Assembly (NCBI GenBank): GCA_950106755.1
Contig: OX467085.1
Span: 4,588,001 to 4,652,000, forward strand
Length of the DNA stretch: 64,000 nt
Direction: 5' to 3'
DNA from: Climacium dendroides
Lineage: Eukaryota; Streptophyta; Bryopsida; Hypnales; Climaciaceae
Within the stretch, counting starts at the first letter, position 1. Each line of letters opens with the position of its first letter. A program made the translations under genes and the position numbers. Below the pieces are notes generated by a model that made no database searches, was not told the DNA's origin, and saw only the letters and a program-made list of their open reading frames with translations. Below are positions 1 to 64,000 of this stretch, piece by piece.

Positions 1-36
1 AACCAACTCAATGAAGAGGTGGAAGGCTGAGAGTAT

Positions 37-330
37 GCAGGGCGGGGACGAATGGGGCGGGGACGACTTTATATAGTGGGAGGTGGGGTACGCCAGGGCG
101 CGGACGCCATCGTGCCGGGGCGCGGACGTCAAACCAGGGCGTAGACGCCATCGATGTGGGGGCACGGACGTCAAACCAGGGCGTGGACGCCATCGATGTA
201 GGGGCGCGGACGTGAAGTGAGGGCGTGGACGCCACGTGCCAGGGCGCGGATGTGTGGGAACGGGGCGGGGACATGAAGAGATGGGGTGGGAACGCGAGAG
301 GATGGGGTGTGGACGTGAGGGGGGGGGACT
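37..330. repeat. GC-rich motif array (type IV) upstream of kinase-like gene
   Basis: About ten copies of a 12-13-bp GC-rich motif (GGGCGYGGACGYC; best copies contain the palindrome GGCGT-GG-ACGCC) are spaced roughly 20-24 bp apart in otherwise AT-rich DNA. Between about 90 and 260 they are ordered as a tandem unit of about 42 bp (GGGCGTGGACGCCATCGATG followed by a GGGCGCGGACGTC copy). The array ends at a TATA box. The motif recurs in opposite orientation at 3826-3880 on the far side of the gene, and in diverged form at 14850-15010. This looks like a subterminal or promoter motif array of a transposon, but the element ends are not visible. Confidence 0.75.
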
Positions 331-337
331 ATATAAA
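330..337 (+). promoter_or_regulatory. TATA box of kinase-like gene
   Basis: TATATAAA sits directly after the G-rich array, about 193 bp before the ATG at 530. The downstream bases (AGTCCCCGCCCTCATTTT) resemble the bases after the TATA box at 15005-15012, so the two core promoters look related. Confidence 0.6.
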
Positions 338-529
338 GCGAGTCCCCGCCCTCATTTTTTTGCCAAGTCCACACCCTATGCCTCACACACTAGTTCTAAC
401 GGCCTATGCGAGTGAGTTTGGTGGGTGGTGGGCTTGGCCCGCATATGTGACCCGGTTTTTTAAAAAAAAATTTGAACTTCCGTACTTGGGGAGAGATACG
501 GAGGCCCATTGTATAAAATATTCTTCATT

Positions 530-2110
530 ATGATAGAAGAAGGGAGTGGATCGGCGGAGAAACGTCCCATGTTCATAGATTTGGATGACATCGGTGAGAT
601 GGTAATTCCATCCACGAATACATTGGTGGCCTCAAGTTCATCGAATCCTTCCTCATCGGGCCAAAAGAAGCGCAAGAAAGCACCCAATCCCCATATGCCT
701 CCACACGAATTCATAGTTGAAGGGAGAGCAATAGTTGTGGTGTTCTATACTCGTCGAAGTACAACTATGTTGACCAGGGAGTATGTGGCGCACAACGAAG
801 AAGGATACCACAAACTGACGAGGGACATGCGAAGGGAGCTGGAGTCCAAATTTGAATCATTAGAGAAATTCAACAATTTCTCTAATTATTGGTTGCACCA
901 AGACTGGCTGGATAAACAGGTGGTTGCCTTCACAACCAATATAGTGTCAAATTGGTGTTACCACACGGGGAAGAAAGAAGATGGTAGCGATTGGGACACG
1001 CAGAATAAAGAGGTGGTTGCAAAGTTGAAAATCATTCAAAACTTCGCTCAACAATTTTCTTCATCACGTAAGAAAAAACAAGCACCATGGAAAGCGACAA
1101 TAGAAGACGCCATAACGGCTCATTGTGTGAGTGGATCATTCAAGTGGCTTGAAAGTACAGTGAAAGTCATCCCCATGCCGGACAATAGTGCGGTTGGTTC
1201 ATATGGGACCGTGAGGAAGGTGATGCTTACAAAACTTGAGAGCATTCCTAGTTGGATATTTTTTGCTGGGAAGAGCTTGAAAACCACAAATGAGAAGGAG
1301 AAGCACCAAGGAATCATCAATGAGGCGGGAGGGTGTCTAGTGATACATCCTGGCATCATTCGAATTGCATACATCCACCCTAAAACGATGGAAGGCTATA
1401 CCCTATGGTGGAATGGAGGATCTCTAATTTCTTTCTTATCCAAGTACAATTCGAAAGTGAACGAATCAGTGGATGTGGATGACATTGAGCGTGAACAAGG
1501 TACGCTGCTGACAAAAGAAGAGCTTGCATGGGTTGCAACTTACCAAAGGAACCGAGTGAACTTGGCACTCTCCTTGCTTGTCATTGTGGGAAAATGCCAC
1601 AATGCGCAGTACATGCACAACGACATAACTCCATCCAATGTTTTGCTCTATTTTGATGATTGGAAAGAGCACAGGGTGTACATAGGGATATGTGATTGGG
1701 GACTTTCTAGCCGAGTTGTAGAGAAGGAGCCATCAAGGTATGGCTTTCCCAACATGGAGACCCTAGCAAAGAAAAAGAAAAAGCGAAAGTTTGCAGCCCC
1801 TGAGTTGTTTTATGTATACGGAGAGCAAGGTTCAGCTAATTCAATTGAGGCCATGCAGAAAATGCATTTGTACTCCATGGCAGCTGATGCATATGCGGCA
1901 GGATGGATAGCAACTGCAATTTGGCAAGAAGAGTGGGACCCCAAATACTTTACAACGAAGAATCCAGAGCAATATGTGAACCTCAAGATCAAATTGAGAA
2001 GCTTCATGAAAGATGATGTGAGTGAAAGGGCAACAGTGCAAGATGTTCTGGACACATTGAAGAAGGCCCCCCACTGTTGGACTATGCCAGATTGTTGTTA
2101 TCGTACATAG
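530..2110 (+). CDS. protein-kinase-like protein, intact
   Basis: This is an uninterrupted 526-aa frame and the only long intact gene in the window. The ATG at 530 is used because the in-frame codon at 509 is TTG. Residues 1 to about 215 are a low-homology N-terminal region with a basic KKRKK patch near 50. The C-terminal half has the kinase landmarks in order: glycine loop GSYGTVRKV, a Lys in FFAGKSLK, an alpha-C Glu in INEAGG, catalytic loop HNDITPSNVLL (HRD to HND, Asp and Asn kept), CDWG in place of DFG, FAAPE (APE), an ADAYAAG helix, and SERAT near the end. The catalytic residues are present, so activity is plausible although HND and DWG are non-standard. The gene has a TATA box and is bracketed by inverted copies of a GC-rich motif, which suggests a transposon-carried or captured kinase. 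The substrate is unknown. Confidence 0.8.
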   Translation: MIEEGSGSAEKRPMFIDLDDIGEMVIPSTNTLVASSSSNPSSSGQKKRKKAPNPHMPPHEFIVEGRAIVVVFYTRRSTTMLTREYVAHNEEGYHKLTRDMRRELESKFESLEKFNNFSNYWLHQDWLDKQVVAFTTNIVSNWCYHTGKKEDGSDWDTQNKEVVAKLKIIQNFAQQFSSSRKKKQAPWKATIEDAITAHCVSGSFKWLESTVKVIPMPDNSAVGSYGTVRKVMLTKLESIPSWIFFAGKSLKTTNEKEKHQGIINEAGGCLVIHPGIIRIAYIHPKTMEGYTLWWNGGSLISFLSKYNSKVNESVDVDDIEREQGTLLTKEELAWVATYQRNRVNLALSLLVIVGKCHNAQYMHNDITPSNVLLYFDDWKEHRVYIGICDWGLSSRVVEKEPSRYGFPNMETLAKKKKKRKFAAPELFYVYGEQGSANSIEAMQKMHLYSMAADAYAAGWIATAIWQEEWDPKYFTTKNPEQYVNLKIKLRSFMKDDVSERATVQDVLDTLKKAPHCWTMPDCCYRT

Positions 2111-3825
2111 TATTTAGTTTTTTTAATTTTTGTAGTTTACCATATAGTTCAGGCATAGAAGGTAAACCATCCTCGTAGAGGACCATGTGTACATACTTGG
2201 CAATTGCGAAACATCTCAAATATATATAAAATCGGATGTATTCTCTACTCAAAATGTCATAATATATTAATATGCCATATCATTGTTCTTTCTCAGTGCA
2301 TTTTTATTTTTTATAAATTCTATGAGTTGATGGTAAAAGCTCTACAAAAACAGTGAATGCAGTAGTTTGGTATAAAAATACATACACTGTATTTTTTTAG
2401 TAGGTCTATGTTTTTTTTGTCTTTTTTTTTAACAAATGGAAAAAACAATGCATTAAAAGAACAAGTCTATATTCTAGAAGTTAATGAAGCCCCCCCTCCA
2501 AAAGAAAGTAATTGATCCACCAAAAAAAAGAATGACATTGAAGTAGATTGGAATAATTTTAGTAATGAAAAAAATAAATAAAAGGACAGAGAATGATGGA
2601 ACAAAAAAATAAGAATAATGGCTTTGAGTTCAGATGGAATAACTTTAGTGAATCAGAAAAATAAAATAGGGAAGGGAAATATTGAACAAATAAAGCAGAA
2701 CTATAAGTTCGTATAAAATAGTCTTCCTAGTTAATGAACCAAAACAAAATAGAAATTGGAAATTTGGAATGTTAGAACATGAAAATTGTCCATTTCTTTC
2801 AAAAAAAAAATGTTCGAAAAGAAAAGAATAACTATGAGTTGGGATGGGAGAGTTTTAGGAATGAAGGAAAAAAAAAAAGAGAGAATGATCCGAACCAAAA
2901 AGAATGGCATAGGGTTGGGATGGGAAGAGCTTTGTTCATTAATGGAAAAAAAATAGGAAAAAAAATGATGGAACAAATACAAAATGGATTGGGCTTGGGT
3001 TGGAACAATTTTGTGAGAGAGATAAGCCCACAAAAAATAGTGTGTCAAAGTGATTTCAACTAACACCCCAAAAAATTACCATTTAGTTTGGATAGAGTTG
3101 GGATACCACAAAAAATAAATGGAATTCACTTGGGATGAAAGAGTTTTGCTATGGAGCAAAAAATGAAAGGAATGGAAATGATCAACGAAAAAAAATGGCC
3201 TCGGCTTGGGATGGAACAATTTTGCTAATCATAGAAAATAAAATAGGAAAAAAAAGTCATTCCACCCTACACAAGTGGCATAGAATTCAAATAAAAGACT
3301 TATGGTAATGATGCCAAAAAAATAGGAAAGAGAATGATTCCGCCCAAAAAATAATGGCAGTCACTTGGAATGGAAGTGTGCTTTAAAAATCTATGTCCAA
3401 AAGGGGAGATGGGGTGACCAAAGCTTTTGAAAAGCATACCAATTTATTTTAGGGTGGCCAATTATTTTGGAGTTATATAATCTAACATTAAAAGAAATAT
3501 AAATGGTGGAGTGCTTTCGAATATGGAAATGCTTTGGGTGTCAGTGTAATATAATGTAACACCCAAAAAATTTATGGAATGGTGGATTGGTGGAGTGATT
3601 TGGACATGGAAGTGGTTTGGGTGTTACAAACTTATAATGAGGTAATTTAACACCTTGCAAAAATATGGAATGATGGATTGATTAGGATATGGAATTTATT
3701 TAGGTGTTACAGTGATATGATCTAACATTAAATAAAAATATGGACTGTTGTAGTGACTTGGAATATGGAATATAAAATGGAAATATGTAAAAAACATATT
3801 AATTTAGTATATTTATTAAATCCCG
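2111..3825. repeat. AT-rich degenerate tandem repeats, no gene
   Basis: No coding sequence is supported here. From about 2540 to 3400 a degenerate unit of roughly 100 bp recurs (GGGATGGAA...AATTTT...AATGAAAAAAAT...AGAATGATGGAAC). From about 3440 to 3760 a second unit of about 100 bp recurs (TGGTGGAGTGATTTGGA, then TTTGGGTGTTAC). Short frames in this stretch are products of the purine-rich repeat. Confidence 0.55.
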
Positions 3826-3905
3826 TCCGCGCCCTGACGTTCACGTCCGCGCCCTGACGATGGCATCCGCGCCCTACATGTTCCAGAATCCACGTGGCAT
3901 CCCAG
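3826..3905. repeat. GC-rich motif array, inverted relative to 37-330
   Basis: Three copies of CCGCGCCCT (two as GTCCGCGCCCTGACG, one as ATCCGCGCCCTACATG) are followed by tandem GTGGCATCC steps. This is the reverse complement of the motif array in front of the kinase-like gene, so the gene and its 3' repeats are bracketed by inverted motif clusters, as expected for transposon subterminal regions. Exact element ends were not found. Confidence 0.6.
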
Positions 3906-3931
3906 TGGCATCCCAATGGCATCCACGTGGC

Positions 3932-4633
3932 CTATTTTTCCATTTTCATAAAGTCAACTTTGTATTGACTGTATCGGACGGGCGAGCCCTCTAACGGACA
4001 GGCGAATCGGACGGAAGGGCGAACTGGACGTCCGTCCATTATGACAACTATAGCCCTACTCTTTCCTACCCTCCCGATGAGCTGGGTTACCAAATCAAGA
4101 ATGATCCAAGCCCAATCCACGTTCCGGGTTCCGCTTAGGGAACCGAAGATGGTATTCCCTAAGGTGATTGTCACCCTCGTCGGTTTCTCCGGATGAAGGA
4201 TTGGAATGAGAAATCTCAAAAGACGACGGTGTCGGTCGTTTATGCAATCGTCAACTGCATATCCGTCCTTAGGGTTGGGAACGCCATGGAACTTCCCCCG
4301 GATGAATTCATCCTTCCGGCCAGCCATCCCAAGACCCCCTACTCGGAAATCATACACTCCTCTCCAAACTTCCTCAGTCCAGAGGGACGGATTCCCTCTC
4401 AAGGTGTTATCGAACTCATTGGACAATTTGCCCAAGAGTTCCTTCACCATTCTCTCCTCCGGGAATCCCCAAGGTTTCTCAATGAACCCCGGGCAACCCA
4501 TAGAAGCTAAGTCTTCTATGAGTTGGTCCTTCTCCTGTTCGTCTGAGGGAATCACCAGAAATATCTTCCGGAGTTTCACCTCGACCGGATCAGATCCTGA
4601 CGACCCCGTTTTCTTCCGATGTATCAGCGGCAT
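3932..4633 (-). pseudogene. gag-like ORF of family S, C-terminally truncated
   Basis: The protein is a diverged relative of the ORFs in the two S elements at 32046-33406 and 43421-45523. Shared positions include a MGC-GF/LLE-PWG-EE segment, an EVWRGVYDFR block (RAVYKFRE in the others), HPEKPTRV (HPTKPRRV) and GSLSG-DWAWII-L (DWAAII-EL). Homology ends near 4040; the remaining C-terminal residues are fused flanking sequence. The frame itself is open. ATG 4633 is chosen because the upstream in-frame codon is GTG. A TATA-like box lies about 220 bp upstream, the same spacing as in the other copies. The role is unknown; a gag or LTR-encoded structural protein is the best guess. Confidence 0.55.
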
Positions 4634-4850
4634 GGAGTGGATCACCTCTCACACGGATTTCCTCACCGATTCTACCTCACTGGCTCCTAGCCGCACGTCC
4701 CATTCCTTTATTCTCTCTCTGATCTCAACCGAAAGTACTAAAGTTCTACTGAATCACACTCTCCTGACACGAGGGTACCAAATGTTGTAAACAACATGAG
4801 GAGCGCCCAATCTCGCAAGGAAATGAAAGGGATAAGACTGGCAAGCTTGG

Positions 4851-4860
4851 TCTTTAAATA
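4851..4860 (-). promoter_or_regulatory. TATA-like box of family S ORF
   Basis: TATTTAAAGA on the minus strand lies about 218 bp upstream of ATG 4633. The full S copies have TATAAGAG at a similar distance (about 200 bp). Confidence 0.45.
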
Positions 4861-5359
4861 GTCCCAGGACTCCGCCGTGGTCATAATGACTATTTTCCGG
4901 TTTGACAGCTTGACATCCGGTCCAACCCTAATCCGGTATCTACCCTAATTTCGGATGGGTTTTCGGTCCCGACCAATTTGAAATTTCCAACTGAATGAAA
5001 TCCGGTCTACCTACTATTTCATTTTTTGCGTGTATATATCTGATTTTCCTACAACTTGCACTCAGATCCAGTTCCACTTCACTAGTTTCCGCTCTGAATT
5101 CTAGATAAGCTAATCAAAACCAAAAATTCACATTGCGATAGTTAGAAATATTGATTTCTTTCCAAACACATTATGGACTAGGCATTTACATAATAATTCC
5201 AATTTTTATTGTGCCTCCATTATTTTATTACAAATGGTCATGTTTTTTAACACACCATCACATGAGAAATCACTTTGTAAAGTTTATTTGATCTAATTAG
5301 GTAATTTGATATTTCTATACTACTATGGAATTTCCAAATAGGGATAATTTAGGCCTAAT

Positions 5360-5870
5360 GGTTTAGAATACCACCCACCCAACCTACTTAAGGGTGGCCT
5401 TAATTAAGGTCATTATACCACTAAGGTAGGTAATTATTACCAACTACCTTATTATGACCTCTTTGAAATACTTTTGCTCTAATTTGGTTGAACAAGAAAT
5501 AGCCTCCTAGGTCTCTAGTTTCACATCTTTGGACTTTGTCTATGGCGATTTACTTTGGTGTGGAGTTTCTTTATATGCTAACTCTTGGGCTTCAACCGTG
5601 GCACAAGAATGGCAAAGGTCTCTTTGCCTTGTAATTTTGTAGGAGTTTTATTTTGCTGTGAAGTTGATGCTTTCTACCTTGTGACTTTTTTTTACTACAT
5701 TCCTATTTTTGGTATGTAGGATTTGTGACATAGATAGCAATTGGTTGTAGTTGAAGACACTTGATGCATCTTCACTCACTTTGCATTGTTTTGTTTTGTG
5801 TTTGGGACAAGTATACGTGAGGCTTAGTCTTCAAATCTGATTTCTCCCTCATGGAATTGGTGCAAGATTT
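5360..5870 (+). repeat. left LTR-like direct repeat of retroelement
   Basis: This stretch is recognisably similar, at moderate divergence, to 11930-12575. Both begin near a TACCACCCACCCA string, share GGCAAA followed by GTC, GCAATTGG-TACAA/AGTTGAAGACAC and GCATC-TCACT, and end with a GAGGCT-AG-CTTCAA block. The left copy lacks the MITE present in the right copy, so it also serves as the empty site. Exact ends are uncertain. An LTR or Penelope-type pseudo-LTR is possible. Confidence 0.5.
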
Positions 5871-6106
5871 TACTATCAAGCATATGGAGTTCTTCCTCTT
5901 AGATTTTTTGTAAAACTTGTGAATAGATTTACATGGTCTATGGCAATTTTTATTCTCAAGACTTATATGTGACTATAATATTTTTGATTAGTTTAGACTA
6001 AATTCTATGTTGACGCAAAATAAAATGTTTTACCAATAAGCATTAAAGTTAGGTTTTGATAAAAGTGAAGCCTTGATAGTGGGATGTTTCAATCTTAGTC
6101 TCTTCT

Positions 6107-7835
6107 TTGTTTTGCAAACCACATAGGTACGGTGAGTGCTTATCTCTACTTTTGGATCTACTTGACTATATGCTACAAACAAAACATATGACTAACCTCT
6201 ACAATGGATGTGTTGGATATATAAGATATGCAGAACGGATGGGCAAAGGAGCTCATTGCTCTTGGCTACACCAATCCTCTGCCTTGTCCATTACCTCGTG
6301 TTCAATCCATGATTAGTACAATGGTTGAATTGGATATTCATTCTTTTATTCAAGCATCAGATAATGTTGCATTGCTGGATCAAGATGAAGAGGGTGAGCA
6401 CACCCTGTTGCTTCTGACCACACTTGATTTATCTCATTGGATAGCCATCATAATGGTTGCAATTGTTGATAAAAGCAAGGGTCTCGAGAAATTACAGGAA
6501 GCCCATTAAGCGTTGGGCCCAGTTTTGGAGCGTGACGAACTGGAGTTTATTGAAGCAATTGAAAATACCTGACGAGTCGAGGCGCTCTAAGTTATGAACC
6601 CACATGAGGAATAGACGAAGCTACCACCACCTATTGACTTGACACAATCGGGGCCTATAGAAACAAATGGTTTATACCCATTATTGTCCAAGTTGAATAT
6701 TCCACCAGTACATAAGGTAGCCATTGAAGATTTATTGGACTTGATTATCACCACCTAAACTGAAAAGGAGATGTTGACGCTTGATCCTGTTGGTAAGTGT
6801 CCCGCTATACCTTTCTTCCCTCTACGTGTTGTTGAAGAGCAATTGGCAAATAGAAGTCATTGTACATGGTATTTATTTAATATTAACCATCTTATTCCTA
6901 TCTTAGTTCATATGTAGAAACTTTGGTCTGATTTGAATAACTAGGAGGTCCAACTTTGTGAAGAAAAGGCTTTAAGTTGCACTGGGCTTCTTGAGAAATC
7001 TGTTGAAATGGTCAATGTTTTTCCTATTGCATTGTATGACCATCACAAGTATACCATCACTGCTATAAATACTCATACCAAATTGGATGTTTTCACTTGT
7101 GCTCCTAGGAGTCCCAAGTTCACATCCCAATTTTGGAATTGTTAGAGATCCTACATTAGATGCAAATGCAATAAGAACACCAAACTGGTTGCAAGGGCAA
7201 CATATTGTGGTTTGATTATAGTATTTGGTATATGATCAACAATTTGCCAAAATTCTTCCATGATAGCATATATCTATGACTACCATCCAAATATGGTGTT
7301 TTTTTGACTTAGATAAAGGGAGCTGTTAAGTTTGTTGTGAAACAACAAATTATATTTATAGTTGTCTAAAAACTCATGGATATAGTAGCCTTGAAATTTG
7401 TGACTGATCCCTTACAAAAGTTGCGTGCCAAGCATTATAATGCCCCTAGCGTAAAGAAAGTAGAACAGGTATTTAAACCTACTTCTTTCTTAGTCGACAT
7501 AGCACCAACTCCACTGCAAAAGAGACGTAGGCTAAACATGAACGTTTCAACTTCCAAAGCCCTACAAGCCCAATAGAGGATACCACCGGCTTATCCAAAC
7601 CGGAGTAGTGGTCGTAGTAGAGATTGTCCTAGTAGAAGACGCGACAACTATAAAATGCCAGGAGGCTTTCAACTTTTTGGAAGTAGCATGCCTCATATAG
7701 AAAATTCTCCATTTGCCTCAATGCCCTCTAAGTAACAACGCAATGAACAAGCTTCTTTAGCTAGTAGCTCTGATTCTCAACCTAAGCCTCATCCCCCCAT
7801 TCAAGGCGAGATCTTGAATTGGGATAACATGTGAA
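6107..7835 (+). pseudogene. ORF1/gag-like remnant of retroelement
   Basis: A broken coding region lies between the left repeat and the reverse transcriptase. Readable segments are 6228-6509 and 7376-7576. The second continues past a TAG into a basic, Arg/Ser-rich stretch (about 7577-7700) and a Ser/Pro-rich tail, consistent with a nucleic-acid-binding ORF1 or gag C-terminus. No named domain is recognised. Several stops interrupt it. Confidence 0.35.
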
Positions 7836-8063
7836 ATTTAACCTAATCAATCAATTTCGGTAGATCAAGCTTCATTGGATTGAAGTATTTGTTTACAAAA
7901 TAGTTTTTTCTTAAAACTCTGCCTAAACTAGCACGCTTTGTGATCAACTGGCTTCCAACATGATAATTTTTAGTTGATACAAGCAAGGCAGTCTTTATAT
8001 ATACTAAGACCTTTATGTTTTAGCATGGTTCAAAGATGAATCCTTATGTAAAGTTTGTGATAC

Positions 8064-8939
8064 TTGTGTTATCCTACAAATGATGGATGTATCATGACTA
8101 CAAACAATTATGGTCGCACTAAAATTAATTGTAGTTCTTCTTGTAAAAAAGCTAGTTTCATCAAGCTTAAATATTGTAACCAAGCTCTTGAATGGATTAA
8201 CTTGAGGAAGATTTTTCATGACCTGTTAATTGTTTTTCAATTTGACCACCTCTGTACCATTTTAGAGGACGTAGTATTTGCGTAGTCATATGTTGAAAAC
8301 ATTGCCACCGTGTTGTACAAATCAGCAACAATGTTTAAACATTTCTCATTCATACAACTCCTGGACACAACAATAGATTGTGCATACTTGTCCACAAAAC
8401 GGTTTCATAAATTCCTTGATCCATTAACAATTAATGAGAATTCAATTCATGCCAAAAGTTCCATGCATATCCGAACCATGGACTTGTTGATCATTTAACA
8501 TCCAAGTCTCCAAGAAACAATAGCTTAGGGAATAAACCACATCCCATTGAGACCCACTAACATTGCGCATACAGTCGCCACAACACTTGATGCATTTGAG
8601 CAACTATTGGAATCAATTGATTTTCCAATCAATGCTACTCATGCTAGAATACGAGATGTTTGCCTTCAGACACTGAAACAAGCGTCAAAGAGCAATAAGT
8701 ACAAGCTTAGATCTTTAGGACCGATGGTTTTTATTTTATCAGTAGTTGATTATGAAATGTAATGGCTAACTAAACATTTATTTTGCTCTGGGTTAGATAA
8801 GGCTAACAATAATGCCTATTTTCTTTGCATCAAACATATTTATTTGCAAGCTTTAGAATGTCTTAGTGGTGAAAATTTCACTCCATATAAGAATGATAAT
8901 ATTTAGGTACTTCCCACTAATATTCTTGACAACATAAAT
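8064..8939 (+). pseudogene. reverse transcriptase relic, N-terminal part
   Basis: Frames between 8064 and 8939 read as one protein across several stops. Recognisable pieces are LQETIA-GINHIPLRPTN, a segment with ASKSNKYKL, and NAYFLCIKHIYLQALE-L leading to ILDNINY. This precedes the catalytic part of the reverse transcriptase at 10232-11430. The solo-LTR-like insertion 8940-10231 splits the gene. The stops are mostly one change from CAG, CAA or TGG. Confidence 0.45.
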
Positions 8940-10231
8940 TATCATGCCGATATCTTCTTGGGGTGCCCAATGAACCTTAGTGCGCAAGGGGGGGCCTTGG
9001 GGGTGACTTCCCAAGCCTTGCAAAGACTAAGAAGGGAGATTTGTGAGACTTTCGATCAAACAGGGCGCAATGACGCCCTGGTTTTGAAGTTGAAGGTAGA
9101 GTGTCATAAAAACCTGTAAAGCTCTTGACAATATGATTCTAATGGTGCAAAGAACATGCGATTTGGAGTTGTAAGCTAAAAGTTATGGCCATCCAAAGTT
9201 GACTAGGTCCCGGTGGTGCCGAGACACTTGAGGGCTAGGTGTGAGGGGTTCTCAATGAATCCGACAAGAAAGTATGGCATGTAGCATATCATTGTAAAGT
9301 TATGAATACAAGGAACCTAGAATAACAAGCATAACAAAGTTCTAAGACATGAGTCAAAAGTTATAGCCAATAAAAGAGCCATGGTGAAGGCGTGACGCTT
9401 CCTTTGGTGAACCCGAATCTTTGAAGGGCCATAACTTTGCAAAAACTTGTTTAAGTGAGACAAGTGAACAATTCATCGGTATTCACTTGTTGCGTAGATG
9501 TCTAAAATGGGCTTGCATGTTGGATTTGGAGCTTTGAGCACAAAGTTATGCCGGGTGGAAGTTTAGAAGTCCAAACGGTGACGTAACTTGACGATTTGAG
9601 TTAGAATTGGATGGTCTTCCACAACTCAAGTGTGTTTGGGGTTCTCCTTTGACTTAAGATGGGGGATCTGCCGATTATTACAGAGAGTACTATAAGAGCG
9701 GTTGGTCTCCCTCCTCTCATCCTCTTGAAGCCATAGTGAGTCCCGGTGACTCATGGTTGGTGGTGGTGACTTCACCACTACTTCAAAGTACTATGGGATA
9801 CTTGTGTGTGTCCCGTGGCATTGGTTGGGTGGATTTCCGCTCTTTGCTAGGCCTCCTTGGATGTGTTCCGAGTTGTGAGTGCTAGTTACTTTTAGTGGAT
9901 GAATAGCAAATGCAAAAAAGGCTAGCATAGAGTGGGGTGACACTCAAAGGTAGTTAAGACCATGGTGAGTAGTGCCACCATAGGTCCTTGTACATTAAGG
10001 TGGAAGTTCCACCCTATGTTATTAAGTGATATGCTCAGTGTCACGAAGGGAATATGTATTAGTAGTCCCGATGATTCGGACTTGGCAAAATGAGTTGGAA
10101 ATGCGGACTAATATTGTGTGTGCTTGGCATGTGTAGTGTTAGACAGTTTGTGACCAAGTGATGCTGTAAGCAGATTGTGGTGAACCTAGTGAGTTGTTGG
10201 AAGCTATAAAAGTGTCATTTGGGTCGCAACA
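8940..10231 (+). mobile_element. solo-LTR-like insertion X (1.29 kb)
   Basis: This unit interrupts the reverse transcriptase frame and is flanked by TAAAT on both sides (8935-8939 and 10232-10236). The shared flank can be read as long as CAACATAAAT, so exact ends are ambiguous. It ends ...GGGTCGCAACA. A second copy in reverse orientation lies at 28135-29409. Shared text includes the GGGGTGCCCAATGAACC block near one end and AAATGACAC near the other. No internal coding capacity is evident. Size, simple structure and a roughly 5-bp duplication fit a solo LTR. Confidence 0.7.
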
Positions 10232-11430
10232 TAAATATTGAACTGATGCAAATTCTACTTGAATGTCCTCCAATTTTTCAAGCGCTCCTTTACTTAATGG
10301 CCACTTTTAAACAGTACAAGACCAAGTATTGCTAGCTCACAAATGCATTCCATATTGTTTTCTCCATTATCGCCATATTGCTCACACTTACATCTAATAT
10401 GATTTTGGAAACAATACAGCAATGGGCAATAGTGACGGAGATTGGATATGCTAACTTTTTAAAAACTAATACTACTAAGTCTTGGAGCATTGACTCGATG
10501 TTAGATGCAACCTTAAACCTATCAACTAAGATTCACGACGTCCTAATAGCAGATATTACACCATGCTATGAATCCATTCTACTACAAGGCCATGATAACC
10601 TCCTGGATGCTGTCTCATTCATCACATGAATTACTTTTAAACACTCCAATAAATTCCATCCTCAAGCAACCACATTCAAATGGATTCGTATTGACAAAAC
10701 TACTTGTTGTTGCTAAATGGGCCATAGCACAACCTTCCAATACAACTTGGATTTGTTTGAATGCTAATCGTTTGATACAACTCCATACATGGCTAATGAG
10801 CTATTGTTTCATCATTCTAGGGGATCAAGTGTGGCGCCAATGTATAGATATCTCAATGGGATTTTTCTACTCCCAATCCAGTATATTTATCTCATGTCTT
10901 ATGAGATAAAATTCATTCAATATTTGGCTAAATTAGGATGGAAAGACATTTTATCCTTGTTTCAGTGTACATTTTGTTACATAGATGATTTATGTCTCAT
11001 CAATGTTGGCAATCCACGGCAATCCTCAGAACAACCTAGAACAGAGACAAATCCATTCTAGATCTACCCTCTAGATATTCTTTGCATCAAGGAAGAAACT
11101 ACAGCTTTCTCTCAAACCAACCCTAGATGAGGCATACAAGCCCATTTCATGAATGTTGAGTTCCTGATTTGCAAAATAAATTCTGAAAAATATGTACTTT
11201 GGAAATATGACAAGAGAAAAAGTTTACCATTTTGATATATACAATACATCAAATTTAGGTCAAATAGACCAATTCACCAAGTATACAACATCGCCATTTC
11301 ACATATATTTCCCATTTTGTACATCTCCAATACAAATGATGATGCAATTGTTGAAATTCAACAAGTTATCAACACTATGGTCAACAATGGCTTTAAGCGA
11401 GTCGGCTTAGTCAAAAGCATCCGCAACTTC
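10232..11430 (+). pseudogene. reverse transcriptase relic, catalytic part (YIDD)
   Basis: Reading across frames shows reverse-transcriptase landmarks in order: a motif A-like ADITPCYESI (about 10550), VWRQ...MGF (motif B-like, about 10830), YLMSYEIKFIQ-LAKLG, then CTFCYIDDLCLINVGNP (motif C, YIDD, near 10975-11010), followed by an AHFMNVEF segment and NAI-type C-terminal sequence. Frameshifts near 10629 and 10870 and several stops inactivate it. The sequence is not an ordinary copia or gypsy reverse transcriptase. It resembles divergent eukaryotic types, possibly Penelope-like or another non-LTR class; the class is unresolved. Confidence 0.6.
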
Positions 11431-11929
11431 CTAGACATCACTAGTGGTGGAGGAAGGTCTTCTTCTTTTTCTTTAGCCAATTGAACTATTTGAGTTCAAA
11501 ATTTTCAAAATATTTTATAGCTAATATAATAAAGTAGTCCCTTTAAGCTCTTACCTATTATTAGTATTATGGAACTTCCACATATTTATAAGGCAAATGG
11601 AAATTTAGTATTTTCCAAAAATTGTATCTTTTAATATTTTAAATTTATATTTAAATTTAAAGTTTTAAATTTAAATTTAAATTCTTGCCTTCTAATTTTA
11701 GTTTTTTTGCACCATATGAAGTTTCTTAGTCAAAACTTACAAAGCTTAATATATATTTTTATGAGAATTTAATCTCCATGATACTCAAGACATGTTCTAT
11801 TTGGGTAATTTCAACATGGCCCATATTTGTGAAAATATCCTATGGTCTATTTTAAATCCCTACTCTACTTGATGTGACTTTCCTTATGGTATTTGGGTTC
11901 CTAAATTTACATCAAACTTGCCTGGTGGA

Positions 11930-12575
11930 TGGTACCACCCACCCACTATGGGTAATTTTTTAATTTTTTGATGTCTAATTTGATTTAATAAGCGACTATG
12001 TGTGGCATAATAATTAAGCGTGACCTATACTTTATGGTCATTTCCATGAACTCTTCCTCCCAAATTCAAAATAGTAAGTTTACATAAAGCGATTTGTTTA
12101 CCCTTGTTTCTCTTTCTCATTGTGACAAATTGAACTTTGGTGGCTTTGTGCATTCTTTTTGGGCAACTCTTCAACTTCTTGTGTGTGCTTTAGCTTCACA
12201 GGAATGGCAAAAGTCATTGTAGTGCACATACTTGGCTTAGGATTTTTGCTTCACTACCTCTTTTTGCTCATTGACTTGTAATGTTTTGTTTTAATTTTTT
12301 TGTTTTGTTGACCTGTAACATACACTACTAGAAATTTTAGCAATTTTAGTCGATTCGGTCGCGTTGATTTGGTCATTTTTTGACAAATTTCTGTCAAAAA
12401 ATGACCAAATCAACGCGACCGAATCGACTAAAATTGCTAAAATTTCTAGTAGTGATAGATAGCAATTGGCTACAACTGAAGACACCACGTGCATCCTCAC
12501 TAACATTACATTGGTTTGTGTTTGTAATGGGAATGGGCACACATGAGGCTGAGCCTTCAAGTTTACAAATTCTTC
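11930..12575 (+). repeat. right LTR-like direct repeat of retroelement
   Basis: This is the right-hand partner of 5360-5870. Before it, near 11440-11460, is a purine-rich GGTGGAGGAAGG stretch that could be a polypurine tract. The repeat is interrupted by the CACTA MITE at 12323-12454, which the left repeat lacks. A related GGTGGAGGATC stretch follows near 12740, so the true outer end may lie further right. Confidence 0.5.
12323..12454. mobile_element. CACTA-type MITE (132 bp, near-perfect hairpin)
   Basis: The element starts CACTACTAGAAATTTTAGC and ends with its inverse, forming an almost perfect hairpin with 63-bp arms around a 6-bp loop. Flanks are ATA (12320-12322) and ATA (12455-12457), a 3-bp target duplication as expected for CACTA elements. 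The left LTR-like repeat preserves the uninserted site near 5733 (GACATAGATAGC). The near-perfect arms argue for a fairly recent insertion. Confidence 0.92.
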
Positions 12576-14849
12576 TTTTGAATTATTGGGAGCAAAGTTA
12601 GTGTTTTGGGGACATCATATCATCCTTTTTGAGTCACATGGATATTTTATAGATAAAGACTTGAGATGATATGTGTAGAAATGACTATTTTTACACTTGT
12701 GAATGGCTTGAATTTATACTAATGCCATACTCCAATAATGGTGGCACCACTAAGGATGGTGGAGGATCTTTTTCTTCTTTTTCGGCAATTATTATACAAT
12801 AGTTCTCCAAAATTTGATTTTTTGTGAACTCCTATGGAAAACCCCCATATAAATTGTTTCATCCCATTAGTTGAATTAAAAAATCCTATGGGTTCATCTC
12901 AAACTTAAGGACAGATGGATTATTAATAAATATTGTACTAATTCAGTGCCTTCATCACTATGTACTATAATCACATCGATTATGTGCATTTTTACACACT
13001 AAATCAGTGCAAAAACAATGAATATCAATAGCGTACAGTTTATGTACTTTAACTATACAATTGTTGTGTCAAAACTCCAAGAATTTGAAGGGCTGACCAA
13101 TTGTAAAATCAATGCAAATTGAGAGGTTGCTATAAAGAGATCAATCAGAAAAATTGATGCAGACATTGGATGCGGAGTCTGAAGCAAAGGATCAATTGGA
13201 GTTGAAAGCTGGAAGCTGTTGATTATTCTTTAAAGAGGGAATCAATTGGAGCAAAAGTTAGAAAGCTAAAGCCAATTGAATTGATGTGATAAGTGGTCCT
13301 AAAACTTGGGTATAATGATATGTAATAGGAATGTTGTAAACTTAAAATCTTGCAATTGGATCCCTTAGGTGAATATTTAGATTCCGATTAGAAGTATTTT
13401 ACCTCCTAGAGTTCGAACTCTATCCTAAGAAATTTATTTTTGAATAAGAAATAAAAACCAACTCACATTTTCCAAAACAATATTTTAAAAGGTAAAAAAA
13501 CATGATTCATTTTTTTTATTTCTTATGATTATGATTCCCCCAAAGTTGCATTATTTGTCTATTTTTGCCTATACGGTAATCTTCCAAAATTGTTATAATC
13601 TAAATATCCAATGCTCAGTATTTTGAATTTTTTGATAAAATCCTGTATGCACTCTAAATAAAATAGTTTTTATTTTAGTGTATTTAAAAGTAAAAGATTT
13701 CAAACACATCCATGTGTAGAAAAATTTAAAAGTGGAACGGTCTCATTGGAAACCTCCATTGTCAAGAAGCTGTTAAGCCTCTAGTAAGGCCTCAAGGAAT
13801 AAAATGACTATTGCCATTTTTTTATTTAGGGCAAATGAAAGAAAATTCATTCCAATATAATATTGTTATGCTTACAAAGTTTTTCCCCAAGATTTTCTCA
13901 AGGACTTAATTAATCCTTGAAAGACCTCTGGGGCCCCTCTATATGACCCACATTTTGCTTTATAATTTTCAAATTGTACTTTCATATATAAATTGCAGTA
14001 CATTGCTATTCACATGTAATTGTGATCATTATGGTACATATAATTGAGAACATTAATTCACTTATTTATTCACATATAACCATGGCCCAATTGAATTAAC
14101 TAAAGAATAATTTGGGAGGCCCATCCCATATGTTGGGAATGTCAATGGAACTCCTTAGAATTATTGATAATTAATAATATTATTAAAATATATATATATA
14201 TATATATATAACCATGTCCAACATGATGTGCTAATTTGGAGATGTTTAATCCAATGAATTGTACCTATACAATGAGCTTATATTATGTTTAAATCAATCG
14301 ATTGTATATACTATATTCCTAGGATTTTTCAACCTCAACATTTTATGATATCTTCTATGTACTTTGTATTTATTTTAAATTTTGTGAAAAAGGGTGAAGA
14401 AAGTTTAGAATTATGAATTTTCCTTTGTCATTCACAAAAGAGGAGAAAAATGCACATACTAAGGAAATATATCATTCAACTTGTACAAATAAAAGTTGTA
14501 GACCTTCACTTCTAGAGTTCAACCATACAATTAGGTTCAGTAATGCTATCACCAATATTTCTATAAATTCTAAGAGGAAAATTTCAAAATTCCTTCTACA
14601 TTCAATTGCACAGAAAGTATTATCATTTTCTGAGTAACATTTGTTGAAATAATTTTGTTGGAATGATTACATTAATATGTCCCCAAATAAAGAATTATGT
14701 TAGTTCAAAATAAAATAGTACTCAATACTTTTTCTAAAGCATTTCATCACAACTTACGGTGCATTGTTTGTAGAAGTAGACCGCAGAATTTGTTAAGATA
14801 ATTATAATTCAATTCACTACTATCTTATTCCCTATAAGTCCCTGCCCTA
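12576..14849. other. AT-rich DNA, no gene seen
   Basis: I see no supported coding region or RNA gene. Contents are AT-rich sequence with one AT dinucleotide microsatellite. The frame at 14413-14637 has no recognisable similarity and no supporting context. Confidence 0.5.
14189..14213. repeat. AT microsatellite
   Basis: About 12 AT dinucleotides in a row. Confidence 0.9.
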
Positions 14850-15010
14850 CATGTATGTCTTTGCTTTGAGACATTGTTCCCACCTCTACATTGCCTGCGT
14901 CCCCACCCCTACGTTTGCGTATTGTCGCTACGTCCCTGCCCCTCCATCGAGTACGTCCCTACTTAACCGCGTGCGCCTCCACCCACTACATGCGTCCTTG
15001 CCCATATATA
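14850..15010. repeat. diverged GC-rich motif array before second TATA box
   Basis: Several CGTCCCNNCCCC steps (CGTCCCCACCCCTACG, ACGTCCCTGCCCCTCC, ACGTCCCTAC, GCGTCCTTGCCC) occur about 20-40 bp apart. They are reverse-oriented relatives of the GGGGCGGGGACG motifs at 37-330, and they also end at a TATA box. Confidence 0.5.
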
Positions 15011-15012
15011 AG
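15005..15012 (+). promoter_or_regulatory. TATA box, second copy of the type IV promoter
   Basis: TATATAAG is followed by GCCGTCTCCACCCAGTTCAT, which parallels the sequence after the TATA box at 330-337. This suggests a second member of the same element family pointing right. Confidence 0.5.
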
Positions 15013-15170
15013 GCCGTCTCCACCCAGTTCATTTTACCTCACGACTTCCCTCGTTCCTCTACTTCTGTTGAGTTGATTGCTTGGGCGGTTGTGGGGTCTT
15101 TTTATAGTACCAAATTCACACAATTGTTTTACAAAGCACTACTAGGGACACTCCACCAAGAATGACAAAA

Positions 15171-15696
15171 TTGGAACGAGACAAAATAAGGAAACGGCAA
15201 GGCTAGAAGCAATGCAAATGCATCAAAGTTTTACAAAATCCCATGAAACTTTCTTTCAAAGGTTGGCAAGAAATATACGATCCATGGACTATAGAAACTT
15301 GTGCCTCTTACATCGAGTGGTGCCACAGTGGCAAATCTTTTCCAGAAAATCAACATTATCATCATTGCAGATTCAACAAGGCCTTTGAAGTATAATACGG
15401 ATGATGCATTCAAGAATTGATGCATTGACGTGTACCAAGTGCTATATGACCAAGCCACTGTGAAGCAAAACAAAGTTCATTTTTTCATTGCACGGGGTTT
15501 ATATGCAGAGGTCAAACTTGGAAAGAGGGTGGACTGGTCCATCGTGGTAGAAAGAAGCAACAAAATCAAAGTTCCACATTCCACCAACGGACTCAGGACT
15601 CATTCCGATGGGTACACGAAGGTATCTAGACAGCGGACTAGGCCACTTGAGGATACATTAGAAGAAACCCGTGTCAAATTTGACATATTTTTTTAA
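15171..15696 (+). pseudogene. broken ORF of unknown family behind type IV promoter
   Basis: About 165 codons can be read with frameshifts and stops. Early segment: MKLSFKGWQEIYDPWTIETC and IEWCHSGKSFPENQHYHHC (one frame, about 15240-15370). Then, from 15430 in another frame, YQVLYDQATVKQNKVHFFIA and a basic tail to 15696. Cys and His residues are spaced in the first segment but do not match a zinc-finger pattern I can name. No similarity to the kinase-like protein is seen, although the promoters look related. Function unknown. Confidence 0.35.
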
Positions 15697-15915
15697 ACAT
15701 CATGTTACATTGGACGTTGTAATTTGTGTTTTTATATCAACAATGATGTCCAATATAATATGATGTCCAAAAAAATATGTCAACTTTGACATAGGTTTCT
15801 TATAGTGATAATAGTAGAAGTACCTCTCGACAATTACGTGACGGAAGACTCCACTATAAACAATGACTTGGATGATACATGTACACCTCCACGACTATCG
15901 TAAGCGGGATTTAGG

Positions 15916-16560
15916 CGTAAGTACCTTTATAACTTTATAATGTTGCAAAATAACACGGAATATCGTCCCAAGGGATTCCAGAATGTTTTTTTAAATGTAG
16001 AAATCCAGATTTACTTGGTTTTAGGCAAGAACTATTCACCCAAATATAAATGCATCCACAATCCTGACACTCTTCCGAATCCTTTCCTATTTGGCTTGCA
16101 ATCCGGATCCGGTCTATTCCAAAATCCAAAAATAATTCTACCAACTGTTGGTTTTCTATGCCTTTGTTTTACATGTAGAGGGTCCACTGTTGTTCTTTAG
16201 AAGGGTAGAGACTTTCACTACTCATAATTTTCACATACTCTCTACTCTCTCAAAACACACAAACACCAAACACACTAATTGGTTCAAAAAGGGGGGGGTA
16301 ATACCCTCACAACTTTTTGAATGGCCGGATCGGAAAGTAGGTCACGCAGGGCTGCATTAAGTCCCCTCTTAGTCTCTTACTACAATGACGGATCTACGAA
16401 CACCCAAAACTAAGAGAGATTCCTGCTTTTAGTTTCTAGACTGTTCATGTGGTTGGTAGACCTTTCAGTAAGTTGGAATTTACCATTCCCATAATGGTTC
16501 TCTAGTCCCCCTAAGCTGGAACCTAAAAAATTGTAGGTTTTCTAGATCCAATATTTCCAA
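15916..16560 (-). repeat. family R repeat, copy 1
   Basis: This stretch matches 63306-64000 with moderate divergence: GTAAGTA-CTTTA-AAC, then TATCGTCCC...GGGATTCC, an AACTATTGGTTTT-TGCCT-TGTTTTAC block, GGTCCACT-TTG, AAGGGT-G-GACT, and GGATCGG-AGGTCAC. It starts CGTAAG where copy 2 has TGTAAG. The distance from the end to the ATCGTCCC motif resembles that at the minus-strand ends of the S elements, so R may be a relative of S. Orientation and the right end are uncertain. Confidence 0.55.
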
Positions 16561-16713
16561 TTTCTGTCCCTAGTTTTGTTTAGTTTCGTTACGACCTAGT
16601 TTCTAGATATTAGCTATCCAAAGTTTGGCACTTATTTTACCTATTTTTACTACACCTAGAAAAAAGTTAAAAAATTCAAAACTACCTTACTCCTATTTTA
16701 TCCTATTTCCTAC

Positions 16714-17238
16714 TTGTTTGAATTTCAGATATTCTCACAATGGCCACCAACTATTCAGAGCCAACAACGCATCAAAAGACAGAGGGCCCTACAAATGGAT
16801 GAGATTTACAAAGATGTTCTAATAGCAGTTCTAAATGAACCAATCCCTCAAGCACTAAATGAACCAATACTTGAAGCATTTGAAGAAAAAGCTCTCATGC
16901 TAATGTAAGAGGAAATAGGTGTGGAGGTGGACATGGTTGAGAATTTGAAGAAGGATGTGAATGACAAGATCATTGAAATTCAAGGACTATATGAAGATAG
17001 TCACAAATTAAGGGTGGAGTTGGAAGATAAGAACAATATCATCACTCAACAATCTCAAGGAATTGGTCGCTTGCAACGTGTTCTTCAAGTAACTACAATA
17101 ATCGATGAGGTTTGTTTTATGGTCATGGAAGCTCAAGGTATTCATGCACTAGACTTCATAGCAAAGGGCGAAGACCTCCCATTCCTTCGTGCACAGAATG
17201 TGGTACTCCAAGAGCGTTTGGATGCATTGGTTTTATGA
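16714..17238 (+). pseudogene. coiled-coil protein ORF with one internal TAA
   Basis: One frame of about 174 codons runs from 16714 to 17238 with a single TAA at 16906-16908. After the stop comes a heptad-rich segment (MVENLKKDVNDKIIEIQGLY then ELEDKNNIITQQSQGIGRLQ) typical of a coiled coil, ending in AQNVVLQERLDALVL. It follows repeat R1 as a gag-like ORF would follow an LTR. No domain is recognised. Confidence 0.4.
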
Positions 17239-17586
17239 TATTATCAATGGAAGTTGACATGTGTGTTTACCGTAGATAGGAACTGGCAAATGGCTATAGA
17301 GTTCACTATAATTTTCAACATATATTTTGAATACAATCAAGAACACGTCTTTGGCTTAACTTTATGGGCCTCTATGGATGACCTTTTCTAAACCAATAAA
17401 ATGGCGACTAAAATCATCCCCGGAAAGCAAACCATCAGTAATTGGGCTAAAAATGGTTGGGATTTTTAGAATGCAATGTCTACCCACGTGAATATTCCCA
17501 TTAAATTGTTATGGCCAAAATCATCTGCTTTTATTGAAGACGGATCTCAGCGTATAATTTGTTTAAATAACTTTGGCATGGAAGGT

Positions 17587-18401
17587 GGAATAACATCATA
17601 TTCAAAATTTTGGGAGTATTGGACCCTTCCAAAATAATATTGTCGATTTTGATACCAATACAAATGGAATTTCTGTAGATAATTTAGATTGACAAATAAT
17701 AGAATTATTAGTTTTTGAATGCAATTTCCATTAAAATGAGAGTGTAGTGACATATAGAGTCCTTAATCAACATGAGTTGAAATTTGGAGTATCAATGTTT
17801 TCATTAATATATATATTGAGCATGCCATATTGAGCACCAAGTCATGAGCTTTACGATTGGTTGTAAGAGATTGTTTATCTCATTTAGGTGGTCCAAGTTT
17901 AATTTTCATTTGAATTTGTATGAGTGGCTAAGAGACATGCATGACTTGGTGTTGCATAATAACCTTTGCAAGCAGCTAAGAAAGTTGTAACAACCAAACG
18001 GACCTCTCTTTGGAATGTGACAAGTACTTAATATAGTTATCAAAAACAAAGTGGATATACCTACTATCTATTTTTTTCAATTGCTTTACACTTTTATTTT
18101 TAATGATCATAGATATTATAACATAAGTATTTCTTAAAAATAAAATAAAATGATAAAAAAAAAAATTTAACTCAAAAGTACATAAAAAAATACATTAAAA
18201 TTGAAATTGAATATCCTTGTTTTATAAAAACAAGACATATATTTTGAAACATACAAGCAATATCAAACTATAAATCCAAACCAACAAAATTCAAACCTAT
18301 GCCATCTATTGCAATATATAAATTCCATCCATTACACATAATATAAAAATGTCAAATACAAAACAAAACATACCACATATATACATATATGGATATGGCT
18401 T
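17587..18401 (-). repeat. shared 3' flank of DUF7869 copy A
   Basis: This stretch is homologous to 57866-58683, starting TATTCAAAATTTT-GGAG and sharing AATAATATTGTCGATTTTGA, TTTCCATTAAAATGAGAGTG and a tRNA-like segment (17848-17910, decayed). It belongs to the repeated unit that carries the DUF7869 gene and marks its 3' side. Its outer boundary is approximate. Confidence 0.7.
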
Positions 18402-21239
18402 CTCAATTATATGAAGTCAAATTTTGGTTGATGACTTCAATTTGTATAGCAAGGATCTTGATCATACACTCCATAGTATCTTTCTGAATCCTCAACTTCC
18501 ACGTTGTCATAAAAGCATTTTTGTGTTGCCAAATCAAAAGTTCAATTTCATCAATTCTCCAATATAGACCTCTTTCGCTGTCCTATTTGGTGTAGAAATC
18601 TTGAACATCATGATTCTTTGATGTTGAACAAAAGTATTGAATAAGGACACAATTTGGATTCTCTAGATTGAAGTTTGGATTAGACAATGCCTTTGTAATC
18701 CAAACTGGGTGAGAATCACCATCTGTGAGTCGAACTACAACAAAATAGCCTTCGAATAAATCTCGAGCCACTCGAAAGGATGGATTTGGATAACCACTCA
18801 ATGGTTCAACGTATAGGTCATCCTCCCCAAATTCTTTACACTCTTCACCGTTATCATTTAATTCATCTACTCTACTTATTTAAACACGTGTAGTTGGCTA
18901 GAAACCGTTCTTCAAAACATGAAAGGTAGCTAACGGTTCCATCAACACTACCTTCATGCCACGCCAATACTTCACCAAATATTTGTAACGTCTTCGATAA
19001 TCCCCAATGACATCTATATTGCATAAATTGTCTCAATATTTCACAAACCTCAATATACCTTTGATGATATCTTCCAAGCCTTTCATAGGCTTCAACGGAA
19101 TAGGCAAAGGTGCACCACGTGGCCACAAATTTTGTCCTTCAGCATCTTCTTTCCACAACTTAATGCTTCTTCCGTCTTCCCCTATCCAGTTAGCATTAGT
19201 GTAAAAAAGTTTGTACTTCATGACAGGACCCCCCGTTGAATCTAGATAAAACTTCAATTGATGTGGTCTTGTGTACCCAACAAGGATGTTATCAACATCT
19301 ACAAATGACCCTGCTATAAAACCCTTGAAATCAGACACTTCTTCAATAAAGTGAGGGATAGTGGGGACGGAATCCACATCCATGAACGACTTCATTAGTA
19401 CTGGTACTATAAGAAAGTTCTCCTTCTTCAAATCCATGCTCCATCTTCCAAATAGCGCATCAATGTCGTTATGCATATAACTCACAATCATGAAGTTCAC
19501 GTAGACTTCCCGAAAGATCTTATTTGCAACAAGTAGACACCAAAAACAAAAAACATATCTATTCTTATTGTCTCCAGTAGCATTGTCTATTTGTATATTT
19601 AAAATGGGTGGTAGCCACGTGGCTAGAATTAAGGTATTTGGCGGTGGTGGTAACAATGCATAGCACATGTCTGCACCCTTTAGCATGGCCTTAAATAAAT
19701 TTGTAGTCTTTGAATTTGTGAACAACTTCCAAGAAGAAAACTTTGGTGCTAACTCTAAATCTCGCAACAACTTTACCATTAAACCAATGGTATAGTTGGA
19801 GTCATGTAAGAAGACATCTAAGTCGTAATGCGCGTAATGGACATCCGCATGACCATGCGCAATTATGCCCGTCACAAAAACGGGTAGTTTCATGAGGCCA
19901 TCAAGTTCTTCACTCTTGTGAAAAAAGACCAAACAAGCAATTTTTACGTGATCCATTTTGTCATGTATGATTGTAACACATTCATGTGGAGAATTGAATG
20001 ACAAGTCTCAGTTAATGTAATACACATTTCTATAGACGTGAGCAATAGTGAGATGCTTATTCAACCTCCTTGACTACTTCATAGCAATTTGACATCCACT
20101 GATAGCACTCTTGATGAATTCATTATATTTGTCACAAATAGCGCACCGAGCAAAATTATCTCCCGGCTTCTTCACATCATACTCTGAGAACTTGGTTGAT
20201 CTTATTTTACTCAAGTTTGAAATTGAAATCCCCTTCAAACCAAAAGCCACATTGATTTCATTGAATTTTTTTAACTAGTCTTTCCATTGGAATGATGCCA
20301 GAAGAATCTTGGACACAACCTTCTCACCTGCCTTTAATGTCTGGGTACAAGTGGCATGTAATCGGCTTCCTTGTTTAAGAGGCACTTCAAAGAAGTTGTA
20401 GCTTATTTGGTATGCTCTTTAGGCTTCAGCAATCCTATATTACTGTGATTCCTTGCTTTCCAATCATCCTTCATATATTTCAAGTAGCAATAATGTAGAC
20501 TCAACAACCTCCGCAATATGCATTAATGCATACAAACACACATTTATCTCTTCAATTGTCACCATCTTTCTTCGGCATGCATCTTCATGAATATGTTTGT
20601 GCATTTCAGTCTTTATGAAAGTTTTGTGCTTGAAAGTTGAATTTCAATACATGCGTTCTCAAAAAGCTCAAATTTGCTCCCTAAAAAACGGTTGGATACA
20701 ATTCTTGCTGCATTACTCTTTGTCGAACACCAAATTAATTGATTCCTGCGTTAGGAGGTCTTTTATTTTGCCAGCGGAATCATGAGGCGGGTTTCTGATG
20801 GCACTTATATATATGGTCTTGCAGATATTGCAGAAAACGAGTTTAGAAGCGATGCTTATAGATGGTTGAAATTGTCCCTAGCTTCATGATCGTACAAACT
20901 TGCTTCATGATAATGAACCAGTTGAATAGGCCAAGCTATCAATGACTAAACACGTTTTTCAAAAAGGTCTACTTTAGAATGTGACTTTGAAATGTGCACT
21001 AATACATGAGTGTCACTAAGAGGACTACTAGCACCAAGAACAAGATCGGAGTTCACGTTGTAGCAAGTACCTTCACCAACAAGTACACCCTCAGCATTAT
21101 ACAATTGAACACACATTGTATTCCACATCCGACACGGAATCCCTTTACACTCAAAAATGCCAACATTCATTTGCTGAAAAACCTAAAACTCATCGTCCGA
21201 TAAGTCCATGTCAGTGGCAAGGTCCATTATTGAATTCAT
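18402..21239 (-). pseudogene. DUF7869-type transposon protein, copy A (decayed)
   Basis: About 945 codons read through stops and frameshifts. The longest open part is 19033-20004. Order from the N-terminus: acidic start (MDLSDDEF), a Cys-containing block (CSKNCIQ), a REGION with CAICDK, then the DUF7869 core with IIHDKMDHVKIAC, IIAHGHADVHYAHY, LPPILNIQIDNATGDNKNRY, REVYVNFMIV and HNDIDALFGRWS, and a C-terminal FEGYFVVVRLTDGDSHPVW chromatin-reader-like domain. Conserved Asp residues in HDKMD, IDNA and HNDID are kept. The family is known to me as repetitive and transposon-like in seed-free plants; a transposase-like role is inference. A type I palindrome array lies directly upstream (21431-21735). 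Confidence 0.75.
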
Positions 21240-21430
21240 TGCACTTGAACAACATAGTAAACAAATGAAGTTTTTAGGCTATTAAAGAACATAATCCATA
21301 ATCGTCATGTTATTTTTACTTAATTAGTTCTTAAATGTTGTTGATGATATATTCATCATGCTTGATGTTGAATAATCAGAATTCATAGATCGCAATTCAA
21401 ATGTAGGAGATATGAAAGACATTTACACCA

Positions 21431-21735
21431 TAGCACGACTAGCATTAAAGTGCAATTCAGTGATTTGCCATGAACATATTATTTTTAGCGCAACTAGAGC
21501 TAAAATACAATTGGGTGATCTTCTATAGAGGCCATATACATTTTAGCGCTAAAGTGCAATTTGATGATTTTACACAGAGGGCATATGCACTTTAGCGCGA
21601 CTAGCACTAAAATGCAATTAGGTCATTTTATACAAAAGGCATATGCACTTTAGCGCGACTAGCGTTAAAGTACAATCCGGTGATTTTACGTAGAAGGCAT
21701 ATGTACTTTAGCATGACTAGTGCTAAAGTGCAATC
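21431..21735. repeat. type I palindrome tandem array (6 units, 50-58 bp period)
   Basis: Six units, each built around an imperfect palindrome TTTAGCGC-5 nt-GCGCTAAA followed by GTGCAATT and GGTGATTTTA, have centres near 21443, 21497, 21545, 21601, 21659 and 21717. Unit 3 lacks the palindrome centre. Substitutions in one arm are sometimes unmatched in the other. The array lies about 190 bp upstream of the DUF7869 copy A start. The same palindrome occurs around and within the P1 gene. Confidence 0.88.
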
Positions 21736-21904
21736 AGGTGTCTCTATATACAAGATGTCTAAGCCACAGGATTCAGAAATGAATTCTACATGTGCTCAAC
21801 AATTCCATGTTTATTAAACTAACATATATTCCAATAGAAAAAAAATCACTATTTTTAGTAATTTTGAAATTTAAGGCAACACTATCAAACAGTATCATAT
21901 GTTG

Positions 21905-22182
21905 CATCACAAAGTTTAAACCCTACAATTTGGCAACAATTATCATGCGGTTATCATTGTTTCATGGGTTCGCACGTTAATCGCATTGTTATTGCATCAT
22001 TACGGTGTATTGCTTCGCATCGTTACCGCATCGTTACAATGCATTATTTGTAATTGCATCATAACGATGCAAAGCAATGCACCACAATGATGTGACAACA
22101 ATGCAATTAACGTGCAAACCCATGAAACAACGATAATTGCACGATAACTGTTGCCAAACCGTAGGGTTTAAACTTTGTGATG
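21905..22182. mobile_element. foldback/MITE-like inverted repeat
   Basis: Arms start CATCACAAAGTTTAAACCC and end with the inverse; pairing continues inward for well over 100 bp with mismatches (GGCAACA-TTATC, TTTCATGGGTT-GCACGTTAA, GCATTGTT). No clear target duplication was found at the ends. The unit resembles a non-autonomous foldback transposon. Confidence 0.75.
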
Positions 22183-25100
22183 TGGTCGTTAGAATTTGTG
22201 TAACAACCTTACGTAATGAAAATCTAGTGTATTGGAAGAGACGCAACATGAAATGCATATTTGACAAGTAAATACCTACGCATTCAGTTGCCCTTGTAAA
22301 GCAAATGAAATAAATTGACGTGAACTTCTTCTACATTTGTGATTCAAATTTCAATATTGATTGAGAAGGTACAAGTACATTACCAGCAACAGAATGCAAT
22401 GAAGTACCTCCTCAAAGAAGGAAGCGGACAAAAACTACATGGTTGTGATGCGATCCCGAAATTAAACTCTTGAATTCTCCATAGAAATTAACAATGCAAA
22501 TACAACATGCACACAAAGAGAGCAACACGCACAGAAATTGACTTGGTTGAAGAGAAAGGTGGAATGACATGGCTGCATCTTGGTTGATGATGCACACCAG
22601 AATTCTTGGCGGGAACAAAATTGCGCCAACCCATTCCATGATTTTAAAAACTTTGCCTTTAATTTTAGAAGCCCCGGGATTCCACATGCCTTGGGCAACT
22701 GTAAACTATGAAGCGCCATCTAATTCTAAAATAAACCACAATCTTCACGGATGTTATGAGGTGAGTAGCTTTTCAAGAATTTCCTTTATTAAAGCTTATT
22801 GACTTTTGTCTACTAACGTGTCTTCTTGCAATTGGAAAAATGTCACCAACACCAAGTAGAATTTTAATTTATAGCCTTATTCAAATTTATTCACCTTTTT
22901 TGCATTTCTTTTCTAGAATACTTAATTAGCACATAGTACATACTTTTGCTTATATTAAGAGGATTTTTGCTTTGTTGGAATGTCATTGGGCTCTTTTTGA
23001 AGTCAAAATTTTTTTCCATTGTATAATGTATACAATTAAGGAAATTCTTTTTCTTTTTATAGTAAAGAAATATTTTACGGTACAAAATATGACTCTAAAT
23101 TATTATTTTTTATAGTATTTGAATTCCACTTTACTGTCATGATATTTAGAGTTTAGGTTTTTGGAAGTTCAAAGTTAGGATTAGGTTTAGAGTTTAGAAT
23201 TCTAATAATCCATGACAGTATTAAAAATGAGGTCAAATTTATCACATGCGAAGAAAAATTGGGAGTGATTGTTCATTGTACTTTCAAGCTTCATATGTAG
23301 GAAAAAAATCGCCATTACATAGAAAAGCAAATTCATGCATGAGGTTCAAAATTTTTTTAGGTCAAATCCGTGAGATTATAATTTAAATTTTCTTGAGAGA
23401 TCAAATTTAACAAGTGCAAAATAAATTGGGAGTAATTGTTCATTGTACTTTAAAGGCGCACATGTAGAAAAGAATATAATTCAATGCCAAAGTGAAAAAA
23501 GAATGTAATTCAGGGCATACAACAAAATAATGAATAAATTATTTTCAAACTCACTATTACAAACACGCATACACTTGGATTCTATATTTCTATGAATTGT
23601 AAGTAGTTATATTCTTAAAACTTCTTCTAGTATTTTCTTTATACATTTCACGATCAAATCTATAAGCTCTTACTATTCAATCAAATAAAGTATAGCAAAT
23701 AAGTGATTTTGCTTTCATATTGCAATTTGAATTGTAGAAAAACATTTGAATTTGGTATATCATGAAATTTAACTATTTTAAATGTTTACAACTTGTTGTA
23801 GCCTTTTCTTCATACATTAAGCTATGAAGCCCATAAATTTTTAAAATTAGAACCCTTAAAGTAATGGAAATGAATAAATTCATTTCAAACTCACTCATAG
23901 AAATACAAATTATTTTATAGAATATCTACAAAACAACATATTAAAACTCTACACATAAGTTAGAGAACTAATACAATAACCATCAATACAAAAGAAATAA
24001 ATGAAAAATCACAATTTGATGTACTTCCATGTGTTGCATGCATTTAATGTTTGAAATATAATCCCTTAAAGAGCCAAGGAATTTGAACAATATATAAATG
24101 TGTTCTAAAGAAATGTGAAATAATTTTCTTGAAGTTTGCATCAAAGAAGAACACGTGAAGCATAATGAGAAAAATGCATGTACATGGTTAGAAATTTAAA
24201 ACTATTTTTAGATATGATTCAAATGAATTTTTAAGGAGTTATCTTCAAAAAGTTTTTAGGAATATAATTTCTACCTCTAGCATTGAAAATTTCTATAATT
24301 AGCCTAAATTTTTATATAAATTGATTGGTGAAATAGACATACAATTTAGAGATGTGAAAATCAACACTTTTTTCAAATAGTTTAGGGTTCAATACTAATT
24401 AAATACTAAACACTTTGTAATATATTCTTTTAATTTTTGTCCAATACTAGTGATATTAGTTTTGAACATAATTACAAATTAAAAGGCAATCCAAATTAGT
24501 TTGCATAAAAAATATTAGAATTAGAATTTAAAAATTACAATTGAAAATTTCCACTCCAAAATTAGGCAACAAAAAAAAAAATGGTTCATTGAATCTTTAA
24601 GGATAAAGCCTCCCATAAAAGTAGTATGAATATACTGTGAAGTATGAATCGAGAACATTTATTTCTAAGAAATTTTTAAAAATGGAAGAAAAAAAACTAT
24701 GTAGAAGATGAAAAGTACACAAACATTTTAAATCTATGAGGAAACTGATTTTATGCTATTTGTAGGCAATTCTTTACAAAAAAAACAACTTCTTCTTTAA
24801 TATGCCATGTGTTGTAGTTTAAAAATTTTAAAGCACAAAATATATGAAATAAATTAATAAAATGAAAAAAAATACATATGTAGAAGTTGCAAATATACTA
24901 AACCTTGAGAGTTCATGAGAAAACCTAATTTTTGCTATTTTTAGGCATTTTCTTATGCAAAAGAACTTGCATTCTTTCCAAAAAACTATGTATTGTAGTT
25001 CAAAAATTAGAACAAAAAGAATAAGATAAATTTTTAAAAATGAAAAAAAAATGTAGAAGTTGGAAAGTACATGTACATTCATAGTGAAATGAGATGTCTT

Positions 25101-28100
25101 GAGTTCATGTCATTAAAATAGACTCATCATTTTCATATGAATATAAATAAATGAATGTTTTTTTATAATTCTTGTAGAATAAAATGAACACTTTTAATAG
25201 TTCTTTGGTGAGGAATAGTACACTTACAATTTCTCATAAATTATATACATGTTTTTTTTTAAGTATAAGTACAAAAAAACTTTAGTTTTGTACCTTAATC
25301 TTACCAAAAAATTTGTTTAAAAGTGAAATCTAATTTCATTACAAGAGTATATTACTAAGGAATGTATTTTGAAAAGTGATGGCAATCATTATGTTAATTG
25401 AACTTCAAATCATTAACATTTGGAGAGATACCATCTTATTCACAACACAATACATGTCTAAAATATTTCATTAAGTCCAACTTCATTACAAAATATTTAC
25501 CTTACTACACCAATTAAAAAGCACAACTACAAAAATATTAAATAATGTTCACATTCATTGATTAAATGGGTTAAGTATTGACATGAATTTTAATATCCCC
25601 TTTTCTTGGTCATTAGTACATCTAAATAAAAATTAATGAAGAATTCATTGTCTTTTGGCATCACAAAATTATAAATTACATTAAATTTCTATATTGGATT
25701 ATTTTAAATACAAAAAATGACTCATGCTTGTTTTAAACATCAAAAATATAAAATATGAGTGGCAAAAAAATTATAAAGTTATGAATCCAACATCTTCTAA
25801 GTATTAATAACTTATACAAAGCATTTTATGTCTTTTTATATGTGCATTTCATAGAAAATAGAGTTTGATTAGGATTTTTTAAATATAGGACATGGCTCAT
25901 GCATTTTTTGGATGTAAAAAATGGAAAACAAGAATGGGCAATAAATTATGTGGTCATGAACCCAAAATCTTCTAAGTATTTTTAACTTGTAAAAAACATT
26001 TTACACGTTAGTACACATACGTTTCATGGGAATCAAAGTTTGATTGGAGTTCAAGATATATAGTACATGATTGAAGCTTTTTTCAAACATCAAAAATAAA
26101 ATTTAAACAAGAGTGGCCCTTTTCCTATACAAGAGAACTTGTACTATTTTCAATAAGCCATTTGTTGTAGTTTAAGAAATGAAAGCCCAAAAATATAAGA
26201 GAAATTCAAAAGAATAAAAGGAAAAAAATATATAGAAGTTGCAAAGTACATGAAAATTAGAAATCATTGAGGAAACTAATTTTATGCTATTTGTATTCAA
26301 TTGTTTACTCCAAAAAAAATTCTAATTTCATATGCCATGTGTTGCAATTTAAAAATCATAAAGTAAAAAAAATTAAAAGAATGAAAGAAAAAAAAATATA
26401 TACTTGATGGCTTTTAATTAGGGCTTTATGGCTTGTAAACAACAACACATGATTTATTAAAACAAACGTTTTTTGTGCGTACAAAAATGCAAAAAAATAG
26501 CGTGAATTTAATTTTTGAATGAATTCTAAATGTTCATCTAATTTGCAACTTCTCAACATATAGTCTGTAGTATTTGTAGAATATAGCACATTTCTTATTA
26601 AAATAGGATTTTGGATTAAAATATTAAAGTATAATTTTGGATGTATTTCATTTCATTCTCTTAGTAAAGATTACCATAAATTGAAGTTTTATTTAAAAAT
26701 TATTTGAATATACAAAAAATATATCCTTATTTTTGTAGAAGGTATTCAACAAGACCACTATCAATAATGCCAATTCTAAAAAATCATTGCATGGTGGCAC
26801 ACTTTCAATGCTTTGTACATTCATGAATGCCTATAATTATGAATGCAAATGACTATTTAGGATGATTGATTATTTATTTTGAAATAGAAGTAAACCGGGA
26901 CATTTTAATCAAATTTAAGTATGATTATGAATTTGAATTATTTAGGTGTTATAATAATTAACTAAATACCGTAAATCCTCAAATTCAAAGCCTCAAATTT
27001 TTATTTATTCTTCTAACAGTCAATGAAATTTTTTTTCCAACTTTACATCTACCTTCCAGGTTTTTTGGGGTATTACATCGAATTAGTCTAACATAGAGTG
27101 AGTTGTTTGGGCATTGGTTTTATTAGGGTTTTCTTCCATCCAATGCAAAAGTTTTAAGTGTAAATAAATGAGAATTTGAATAAAATAAACATTATCAAAA
27201 GAAAGTTTTTCATCAAATGTTGAGGTTTTGATTCTTCCAAAATAGGAGTTCTCAAAATAAAGTTGAAAATCTTGTTGATGGAGTTGCTTTGGTGAAGATA
27301 TCTTCTAAATCTAAGAGAATTTGGAATATATTTAATACCTCAATTGATTGTTTTTGAAAATAAGTAGTATAATCACCAATAGAATGGGAGGGACGGAGGG
27401 ATTCCAAAGTTTCAAAATATTCTTATTTTTTAGTTATGCTCAATGAAGGAAAAAGTTGTAGTTTTGGATAATTTTGTAATTAATATTCAGTGTAGGAATC
27501 TTAGTATCTAACTCCTAAAGAACATCTTTCCTGTTTGGAAATAGTCAAATCCATAGATACATTTTTTTATTAATGGACACTTTGTAGTAATTCTAGAGTT
27601 GAAAAATGAAAACCATTTAGGATTTGCAATTTAAGATATTCAAAGGTAAAATATACTAAAAAATAAGTGAAAACAAATTTTGTATTGGTTAAGGTTCAAT
27701 TTTCTTATCTCATAAAAAAATATAGGATCTTACATTGGATCCTACCCTTAGGTTCTCTGCTTGCCTTCAATTCTTTGGATTCTTTTTTTCCCATTTCTTT
27801 AGAACATCATGCATTTGAAAAGAAAAAAAATTTAAACTTTTTAAATGTATCTTTCTAAGCTATAAGACTTTGAATTTTTTTTTCATTCCCAAAATTAAAA
27901 CTAATGCACTTGTCCCATTGTAGTGAATAAAAACTTTAGTACTTTTTGAACTTTAGTATTATAGCACAATTAAGGCTTAACAAAAAAAAAGTTGTTTTAT
28001 CAAGTAAAAAAATTTTCAAACGTTGTACTACACTAACACATGTCCAAGTTTACTAAGTGAACAATGGGAGATTCAAACAGACATTGAACATTGCTAAAAA

Positions 28101-28134
28101 TGGCCTAAGGTAGAAATACCTATTTAGATACATG
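22183..28134. other. AT-rich gene-free stretch
   Basis: No coding sequence is supported. Degenerate direct repeats are visible: a pair of about 170-bp units at 23230-23480, and the longer series annotated at 24690-26400. Everything else is low-complexity AT-rich sequence. Confidence 0.5.
24690..26400. repeat. degenerate direct repeats of about 170 bp
   Basis: Units carrying TAGAAGTTG-AAAGTACA, TTTTATGCTATTTGTA, TATGCCATGTGTTG and AAAAATTATAAAG recur near 24700, 24870 and 26210. Between them a second unit carrying ATGGCTCATGC, CATCTTCTAAGTATT and AACTT-TA-AAA-CATTTTA recurs near 25700, 25870 and 26045. Old, diverged satellite-like material. Confidence 0.5.
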
Positions 28135-29409
28135 TTGTCGCGATCCAAATGACACTTAACAGCTTCCAACAACTCACTTTGTTCACCCCAACCCACTTAC
28201 AGCATCACTTGGTCACCAACTACCTAACACTGTACATGCCAAGCACACACAGTGTTAATGCCCATTTCCAACTCAGTTTGCTAAGTCCCAATCACCGGGA
28301 CTACTAGCACACACTCTCATCGTGACACCGGGCATGTCACTTAGTAACATAGGGCGGAACTTCCATCTTAATGTGCAAGGATCCATGGTGGCACTACTCA
28401 CCATGGTTCTAACCGCCCTTGAGTGTCACCCCACTCCATGCTAGCCCTTTTTGTATTTGCTACTCATCCACTAGACGTAACCGACGCTCACAACTCAGAA
28501 CACATCCAAGGGGGCCTAGCAAAGAATGGAACTTCATCCAACCGATGCCACGGAACACATACAAGTGTCCCATGGTGCCTTGAAGTGGTGGTGAAGTCAC
28601 CACCACCAACCATGAGTCACCGGGACTCACCAAGGCTTCAAGACCAACCCCTCCTATAGTGCTCTCTGTGGTATTTGGCAGACCCCCTGTCTTAGGTCGA
28701 AGGAAGTCCTTGGATAACCTTGGGTTGTGGAAGACCACCCACTTCCAACCCAAATCGCCAAGTTACGTCACCGTTTGGACTCCCGAACTTCCAACCAGTG
28801 TAACTTTGCGCTCAAAGCTTCAAATCCAATATGCAAGACCATTTTAGACATCTAAGCAACGAGTAGATGCCGATGAACTGCTCACTTGTCCCATTTGGAC
28901 AAGTTCTTGCAAAGTTATGGCCCTCTAAAGATTCGGATTCATTGGGGGAGGCGTCACGCCTTCACCACGGCTCTTCTTTTGGCCATAACTTTTGCCTTAT
29001 GTCTTAGAACCTCGTAATGTTTGTCATTCTAGGTTCCTTGTGTTCATAGCTTTCCAACGATATGCCACATGCCATACTTTCTTTTCGGATTCATTGAGAA
29101 CCCCTCACACCTAGCCTTCAAGTGTCCCGGCGCCCTTGGGACCCAATCAACTTTGAGCGGCCATAACTTTTAGCTCACAACTCCAAATTGCGCGTTCTTT
29201 GCGCCATTAGAAGCGTATTGTCGAGATCTTTCCATGAATGTATGACACTCTCATGTCCACTTCAATACCAGGGCGCCATTGCGCCTTGTTTGATCGGGAG
29301 TCTCTCCATTCTCTCTACCTAGTCTATTGCAAGGCTTGGGAAGTCACCCCCAAGGTCCCCCCTTGCGCACTAAGGTTCATTGGGCACCCCAAGTAGATAG
29401 GGGCATAAC
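28135..29409 (-). mobile_element. solo-LTR-like insertion Y (1.28 kb)
   Basis: Reverse-orientation copy of insertion X (8940-10231). Flanks carry ACATG on both sides (28130-28134 and 29410-29414), a 5-bp target duplication. The ends read TTGTCGCGATCC and GGGCATAAC under that placement; a shift of one to three bases is possible. No coding capacity of its own; short frames within it are opposite-strand artefacts. Confidence 0.7.
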
Positions 29410-30968
29410 ACATGCCCACTATAATTGATGCATAGGCTACCATATTGTGGACAATAATTGGATGCAATGATCATAAATAAAGATTCTTGGTTTGTACCTT
29501 TTCCTCTCTCATCTTTCTTCTTTTTTGGCCTAATGAAAAGTATCAAAGCAAACCACAATAGTGGAGTCTATGAAACTAGAATGGGTTTTTCATGCAAAAT
29601 TTATTTTTGTTTTCAATAAAGTATTCATATTTGGAGAATTTTTTTTTTTTTGGCATACTTGCAGGACCTTTTTTTGACACACAACGAAACTCAATTCCCT
29701 ATGGCTTTTCCACATTATCAAGTCTAAAATGCTTAAGTTAATCAATTTACTTAAGTTATTAGAAATAGGTACTTCTACCTTAGATATAAAAACCAACATC
29801 TTGTGTCTCACAAAGGAGGGGCGGTTTTCATTTATGAGGGTATCAAACCCGACCTGGTTTGGATTCGAATGTCGACCAGGTATCATGCCAATCGGATATC
29901 AATGTAGATAAGATATCTGGCAAGTAAGGGTATGAACTTCATGCCTGGCGCGCAAACTAGGAACTTCAATTTAGGGTTAGCTGCGCGTTGTTTTTAGTTT
30001 GATGTCAATTTTGGTTCGTGATTTCCATGTTTTGTATGTTTTTTTCTCATGATCGGGATTGCGCTTTTGTCTCATGGATTGTGGGTGTGCTTGAAGTGTG
30101 GAGGCAATCTTTGATTCTTTTTTTGCGTATTTTCTTCTTTCCACTCTTGGATTCCGGAGGCAAGTCAAGTGTAGAGGCAAGTCGATTATGTTGCTCTTGA
30201 ACTTCAGTAAGGTACTCACAAGCTAGAGCAAGTGAGGTGAAAGGTTAGCACTGTTTGTGAAATTTGTTTTTGCGTTTTGGATTGGGTAGTGTGTTGAAAA
30301 TCAGTGGTTGCTTGAAATTGAAATTCACCTTATGTTTTCATGGACGCAGGGTTGTATAAGAACAACGGGTTGCATGTGAGGGGGTTGCAGGCACAAAATT
30401 GCATGTGAGGTCGAGGTGGGGATACATGAGCTGGAGGTGGGAAATTGGGAGTTGGTCCAGGTTGAAAATATATCGAGGTTGGATATTGCAAGCTTCTACA
30501 ACTAATAGGTGAGACCCTTCTGTGGCTTTACATGTTGCGATTAGGTTCTGGATTTGTTGCGTTTAGGTTCATTGTTGTGTTCAAGTTTATTGCGTTCAGG
30601 TTCATTTTTTAGTGATTTTTGAATCAAGTGCATTGAAACCAATGAAGTTGAATTCAAGTGGGTTGTATAGGGTCGTACAGAAGGTCGAGGTCACGGTGCT
30701 TTGCAAAAGGTTGTATAGTTTTTGGAGGTGGGGTTTCATGAAGTGTCCTTCGATTTTTCTTCGCCGCTGATTTCCCTTGTGAACAGAGGAAGGTGTTTCA
30801 TGGAAGCTGTAACTGTGGTTTTACAAGAGGATTCCTATGATTTTCCTCACGAGCAAGGGGGTGGGGGTTGCGGGGAGCTGAAGTTTGACTTTTGCTTTTT
30901 CATGGGAGCATGTAGGTATATTAGTGTGGATTCCAATTTTGGAAATGGATTTGGGAGGTTGGGTTAGG
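29410..30968. other. no gene seen
   Basis: Mixed sequence without recognisable coding regions. It ends in the TTAGG target duplication (30964-30968) of the S1 insertion. Confidence 0.45.
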
Positions 30969-31288
30969 TGTAGCGATTAGTCGGACTAGTATTCCTCCAA
31001 TTAGCCCTTAATTCACACCAAGGGCCTACTTAGAATAAACCACTCCGAAATCGTTCCCACGAGGACTTGTGGATTACAGATTTATAGGCTATCCTAATCT
31101 AAGTAGTCACTTTCTTCTCCGTTAGACTACTCCGGACTACAAGTCCGGTCGGGACATTAGTGTTGGATGGGTTCCGGAAGAATCCGGAAACCGTTTAAGT
31201 GCCCCTTCCGGGATCCCTGGGTTTGGATGACGAGTGGCCAGATCCACCGTCCGGATGCTTACCGTGTCCGGAAACACGCTCTCTTTCA

Positions 31289-31305
31289 CTCTCTCTCTCT
31301 CTCTA
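31289..31305. repeat. CT microsatellite in S copy 1
   Basis: CT dinucleotides, matched by the AG run at 46280-46297 in S copy 2, so it predates the spread of the two copies. Confidence 0.85.
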
Positions 31306-32045
31306 ATACTAACCTAACTCTTCAGGAACCGGAAGTGTCCTCCTGTTCCGTCGCCTCACAAATCCGGAAGGCCTTCCGGATTAGGTCACATAGGGACAGT
31401 CAAGAACTAACCTTTAACCGAGTACTGAGCCTCCTATCGCCCGGGTGTTTTTTCCTGTACTCTCTTCGGCTTGCGCCGGGGCTTGACTCTGTTCTTACGG
31501 GGAATTCCGGCAATCCGGAATTCGGGCACGTCATGCAACACTTTCGTACATGAAAGTGGCTAGCAGCCTCTTGGACACCCCTTTCACCTAAGGCTGTATC
31601 CTACACGCAGGCTATACTGGCATCCGAGCAGTACTACACTAACACTACTGCCGGAACCATCCGGTTGATCTCCCCCTCAAGTTAGAACATCCGGATACTC
31701 TCACGAAATCGACTCTTGCTACACAAGGTAAGTTCTCAGTTCCGGAAACGCAAGAACGGACCCACACCTCCCACAAACATAGACCGTGTATGAGAAGAAT
31801 AAGAGAATGTATACTCCAAACCCTTAGAATTAAGCTCAGAAAAAGGTACAATGCTGAAACTATAAGATGGCTGTGAATGACCAGAAAGGCCATCAAAACT
31901 CCTACTTATACTAAGACTAACATCATCCTAAAAATCCTACAAAACATTCTTACTGATCCGCTAGATTTCCGGAAAATCCTAGATCCTATAAATCCGGCTT
32001 TGACGGCCGGACTCTGATATTGCCGCTATACTACACTACTGCACA

Positions 32046-33406
32046 TTATTCCTTGGAATCCGGATCCTTGGGAGGAACATAGTCCTTCAGAAGATCCAAC
32101 TTTACCTCCTTTCGGCTACTCTCCGGAAAAAACAGATTCGGACCCCTTTGGCCCCATCTTTGGACTTCCACGATATTGGTGTCTCTGTCTACACTCCGGG
32201 TCCCGACTACCTGAACGTCCGGACTCCCCCGGGAATCCTTCTGGGTCTTCTTATGACGCGGAGAAGATTGTACCGTCCGACTGGCGTGAACTTCCGGAGA
32301 AGCATCCGTCAGGTCGATGGTCGGAGTCACCGGAAGTAGGTCTTCGCTTCCCTGAGGTACTACGGCTCTCCAGTCCACTCCTTCGGCTCTTTCGGCTGGC
32401 CATAGTGTGCGGTCGTAGTGGCCCCACCTATAGTGGCCATAGTGTGCGGTCGTACCGGCCCCACCAGTTGCATGGAAGGTCGGACGTCTTCCGGAGTTGG
32501 TCCGGTCTCCATCTTCTGTTCCGGAACTTCTTCGTGTGGCTCCGGTGCGGGAGGCTCCTCTGACGGATTCCCCGGCGGCGTCCTATTCCGCCTTTTCCTC
32601 TTCTTTAGAGGAGAGGACGGCTGCTCGTCCTCCGTCTCCTCATTGTCCGGTCCGTCTCGAGGCGAGGGCTCTTCTCCCCCGTACTGCTGGAGTTGGATTA
32701 GGTCTTGATATGCACTCTCCTCGTTGGCCTTGAGCAGAGAGTGATGAGCGTACAGATGAGATAGGTATGCCGGAAGAGGACTCTGACTCTTCTTTCCAGA
32801 CCGGAGGGAACGTACCAAGTCCCCAACTAGCTCATGGATGACGGCCGCCCAATCCATCATCATTTTCCCCTAGAAGCTCCTCAAGATGGCGGAGGCCACC
32901 TTCACTACTACTCGCCGCGGCTTGGTAGGATGGAGGATAGGGTTACGAAACGCTATCACATCCCGGTACTCCGGATTCACCAGGTTGGAAACCTGGTGAC
33001 CTTCTTTCGGGTTGGCGGGCGCCTGGAATTCGCCCTCCATCACTTCCTAGTTTTTCTCCATAACCTTGTTCGGCGCCTCCCAGAACTTGTAAACTGCCCT
33101 CCAAGTGTTCACCGTCTAGAGGTCTGGCTTTGCTCGGATGGTGGTATCCAAGATGCCACTTTCTGGTCGAAGGATGTCAGACACCAGACTCTCCTCACGG
33201 ATCCCCCACGGCACCTCCAGGAGTCCGTCACACCCCATGTTGGTGAGGTTCTCCCGCAGGCGCCCCAACCGATCCTCCTTTGTCGGAATCTCCGGAACTA
33301 CTTTCATCACCGGAATAGTCCTTGGCCGGGGCACCGATGGCGACATCTCGTCTTCCGAGTCCTTAGGCAGATCCTTCAACTTCTGGCGGCTTGACCTAGA
33401 AGTCAT
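32046..33406 (-). pseudogene. family S ORF, copy 1 (internal deletion)
   Basis: Starts at ATG 33406 (MTSRSSRQKLKDLP). It shares with copy 2 the NMGCDGLLEVPWGIREESLV block, RAVYKF, HPTKPRRV, DWAAVIHELVGDLVRSLRSG and a Lys/Arg patch SPLKKRKRRNRTP, then Pro/Glu-rich sequence. About 750 bp present in copy 2 (44390-45180, including the coiled-coil part) is missing, replaced near 32400-32460 by a short local duplication of a GGCCATAGTGTGCGGTCGTA string. It rejoins at VDWRAVVPQGSEDLLPVTPT and ends PKDPDSKE. Internal stops are TAG: one replaces Trp near 33116, one replaces Gln in KN-EVMEG, one is shared with copy 2 at LGSL/RSF-stop-GK. Confidence 0.7.
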
Positions 33407-33600
33407 CGTGCTCACAAGCAGCCCTCATACAGTCTCTCCCTAACTCTCTGCTCACAAACTTTCACTCTAGTAACCCCTGCACGATCGCAACTCACAAAGT
33501 CCCTCAATTTACCGGAATTCTAACAAAGCTAGGAAGACGGAATACATTGGCAGAAGAACAAACAAAGAGATACGCGTGCCCACTGCCGGCTACAGTCCCC

Positions 33601-33608
33601 CTCTTATA
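33601..33608 (-). promoter_or_regulatory. TATA box of S copy 1
   Basis: TATAAGAG on the minus strand, followed by GGGGGACTGTAGCC, about 195 bp upstream of ATG 33406. Identical octamer and context in S copy 2 (43218-43225). Confidence 0.65.
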
Positions 33609-33891
33609 CTGGCCCGATGTACGGGACAGGTTTTGGTGGCAAAACCCTAGTACGGATCCGGTTTCCAGTTTTTAGGGCCGGCGCCGTCATCCGATTTTCG
33701 GAACTTTCGAAGGTTCCGGAATTAGGTTTTTAGCCCTAATGAAATTTTTCCAGATCCGGGAATCCGGTTTTCCGAAATTGCCCTAACTTCGTAGGAGAAC
33801 TCAAAAACTTTCCTTTTGAAGGAGACAATTTTTGAATTTTTCCGTCATATGCTAGTATTATGGGTCTAGTATGTGGGATCACATTCCCACA

Positions 33892-34638
33892 TTAGGATTT
33901 ATGTAAAGAAAATTGTCAGATGTGTAGTTCATATTTTGTTGTTCTTTTAGAATCAATTGACATGGTTGATTCAAGATTTTTGTTGAGGTAATGCAAGGTG
34001 TTCAATTTAAATTGTAGTTCATGGTTGGTTCTCTAGAAATTAGTTTGTAAACAAAACTTTGGTTTCATTCTTTACAGAATGCGGATTGGTCGTTTGAATT
34101 GAAATACAATAATTGGTGTGGACAATGTCTTAGAATCCTAAACTCTTGATTGGTGTAGATTTGGTAGCCTATTTGTTTCAATTTGAGTTGAAGACCTTCA
34201 AAAAGTGGAGTCACATTGTTCAATGTAACTTGCTGTTCATGGTGATCTCATTAGGGTTTAAAAAACTGTTGAATTTGATGTCAACTACAAGTTACTTATG
34301 CAAAGCTCTTAGTGTTCATTTGTTAATTTAGTTGTTGGATCTACAAATAGGTCATCAAGAGACAAGAGGTGAAAACAAGTTCTGGATTTAGGCAGTTTGT
34401 AAAGGCAAGTGGGGGGCAGATCATACCTTTAATCTCAGGTAATTTTTGTCGACTTGTACTTCTGCATTATGTTTTTAATTCTTTTTTTGAAGTTGAATTC
34501 CAAATCTCTCCCATTTGAACACAGTAGCTTCTTCAAGTGATAGTGTCACTATTAATAGCATGCATTGAAAAACAGTTTAGCAATTGGAAATTTGGCTAAT
34601 AGAAAAGTATATTATTGGATTCTTTGACCACATCTATC
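33892..34638. other. no gene seen
   Basis: AT-rich spacer between the S1 insertion and the first type I palindrome. No supported coding region. Confidence 0.45.
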
Positions 34639-35246
34639 ATTTTAGTACAGCTTGCGCTAAAATGACAGCTCCATACCGTATACCTATACGAGAATAAGGT
34701 TTGTATGTACAATCCTAACAAAATAGCGCTCACTTCCACCTGAGAGAATGACACTTTAGCACAACTCACGCTAAAGTATCATAGACCAGATCCATTGGTA
34801 GATCATAAACCAAAGCGAGAAACCCAAGCCTTTACTTCCAACTAAATGAATGATACTTTAGCGCAAGCTGTGTTAAAGTGTAGCAAATCAGATCTATTGA
34901 TAATTCACACTACTTTTAAAGTTCAAGTAGTGATTATGGCATTCAAAGATCAGATACAACACATGATGTCCAAGCCAAAATTATTATTAACGAACTATCC
35001 AGTCCAAGACAAAAATTTAAGTTTTAGCGCAAGACACGCTAAAACGTTATAAACAACTTCACCTAACAAAACCACCATGAAATCCACATTAGTTATTAGC
35101 TCAAATTGTCAACTTCGCGCCTCTTGCGCTAAAATAGAATGTCCACTAAGCATACATTTTCCCACTAATAAATCGATATTAAGTCACCAAAGTTGTATTC
35201 AACTTTAAGAATCAAGCTATAGTTTAGCGCGACCCGAGCTAAACTG
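34639..35246. repeat. type I palindromes upstream of P1
   Basis: Six imperfect palindromes of the form TTTAGCRC-5 to 7 nt-GCGCTAAA occur at 34639-34667, 34751-34780, 34852-34881, 35021-35046, 35112-35136 and 35221-35246, about 90-170 bp apart. The sequence between them is not conserved, unlike the tandem array at 21431-21735. They end 66 bp before the P1 ATG. Confidence 0.85.
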
Positions 35247-36777
35247 CAAGTAACAAATCACATTCTCCATAATCAACTAACCTTTCTTTGCTATCCTGTC
35301 CTGCTAGTAGAATGGACAATCAAATTGAGGCACAGGAAATGTACTTTAAAAAATGTGAAGTGCAATTTCATGAAGACAACAAAAGTGCAGACGACCATTT
35401 CATTGAAGGAGAATATTGGGAGTTCAAAGAGCCAGAAAGAGTTGAAGCCTGGAGCTTATTCGTGATCCCATTTATAAACCAATTCTATATCTCGTATAAA
35501 TTTAAAAATACTCAATGCTTCTTGCAATTCTCCTTTCAAGAGATGGTCAAGGATGTAGAGGCAGACACACATCCCATGATCAAAGTCAAATGTATGACAA
35601 CGATTCCAAGTTTAGTAGGGAGAATTAGTACTACTTTACAATTTGCATTAACTCCATTTTTAATCCCTTCCAAATTTCCAATTGAGCTCGTTCCTCTCAA
35701 GTCTTGATATTATTCCATACCACGATGAGATCAAGGAGCTGAAAAAAACTAGACAACAACAAGTGGCAGAATGCAAACGGGACCTCCCTAATTTGGAAAA
35801 GGCTATGCAACAAAATCTGTATGTTATTCAATGACTTTTACACATTGAAGGGGAAGCTTGAGATATAGAAGGGGAATAACAGACCTTGATTAGTCTCGAA
35901 GGAGATTATCAACTAAGACGTTAGTCAGACCTCAAAGCTCAAAGTAAAGCAGAAGTTAGGTGCAAGTCAAGGTCAGAGAAATACTAAGACATCAACTCTA
36001 AAGACCAACATGCAAAAGGGGAAGAAAGCTATTGCCCCACCGCCTCAAAAGACACTAGCAGCAAAGGAATTTGAAACTTCAAAAGTTGCAGAAGGGAGTT
36101 ACTTACATGGACGAGATGGAAAATGTGCCATACTCATAGGCGACGGAGAGAAAACCTGGCTATGAGCATGTAAGTCAAGTGTGCAAGAAGTTCTGGACCA
36201 CTTGTGAAGATACATATGTCTTTACTGTTAGTGACAAGAAAGAAATTGACATCTCTTAGCTCATAGAGGCACCAACAACATTTAACATTTGATTCAAGCA
36301 AAGCAACATTGTTGAAGACATGGTCAACTACCTCCTCAATATTTCTAACAAGAAGACCAAACAAACACTCTGCATTATGCTTGTCGGCTTTAGCACGAAG
36401 CCCCCAAAGTGGGAGGAAATCAAGGCCGAGAAATTCTACATCATAAACGGGCAGCATAGTGTTGAAGCTAGCAACTACATGTTTGATGACAAAAACAATG
36501 TGGACAAGGATGAGAGGGAGTACTTTCGTAAATGGAACTGCTTTGTTGTGTGGTCAGAAGACGCGGAGAAGTTGCAATGCATCTTTGCATATTATTATTG
36601 TACAAACCATTTTGTGGCTATTCAACCTTCTTGGGCAACCAATATTCTGGAAGCTCAGAAAGCTTGGGAGGATATGGGCAAGCCCAAAAATCCGATGCTA
36701 ACAAAATTAGTTGGAATTCTTGTGGCCACAAGAAGGACAATAGAAAATAGATAGAAAAAAAGACTTTCTAGGTACGC

Positions 36778-36803
36778 ATTTTAGCATGAGGTGCGCTAAA
36801 TTG
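36778..36803. repeat. type I palindrome in P1 intron 2
   Basis: TTTAGCATGAGGTGCGCTAAA-type palindrome directly after a likely donor (CTAG|GTACGCAT at 36772). The matching intron of P2 carries a type II palindrome. Confidence 0.75.
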
Positions 36804-38095
36804 CTTCATTGAGACGCAAATCAATTCATTGCTCGCTGAATTTCCTGCCCTGCTTCTTGCAAGCCGAAGAAATTATAGAAATCTATGTTGCTATTTTTGA
36901 CGACATTTATTTAAATATGTGCTAGGTGTTTGAGAGGACAATGTATGTGAGATTCTCCATGATTGATGTTGTTAAGAACCTGAAGATCTCAAAAACAAAG
37001 TATAAAGAATAGAAATTGAAGTCACGAATAAATTTTGGCTTATTACAACATCCAATGATGTGTACAATATGTGGAGTGAGGTGATCATTGCTACCGCACA
37101 CAAAGAGCTCGTCAATCTTGACATGGAATGGCCAAAGGAGGTGTGGACTATGGATTGGATTGAACGTCGTAAATAGAAGAACCTCGTGATCAAAAAGCTT
37201 CATGGAATCAAGCCTCAACTTGGGCTCATGAATGCACAAAACAAGATCATTAGTAAGAACTGGAAGGCCTTTAAGAAGGAATGCCTTTTTTCCAGCTCCA
37301 CGATCGATGTGCTACTCAATAGGCTTGGCAAAGCCTACTTTGGCAGAGCAAAGAACAAATTGTCAAAGAACAAGGTCATCACTAAGCTATTCCAAGACGC
37401 CTATGATTTTTTCAAGGTGTTTTTCGAATACAAAACAAAATTTGAGAAACCGACAAAACTGGCCACTATCGGCCCTATGAGTGGGTCAAAAATTGTTACA
37501 TAGAATGGCCAAAAAAGGTGTCAACTGCGGAGATCGGAAAACATCTTGCGCTCGAGGTGATTGACTTCAATTCCTTACTAGGGATTGAGAAGGACAACTC
37601 TACCATAGACAACTCATACTTCATTGAAGTACTCTTATCAATGGACGAGACAAAGAAACTTGCACTTTTAGATGTTCCATCGTGGCTCTTCATTTGTGGT
37701 GACGAGGAGTAAGCTCAAGCCCTTAAGTATGTCAAGTTGAACAAGGTTTTTAAATCCTTCTTGATTTCCTATTCCTTGTACTCTATTGAAAAAAACAATC
37801 ACCTTGGAGATCTTCGAGTAGCAAAGACACCAAAAAAAATGTTCCTTATTTTCCTGCAGAATCCCAAGAACAAGAACAAGGTGGAAATCCCTTCGGAATT
37901 TGGGTATTCAGAAATGGCACGGTACATGAAGGTGCGCGCGTATAGTGAGCTAGAGTATTGGATTTACAACACCAAATTGAAAATAGAATTCTACTTGTGG
38001 CTGATGAAGATCTTTTGCAAGTCTAGCATGTCCATCTTCTCTAATTACATGGAGGAGAAGCTAATGTGCGTAGCAGTGGTAAGCAATATGACTGC

Positions 38096-38224
38096 ACTTT
38101 AGCACGAGTTGCGCTAAATTGAATTGCTTGTATTTAGTTATTGTAGTGTACTTTTCTTATCATTGTTTCTGACCTTATGCATTCAAATAAGTTGTTGTTT
38201 TAGCACAGGGCCTGCTAAAATGTC
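38096..38224. repeat. two type I palindromes in P1 intron 3
   Basis: Palindromes at 38096-38121 and 38197-38224 (CTTTAGCACGAG-TGCGCTAAA and TTTTAGCACAGG-CCTGCTAAAA). The first follows a likely donor GTGGTAAGC near 38078. The P2 counterpart intron carries type II palindromes at 46634-46822. Confidence 0.75.
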
Positions 38225-39665
38225 TGGCCTCTTATGCTCATTGCATTAACGTTATTATTTCTTCTTGGCAAATGAGTAATGTGAACATCTACACCACTGA
38301 TCTAAGTTTTCAATTTGGTTGGTGGGAAAAAAATTGTAAAAAGGCAATGACACTAGACATAGCTGACTTCTTTGAGAGTGGGTACTCGAAGACTACTGGT
38401 GAAGGTCCAAGTTCAACACCCTCATCCTCAAAGAGAAAGTTGAGGTCAAGTTAGACTTTCCAACTGAGTGAGTAGCAGTAGAAGGAGGTTTTGATTTATA
38501 AAGAATCAAAATTTGATTTCGAATCCAATGAGGAGGAGGAAGACATTGAAGACAATAGGCCTCAAGGACTTGATGAAATGGCAACATTGACCAGCCACCC
38601 ATCTACAGATATACTAGGTTCATCGGCGAACTCCATATTACCTCCTTTGTTTGTAATACCAAAGATTCAAACTCTATCTGGGCAGCCACATAAAAAGTGG
38701 AAGCGTGATAAGATTATAAATATTGCGAAGTAACTAGCGGAGATTGTAGCCCAGATTGCAGCATTGCTAGCAAATATGCAACAACAAACTCAGTTTTCCC
38801 AACGGAAAATCGAGCTTGCATTGATGCAATTGAAGAAGGACAATACGAAGGAGAGGGTTGAAAACCTTGAACTTCACAAACGTAATTAAGAATGGATGCG
38901 AGCGGAGTCCCAAACCAACCGCAAGTTAGTCCAGCAAAACAGGGAAATACTTCAAATCTTAATCAAGAAGGTTGGTATTGAACCTATTGTAGTGCTGCCC
39001 CCTCTTTTTGAAAAACGTAATATTCATCAAAATGAGAGTATTCCACTGAAATGAGAGTTACAGAAGTCTAATTTCATTCAAAACCGGAGAAGAAAATTCC
39101 TCAAACAATATTCAAATTATACCAGAATTAAAATAAGATGAACACAAGTAGGAATCAAATATCAGGACCAAAAGGTAAACTTTCATATTGACCTTTCACT
39201 TGTACACCATGAGTTGTTCTATACATCTCCAACTATGTTTGAGTAGAGGCAGTGACACTATATTATAGGCAAAAAACTATAAAAGCCAGTAATGTAGTTC
39301 ATTACACTACACTGTGTATATTGTAAAAGTTGCGAGTGTGATTCTATTGAACGCTGAGTTGTTTGTAATATGCACATTGAGCTTTAATGAAGCATGAATG
39401 CATGACTCTACATTATGAACAAGTACTATAAGTGTCATTTATTTTTGAGCTCCACAATTGCCTTTGTCATCTTTGGCCCGTGGCTGTACTTGCTTGTAAT
39501 CCATGAGCTTAGAAAGCCTTTGTACTTCCTTAAACATCTAATCCCATGGATAGAAAAAAAGAAGTGCATGTTTTCAATGGTATACTATTCTCTATATTAG
39601 GCCATCCAATTCTAGGAACAAGGAGTCCTATAAAATGAGGCTGTCGCGCGGACCACCTTCTTGTG

Positions 39666-41518
39666 CTAAACCTCTAGCAATACCACAGTCAATATTTCCA
39701 CATCTGAGGAAGAACCCATGTCCTCACCATACAATATCCGATGTGTTGCTCTATCGCAAGGTGAAGACGACATCGGTGTAGCAAAAACATCGCTAGACTT
39801 CATGGGTGAAGGAGAACATGATTTTGAACGATGTGGAGATGAACTTGGGGGACTATCCACCACCACATCATCAATGGGCTTTAGGGAGAAGTCCATTATC
39901 AAATTTGTAGTGGCAGCCGAACACATGAAGTTTCCTGTACTCAAAATTAGATTCTGCCCAAAGTCGGAGAATGAGTCAGTTGATGCAGTGCACGGAAAAC
40001 AAGTGTACCGAATAAGAGAAGACAATGTTCCCAAATTCTAAGAAAAAAAAGAGATTAGAACAATTCAAAGGAAAACTATAATTGTAATTACATTTATAAG
40101 TAAACTCCAATAACAAATATGCAATTTAGAAAATCCTGGCCATCGAATGAGGTCAACCCGACCTAAATTGGAGGAAGAAGAAAATACAAAAAGGAGTTGA
40201 TGAAAAAAAAATATTATAGAAATTACATATATCTCTAACCATACATGCGAATGTATGAGCCATTAAGGTTGAGGCGAGCTAAAGTTCACTAGGAACTTAG
40301 AAAACAATCTACATGCCAATCAACACGACTCGACCTGAACTAAAGCAATAATTAAACTACCCTCTCGTAACGCCAATTAGACGATGACATAGTCATTGCA
40401 TCGATGTGATTGATGAACATGCAATGAAATGCAGTGCACTATCGATACATTGAAGACACTCAAACTGCATCTATAAGACTATTGTACATGCCACAATTTC
40501 TCTTGTCATACAACATCTCCCGCCCAATCTTCCCTGCACTACGCTTGCGAAAAGATTTCAACCCTTCATTTCGAGCTACGTGAAGTCATCTAAGCCAAGG
40601 CAAAAGGACCATGTCCAAATATGAGTCCCTAGGACTGTTACCCTTGGAAGACCAGATGATGGGGAGAACAACGTTCTTCAACTTGTTCATGAAGTGCTTC
40701 ATATGATTGTCGTCAACTATGACAATATTCTTTCAAAAAAATTGTCCATTGAAATTATTAAACAAGGTGTTCACGTCCTTCACGAACAAGTCCTTGGTGG
40801 TGCCTGGCTCCCTGAATGTGACTATTTGGCCTTGTTCCTCACACTTGAGCGTCGTGCAAGACTCTTGCCCGAGTATAATGTGGAGCTTATCCAGACTAAC
40901 AAAAAAATACTCGATGATTTTTTGACTGGTAAACTTCTTCATCGAACTCCAAATAGAAACTTGTGCTATCAATCCTAGCTCATGAAGAAAATGAGCGCAA
41001 TTTGGACGGACAAAGACCGCCTTCGACCCCACAATCACAGGAATCATGGCGGAGTGCGGTTGGTCTGCATTCGAGACGTGTATAACCTACCCCATGTACT
41101 TGGCGTTTTCACAAACACAAGATTCCATTCAAGTCCATGACAACATTCAGCCACTTCTTAGCAAAGATCACCCTGGACGTCAATGGAATCTCAACATCCT
41201 TCGACGTATCTCCACGTTCAGATGGGGGAACCGATTCCCCATCTCAATAGACAAATGTGCAGCCAGTTACTAAGCTGCACTGACACATTTCAAAACTAAG
41301 GGAAAAAGGCAAAATCCAAACGTCACAAAAAAAAAAAGGTACCTATTAGTGTAGAGATCAAGGATGCATGAGCAAGAGGTTACCTTTTGTTGCAAAGACA
41401 ACGTCAGTCCAATGGGGTCCAAAATTTTAATCTCTAGAAACTGAGCATCTAGAATAGAAACGTTATCATCTAAGTGCATGGACTCAGATTCCGGTGCACC
41501 CCTACTTATAGCATCCAT
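39666..41518 (-). pseudogene. FCP1/HAD phosphatase-like gene relic
   Basis: Exon 1, 41518 to about 41386, MDAISRGAPESESMHLDD to LSLQQK, ends at a good donor AAAG|GTAACC. Exon 2, about 41275-40500, contains a motif I-like VVMDLNGILC (second Asp of DxD replaced by Asn), then VFVRPNCAHFLHELG, VSIWSSMKKF, ILGQESCTTLK, and IVDDNHMKHF (VDD motif). This order matches the FCP1/SCP (NLI-interacting-factor) phosphatase fold. A frameshift or stops lie near 41150-41230 and one TAG lies near 40580. A possible last exon (40039-39666) follows a T-rich-CTTAG acceptor and encodes a Ser/Pro-rich tail. Palindromes of type II lie around it (40150-40164, 41813-41831), linking it to P2. Confidence 0.6.
40150..40164. 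repeat. type II palindrome in HAD-like gene intron
   Basis: AGGTCAACCCGACCT. Partial copies lie near 40268-40284 and 40327-40336. Confidence 0.55.
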
Positions 41519-41812
41519 AACGCCACAACCAAATGCTGGACTTTGGACATACTATACAAGAGCAATAGATTGTAGAAGTTCATTCCGTCTAGCTGAAAGA
41601 GCCAAGAGAGGAGGTTCTACAATTCAAAAAGGGCCAAACAAATAAGACTTAAATTTTTTTATTGAAAATCCGTATAACTGAGTAATAAAATTGAGTATGA
41701 AAAAGTCATCACCTTACATGAAGATATGGATTAGCCAGAAAAATTGTTTTCTATCAAAAAGTTTTGTCTCCCACACTAAGGACCTCTATTTTAGTACAAC
41801 CTATGATACAAA

Positions 41813-41831
41813 TCAGCTCGAGCCGAGCTAA
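41813..41831. repeat. type II-like palindrome between HAD-like gene and P2
   Basis: TCAGCTCGAGCCGAGCTAA, an inverted repeat upstream of the HAD-like gene and downstream of P2. Confidence 0.55.
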
Positions 41832-43217
41832 CTCTATACAAATGACATTGAGTGATTGTGTGGTCAAATTGATGGTGCATCTTGGCCATCCAATGCATCA
41901 CTCTGATCATCATCAATGGTGTCAACAGGATCCGTGGGCATCTTTGGGCTAGACTCCAAGGTCTCTATGGACCTGCCACCATTCAATTGGAACTTGTGCC
42001 GTGTCTTTGTCATTGGATGGAGGTGTGGGGGTCAAGGGGCACTCTTCAACAAGAGGAGGAGCTAGAGGATCTGCGAAACCTGTAGGAGGAGTGAGACAAA
42101 ATGCACCCCAATCAATTGTGGAGTGGTACTTGGGAATGCTTGAGGATCCACTCATCGTTGGCCCTACTAGTGCTCCCTATAGTAATAGCTGCTGATCAAC
42201 TTGAGACAACTGCATGGATGCTAGAGGCATGGCCCCACTAAGATTGTTGATAATGGCCTCAAGTTTGGAGTAGTTCTTTTGTGACATAGCCACCATAAAC
42301 TATCGCAACTCCACCACCTTCTTGGCTTGCCTATCAAACATCATCTAGTCTTGTTCCCGCCTCCTCTTGAGCTCTACAATTTCTGCCTCATAGTCCTCGT
42401 CGGCTTGCGATCTTCCCCTCTTTCTTTTGTCTTTGGAGGCGGGAGACGGCATGGTAGACGAGTCAAGTGGCTGACTTGGCAACACTGAGGATCCCCGGAT
42501 GCTTTGCGAGAGGATCACTAGAGGGGTGCTTCATTCTATGGGAACATCGTCGTCATCATCACCATCACCCACTACCCCATCATTGTTTGAGGACTCATTT
42601 ACCATGGCTGCAGATGACCTCTGACCGGACGGCGTGCTTCCCTCTCCAGTTGCCTTTCTCTTGCGCTTTGATGACGATAGAGTGCTTGACCCCAATGGTT
42701 GATATGGGAATTTGCTTTCATAAATAAAGTATCCCTCTAGAAGAAAATCGTTCTTATCTAGTTTCTTTGCAATGGTTGTAATTTCAGTCCACTCGTTAGA
42801 CTCCTCCGAGTCTCCCATAGCAAACACATTAATCCCACTCATCTATAAAGTCACACATAGCATTATAAGACTACGATGGTATAAAAATTCCTGAACGAAG
42901 ATACAAAGGTATATCAAGTAATGTCAGCTGTGGGAATGCGATCCCACATGCTAGACTCATAATACTAGCATAGGACGGAAAAATTCAAAAATTGTCTCCT
43001 TCAGGAGGAAAGTTTTTTAGTTCTCCTAAGAAGTTAAGGCAAATTAGGAAAACCGGATTTCCGGATCCGGAAAAAATTTCATTAGAACTAAAAACCTAAA
43101 ATCCGGAACCCTAGAAAGTTCCGGATATCGGATGACGGCGCCGGCCCTAAACTGGAAACCGGATTCGTACTAGGGATAGGGTTTTGCCGCCAAAACCTGT
43201 CCCGTACATCGGGTCCG

Positions 43218-43225
43218 TATAAGAG
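43218..43225 (+). promoter_or_regulatory. TATA box of S copy 2
   Basis: TATAAGAG, about 200 bp before ATG 43421, in the same context as in S copy 1. Confidence 0.65.
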
Positions 43226-43420
43226 GGGGACTGTAGCCAGCCGCGGGCACACTTATCATCTTTCTTTTGTTCTTCCGCCGGCGTATTCCGTTTTCCTCGC
43301 TTCGTTAGAATTTCGGTAGACTGAGGGACTGTGTGAGTTGCGATCGTGTAGGGGTTACCGGAGTGACAATTGTGAGCAGAGATTTAGGGAGAGATTGTGT
43401 GAAGATTGATCGTGAGCACA

Positions 43421-45523
43421 ATGGCTTCTAGGGTAGGCCGGCGGAAGTTGAAGGACTTGCCTGAGGATTCAGAGGACAAGGCGCTAGCACCTGTACCTCG
43501 ACCAAAGACCATCCCGGTGATGAAGGTGGTTCCAGAGGTTCCAACGGAGGAGGACCGGCTGGCGCGCCTACGGAAGCATCTCCGCAACATGGGGTGTGAC
43601 GGACTCCTAGAAGTGCCGTGGGGAATCCGAGAGGAGAGCCTGGTTTTGGATATACTTCGTCTGGAAATTGGTATCTTGGATACCACCATTCGGGCAAAAC
43701 CAGACCAGTGGACGGTGAACACTTAGCGAGCCGTCTACAAGTTCCGGGAGGCGCCGGACAAGGTCATGGAGAAGAATCAGGAGGTGATGGAGGGAGAGTT
43801 CCGGGCGCCCGCCAATCCGAAGGAAGGTAACCAGGTTTCCGACCTAGTGAATCCGGAGTACCGGGATGTGGTAGCGTTTCTCAACCCTATCCTCCATCCC
43901 ACCAAGCCGCGGCGAGTTGTAGCGAAGGTAGCCTCCACCATCTTGGGGAGCCTCTAGGGAAAGATGATGATCGACTGGGCAGCCATCATCCACGAGCTAG
44001 TCGGAGACTTAGTGCGTGCCCTCCGGTCTGGAAAGAAGAGCCAGAGTCCTCTTCCGGCATATTTGTCTCATTTGTACGCCCACTACTCTTTGCTCAAGGC
44101 GAATGAAGAGAGTGCGTACCAGGACCTAGTCCAACTGCAGCAGTACGGAGGAGAGGAGCCCTCGCCTCGAGACGGACCGGACGATGAGGACACTAAGGAA
44201 GAGGAGCCGGTCTCTCCGCTAAAGAAGAGGAAACGGCGGAATAGGACACCGCTGGTAAGTCCGTCAGAGGAGCCTCCTACACCGGAACCACAGGAAGAGG
44301 TTCAGGAGGTAAAGACGGAAACCGGACCTGTTCCGAAGGGAGTCCAACCATCCTTACAACTAGTTGGGCCGATACGACCACACACCGTCGCCACTCAGGC
44401 TGAGGCCGGACCCTCCCGGACCCGAATGATAGAAGTGGAGGAGAGGGATCGGACCACCATGCGATTGGGAGGGTCACCCCTAGAAGACATCCAAGAGATG
44501 GCTCAGCATCTGGTGTGGCGGGTAGACGATCTCTTCTAGATCTGCAAGAACTATGATGGAGCCCTCAAACGAGTGTGCCGGAAGATGGCGCTAACCGACC
44601 GGAATGCCATTTTCCGGAGGACGGATGCATTGGTGGCAGCGGAGCAACAAAACAACCTCCTCATAGCAGAACAGAAGAATTTGGTAACAGAGCTGGGGGC
44701 GTTGCGCGTAGAAAACCGGACGTTGCGAGACCAAGTCCGAAACTTGGAATCCCACTGTGTGGATTTAGAGAGCGCCATCCGCACCGCTAAGGAGATAGCC
44801 CGGCTCACAGAAGAAGCTCATCGCCGGCAGATAGCGGCCTTATGCGAAAGCGTAGTTCAGCTCCGGAGCTCTCTAGAGGTCCCGGCAGACTACATCAACA
44901 AGGCCTAGCTGTTTGAAACTAACCTCGATGCAGCCGCCAGCTCAAGTCGGGTTCCTATCGTCAAATGCTTACTAGAGCAGGCAAGACGAATGGATACATC
45001 TCGGGCCGTGATGAAGGAGATGTTGGAGTACATTATGTCCACAGAGTCGGATCCGGCACCTCAATCTCCCCCGTCAGCGCAGACTTTGGTGGTTCCGGAA
45101 AGCAGCGATCCGGAACCTATGGTTACGGAGGTCTCACCGGTGGTCCCAGTAAATCCGGAACTTTCACCACCAGCCGGAAGACCAGAAGGAGTGGACTGGG
45201 GAGCAGTGGTACCTCCGGGAAGTGAAGACCTGCTGCCGGTGACTCCGACCATTGACCTAACGGGTGCTTCTCCGGAAGTTCACGCCGGACGGACGGTATA
45301 GTCTTCTCCACGTCATAAGAAGACTCAGAAAGATGCGAGAGGGAGTCCGGACACTCAAGTAGTCGGGACTAGGAGTGTAGACAGGGACACCAGTATTGTG
45401 GAAATCTCAAGATGGGGCCAAAGGGGTCCGAATCTGTTTTCTCCGAAGGGTAGCCGGAAAGAGGTAAAGTTGGATCTTCTGAAGGACTATGTTCCTCCTA
45501 AAGATCCAGATTCAAAAGAATAG
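43421..45523 (+). pseudogene. family S ORF, copy 2 (about 700 codons, amber stops)
   Basis: Start ATG 43421 (MASRVGRRKLKDLPEDSEDK); the in-frame codon 15 bases upstream is TTG. One frame runs to TAG 45521-45523 with five internal stops, all TAG (about 43724, 43955, 44537, 44906, 45299). Blocks: GLLEVPWGIREESLV, RAVYKFREAP, HPTKPRRVVAKVASTILGSL, DWAAIIHELVGDLVRALRSG, basic PLKKRKRRNRTP, Pro/Glu-rich linker, a coiled-coil (44560-44900), then a Pro-rich acidic tail ending PKDPDSKE. Stops at 43724 and 45299 replace TGG and CAG still present in copy 1. No protease, reverse transcriptase or integrase motif is seen. A gag-like structural role is inferred from composition and place; the family is otherwise unknown to me. 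Confidence 0.7.
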
Positions 45524-46633
45524 TATATAGTAGTGTAGTATAATACCGGAGTCCGGCCGTCAAAGCCGGAAAAATAGGATCTGGAATCTTCCGGAAATCT
45601 AGCGGACCAGTAGGAATGCTTTGTAGGATTTTTAGGATGACGTTAGTCTTAGTATAAGTAGGATTTTTAATGACCTTTCTGGTCATTCACAACCATCTCA
45701 TAGTTTCAGCATTGTACCATTTGCAGAGTTTAATTCTAAAGTGTGTTGGAGTATCCAATCTCTTATCTTTCTTGTGTACGGTATATGTTTGTGAGAGGTG
45801 TGAGTCCATTCTTGCGTTTCCAGGACTGAGAACTTACCTTGTGTGGCAAGAGTCGATGTTGTGAGAGTATCCGGATGTATTAACTTGAGGGGGAGATCAA
45901 TCGGATGGTTCCGGCAGTAAGGTTAGGGTAGTACTGCTCGGATACCGGTATAGCCTGCGTGTAGGATATAGCCCTAGGGGAAAAGGGGTGTCTGAGAGGC
46001 TGCTAGCAAATTTCCGTGTACGGAGGTATTGCCGGACGTGCCCGAATTCCGGATTGCCGGAATTCCTCGTAGAACAGAGTTAAGCCCCAGCACAAGCACA
46101 AGAAAGTATAGGAGAAACCAGCCGGTCGACAGGAGGCTCAGTGTTCGGTTAAAAGTTAGAATGTCGTTGTAGTTCTTGACCGTCCCTGTGTGACCTAATC
46201 CGGAAGAGCTTCCGGATTTGTGAGGCGACGGAACAGGAGGATACTTCCGGTCCATGAAGAGTTAGGTTGCTGTTAGTATTAGAGAGAGAGAGAGAGTGAA
46301 AGAGAGCGTGTTTCCGGACACGATAAGCATCCGGACGGTGGATCTGGCCACTCGTCATCCAAACCCAAGGATCCCGGAAGGGACACTGAAACGGTTTCCG
46401 GATCCTTCCGGAACCCACCAGGCACTAGTGTCCGGACCAGACCGAAAGTCCGGAATAAGCCGACGGAGAGAAAAGTGAGTGCTTAGACTGGGATAGCCTA
46501 TGAAACCGTAATCCACAAGTCCTCGTGGGAACGATTCCGGAGCGGTTTACTCTAAGAAGGCCTTTGGTGTGAATTAAGAGCTAATTGGAGGAATATTGGT
46601 CCGACTAATCGCTACATCAGCAGTACTTTGGGT

Positions 46634-46822
46634 CAGGTTGACTCGACCTGAAGTTGAGGCATGGGCACTCAATGCCACCGGTTATGTCGAGCCGACCTAA
46701 GATGCAACCTACTCTAGTCAGTGCTACAAGTCAAGTTGACCCAACCTGACTTATATTACCTTATGATTATTGAATTACAAGAACGAAATACATGTTCATT
46801 TTATTCAGGTTGAATCGACCTT
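46634..46822. repeat. type II palindromes in P2 intron
   Basis: CAGGTTGACTCGACCTG (46634-46650), GTCGAGCCGAC (46685-46701), AGTCAAGTTGACCCAACCTG-type (46729-46751) and TTCAGGTTGAATCGACCTTA (46804-46822). They lie between the exon 3 donor of P2 and the S2 insertion. Confidence 0.8.
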
Positions 46823-48262
46823 AACCATAGCCAAAACATGTTAGTGATGTATTTCATGGAATTAATGCTACTCAAGCTTACCATTGTAGCACAAGTGAAT
46901 TTCGACCCAACGAAGAATGACATTACGCTTGCTCCAGGAGCGCAGAATTTCTTCACGAAATTGAGAAAAAACTCCATCCGTAGCTTAGTATTGTAAATCT
47001 TGAACTCTAGCTCATTGTAAGCCCTGGGCCTCGTGAATGTTTCATTGTTGGGAGCATCATAGGATGACCTCATCTTGACTGTGCTGGCATTGCTTGGGCT
47101 CTATAAAATGGTCAAATAAATTGATTCCACCACCTTCTTGCTTTGGGCAGACAAGTCACCTATACACTCATTGGGTAACAAAATGTAGTTAGCAAAACTC
47201 ATGGAGTAGTCCTTCAAAGTGGGATTGTTGTCTACAAAGTGGAGTCCCTGCATTTGCTCGATGAGGTCAGAACAAATGAGCACCCACATTGAAATGTCCT
47301 CAAAAAGGGATTGATCCTTTTTCAGGAAGGATTCGACAACTGCAGCGAAGTATGGATCGGCAAGCATACATTTAAACTTTGATACCACAATTGGGGTATA
47401 ATGCAAGTCCCACACTCCAAGCTTGATGTCCTTGATGTTCTCTACAGTGAGCACACCTCTAGGCCAATCTTGGTGCGTCTTATACATAACATTGTATGGA
47501 TGATAGTATGCAGTGGACTTTGGCGGCACAAAGTTGTTCCTTTGCTACAAGAAGACCCGAAAGAACTCAGCCGTGTACATTGACATCTCCTCAATGCTCT
47601 TTCCCTCTGCTCTTGAGTGCTTCGCCTCCATCCAATATTCGTTCCTTGGTTGCTCTAGCATCACGTTCATGGTGGCACTTGTGAAGTTTCGACTTCTTTT
47701 GAACCCCCTCCACTTCTCGTGGTTCAGCTCATTCGATGAGGTCATGAGTCCAAGGCTTGCGTCAAAGAGGTGGAGCTCCATCTTCACCTTGTCTCTTCCC
47801 TCTCTCTACCCACTTCCTAGTGGTATAGCAACTCTCTTGTACAGTAGAGACAAGTTTGATTGTGACCTTCGGGTATTCTTTGTTCTTGCTCCCTAGATTC
47901 TAATGTAGAATATGTTCGGCCAGCTTCGACAAGTTGCTGAAGGAAAGGTTACCAAGCACTTTGAAAAACTCATGCGTCAGGTTTCCTTGCTTGGGCTTCC
48001 AAGTTGCCTTCTTGTTGTACTTCAATCTTGTATTGGGGTCTGTCAACTCCCCATGCGCAGTGCTAGAGATGACCTCGCTCCACAGGTTGTACACATCATC
48101 CAAGTTGTGATAATCTTGAGCTCATTTTGGATCTCTTTAGCATCCTTGCCTTTCGCAGTCTTCTGCGCCTTTAATACATCTAGTAGAGCAAACCGCTTGT
48201 ACATTGCCAATGAGAATTCCTGCAGCATAATTTCGTATTTTATAGTCAATTTGGAGCTCTCT

Positions 48263-48437
48263 GTTTAGTTCGAACCAACCTAAACTATAGATTTCACCTT
48301 TAACATCAAATGCACCTTCTCATTCTGCTTACTTCAAATATTTCATTCATTATCACGTGAAGAAGATCAAAATATGATCAATTGTTGCAGGAACACTAGG
48401 TGCCAGACGACATACACAGATTAGGTCGACTTGACCA
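48263..48437. repeat. type II palindromes in P2 intron 2
   Basis: GTTTAGTTCG-AACCAACCTAAAC (48263-48285) and TTAGGTCGACTTGACC (48419-48437). The second begins about 10 bp after a likely splice donor (minus strand). Confidence 0.75.
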
Positions 48438-49929
48438 AAATCTCTTACCATGAATTTCTTCTTGTTTGCCACACTCCCAGCGTTTCACCTAACGTTGGAC
48501 ATTGTGTGCAATTAAGGCGGCTTCCTTCGGATTGCGTGGCCTCTCCTTGAGTTCCCACTCTTTTCTGGCTTTCAGGATGTTTGTTGATCACGAGGGCTTT
48601 AGCGCCAGAAAGTGGTTGACCCTATTGTAGTACACCAATATGTCGTGTAGTTTATGGGCATCTATGGATCAGACCACGTAGCAATCCCATTGACAAAAAT
48701 TCTTGACAATCTCTTTGTCAAGGTTTTGGTCCACCATCATTTTGCTGGCAGTCACACTGTGTTGCCCATTGATGATGAAAAAGTTTTTTCTTTCAAGTGC
48801 TGGCCAGTCCTCCGACTTTGGCTTCTCGGAGGAGTCCACTAGCATGACACATAGTGTTTGTTTTGTGGACTTATGTGGCATTTCCCAGAGGTAAGTCATC
48901 ATGTCCTTCGCGAGCTTCATTTCATGGCTACGAATGTTTAACTCCTCTGGGGCCTTGATGAGTTGCTCAATGAAAATCGTCTTTTTATCCTCCACGCCAA
49001 AGATGTAGACGTTAGTGCGATGCTTCCAATAGGCCTTGTATACTTTGGCGGACGCAATGTAATCATGCAACTTCTTGGAGTTATAAAGGAGCAGAACCTC
49101 AGTTACCGCGGACACAAAACTCTGCTCCCTTGGTAAAAATGCATTAGGGACCTTCTCTACTGTTGTTGCTACTGAGGTTCATGCCATCTTACTTTGCCTG
49201 GGAGCTGGTGGAGGAGTCACTAACTGCCTGGACTTTCTTGTCCCCTGACTCTATTGGGTTCTAGGTGTATCCATTGATCTTTGTCCCTCCACGTTACTTG
49301 AAAACTCTTGGAAGACAATTCTAACAATCATGTCTTTTTTCTTGAGCTCAAATTTCATCTTCAGAATTGTGAAGTTGTTGAGGAGTATCTTCAACCGAGA
49401 GTATAGGGCCTTTCCTGTTGCCAATTTCTTGTCCTTTGTTTTGAAGTAGTTGTGGTCAACTTTCTTCTCAAGGTCAAATATCTCCGTTTTGTACTTGATC
49501 GGTTCTAGCGTCGAGAGGAAGTGCGATATGTTGAAGGTACATTTTGAGGAATCCAAGTAAATAGTGAAGTGGTACTGGTCACTTTCAAGCTTTCCATTCA
49601 TAGCTATAACACAATGAATTTTCAAGAATGGACCACTATCGTTAGCAACGTCTTTTATTTTCTCATCAAATGATATGTTGAAGAAATGGTCCATGTCTTT
49701 AAACTTTACAGCGAAACTAATAGAATCATGTGGAGACTTCAACTCTTGACCTTCTCGGGATTTCTGAATTCCTAGTAGTTTCCGTCGTTGTCAAAATCAT
49801 CCCCTTCCTCTCCAAAGGATTTGTGTGCATAGCATATGTAGAAGGCCTCCAACTTCTCGATTTGGTCATCCATTCTGCATTCATTTTTCAGACGAAATGG
49901 TATTACTTCAGAAGTTGTTGCTTTATTGA

Positions 49930-50710
49930 TTCAGATCAATTTGACCTGAATTCCAATGCATGGAGCTTTTAGATTTCATTTTCTATGTGTTCCATCTAAT
50001 TTGATTCGGTTTGGTTTGCTTCATACGCTTTAGGTCGAGTTGACCTGAAGTTCTAATTGATGTATGCGAATAGTTCTATTATTGTTATGGCCTCATTGTT
50101 ATTGTTTAATGTTATGGGATCAACATACAAGTTGTGAGTTGTTTATTGCTTTTTGATTGCTTTCATGTTGTTTGCTTAGACTGGTTTTTGTAATGCGCTA
50201 CAATTATTTTTGATGGTATTCACTATGAGTTGTCAGTATTTGGTACTTTCAGGTTGAGTCGACTTGAATTTTATTTTATTGGTTGACACTTTTGATACCC
50301 TCAATTTTGATTATATTTCCTTTAATTTGGCTCAAATCTTCCACTTAACCATAATCGCATTTTGAAACTTCAAGTCATATCAAGCTAAATAGCAATGGAG
50401 AATTTCAGGCTTTAGGTTGGCTGACAAGTTTTTGTCTACTTGTGTCGGTCTACAGGGTTGTCTGTGGTTCAACACATTTTGCTTTAGCTATCTGTGCATT
50501 TCAAGTTGCATCAACCTGAAATGCATGAACTGCCTGTATTTTGTTTTAAATCACAAAATTATTAGGTGTGGACTGCCTATATTTCAGGTCGCACCGACCT
50601 CATTTTTGTGCTTGTATTCGACTTAGTTGAGCTTGACTTGGACTTCTAGACTACGATTTCACAGAAATTCAAGAAACCAAGACAGTAGTTCAGGTTGGGC
50701 CGACCTGAAA
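49930..50710. repeat. type II palindromes upstream of P2
   Basis: Six palindromes of the form TTCAGGTYG-NNYCGACCTGAA at 49930-49951, 50029-50050, 50248-50268, 50498-50522, 50580-50604 and 50689-50710, spaced about 80-250 bp, starting 57 bp before the P2 ATG. Sequence between them is not conserved. Confidence 0.85.
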
Positions 50711-51968
50711 TGTGAACCTACTGATCTTCGATTTGGATGTTAGTGGATGTCAAGAAAACTTCATGGTTAAACAATTCCTTCAAGGATCTAGTATAGGTCT
50801 TCTATTGCATGCTCGGCCAACAAAGCTACATGATGAAAATCAAATATCTAGGCAATACCCAAACTCACAAATTCCTAAATTCTAAATCCTTGTCTAATCC
50901 TAAACAATAAACCAGTATACTTGTAGGCTAGGGTCTTGTGAATCCTGTACTGACCTTGGCAATGTCAATCGCTTGGACTGAGAATGTAGCAATATGTCCT
51001 CTAATTTCTAAATAAAATATTTATAACTATTTCCTAATCTGCATAGAATTTGACATTCAGAGCAATTTAGAAAATTGTGAAGAAGACAATGCATGGTAAG
51101 ACGATTGGACAACTCCATATCCCCCAATGGCCTTCATTCAACCAAAGAAGCAGGAAACAAAGATAGCAACATAAATCCTATATAGAAGCATATGAAGTAT
51201 ACTAACCTACAAAAGCACAAAAAACAAAGTAAATAAGAGTACACACAAGCAATTCAATTAGAATATTGTTCTCATCCTTGCATTGAATTGAAAAGATTAC
51301 CAATACCTGCAAATTCCAAACAAGGATCTTCTAAAAGAATTCAACAAAAATGACAAAAACACTCATATTTGATGAAACCCTAGTCATAGCATTTAAAGAT
51401 TTCAAAAAACTGCAAATGACAAACAAAAAAAAAGAGTCCTAACAGGAAATTACAAAACTAGAATTGCTAGCAATTTGTACTCAAATAAAATCAACTACAT
51501 CAACTACATATAGTGTGCTAACAACAAACAGGAGTTGGTAAGGGATCTCATATGTGTATATCCTATGAATCCCAAACTTATGATGCCAAAGATAATTTGC
51601 GTGATATATGGTACTAAATTTGTGTATTCTAACTTTAATAAGATAATCCAATGGTAAGACTGTCATGGTCTCTTTAGTCGAGCAAGCATTTGGAGACTAC
51701 GCTATAAAAGACAACAACTTAATTGCTTACAAGAAAGGTGGTCCAGTCATCAGTGGCTACTTTTGAATTGATAATGCTCAACTCAAAAAACTTGCAAATC
51801 CTAAACTCTAATTTTCGCTCTAAACAAACTAGGGTGCAAAAGTAATGTTAGAAAATAATACAACAAAACTTACAATGTAGAAGAAATCAATCCTCAAGTA
51901 CACTACAACAAAACAGTACCTACTCCTTCACTCCATGCTTAGGAATAACACCACTAAATCCACGCAAC
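50711..51968. other. no gene seen
   Basis: AT-rich sequence with no supported coding region, RNA gene or palindrome of types I-IV. Confidence 0.45.
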
Positions 51969-52590
51969 ATAAAAGAAATGCATAAGTCGAACTCACAAAA
52001 GTCGTGCAATAGTAAAGCCTCCTGCAGAAATACACCAATCGTACCGCACTTTAAAGACCTCGCGCAAAAGGAAACAACTCCAAAAAATAAGCACTACTAG
52101 AAAATTCAGATTTTTTGTTGATTTAGACGTGTTGATCATCAGCACTTTTTTGTTGATTTGGATAGAAATCTATTGATTTGGACAAAAATCAACAAAAAAG
52201 TATTGATGATCAACACGTCCAAATCAACAAAAAATCTGGATTTTCTAGTAGTGAAGGTCGTAAAATTCAAATGCAAACACCCTCGCATAGTAGAATACCC
52301 TTACACAAGCAAGTAGGGCACCCTCGCACAAATTACGCAACGCACAAGGAAAGGAAAAAAGAAGGAAGTGGGGCGGAAATGGTGCACCAAACCCTAGTTC
52401 CACTACCACTAGACACCACACAGTACAAAAGAAATGCACAAGTCGAACTCACAGAAGCCATGCAATAGCAAAGCCTCCTACAGAAATACACCAATCGTAC
52501 TATGCTATAAAGACCTCGCACAAAAAGAAACAACTCCAAAAAATAAAGTCGCAAAAAACAAATGCAAACACCCTCGCACAAGCAAGTTCG
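51969..52590. repeat. direct duplication with MITE-filled and empty copies
   Basis: The segment AAAAGAAATGCATAAGTCGA...CAAATGCAAACACCCTCGC occurs at 51969-52091 plus 52254-52310 (MITE inside) and again, uninterrupted, at 52427-52590. The second copy preserves the empty target site (CCAAAAAATAAAGTCGC). Confidence 0.85.
52092..52253. mobile_element. CACTA-type MITE (162 bp hairpin)
   Basis: Starts CACTACTAGAAAATTCAGA and ends with its inverse, forming a long hairpin around GATTTGGATAGAAATC-like central bases. AAG flanks both sides (52089-52091 and 52254-52256). The terminal CACTACTAGAAA is shared with the MITE at 12323-12454, while the inner sequence differs. The neighbouring duplicate lacks the element. 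Confidence 0.92.
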
Positions 52591-52630
52591 TATGAAAATC
52601 TTCCTTACATGGACGACTTGACCTCGACTT

Positions 52631-52720
52631 GCCCACCCTGTACCCGCCCCATACCTACCTTTCAACCGCTCCATACCTACCCTCTAATCGCCCCGTACCC
52701 ACCCGATGCCCGACCATACC
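52631..52720. repeat. C-rich short tandem array
   Basis: Four diverged units of about 24 bp: CACCCTGTACCCGCCCCATA, CCTACCTTTCAACCGCTCCATA, CCTACCCTCTAATCGCCCCGTA, CCCACCCGATGCCCGACCATA. A GC-rich island in AT-rich DNA, similar in composition to the type IV arrays but with a different motif. Confidence 0.65.
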
Positions 52721-55700
52721 TGGTCAAGTTCCCACCTCTAGCTGATACCCACTAAATTGAAAACCCGTTTTGTTGCCGTGTGAATTGCTAGATTAAAACA
52801 ATGCAGAAACACTCATTGCAAGAGTAAAATACAATAAATGACAGACAAAAAACATCCGCCTCATCATTTGAAGGTTAATATATAAACATTGTAGCGTACA
52901 TTCATTGTTTAAGGATTGATAAAGGAATCTTTTGTATAGGACAAAAGTGCAATTACTCATCCATATAATGAAGGGTGGAAAAGAAAAATCTCGTATAGTA
53001 GTTTCACTCCTAATAAGTTTTTTAGGTCTAGTTAAAGTAGACGATGACACATGGTTCCATAATCAATGATTTCGACAATGACTAGCTCGATGTCCAAAGA
53101 ATTAGAAATTGATGCACATTTGACCATTAAGGTACTTGAGGTCTCAATATAATAGATGATGTTCAAAATTTTGAGGTTCAAAGTCACAAATATTAAGAAT
53201 TAATCAAGTGACTCCAAATATTAAGTACTTTTTGGACTTCTTGAAGTTCATAGAGTTCCAGAGTCAATGATTTTCACATTAATCAACTTGGCATAAAAAA
53301 TTCAAAGTTCTAATTAGAGAATTTGAGTTCTTAATATAATTACTAATGCTAAAAATAGTGAGGTTTACGGTTTAGAATAATAATAAAGTAATCTAGTGGT
53401 TCTCAAGTCATTTGAATCCCAACAATCATTTTCCGGTCTATTTTGAAGCTTTGGAAATGGTGGTGAGGCAGTTTAGTTAATTTTATTGACAAAACCAAAT
53501 CTTGTATACCATAGCCACAGAAAATACATTTATAACTAGAAGTTGGCTTAATTTTTTTGAAAGAAAGTAATAAGAATTTTGTAATGTTCTTTTCTGTACC
53601 CTAAATTGTAAACTAAGTAAAACTTTCCTCTTATACGAAATCTTTGCACTCTTTTGTGCATAAGTGCTTTGTATTCATGCCAAATTTTGTGGCATTTGGA
53701 ACTACCATTTCACCATTTGAAATGTATGGCTTGGAAAAATTAAAGATTTAAATTCAATTATCTTTTGTTTTTTAAATAAAAATAACTTTTACAGTGTATG
53801 CCCAAACAAAGCCCTTGCGCTCTTTAGGGCATTGAACTTTCTATTTATACCAAAAATATCACTTCTTCACGCTATACAAATTCTTTATTGAATTCCAAAG
53901 ATTTACAAAGTGAATTGCTTTTTAAAAATTTTAAATTATGATAATGGCACACATCATAATAGTGCTACTTCATGTCACCTTTGTTGAATGATAAAGTTGA
54001 TTCAATTATGCAAGTGAAGAGAGGAAAGAACTATTGATGAATCTGAAATTTAAAGAATGAAGACGGAGCTTTCATGAAGATGAATGAAAGCTTCCCATGC
54101 AGATGAAAATACAATCTATGATAAAAAAATTTCAAATATATATTGAATTTCTATTTTAGGAAGAGGGTTCTCCACCAAACTTTAAGAAGGAGCTTTTGTA
54201 CAATCATTTTTGCGTTCATGGCGTAGTGATTGAAAAAAATTTACATTCTCAAAAAGCTAGTGTATTTTCTATCTCAACAAAAAGTTTTAAAAAATCATAA
54301 TGAATATTGAGTCTACAAGAGCCTGCCCAAAATTGAAACTTTAAAGTTTAAGAAAATATAAAATCTAAGCACATTGTCAAGAGCATAAAAATTGTCTTTG
54401 GTTTAGAGGAAATTACTGTGATTGTAAAATGGTAACATTTATTGTCCCTTTTTAAATCTATAATCTATAATTTCCTAGGGACTTAAAAATTCAATCTCTA
54501 AAAGATAAAGATGTACTATAAATTGCAACTTAACTTAGCAGTGACTTTCAATACTTTTAATCTATAATCCATACTCATCCTCCATATATTTACATCTTCC
54601 ATTGCATTAACCAATATTTATTAGTGAAATTGATATAAAAATATTTTTGAAATTGATGAAATATTGGGTATTAGTCATGTTTTGAGTTAAAATTATTACA
54701 AGATCAAAATAGAATGTTCTAACTATTCTCATTTTCAAAAAATTACTATCTTTGTTGATAATCAAATTTGTTTTTGTAATAAGTGTTTTTTAAATTTGAC
54801 TCTTAAAGATTTTGAATTCAAATTTTCTAATATTTTTTGAACTATACAAATAGTAAATACTAATGTTTTATAAATGACTTAAGGTTGGCGCTTGCTACTC
54901 TATGCATTTGCCATACTATTATATTAGAAAATTTCAAATAATTTTTAATCTAACAAATTTTCAAATTATTTGATAATAATAATAAAACATTTAACTCTCA
55001 AAAGTTTAAAACTCATAAAATCACCAAATTATGAAAGTGCAATGAAGTTTGAAGCCAAAAGAAGCAATGAAATGCCAATTCTTTTATATCACTCTATTCA
55101 TATTTTCTAATTTTCACCTCTCTTCAATGACCATCATAGTGTTGTAATTTTGTAGAGTTTAGAGGTGTGATATTGTAGAAGCCATTGTATTTCTATAATA
55201 TCACAAATTTTGAAAAATGTGATATTACACAATTGGTGCTTGTTTTTCTAAGCAAAAATTAAAATATTTGATTTATTATTATATTTTTATATTGGCATTT
55301 TTAAAATTAAAAACTTTACAAGCATGTTGAATTATTGTATATATAGATAAAATATGTGCATGAAGTTTCAAGACAAAATAAGCAATCAAATTGTCACCTC
55401 TCTAATGTAACTGTATCAATCTACTTTAATATCAATTCTTTTGAACAACCATTGTATTTTTGTAACATTATAGAGTTTGAAAAGTTTGAATATGTGATAT
55501 TATTGAAGACAATTTATTATTGTAGAAATATAGATTTTGAAAGTATCATATTACACAAGCCATTTTATTATTGTAATGATATAAAGTTTGAATATGTGAT
55601 ATTATAGAGGTTCTTATGATTTTAGTAGTATGATTTTTCAAAATCTATATTATGTTAAATTCCCTAACTATCTCAATAATTTTCTTTTGAACTTAGTGAA

Positions 55701-57865
55701 GAAAAAAAAAATAATATTCAAGGGCTACTTTGATTTCATTCATCTCAAAATGAGGTTCATATTTCTATATGAGTATGTATATGAGGTTCATTCCTATTGT
55801 AAGCATCAATGTATTAGTAAGTATTTTGTGTTCACTATTCAATTTTAAAGAAATTTTAAAAAAAAATTCTCAATTAAAGAAATTTTGTATTATTTTCAAC
55901 CACATAAGACATCAACTTTTATTTCTATATGAGTATCTAGAAATGAAATTGCACTAGTCATTTTTTGGGAATGAATCAAAAAATTTGAATATCGAATATC
56001 AAAGTAGTGTTATGGAGTTAATGTTATTAGTTGAATAAAGAAAGAGGTTTACATTTTTATTTTATCACTAAACAAGAGATATCATAATACTAGGCAATAA
56101 TTAAGATCCAAAACTTAAATATCACATAGATTTTTCCTATATAAATCTATAGAGGTAAATGTCTTAAAATTTATTTGGAAAATATCCATGTAGAGTGTTT
56201 GAATATTTTTATGTCTTATTTTTGTAAATCATGCCTAATTTAATTTATATTTAATTAGATTTTAAATTTTTTAGAAGAAGATGTGTTCTACAACAACATC
56301 CAAAATTTGTTTTGCTCCAATGGCACAACACTATTACTTAAGGGTTAAAATTCTTGAGCATCTACTCTAGCATACTAAACATTTATATATCTCAAGTCCA
56401 TGGGTAGGATTATATTATTAGTTTTGTGAATCATGGTCTTCATTCTTTACCCTAGGTAGTTGCAATACCAAAAAAAGGAGAAACTGCAAAAAGAAAAAGA
56501 AAGCGCATGTAGTAAAAATCCTGTGTATACAAACCTTTAATTCACTTCTAAACTTAATTTTCCTTAAATATATCAAAAATATGATATGGAATGATTTAGT
56601 AAACTACAAAAATACAATCACCGTAGAGCCAAAACCCTAAAGACCCTAAACCCTGTAAACCCTAAACCCTAAATCCGTATAGAAGGTTGTGATTGTCTAA
56701 ATTTACAAACAGACCCTAACTTCATCCAAAACAAATTGACTTCCAAAAATTGAAAAAGAAAAAAAGAGAATGAAGGACTTCTTGCCTTTTTTATATTAAA
56801 AACAGAATCTACAAATTATTGCCTAACGGTGCAGTAAAGTGAACTTGTAAATACTCGATAGCTATCAATGGCTATTTTTGTCATTAATAGTGTAGCTAGG
56901 AATCAAAACCCTCGTACCCGAGAAGGAATTTATAGATTAATTTCTGGACTTTTAAATTTTGTCCTACACCTCCCAACTTTTCATTTGCGCCAATACATTC
57001 CCGCCAAAAAAATTTAGAATGACGCTGCGTCTGTGCACATTAGATCACTCTCTTTCTCCGTCACGATACATGGACGTTTGTGCAAGATTAGACTTCTCTC
57101 AGGCCATTACTCAATTTTGTCAACTTCTATATTTCTAGTATCTGGAGTGTTAAACTACTACGCTTAGAAGATCATGGTGAATGCTCTTGTATGCCATATT
57201 TAACTATTTTTGGACTATTGAAAGTTTAAAATTTGATAAAGAGTATAATCTCCTGATGCGTGCGTTGAAGCAGTACACTTGGAGATTTCCAGATATGTAG
57301 ACGGTTTAGTATTTTCCTTAAGGTTTAGGGTGGAATGCAATCTTGACGCTTGCAGACTTAGCTAAGAAAATTATAAAAATATCATTAGGATTAATAGTAA
57401 ACCGTAATTGTGAGAAATGGGCCTATGGGGGACAGGGTCAATGTTTAGGCCAAGTGCAGACAAGTGCTTGACATAAATCAATGGCGGCCCCCAAGATTAC
57501 ATAAATTCATTGTGAAATCTTCATAACTTCTGAATAATACATGTAACTATGACTCCATTCAAAGAACTAGATATGTAAAAAATGATATAAAATGCCACAG
57601 TGTGGAGAAAGACTAATTGTGGTACAGTACAAGACATTGACATAAAATCATGTACGCAAAGACTTCTTGTCAAATTAAAAAAAAAACATGTCTTACATTG
57701 TGTGTGAAATGGTACCCCAAGAGATCAATGGAAAAACATGCAATTGCAGTCTAGAAGGACTATAAGACAACAACTAAGTAAAAAGCTACCATTCACACTC
57801 GAGATCCTAAAGGCGACACTTCATCTGGAATCTTCAGATAGAGTGGTAAACTTTTAAAGTAAGCG
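52721..57865. other. AT-rich gene-free stretch
   Basis: No coding region supported. Degenerate direct repeats of about 200 bp occur at 53050-53440 (TCAATGATTT-C, then TTGAGGTCTCAATATAAT) and units of about 55 bp at 55130-55620 (TTTGAA-ATGTGATATTA, then TTATTATTGTA). A short telomere-like motif lies at 56632-56674. Confidence 0.45.
56632..56674. repeat. short CCCTAAA telomere-like cluster
   Basis: Five imperfect copies of the plant telomere unit CCCTAAA on the plus strand (AAACCCTAA-type). Too short for a true internal telomere; could be a telo-box-like promoter motif or a repair scar. Confidence 0.6.
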
Positions 57866-58683
57866 GGATAATCAACGCTATATTCAAAATTTTAGGAGTT
57901 TAGAACTCTTCCAAAATAATATTGTCGATTTTGATACCAATACAAATGGATTTTTTGTACATAATTTTGGTTGACAAATACTAGACATACTAATTTTTTA
58001 ATGTAATTTCCATTAAAATGAGAGTGTGTGACATACAAAGTCTCCAATTCAAACATCAGTTCAAATTCCAAGCATCAATGCTAACATTAATATAAAGAAA
58101 ATCTTTACATTTTGAACATCAAGTCATGAGCTCTGCAGTTGGTTGTAAAGGATGGTTCATGTCATTCAAACGGTCCGAGTTCGATTCCCATTGAATTTGT
58201 ATGAGCGGTTGAGGGACAAGTATGACTTGGTGCGACCTAATGACCTATGCATGCAGCTAGGAAAGTTGTAACAATCAACTGGCCCCCTATCCGGATTATG
58301 ACAAGTACTTAACACAGTTCTCAAATACAAAGTGGTTATAACCACTACTCGTTTTTTCCAGTTGCTTCAAATTATCAATAATATTCGTCATAGATATTAT
58401 AACATAAGTGCTTCAACAAAAATAAATGAAAACGTAGAAAAAAAACAAAACTCAAATGCACTTAAAAGCAATTTGTTATAATTGAAATTGAATACTCTTG
58501 TTTTGTAAAAACAAAAGCTACATTTCAAAGCATATAAGCAATACCAAACTATAAATCCAAACCAACAAAATTAAAGTATATGCCATCTACTGCAATATAT
58601 AAATTTCATCCATTACACACAATATGTGGATGGGAAATACAAAACAAAGTATACCACCTATACCCTTATGTACATATGGCTTC
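57866..58683 (-). repeat. shared 3' flank of DUF7869 copy B
   Basis: Homologous to 17587-18401, which places both within one repeated element with the DUF7869 gene. It contains the better-preserved tRNA-like segment at 58127-58188. Confidence 0.7.
58127..58188 (+). repeat. tRNA-like (SINE-head-like) segment
   Basis: ATGAGCTC-GCAGTTGGTTGTAAAGG resembles a pol III A box, and GAGTTCGATTCCC, 40-50 bp downstream, resembles a B box (GGTTCGANTCC). This is the layout of a tRNA-derived SINE head. The same place in copy A (17848-17910) is decayed, and no tail or target duplication was found. Confidence 0.4.
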
Positions 58684-61520
58684 TCAATTACAGAAAGTCA
58701 AACTCTTGTTGATGACTTCAATTTGTATAGCAGAGATTTTGATCATGCACTCCTGAGTGTCTTTCTTGATCCTCGACTTTCACGTTGTCATAAGAGCATC
58801 AATGTGTTGCCAAACGGGAGGTTCAGTTTCATCGACCTTCCAACGTAGACCTCTTTTGCTGTCCCATCCAGTGTAGAAATTTATAACATCTTGATTCCTT
58901 GATGTTGGACGGAAGTATTGAATAATGATACAATTTGGATTCTTTGGGCTGTAGTTCGGATCAGACAATGCCCTTGCAATCCACACCGGATGAGTGTCAC
59001 CATCTGCGGGTTGAACCGCAACAAAATAGCCTTCAAACAAATCTCAAGCTACCTGAAAGGATGGATTTGGACGACCACTCAACGGCCCAACGTATGGATC
59101 ATCCTCTCCAAACCCTTCATGCTCTTCACCATTCTTGTTCAATTCATCCGTTCGATCTGCTACTACTCGTGAAGTTGGCCAAAAACAATCTCTCAAAACA
59201 CCAAAAGTAGGTAATGGCTCCATCAACGTTGCCTTGACACCACGCCAATACCTCACTATGTGCTCGTAACGTCTTAGGTAATCCCCGGTGACATCTGCAT
59301 TGCATAAATTGTCCCAATATTTCAAGAATCGCGACACACCTTTGACGATGTCATCTAAGCTATTCATAGGCTTGAATGGAATAGGCAACGGTTCACCCCG
59401 TGGCCACAAACTTTGCCTTTCAGCATCTTTTTTCCAGAATTTGATGCCTCTTCCGTTTTCTCCTTACCACTCTACATCAGTGCAAAGGAGTTTGTACTTC
59501 ATGACAAGGCACCCCGTTGAGTCTAGGTAGAACTTCAACTGATGTGGTTTTGTGTGTCTAACAAGGATGTCATCACCATCAACAAGTGACCCTGCTATAA
59601 AACCCTTGAAATCGGGCACTTCTTCAATAAGGTGAGGGATAATGGGGATGGAATCCACATCCATGAACGACTTCATTAGTGCCGGTACTGTTGGAAAATT
59701 GTCCTTCAAATCCATGCTCCATCTTCCGAATAGCGCATCAATATCATCATGTGTATGACCCACAATCATGAAGTTCACATACACTTCTCGGAAGATCTTG
59801 TTCGCAACAAGTAGAGATCAGAAATAGAAAACATATCTATTTTTGTTGTCTCCAGTGGCATTGTCCATCTACACTTTCAAAATCGGCGGTAGTCGTGTGG
59901 CTGTAGCTAAAGTAATTTGTTAGTAGCAGTAAGGATGCTATACACATATCTGCACCCTCTAGCACAACCTTAAACAAATTAGTGGACTTTGAATTTGTGA
60001 ACAACTCCCGAGAGGAAACCTTCGGAACTAACTCTAAATCTCGCAACAACTTCGCCATTGATCCGACGGTGTAGTTGGAGTCGTGGAAGAAGACATCCAA
60101 GCCATAATGCGCATAGCGCACATTTGCATGACCATGTGCAATCATGCCCGTCATAGAAACCGGTAGCTTTACGAGGCCATCGAGTTCTTTATTCTTGTGA
60201 GAGAAGACCAGACAAGCAGTTTTTGAGTGATCCATTTTGTCATATATGATTGTAAGACATTCATGCGGAGACTTGAATGACAACTCTCGATTGATGTAAT
60301 ACACATCCCTGTAGGCACGAGCAATGGTAAGATGCTTATCCAACCTCCTCGCCTACTTCATAGCAGTTTGAGATCCATTAATAGCACCCTTGACAAGCTT
60401 ATTGAGTTTGTCACAAGTAGCACAGTGAGCAAAATTATCGCTTGGCTTCTTCACATCGAACTTTGTGGACCTTATCTTACTCAAGTTCGAAGTGGAGATC
60501 TCCTTCAACCCGAAAGCCGCATTGGAATCATTGAGTTTCTTCAATTGCTTCTTCCATTGAAATAAAGCCGAAAGAATCTTGGACACAACCTTCTCACATG
60601 CCTTCAAACTTTGGGTGCGATGCAGCATATGATCGGCTTCCCTGTTAAGGATGCACTTCAAAGAAGCTGTAGCTTGTAGGATATGTTCTCTAGGCTTCAA
60701 CAATCTTGTATTACCGTGATCCCTTGCTTCTTGATTGCGCTTCATGTATTTTGAGTAGCGATAGAATGTAGACTTAGTAACCCCCGCAATAAGCATCCAT
60801 GCACGCAAACATACATTTATGCCTTTAATTGTAACCATCTTCCTTTGATGTGCACCTTCATGAATTTGTCTGTGCACATCAGTCTTCATGAAGTCACGGT
60901 GTTTAAATGTCGAATTTCTGTACATTCTTTGCCAAAATGCCCAAATTTTCTCCCTAGGATTGGACACAATTCTTACTACAACACACCTTGCTAGACACCA
61001 TGTTGATTGACTCTTGTGTAAGGAGGTCTTTTGCTTTGACAGCAGTTTGACGAGGCGGATTTCAGTTGGCACTTGCATAGGGCCTAGCAGAATTTGGATG
61101 ATGGTGGATTAAATAGACTTGCTTGCAAACGGTTGAATTTATCTCTCTTTATGATTGCATAAACTTGCACCACGACAGTGCATGAGCTCAATAGGCCAAG
61201 CTACCAATGAGAAGACATTTTCTTCAGGAATGTCCTCTTCAGAATGTGACTTCGAAATGTGCACTGACACATGAGAGTCTCCAAGAGGTCTAGTGGCACC
61301 AAATACAAGATCTGAATTCACGCTATGACAAGTACCTTCTCCAACAAGAATGCTCTCTCCATTATACAAAGTAACAAACCTTGTATTCCTTTTTAAGTGA
61401 GGAAGCCCTTCACACTCAGGAACGCCAGCACTCATTTCTTGAAGTACCTGGAGTTCATCGTCTGATGAGTCCATGAGGTCAAGTGGGACATCAACGGAGC
61501 CCATCTTATCTGTAAGCATA
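58684..61520 (-). pseudogene. DUF7869-type transposon protein, copy B (decayed)
   Basis: The best preserved copy, about 940 codons. The start is ATG 61520 or in-frame ATG 61505 (MGSVDVPLDLMDSSDDE). Order: N-terminal part with a GEGTCHSVNSDLVFGA block, a Cys block (VCCSKNC, then a frameshift near 60960), INVCLRAWMLIAGVTKSTFY, CATCDKLNKLVKGAI, core IIYDKMDHSKTAC, MIAHGHANVRYAHYG, a frameshift near 59900, DNATGDNKNRYV, FREVYVNFMIVGHTHDDIDA, FGRWSMDL, FYLDSTG, then WPRGEPLPIPF and a C-terminal FEGYFVAVQPADGDTHPVWI domain that resembles a chromatin-reader (chromo/Tudor/BAH-like) fold. Lesions include TAG at 60350, TGG to TGA at about 59827 and about 58782, and CGA to TGA near 59045. Type III palindromes lie upstream. 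Confidence 0.78.
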
Positions 61521-61602
61521 AACCACGATCCGAATGGAAAATTAATAGATGAAGAAAGACCTATCAAATATTATTTAATGTGATTTATTAATTTATGTAA
61601 AT

Positions 61603-62044
61603 GTAGTTTAGGGCGGACCTCCCTAAATTGCACAACTAGACAAACAAAGTTCTAGATCAATGAAGACCAATCTCATATAAATTAATGATCATTGTACGGC
61701 GGACAACCCTTAGCTGTCTGACAATAGTGTAAAGTTTTCTGAACGCAGATGGCCTAGACCTCATTCATTTTCTTTAAAAAGGAAAATCTGTCAATATCCA
61801 TGTTGTGGCGGTTTTAGGCGAACAGCATGACCACTTTGTCAGATTTTAGAAACTAAATAAGACATCCCCTCATATTTTCTTATTTAAGTACTAAAATTGT
61901 GGCATTGAAATTTAGGATGGACCTACCTAAACTGCATGAATATAGTGTGAAATATTAAAGATTTTTCAAGACTGGACATCTTGAAATCCTTGAAATTGAA
62001 CATGGAAGAATTGCATTTCAGGGCGGACCTCCCTAAATTGCATG
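61603..62044. repeat. type III palindromes upstream of DUF7869 copy B
   Basis: Good copies TTTAGGG-CGGACCT-CCCTAAA at 61603-61632 and 62014-62044 (TTCAGGG variant), TTTAGGA-TGGACCT-ACCTAAA at 61906-61937, and degenerate ones near 61693-61716 and 61805-61820. All are followed by TTGCA or TGCAT, which recalls the GTGCAAT after type I palindromes in copy A. Spacing is about 90-110 bp. Confidence 0.83.
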
Positions 62045-62088
62045 ACCTGTCTAAATTGCATGAAGGTTGTCGAAGACCATTTTCAGAT

Positions 62089-62376
62089 TGTGGGAGTGTG
62101 ATCCTACATGCTAGAGCCAAAAAACTAGCATTTGACGGGAAATTTCAAAATTTATTCCCTTAAAAAGGAAAGTTTTGAGTCTCCATAAGAGATTAGAAAG
62201 ATTTCAGGAATACCGGAACTCCGGATCCGGAGAAATCCCATTAGGTGTAAAAACCTAATTCTGGAGCCCTAGAAGTTCCGGAAATCGAATGACAGCGCTA
62301 GCCCTAAAAGCCGGAAACCGGATCTGTACTAGGGTTAGGCTTTGCTGCCAAAACCTATCCCGTACTCTCGTCCGAC
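62089..62376 (+). mobile_element. S element 5' fragment, copy 3
   Basis: Begins TGTGGGAGTGTGATCCTACA and follows S copy 2 for about 285 bp (CTCCGGATCCGGA, GGTTTTTGCC-like segment, CCGTAC), then leaves the homology near 62376 and continues into DUF7869 coding sequence. Its TATA/ORF region is absent. Confidence 0.75.
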
Positions 62377-63305
62377 CTGCAATGATTTTACCATCAAGAT
62401 TCCGTTGGAGTGATCAATTACCAAAGATTAGTGAGGAAAATGAAGCATTCAATTTACAACCAATTTCTTCAAGTGGTTTGAATAGCATTTGACCTGCTTC
62501 ATTTCCAGAGTTTGCTCCCAAGGCTCGTAGAGATAGTTTTGCTTAGTGTGGCACATGTGACACATATAAGCAATTGAGGAGTGCTTGCATTCCACATTCC
62601 ACTGCATACAACAAGTGGTGTAGAGTATTGGTTACTCACATAGCAGGACAGAAGGTGCATAGAAAGTTGTATTATTCAAATTGTTATATTTCAGAGACAT
62701 ACCCTGATAAGATGTTGACCATCATCCATGATAAGATGGACCACTCAAAGACTACATCTCCATATTGCTCTCACAAATCAAAATTGATTGATTCTTTCAT
62801 GAAAATGCTCGTTTTTGTTACAAGCATGGTTGCTCATGGCCATGGTGATGTTTGATATGCACTCTATGGCATTGACATTTTTCCAATAGACTCCAATCAT
62901 ACCATTGGGTCTATCATGAAGCTCTTGCGTGAACTAGAAGAACTACCAAAAAATTCCTCACATAAACTATTCATTGACAAGGAGAAGCAGTCAAAGCTAA
63001 CGCAAGCAATATTGGACGGTTCAACAATGTGCTTGGATTCCTTGCTTCCTCCTATAGAAGAGTTGATTGTAGGTCAACCTCTTCCTCCTGTATTGACTTT
63101 GCAACTCAATAATGCATCAAGAGACAATAAAAATTAATACGTGTTTGATTTTTATTCTTTGCTTGTCCACTATGGCATTTTCCGCAAGGTGTACATTAAT
63201 TTCCTCATTGTTGGATACACTCACAATGACATTGATGCTCTTTTTGGTTGATGGAGTAGTAAGTTGAAGATGGGTGACTATCCCGTTGTCGTACGCGCAG
63301 TTAGT
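62377..63305 (+). pseudogene. DUF7869-type protein fragment, copy C
   Basis: Opposite in orientation to A and B and clearly diverged from them. It starts within the region before CATCDK (here CGTCDTYKQL), and includes IIHDKMDHSKTTS, MVAHGHGDV, NHTIGSIMKLLRELEELPKN, LPPVLTLQLNNASRDNKN, YINFLIVGYTHNDIDALFG and DYPVVVRAVS, where it stops at the R repeat. The Asp of the IDNA motif is Asn (LNNA). Stops occur at about 62490, 62543, 62853, 63135 and 63249. Both ends abut other repeats, so it is a captured or transduced fragment rather than a complete copy. Confidence 0.75.
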
Positions 63306-64000
63306 TGTAAGTATCTTTACAACCTCAAATTATTGTAAAATGATGCAATTTATCGTCCCGGGGAATTCTAGTATGGTGTCATTGATTTAAGGACTTCCGG
63401 ATTGTCACTACCTCTTCCTCAAACCACCAATCCACATGTACTTTTTATTACTTCCTCACTCCTTTTCGGAAAACCAAAACTTTCTAGATTCCTATCCGGA
63501 TTCGGAACACATAGAATCCAATTCCATCTCCTCCAACTATTGGTTTTTGTTGCCTCTGTTTTACCCCCAGATGGTCCACTCTTGATCTAAAGAAGGGTGG
63601 GGACTCACCACTCGTTTGTTTAATACCTCTAAACTCTACTTTAATTAACAACATACCCAGATGACAAAGTTGCACTGTGAGGAAGAGAAAGTATCCTCTC
63701 ATAGTTTCCGGATTGGCCGATCTGGAGACAGGTCACACAAAGGGACTTTACTACTCCTCTCACTGCAACGACAAATCCGGACTTCCAGATCCAAGGGAGA
63801 GAATGTCGATAGAAGGTTAGCTCACTGATTCGAAGGTTGGTAGACCTTCTGGGGTAGCAGGAGATCTTCCTACTAACGGCTGCTTATCTCCGCACGGAAT
63901 TGCCCCGATTCCGGACTCGCATTAACCTCTACTTCTCTATCGAGATCGCCGTTACGTCAATTTAAAGGCACATAACGCTCACACTCCTTTACCTAGATTA
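63306..64000 (-). repeat. family R repeat, copy 2 (runs off the window)
   Basis: Homologous to 15916-16560. It begins TGTAAGTATCTTTACAACC and has TTTATCGTCCCGGGGAATTC 45 bp in, the same order as at the minus-strand ends of S elements. TCCGGA-type motifs are frequent. It continues past the end of the window. Confidence 0.6.

Follow-up and report, generated by a model that had tools for sequence, protein, structure and literature searches.

The window, the 64,000-nt stretch of DNA analysed here, carries two decayed copies of a DUF7869 gene (copies A and B) and two decayed ParB-like genes (P1 and P2), with a HAD gene of the NIF/FCP1-like phosphatase type lying downstream of P2 (Table 1). Copy A matched the Pfam family PF25273 with an E-value of 2.7e-37 on 19036-20007 (128.7 bits, cut-off 26), while the piece of copy B scored alone gave 22.6 bits, below that cut-off. 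The C-terminal coding sequence of P1 may continue to about 39000. Two LTR-like insertions also lie among these genes and are outside the palindrome system described below.

Table 1. Genes, palindromes and insertions of the window, in window coordinates.
Feature	Position	Strand	Basis
DUF7869 copy A, decayed (stops, frame changes)	18406..21221	-	Pfam PF25273; tblastn, full-length relatives from mosses as query
Type I palindromes (core CG) 5' of copy A, 54-58 bp tandem array	21429..21727	.	scan; 21429 by eye
LTR-like insertion (TG...CA) upstream of P1; target duplication TTAGG	30971..33892	+	sequence; inverted copy
Six type I palindromes 5' of P1	34641..35243	.	scan
P1, ParB-like gene, decayed	35312..38451	+	tblastn with P family, 35312-38084; open frames to 38451
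Type I palindrome, intron 1 of P1, 8 nt past donor	36780..36800	.	scan
Two type I palindromes, last intron of P1	38098..38219	.	scan
P2 unit (P2 and downstream HAD gene)	39014..50121	-	blastn blocks against P2'
Degenerate type II palindrome near HAD (core GT)	40147..40167	.	scan
HAD/NIF domain of P2 unit	40736..41086	-	Pfam PF03031, E 5e-6
Degenerate palindrome near HAD, core CT	41812..41832	.	scan
C-terminal exon of P2, severed by LTR-like insertion	42534..42842	-	P2' comparison
LTR-like insertion inside P2; target duplication GCTGA	42929..46617	-	sequence; missing at same place in P2'
Four type II palindromes, last intron of P2 (two by eye)	46632..46824	.	scan and eye
P2, ParB-like gene, decayed	46870..49873	-	tblastn
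Type II palindrome, intron 1 of P2	48264..48284	.	scan
Degenerate type II palindrome, intron 1 of P2, 8 nt past donor	48420..48440	.	scan
Six type II palindromes 5' of P2	49930..50709	.	scan
DUF7869 copy B, decayed	58687..61480	-	Pfam (piece below cut-off); tblastn
Three type III palindromes (core GG) 5' of copy B	61607..62037	.	scan

The two LTR-like insertions are related to one another in opposite orientation (pieces 73-91% complementary) and differ in their target duplications; gag-like reading frames were seen by eye in both. A third LTR-like piece (62089-62284) is next to copy B, and the left flank contains one more, upstream of a further DUF7869 copy (copy D, below). Beside LTR-like sequence there is also a more distant, plus-strand DUF7869 copy in two parts, 62379-63290 and 66748-67760 (both in window numbering), at which framed palindromes were absent. 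Elsewhere the window holds a 544-codon open frame at 476-2107, with kinase-like stretches seen by eye, and MITE-like short inverted repeats whose arms stand 4-36 nt apart (12323-12454, 21905-22182 and 52092-52253), the one at 12323 being 100% complementary over 63 nt.

The first-pass annotation had listed the HAD gene as a relic, and comparison with a second copy of the P2 locus assigned it to the P2 unit. This copy, P2', lies in the left flank (-82880 to -71895 in window numbering) and is collinear with the P2 unit in blastn blocks of 82-90% identity, interrupted by insertions. Past the insertion in P2 come the C-terminal exon and then the HAD gene, an order that P2' repeats without the insertion; the P2 and HAD sites therefore belong to one unit, in which the HAD gene is the downstream part split off by the LTR-like element. 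In P2' the Pfam match of the HAD domain has an E-value of 3.2e-14. P2' is itself interrupted, close to where intron 1 meets exon 2, by a stretch with a 958-codon transposase-like frame (-76884 to -74011), which we take to resemble a hAT-type transposase. Twelve framed palindrome matches were found at P2', with GT in at least one half in 11/12 and in both halves in 7/12.

To define the palindromes, we scanned the window for matches to 8 of the 10 outer bases TTYAG...CTRAA together with 6 of 8 paired bases, at total lengths of 15-28 bp and with shuffled sequence as control. A total length of 21 bp gave 42 matches compared to 8.7 in shuffles, and the remaining lengths gave 4-16 compared to 2.7-9.7. 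Because of this excess at 21 bp, types I-III represent a single architecture. The frame common to all types is TTYAR-NN-C-n5-G-NN-YTRAA, and the types differ chiefly in a core that reads CG at copy A and P1, GT at P2 and the downstream HAD gene, and GG at copy B. The earlier claim that palindromes crowd the noncoding parts thus held, the sites lying in 5' regions and introns, as did the placement of type I at copy A and P1 and of type III at copy B: allowing up to 3 mismatches, type I matched 14 times in the window against 0.12 expected (copy A 4, P1 9, copy B 1), and type III matched 5 times with up to 2 mismatches, 3 of these being at copy B (61607, 61911, 62017) and the other 2 being type I sites. 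Type II, assigned to P2 and the HAD gene, was found exactly at 46634 and 50691, but the two sites near the HAD gene are mixed, one carrying GT and the other CT. Many departures inside sites are transitions, as expected from CpG decay, and the central CGA-n-TCG is symmetric too in types II, IV and V. Collectively, these findings indicate that the palindromes are real, ordered and unusual.

We then compared cores between loci by permutation (20000 permutations each), using site lists for cores and flank identity that include three additions by eye (21429, 46681 and 46730); the P2 set accordingly comprises 10 sites framed by the scan and the latter two. The cores of copy A and P1 did not differ (13865/20000 permutations reached the observed value) and those of copies A and B did (350/20000), although the copy A sites form a 54-58 bp tandem array and are therefore not independent. 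P1 differed from P2 (0/20000), and P2 from copy B (46/20000). At P1, position 6 was C in 17/18 half-sites and position 7 was G or A in 17/18, compared to G in 22/24 and T in 24/24 at P2. The outer bases of P1 and P2 differed as well (4/20000), chiefly by T or C at position 3 (T in 18/18 P1 half-sites, C in 15/24 P2 half-sites). Pairwise identity within sites was 0.72 at P1 and 0.69 at P2 against 0.26-0.33 in the flanks of both, so that the sites stand as islands; the corresponding values were 0.58 against 0.36-0.53 at copy A and 0.87 against 0.38-0.48 at copy B. When the two copies P2 and P2' were compared, their sites were seen to evolve at the pace of the flanks.

The assembly containing the window amounts to 412.6 Mb, and the palindrome test covered 302 kb of one contig, consisting of the window with 178 kb of flanks (242 kb) and a 60-kb extension, in addition to outside relatives. 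Three tests on sequence not covered at first pass gave concordant results: one on these flanks, one on a contig probably from another moss, and one on predicted proteins of the P family. The flanks hold a third P gene, P3, and DUF7869 copy D, which are placed divergently about 10 kb apart; the long frame of copy D is broken by stops at two places. Both share a fifth type, TTTAACTCGA-n-TCGAGTTAAA, whose outer bases are TTTAA rather than TTTAG. The first-pass proposal that outer bases are kept while the core changes stands for a largely constant frame, with departures in this type and in the outer bases of P1 and P2. Nor does each gene copy have its own version, as had been claimed: versions are common to A and P1, to P2 and P2', and to P3 and D, and thus belong to the lineage and not to the single gene copy.

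Across the 242 kb the generalised frame gave 68 sites compared to 12.2 after shuffling (range 6-16 over 6 shuffles). Of the 68 sites, 54 were no more than 1 kb away from a P or DUF7869 locus, some of which fit no type and may be chance, corresponding to 1.27 per kb near these genes; density away from them, set beforehand as a possible refutation, was near background at 0.070 per kb (0.050 in shuffles). None of 49 distinct type-matching sites fell in a coding exon, setting aside 3 at the ends of matches that run past the donor. Clusters of sites were present at 4/4 P loci and 3/6 DUF7869 loci, the three without clusters also being without the first part of the gene (two of these may be one split copy). 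In the 60-kb extension, where these families are represented by no more than a fragment of P and one distant relative of DUF7869, we found 3 loose sites, as many as chance would give, and none that matched a type.

A single comparison of the P and DUF7869 units revealed neither terminal inverted repeats nor target duplications. A stretch 0.2-0.8 kb long, lying downstream of copies A, B and D, is kept at 71-79% (17588-18420, 57880-58701 and -43250 to -42765), that of copy D containing the hairpin TTTTGGGAGG...CTCCCAAAA, and may mark an element end. The left flank also holds a very distant DUF7869 relative (-116819 to -115533) with 22% identity to a Physcomitrium protein and no framed palindromes nearby.

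A profile built from P1, P2, P2' and P3 retrieved 65 protein relatives, without a Pfam domain and with a single named member, from Physcomitrium, while a single-sequence search with composite P2 found none. In many of these predicted proteins the reading continues past the intron-1 donor, and the residues beyond it spell the palindrome. Allowing one mismatch at most, 19 windows in 1,933 read-through residues can encode a framed palindrome, compared to 5 in 20,528 coding residues; the donor is misplaced in P0166 and P0172, so that their read-through stretch is too long and the contrast smaller than it should be. Such a window was present in 17/36 proteins with at least 8 read-through residues. 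By hand count, the site begins 8 nt past the donor in 12/17, 6 nt in 2/17 and further in 3/17, and in the DNA of P1, P2 and P2' it likewise begins at 8 nt (14 nt in P3).

The core at this position changes between P clades, with CG accompanying P1 (whose clade has labelled intron sites of type I), GT accompanying P2, and CT and GG occurring in other clades; GT recurs in P0154 and P0187. Mapped on the P tree, the core required 8 changes, the least possible being 6 and the shuffled mean 18.6, with 0/200 shuffles as low, on 32/69 labelled rows whose labels were assigned from the peptides after these had been inspected; P0131, P0156, P0158 and further rows were excluded as ambiguous, the state AT/GT takes in a degenerate peptide, and GT needs 3 changes. 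The expectation that cores track the P protein phylogeny was thus supported within these rows. Within a P gene, promoter and intron sites also agree in core, and in two cases the core is common to a P gene and a divergent DUF7869 gene. We regard the intron-1 site, which keeps its place yet differs in core in step with that gene's promoter sites, as the strongest indication that turnover is coordinated.

Relatives beyond the contig extend the frame. The DUF7869 relative from Physcomitrium scored 145.6 bits against PF25273, and the DUF7869 protein is a probable transposase. Physcomitrium and Ceratodon were the species-named sources in the list, which, taken with the Physcomitrium relative of P, points to a moss or close kin as the host of the window. 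Contig CADCWO010000071.1 (L001), binned with a cyanobacterium, carries an open DUF7869 gene of 947 codons and is probably DNA of another moss, a guess based on a 52% protein match. The noncoding DNA of this contig, 1.5 kb in all, contains five sites built on that frame: those at 34 and 114 have CT in each half, and those at 489, 3573 and 4071 combine GT and CT (the last two read from the sequence directly). A loose-pattern count in the cyanobacterial bin gave 2 places, both on L001, and was uninformative, the reversed control also giving 2. No DUF7869 relatives were found in viral contigs; exact type I matches (3 contigs) and type II matches (1 contig) there were judged to be chance. Sequence searches of the PDB with P, DUF7869 and HAD gave no significant match. 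No paper in the collection searched uses the term DUF7869, and the literature matches listed for ParB and transposons included no moss case.

Structural modelling predicts a ParB/sulfiredoxin-like CTPase fold in P, lending the ParB-parS parallel drawn earlier some structural support. NGQH is kept in 4/4 rows of alignment A2, and A3 shows an invariant N373 followed by near-invariance at G374-V378. By its place, NGQH in P may correspond to the GERR/GxxR of ParB. The central parS-binding HTH was recognised neither by Pfam nor in structural matches to the model, which represents P before intron 1. On this modelled fold, P is the leading but unproven candidate reader of the sites.

We propose, with a probability of roughly 60%, that these palindromes act as parS-like recognition sites for DNA transposons of mosses, whose products include a ParB-like P and a DUF7869 protein, and that the sites serve self-recognition. 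P would bind as a dimer, one monomer per half-site, and read the core, and each element's P would recognise its own family only. A dimeric, symmetric reader fits because the 21-bp site is a palindrome whose central CGA-n-TCG is itself symmetric in types II, IV and V. Spreading from dispersed sites might then shield the activity of element genes from silencing by the host, in the manner of VANC at VANDAL transposons and of the ParB relative VirB against H-NS; more speculatively, the transcription machinery could be a target of the HAD/NIF phosphatase next to P2. The self-recognition reading had been put forward at first pass, and noncoding crowding, the largely kept frame, cores tracking P and near-background density elsewhere speak for it, its element of a private version per copy having fallen away. 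A bolder form, which we regard as possible but would not favour, is that moss transposons run a eukaryotic ParB-parS private address code, in which a ParB-type CTPase clamp encoded by each element would load at its own 21-bp palindromes in promoters and introns and spread, thereby keeping the element active, and protein and all dispersed sites would switch core together as lineages diverge.

Several other explanations have to be weighed against this reading. The repeated short motifs of CACTA elements, bound by the element protein TNPA, are subterminal and serve transposition; the moss sites could similarly bind the DUF7869 protein for transposition or autoregulation, with P a bystander. We consider this unlikely, as the moss sites sit in 5' regions (promoters) and introns, many GT sites at P2 and P2' have no GT-type DUF7869 gene seen beside them, and the cores follow the P tree. 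Their position and palindromic form would also suit sites of a host transcription factor driving these genes, but one factor needs no separate core per element lineage under a fixed frame, and density elsewhere in the 302 kb is near background, which makes this reading improbable.

An RNA hairpin with an 8-bp stem and a 5-nt loop that influences splicing or RNA stability from within introns and 5' UTRs would account for the fixed 5-nt spacer and for an intron-1 site 8 nt from the donor. The central palindromy of types II, IV and V, however, is unneeded by a loop and needed by two-fold DNA binding, and sites reach up to 0.84 kb 5' of the P2 start codon (measured from the codon, not the transcript end), leaving this explanation with very little probability. 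We give the least credence to a functionless by-product of tandem duplication and descent: the array at copy A and the flank-like pace of the P2 and P2' sites are what it predicts, but the P1 and P2 sites are dispersed in DNA of background identity, and L001 and different P clades show the frame again.

With several lineages in hand, these loci offer a natural series of candidate protein/palindrome pairs that differ in few core letters. Two questions thereby become open to test: how the specificity of a transposon protein and that of its many dispersed sites can shift in concert, and whether clamps of the ParB type function in the nucleus of a eukaryote. Relatives of both P and DUF7869 proteins are present in the laboratory moss Physcomitrium patens.

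Besides the TNPA sites of CACTA elements, three known systems are the closest counterparts of the proposed parS-like self-recognition. In the VANC/VANDAL system of Arabidopsis MULEs, an element-encoded anti-silencing protein is paired with element-specific motifs in introns and upstream DNA (PMC5735166). As in the moss elements, these short family-specific motifs are dense in introns, upstream and other noncoding parts, and motif and protein differ between related families, so that the VANC-like distribution anticipated at first pass is matched (PMC5735166). The VANC21 motif described there is the 9-base YAGTATTAY arrayed in one orientation, in contrast to a 21-bp palindrome, and P has a predicted ParB CTPase-like fold and is found with DUF7869 instead of a MULE transposase. 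VirB, a ParB relative, is an anti-silencer that spreads from a parS-like site (PMC10653881), and the ParB-parS and VirB systems have a ParB fold and palindromic sites in common with modelled P and its palindromes; they are bacterial, whereas the plant-like genome studied here has dozens of sites whose cores vary by lineage. The algal transposon Sola1-1_Ec32 carries an accessory gene, opposite in strand to its transposase, whose product has a ParB-like domain, as P appears to, and is proposed to bind its own element (PMC12477816). That protein also has a DNA methyltransferase domain, and the passages cited describe no binding sites for it (PMC12477816); no such domain was found on P, and an HAD/NIF phosphatase adjoins P in P2 units. 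ParB-like accessory proteins are therefore already known from algal transposons; joined with the VANC and VirB cases they lead to the system proposed here, which would constitute a new variation on transposon self-recognition in moss.
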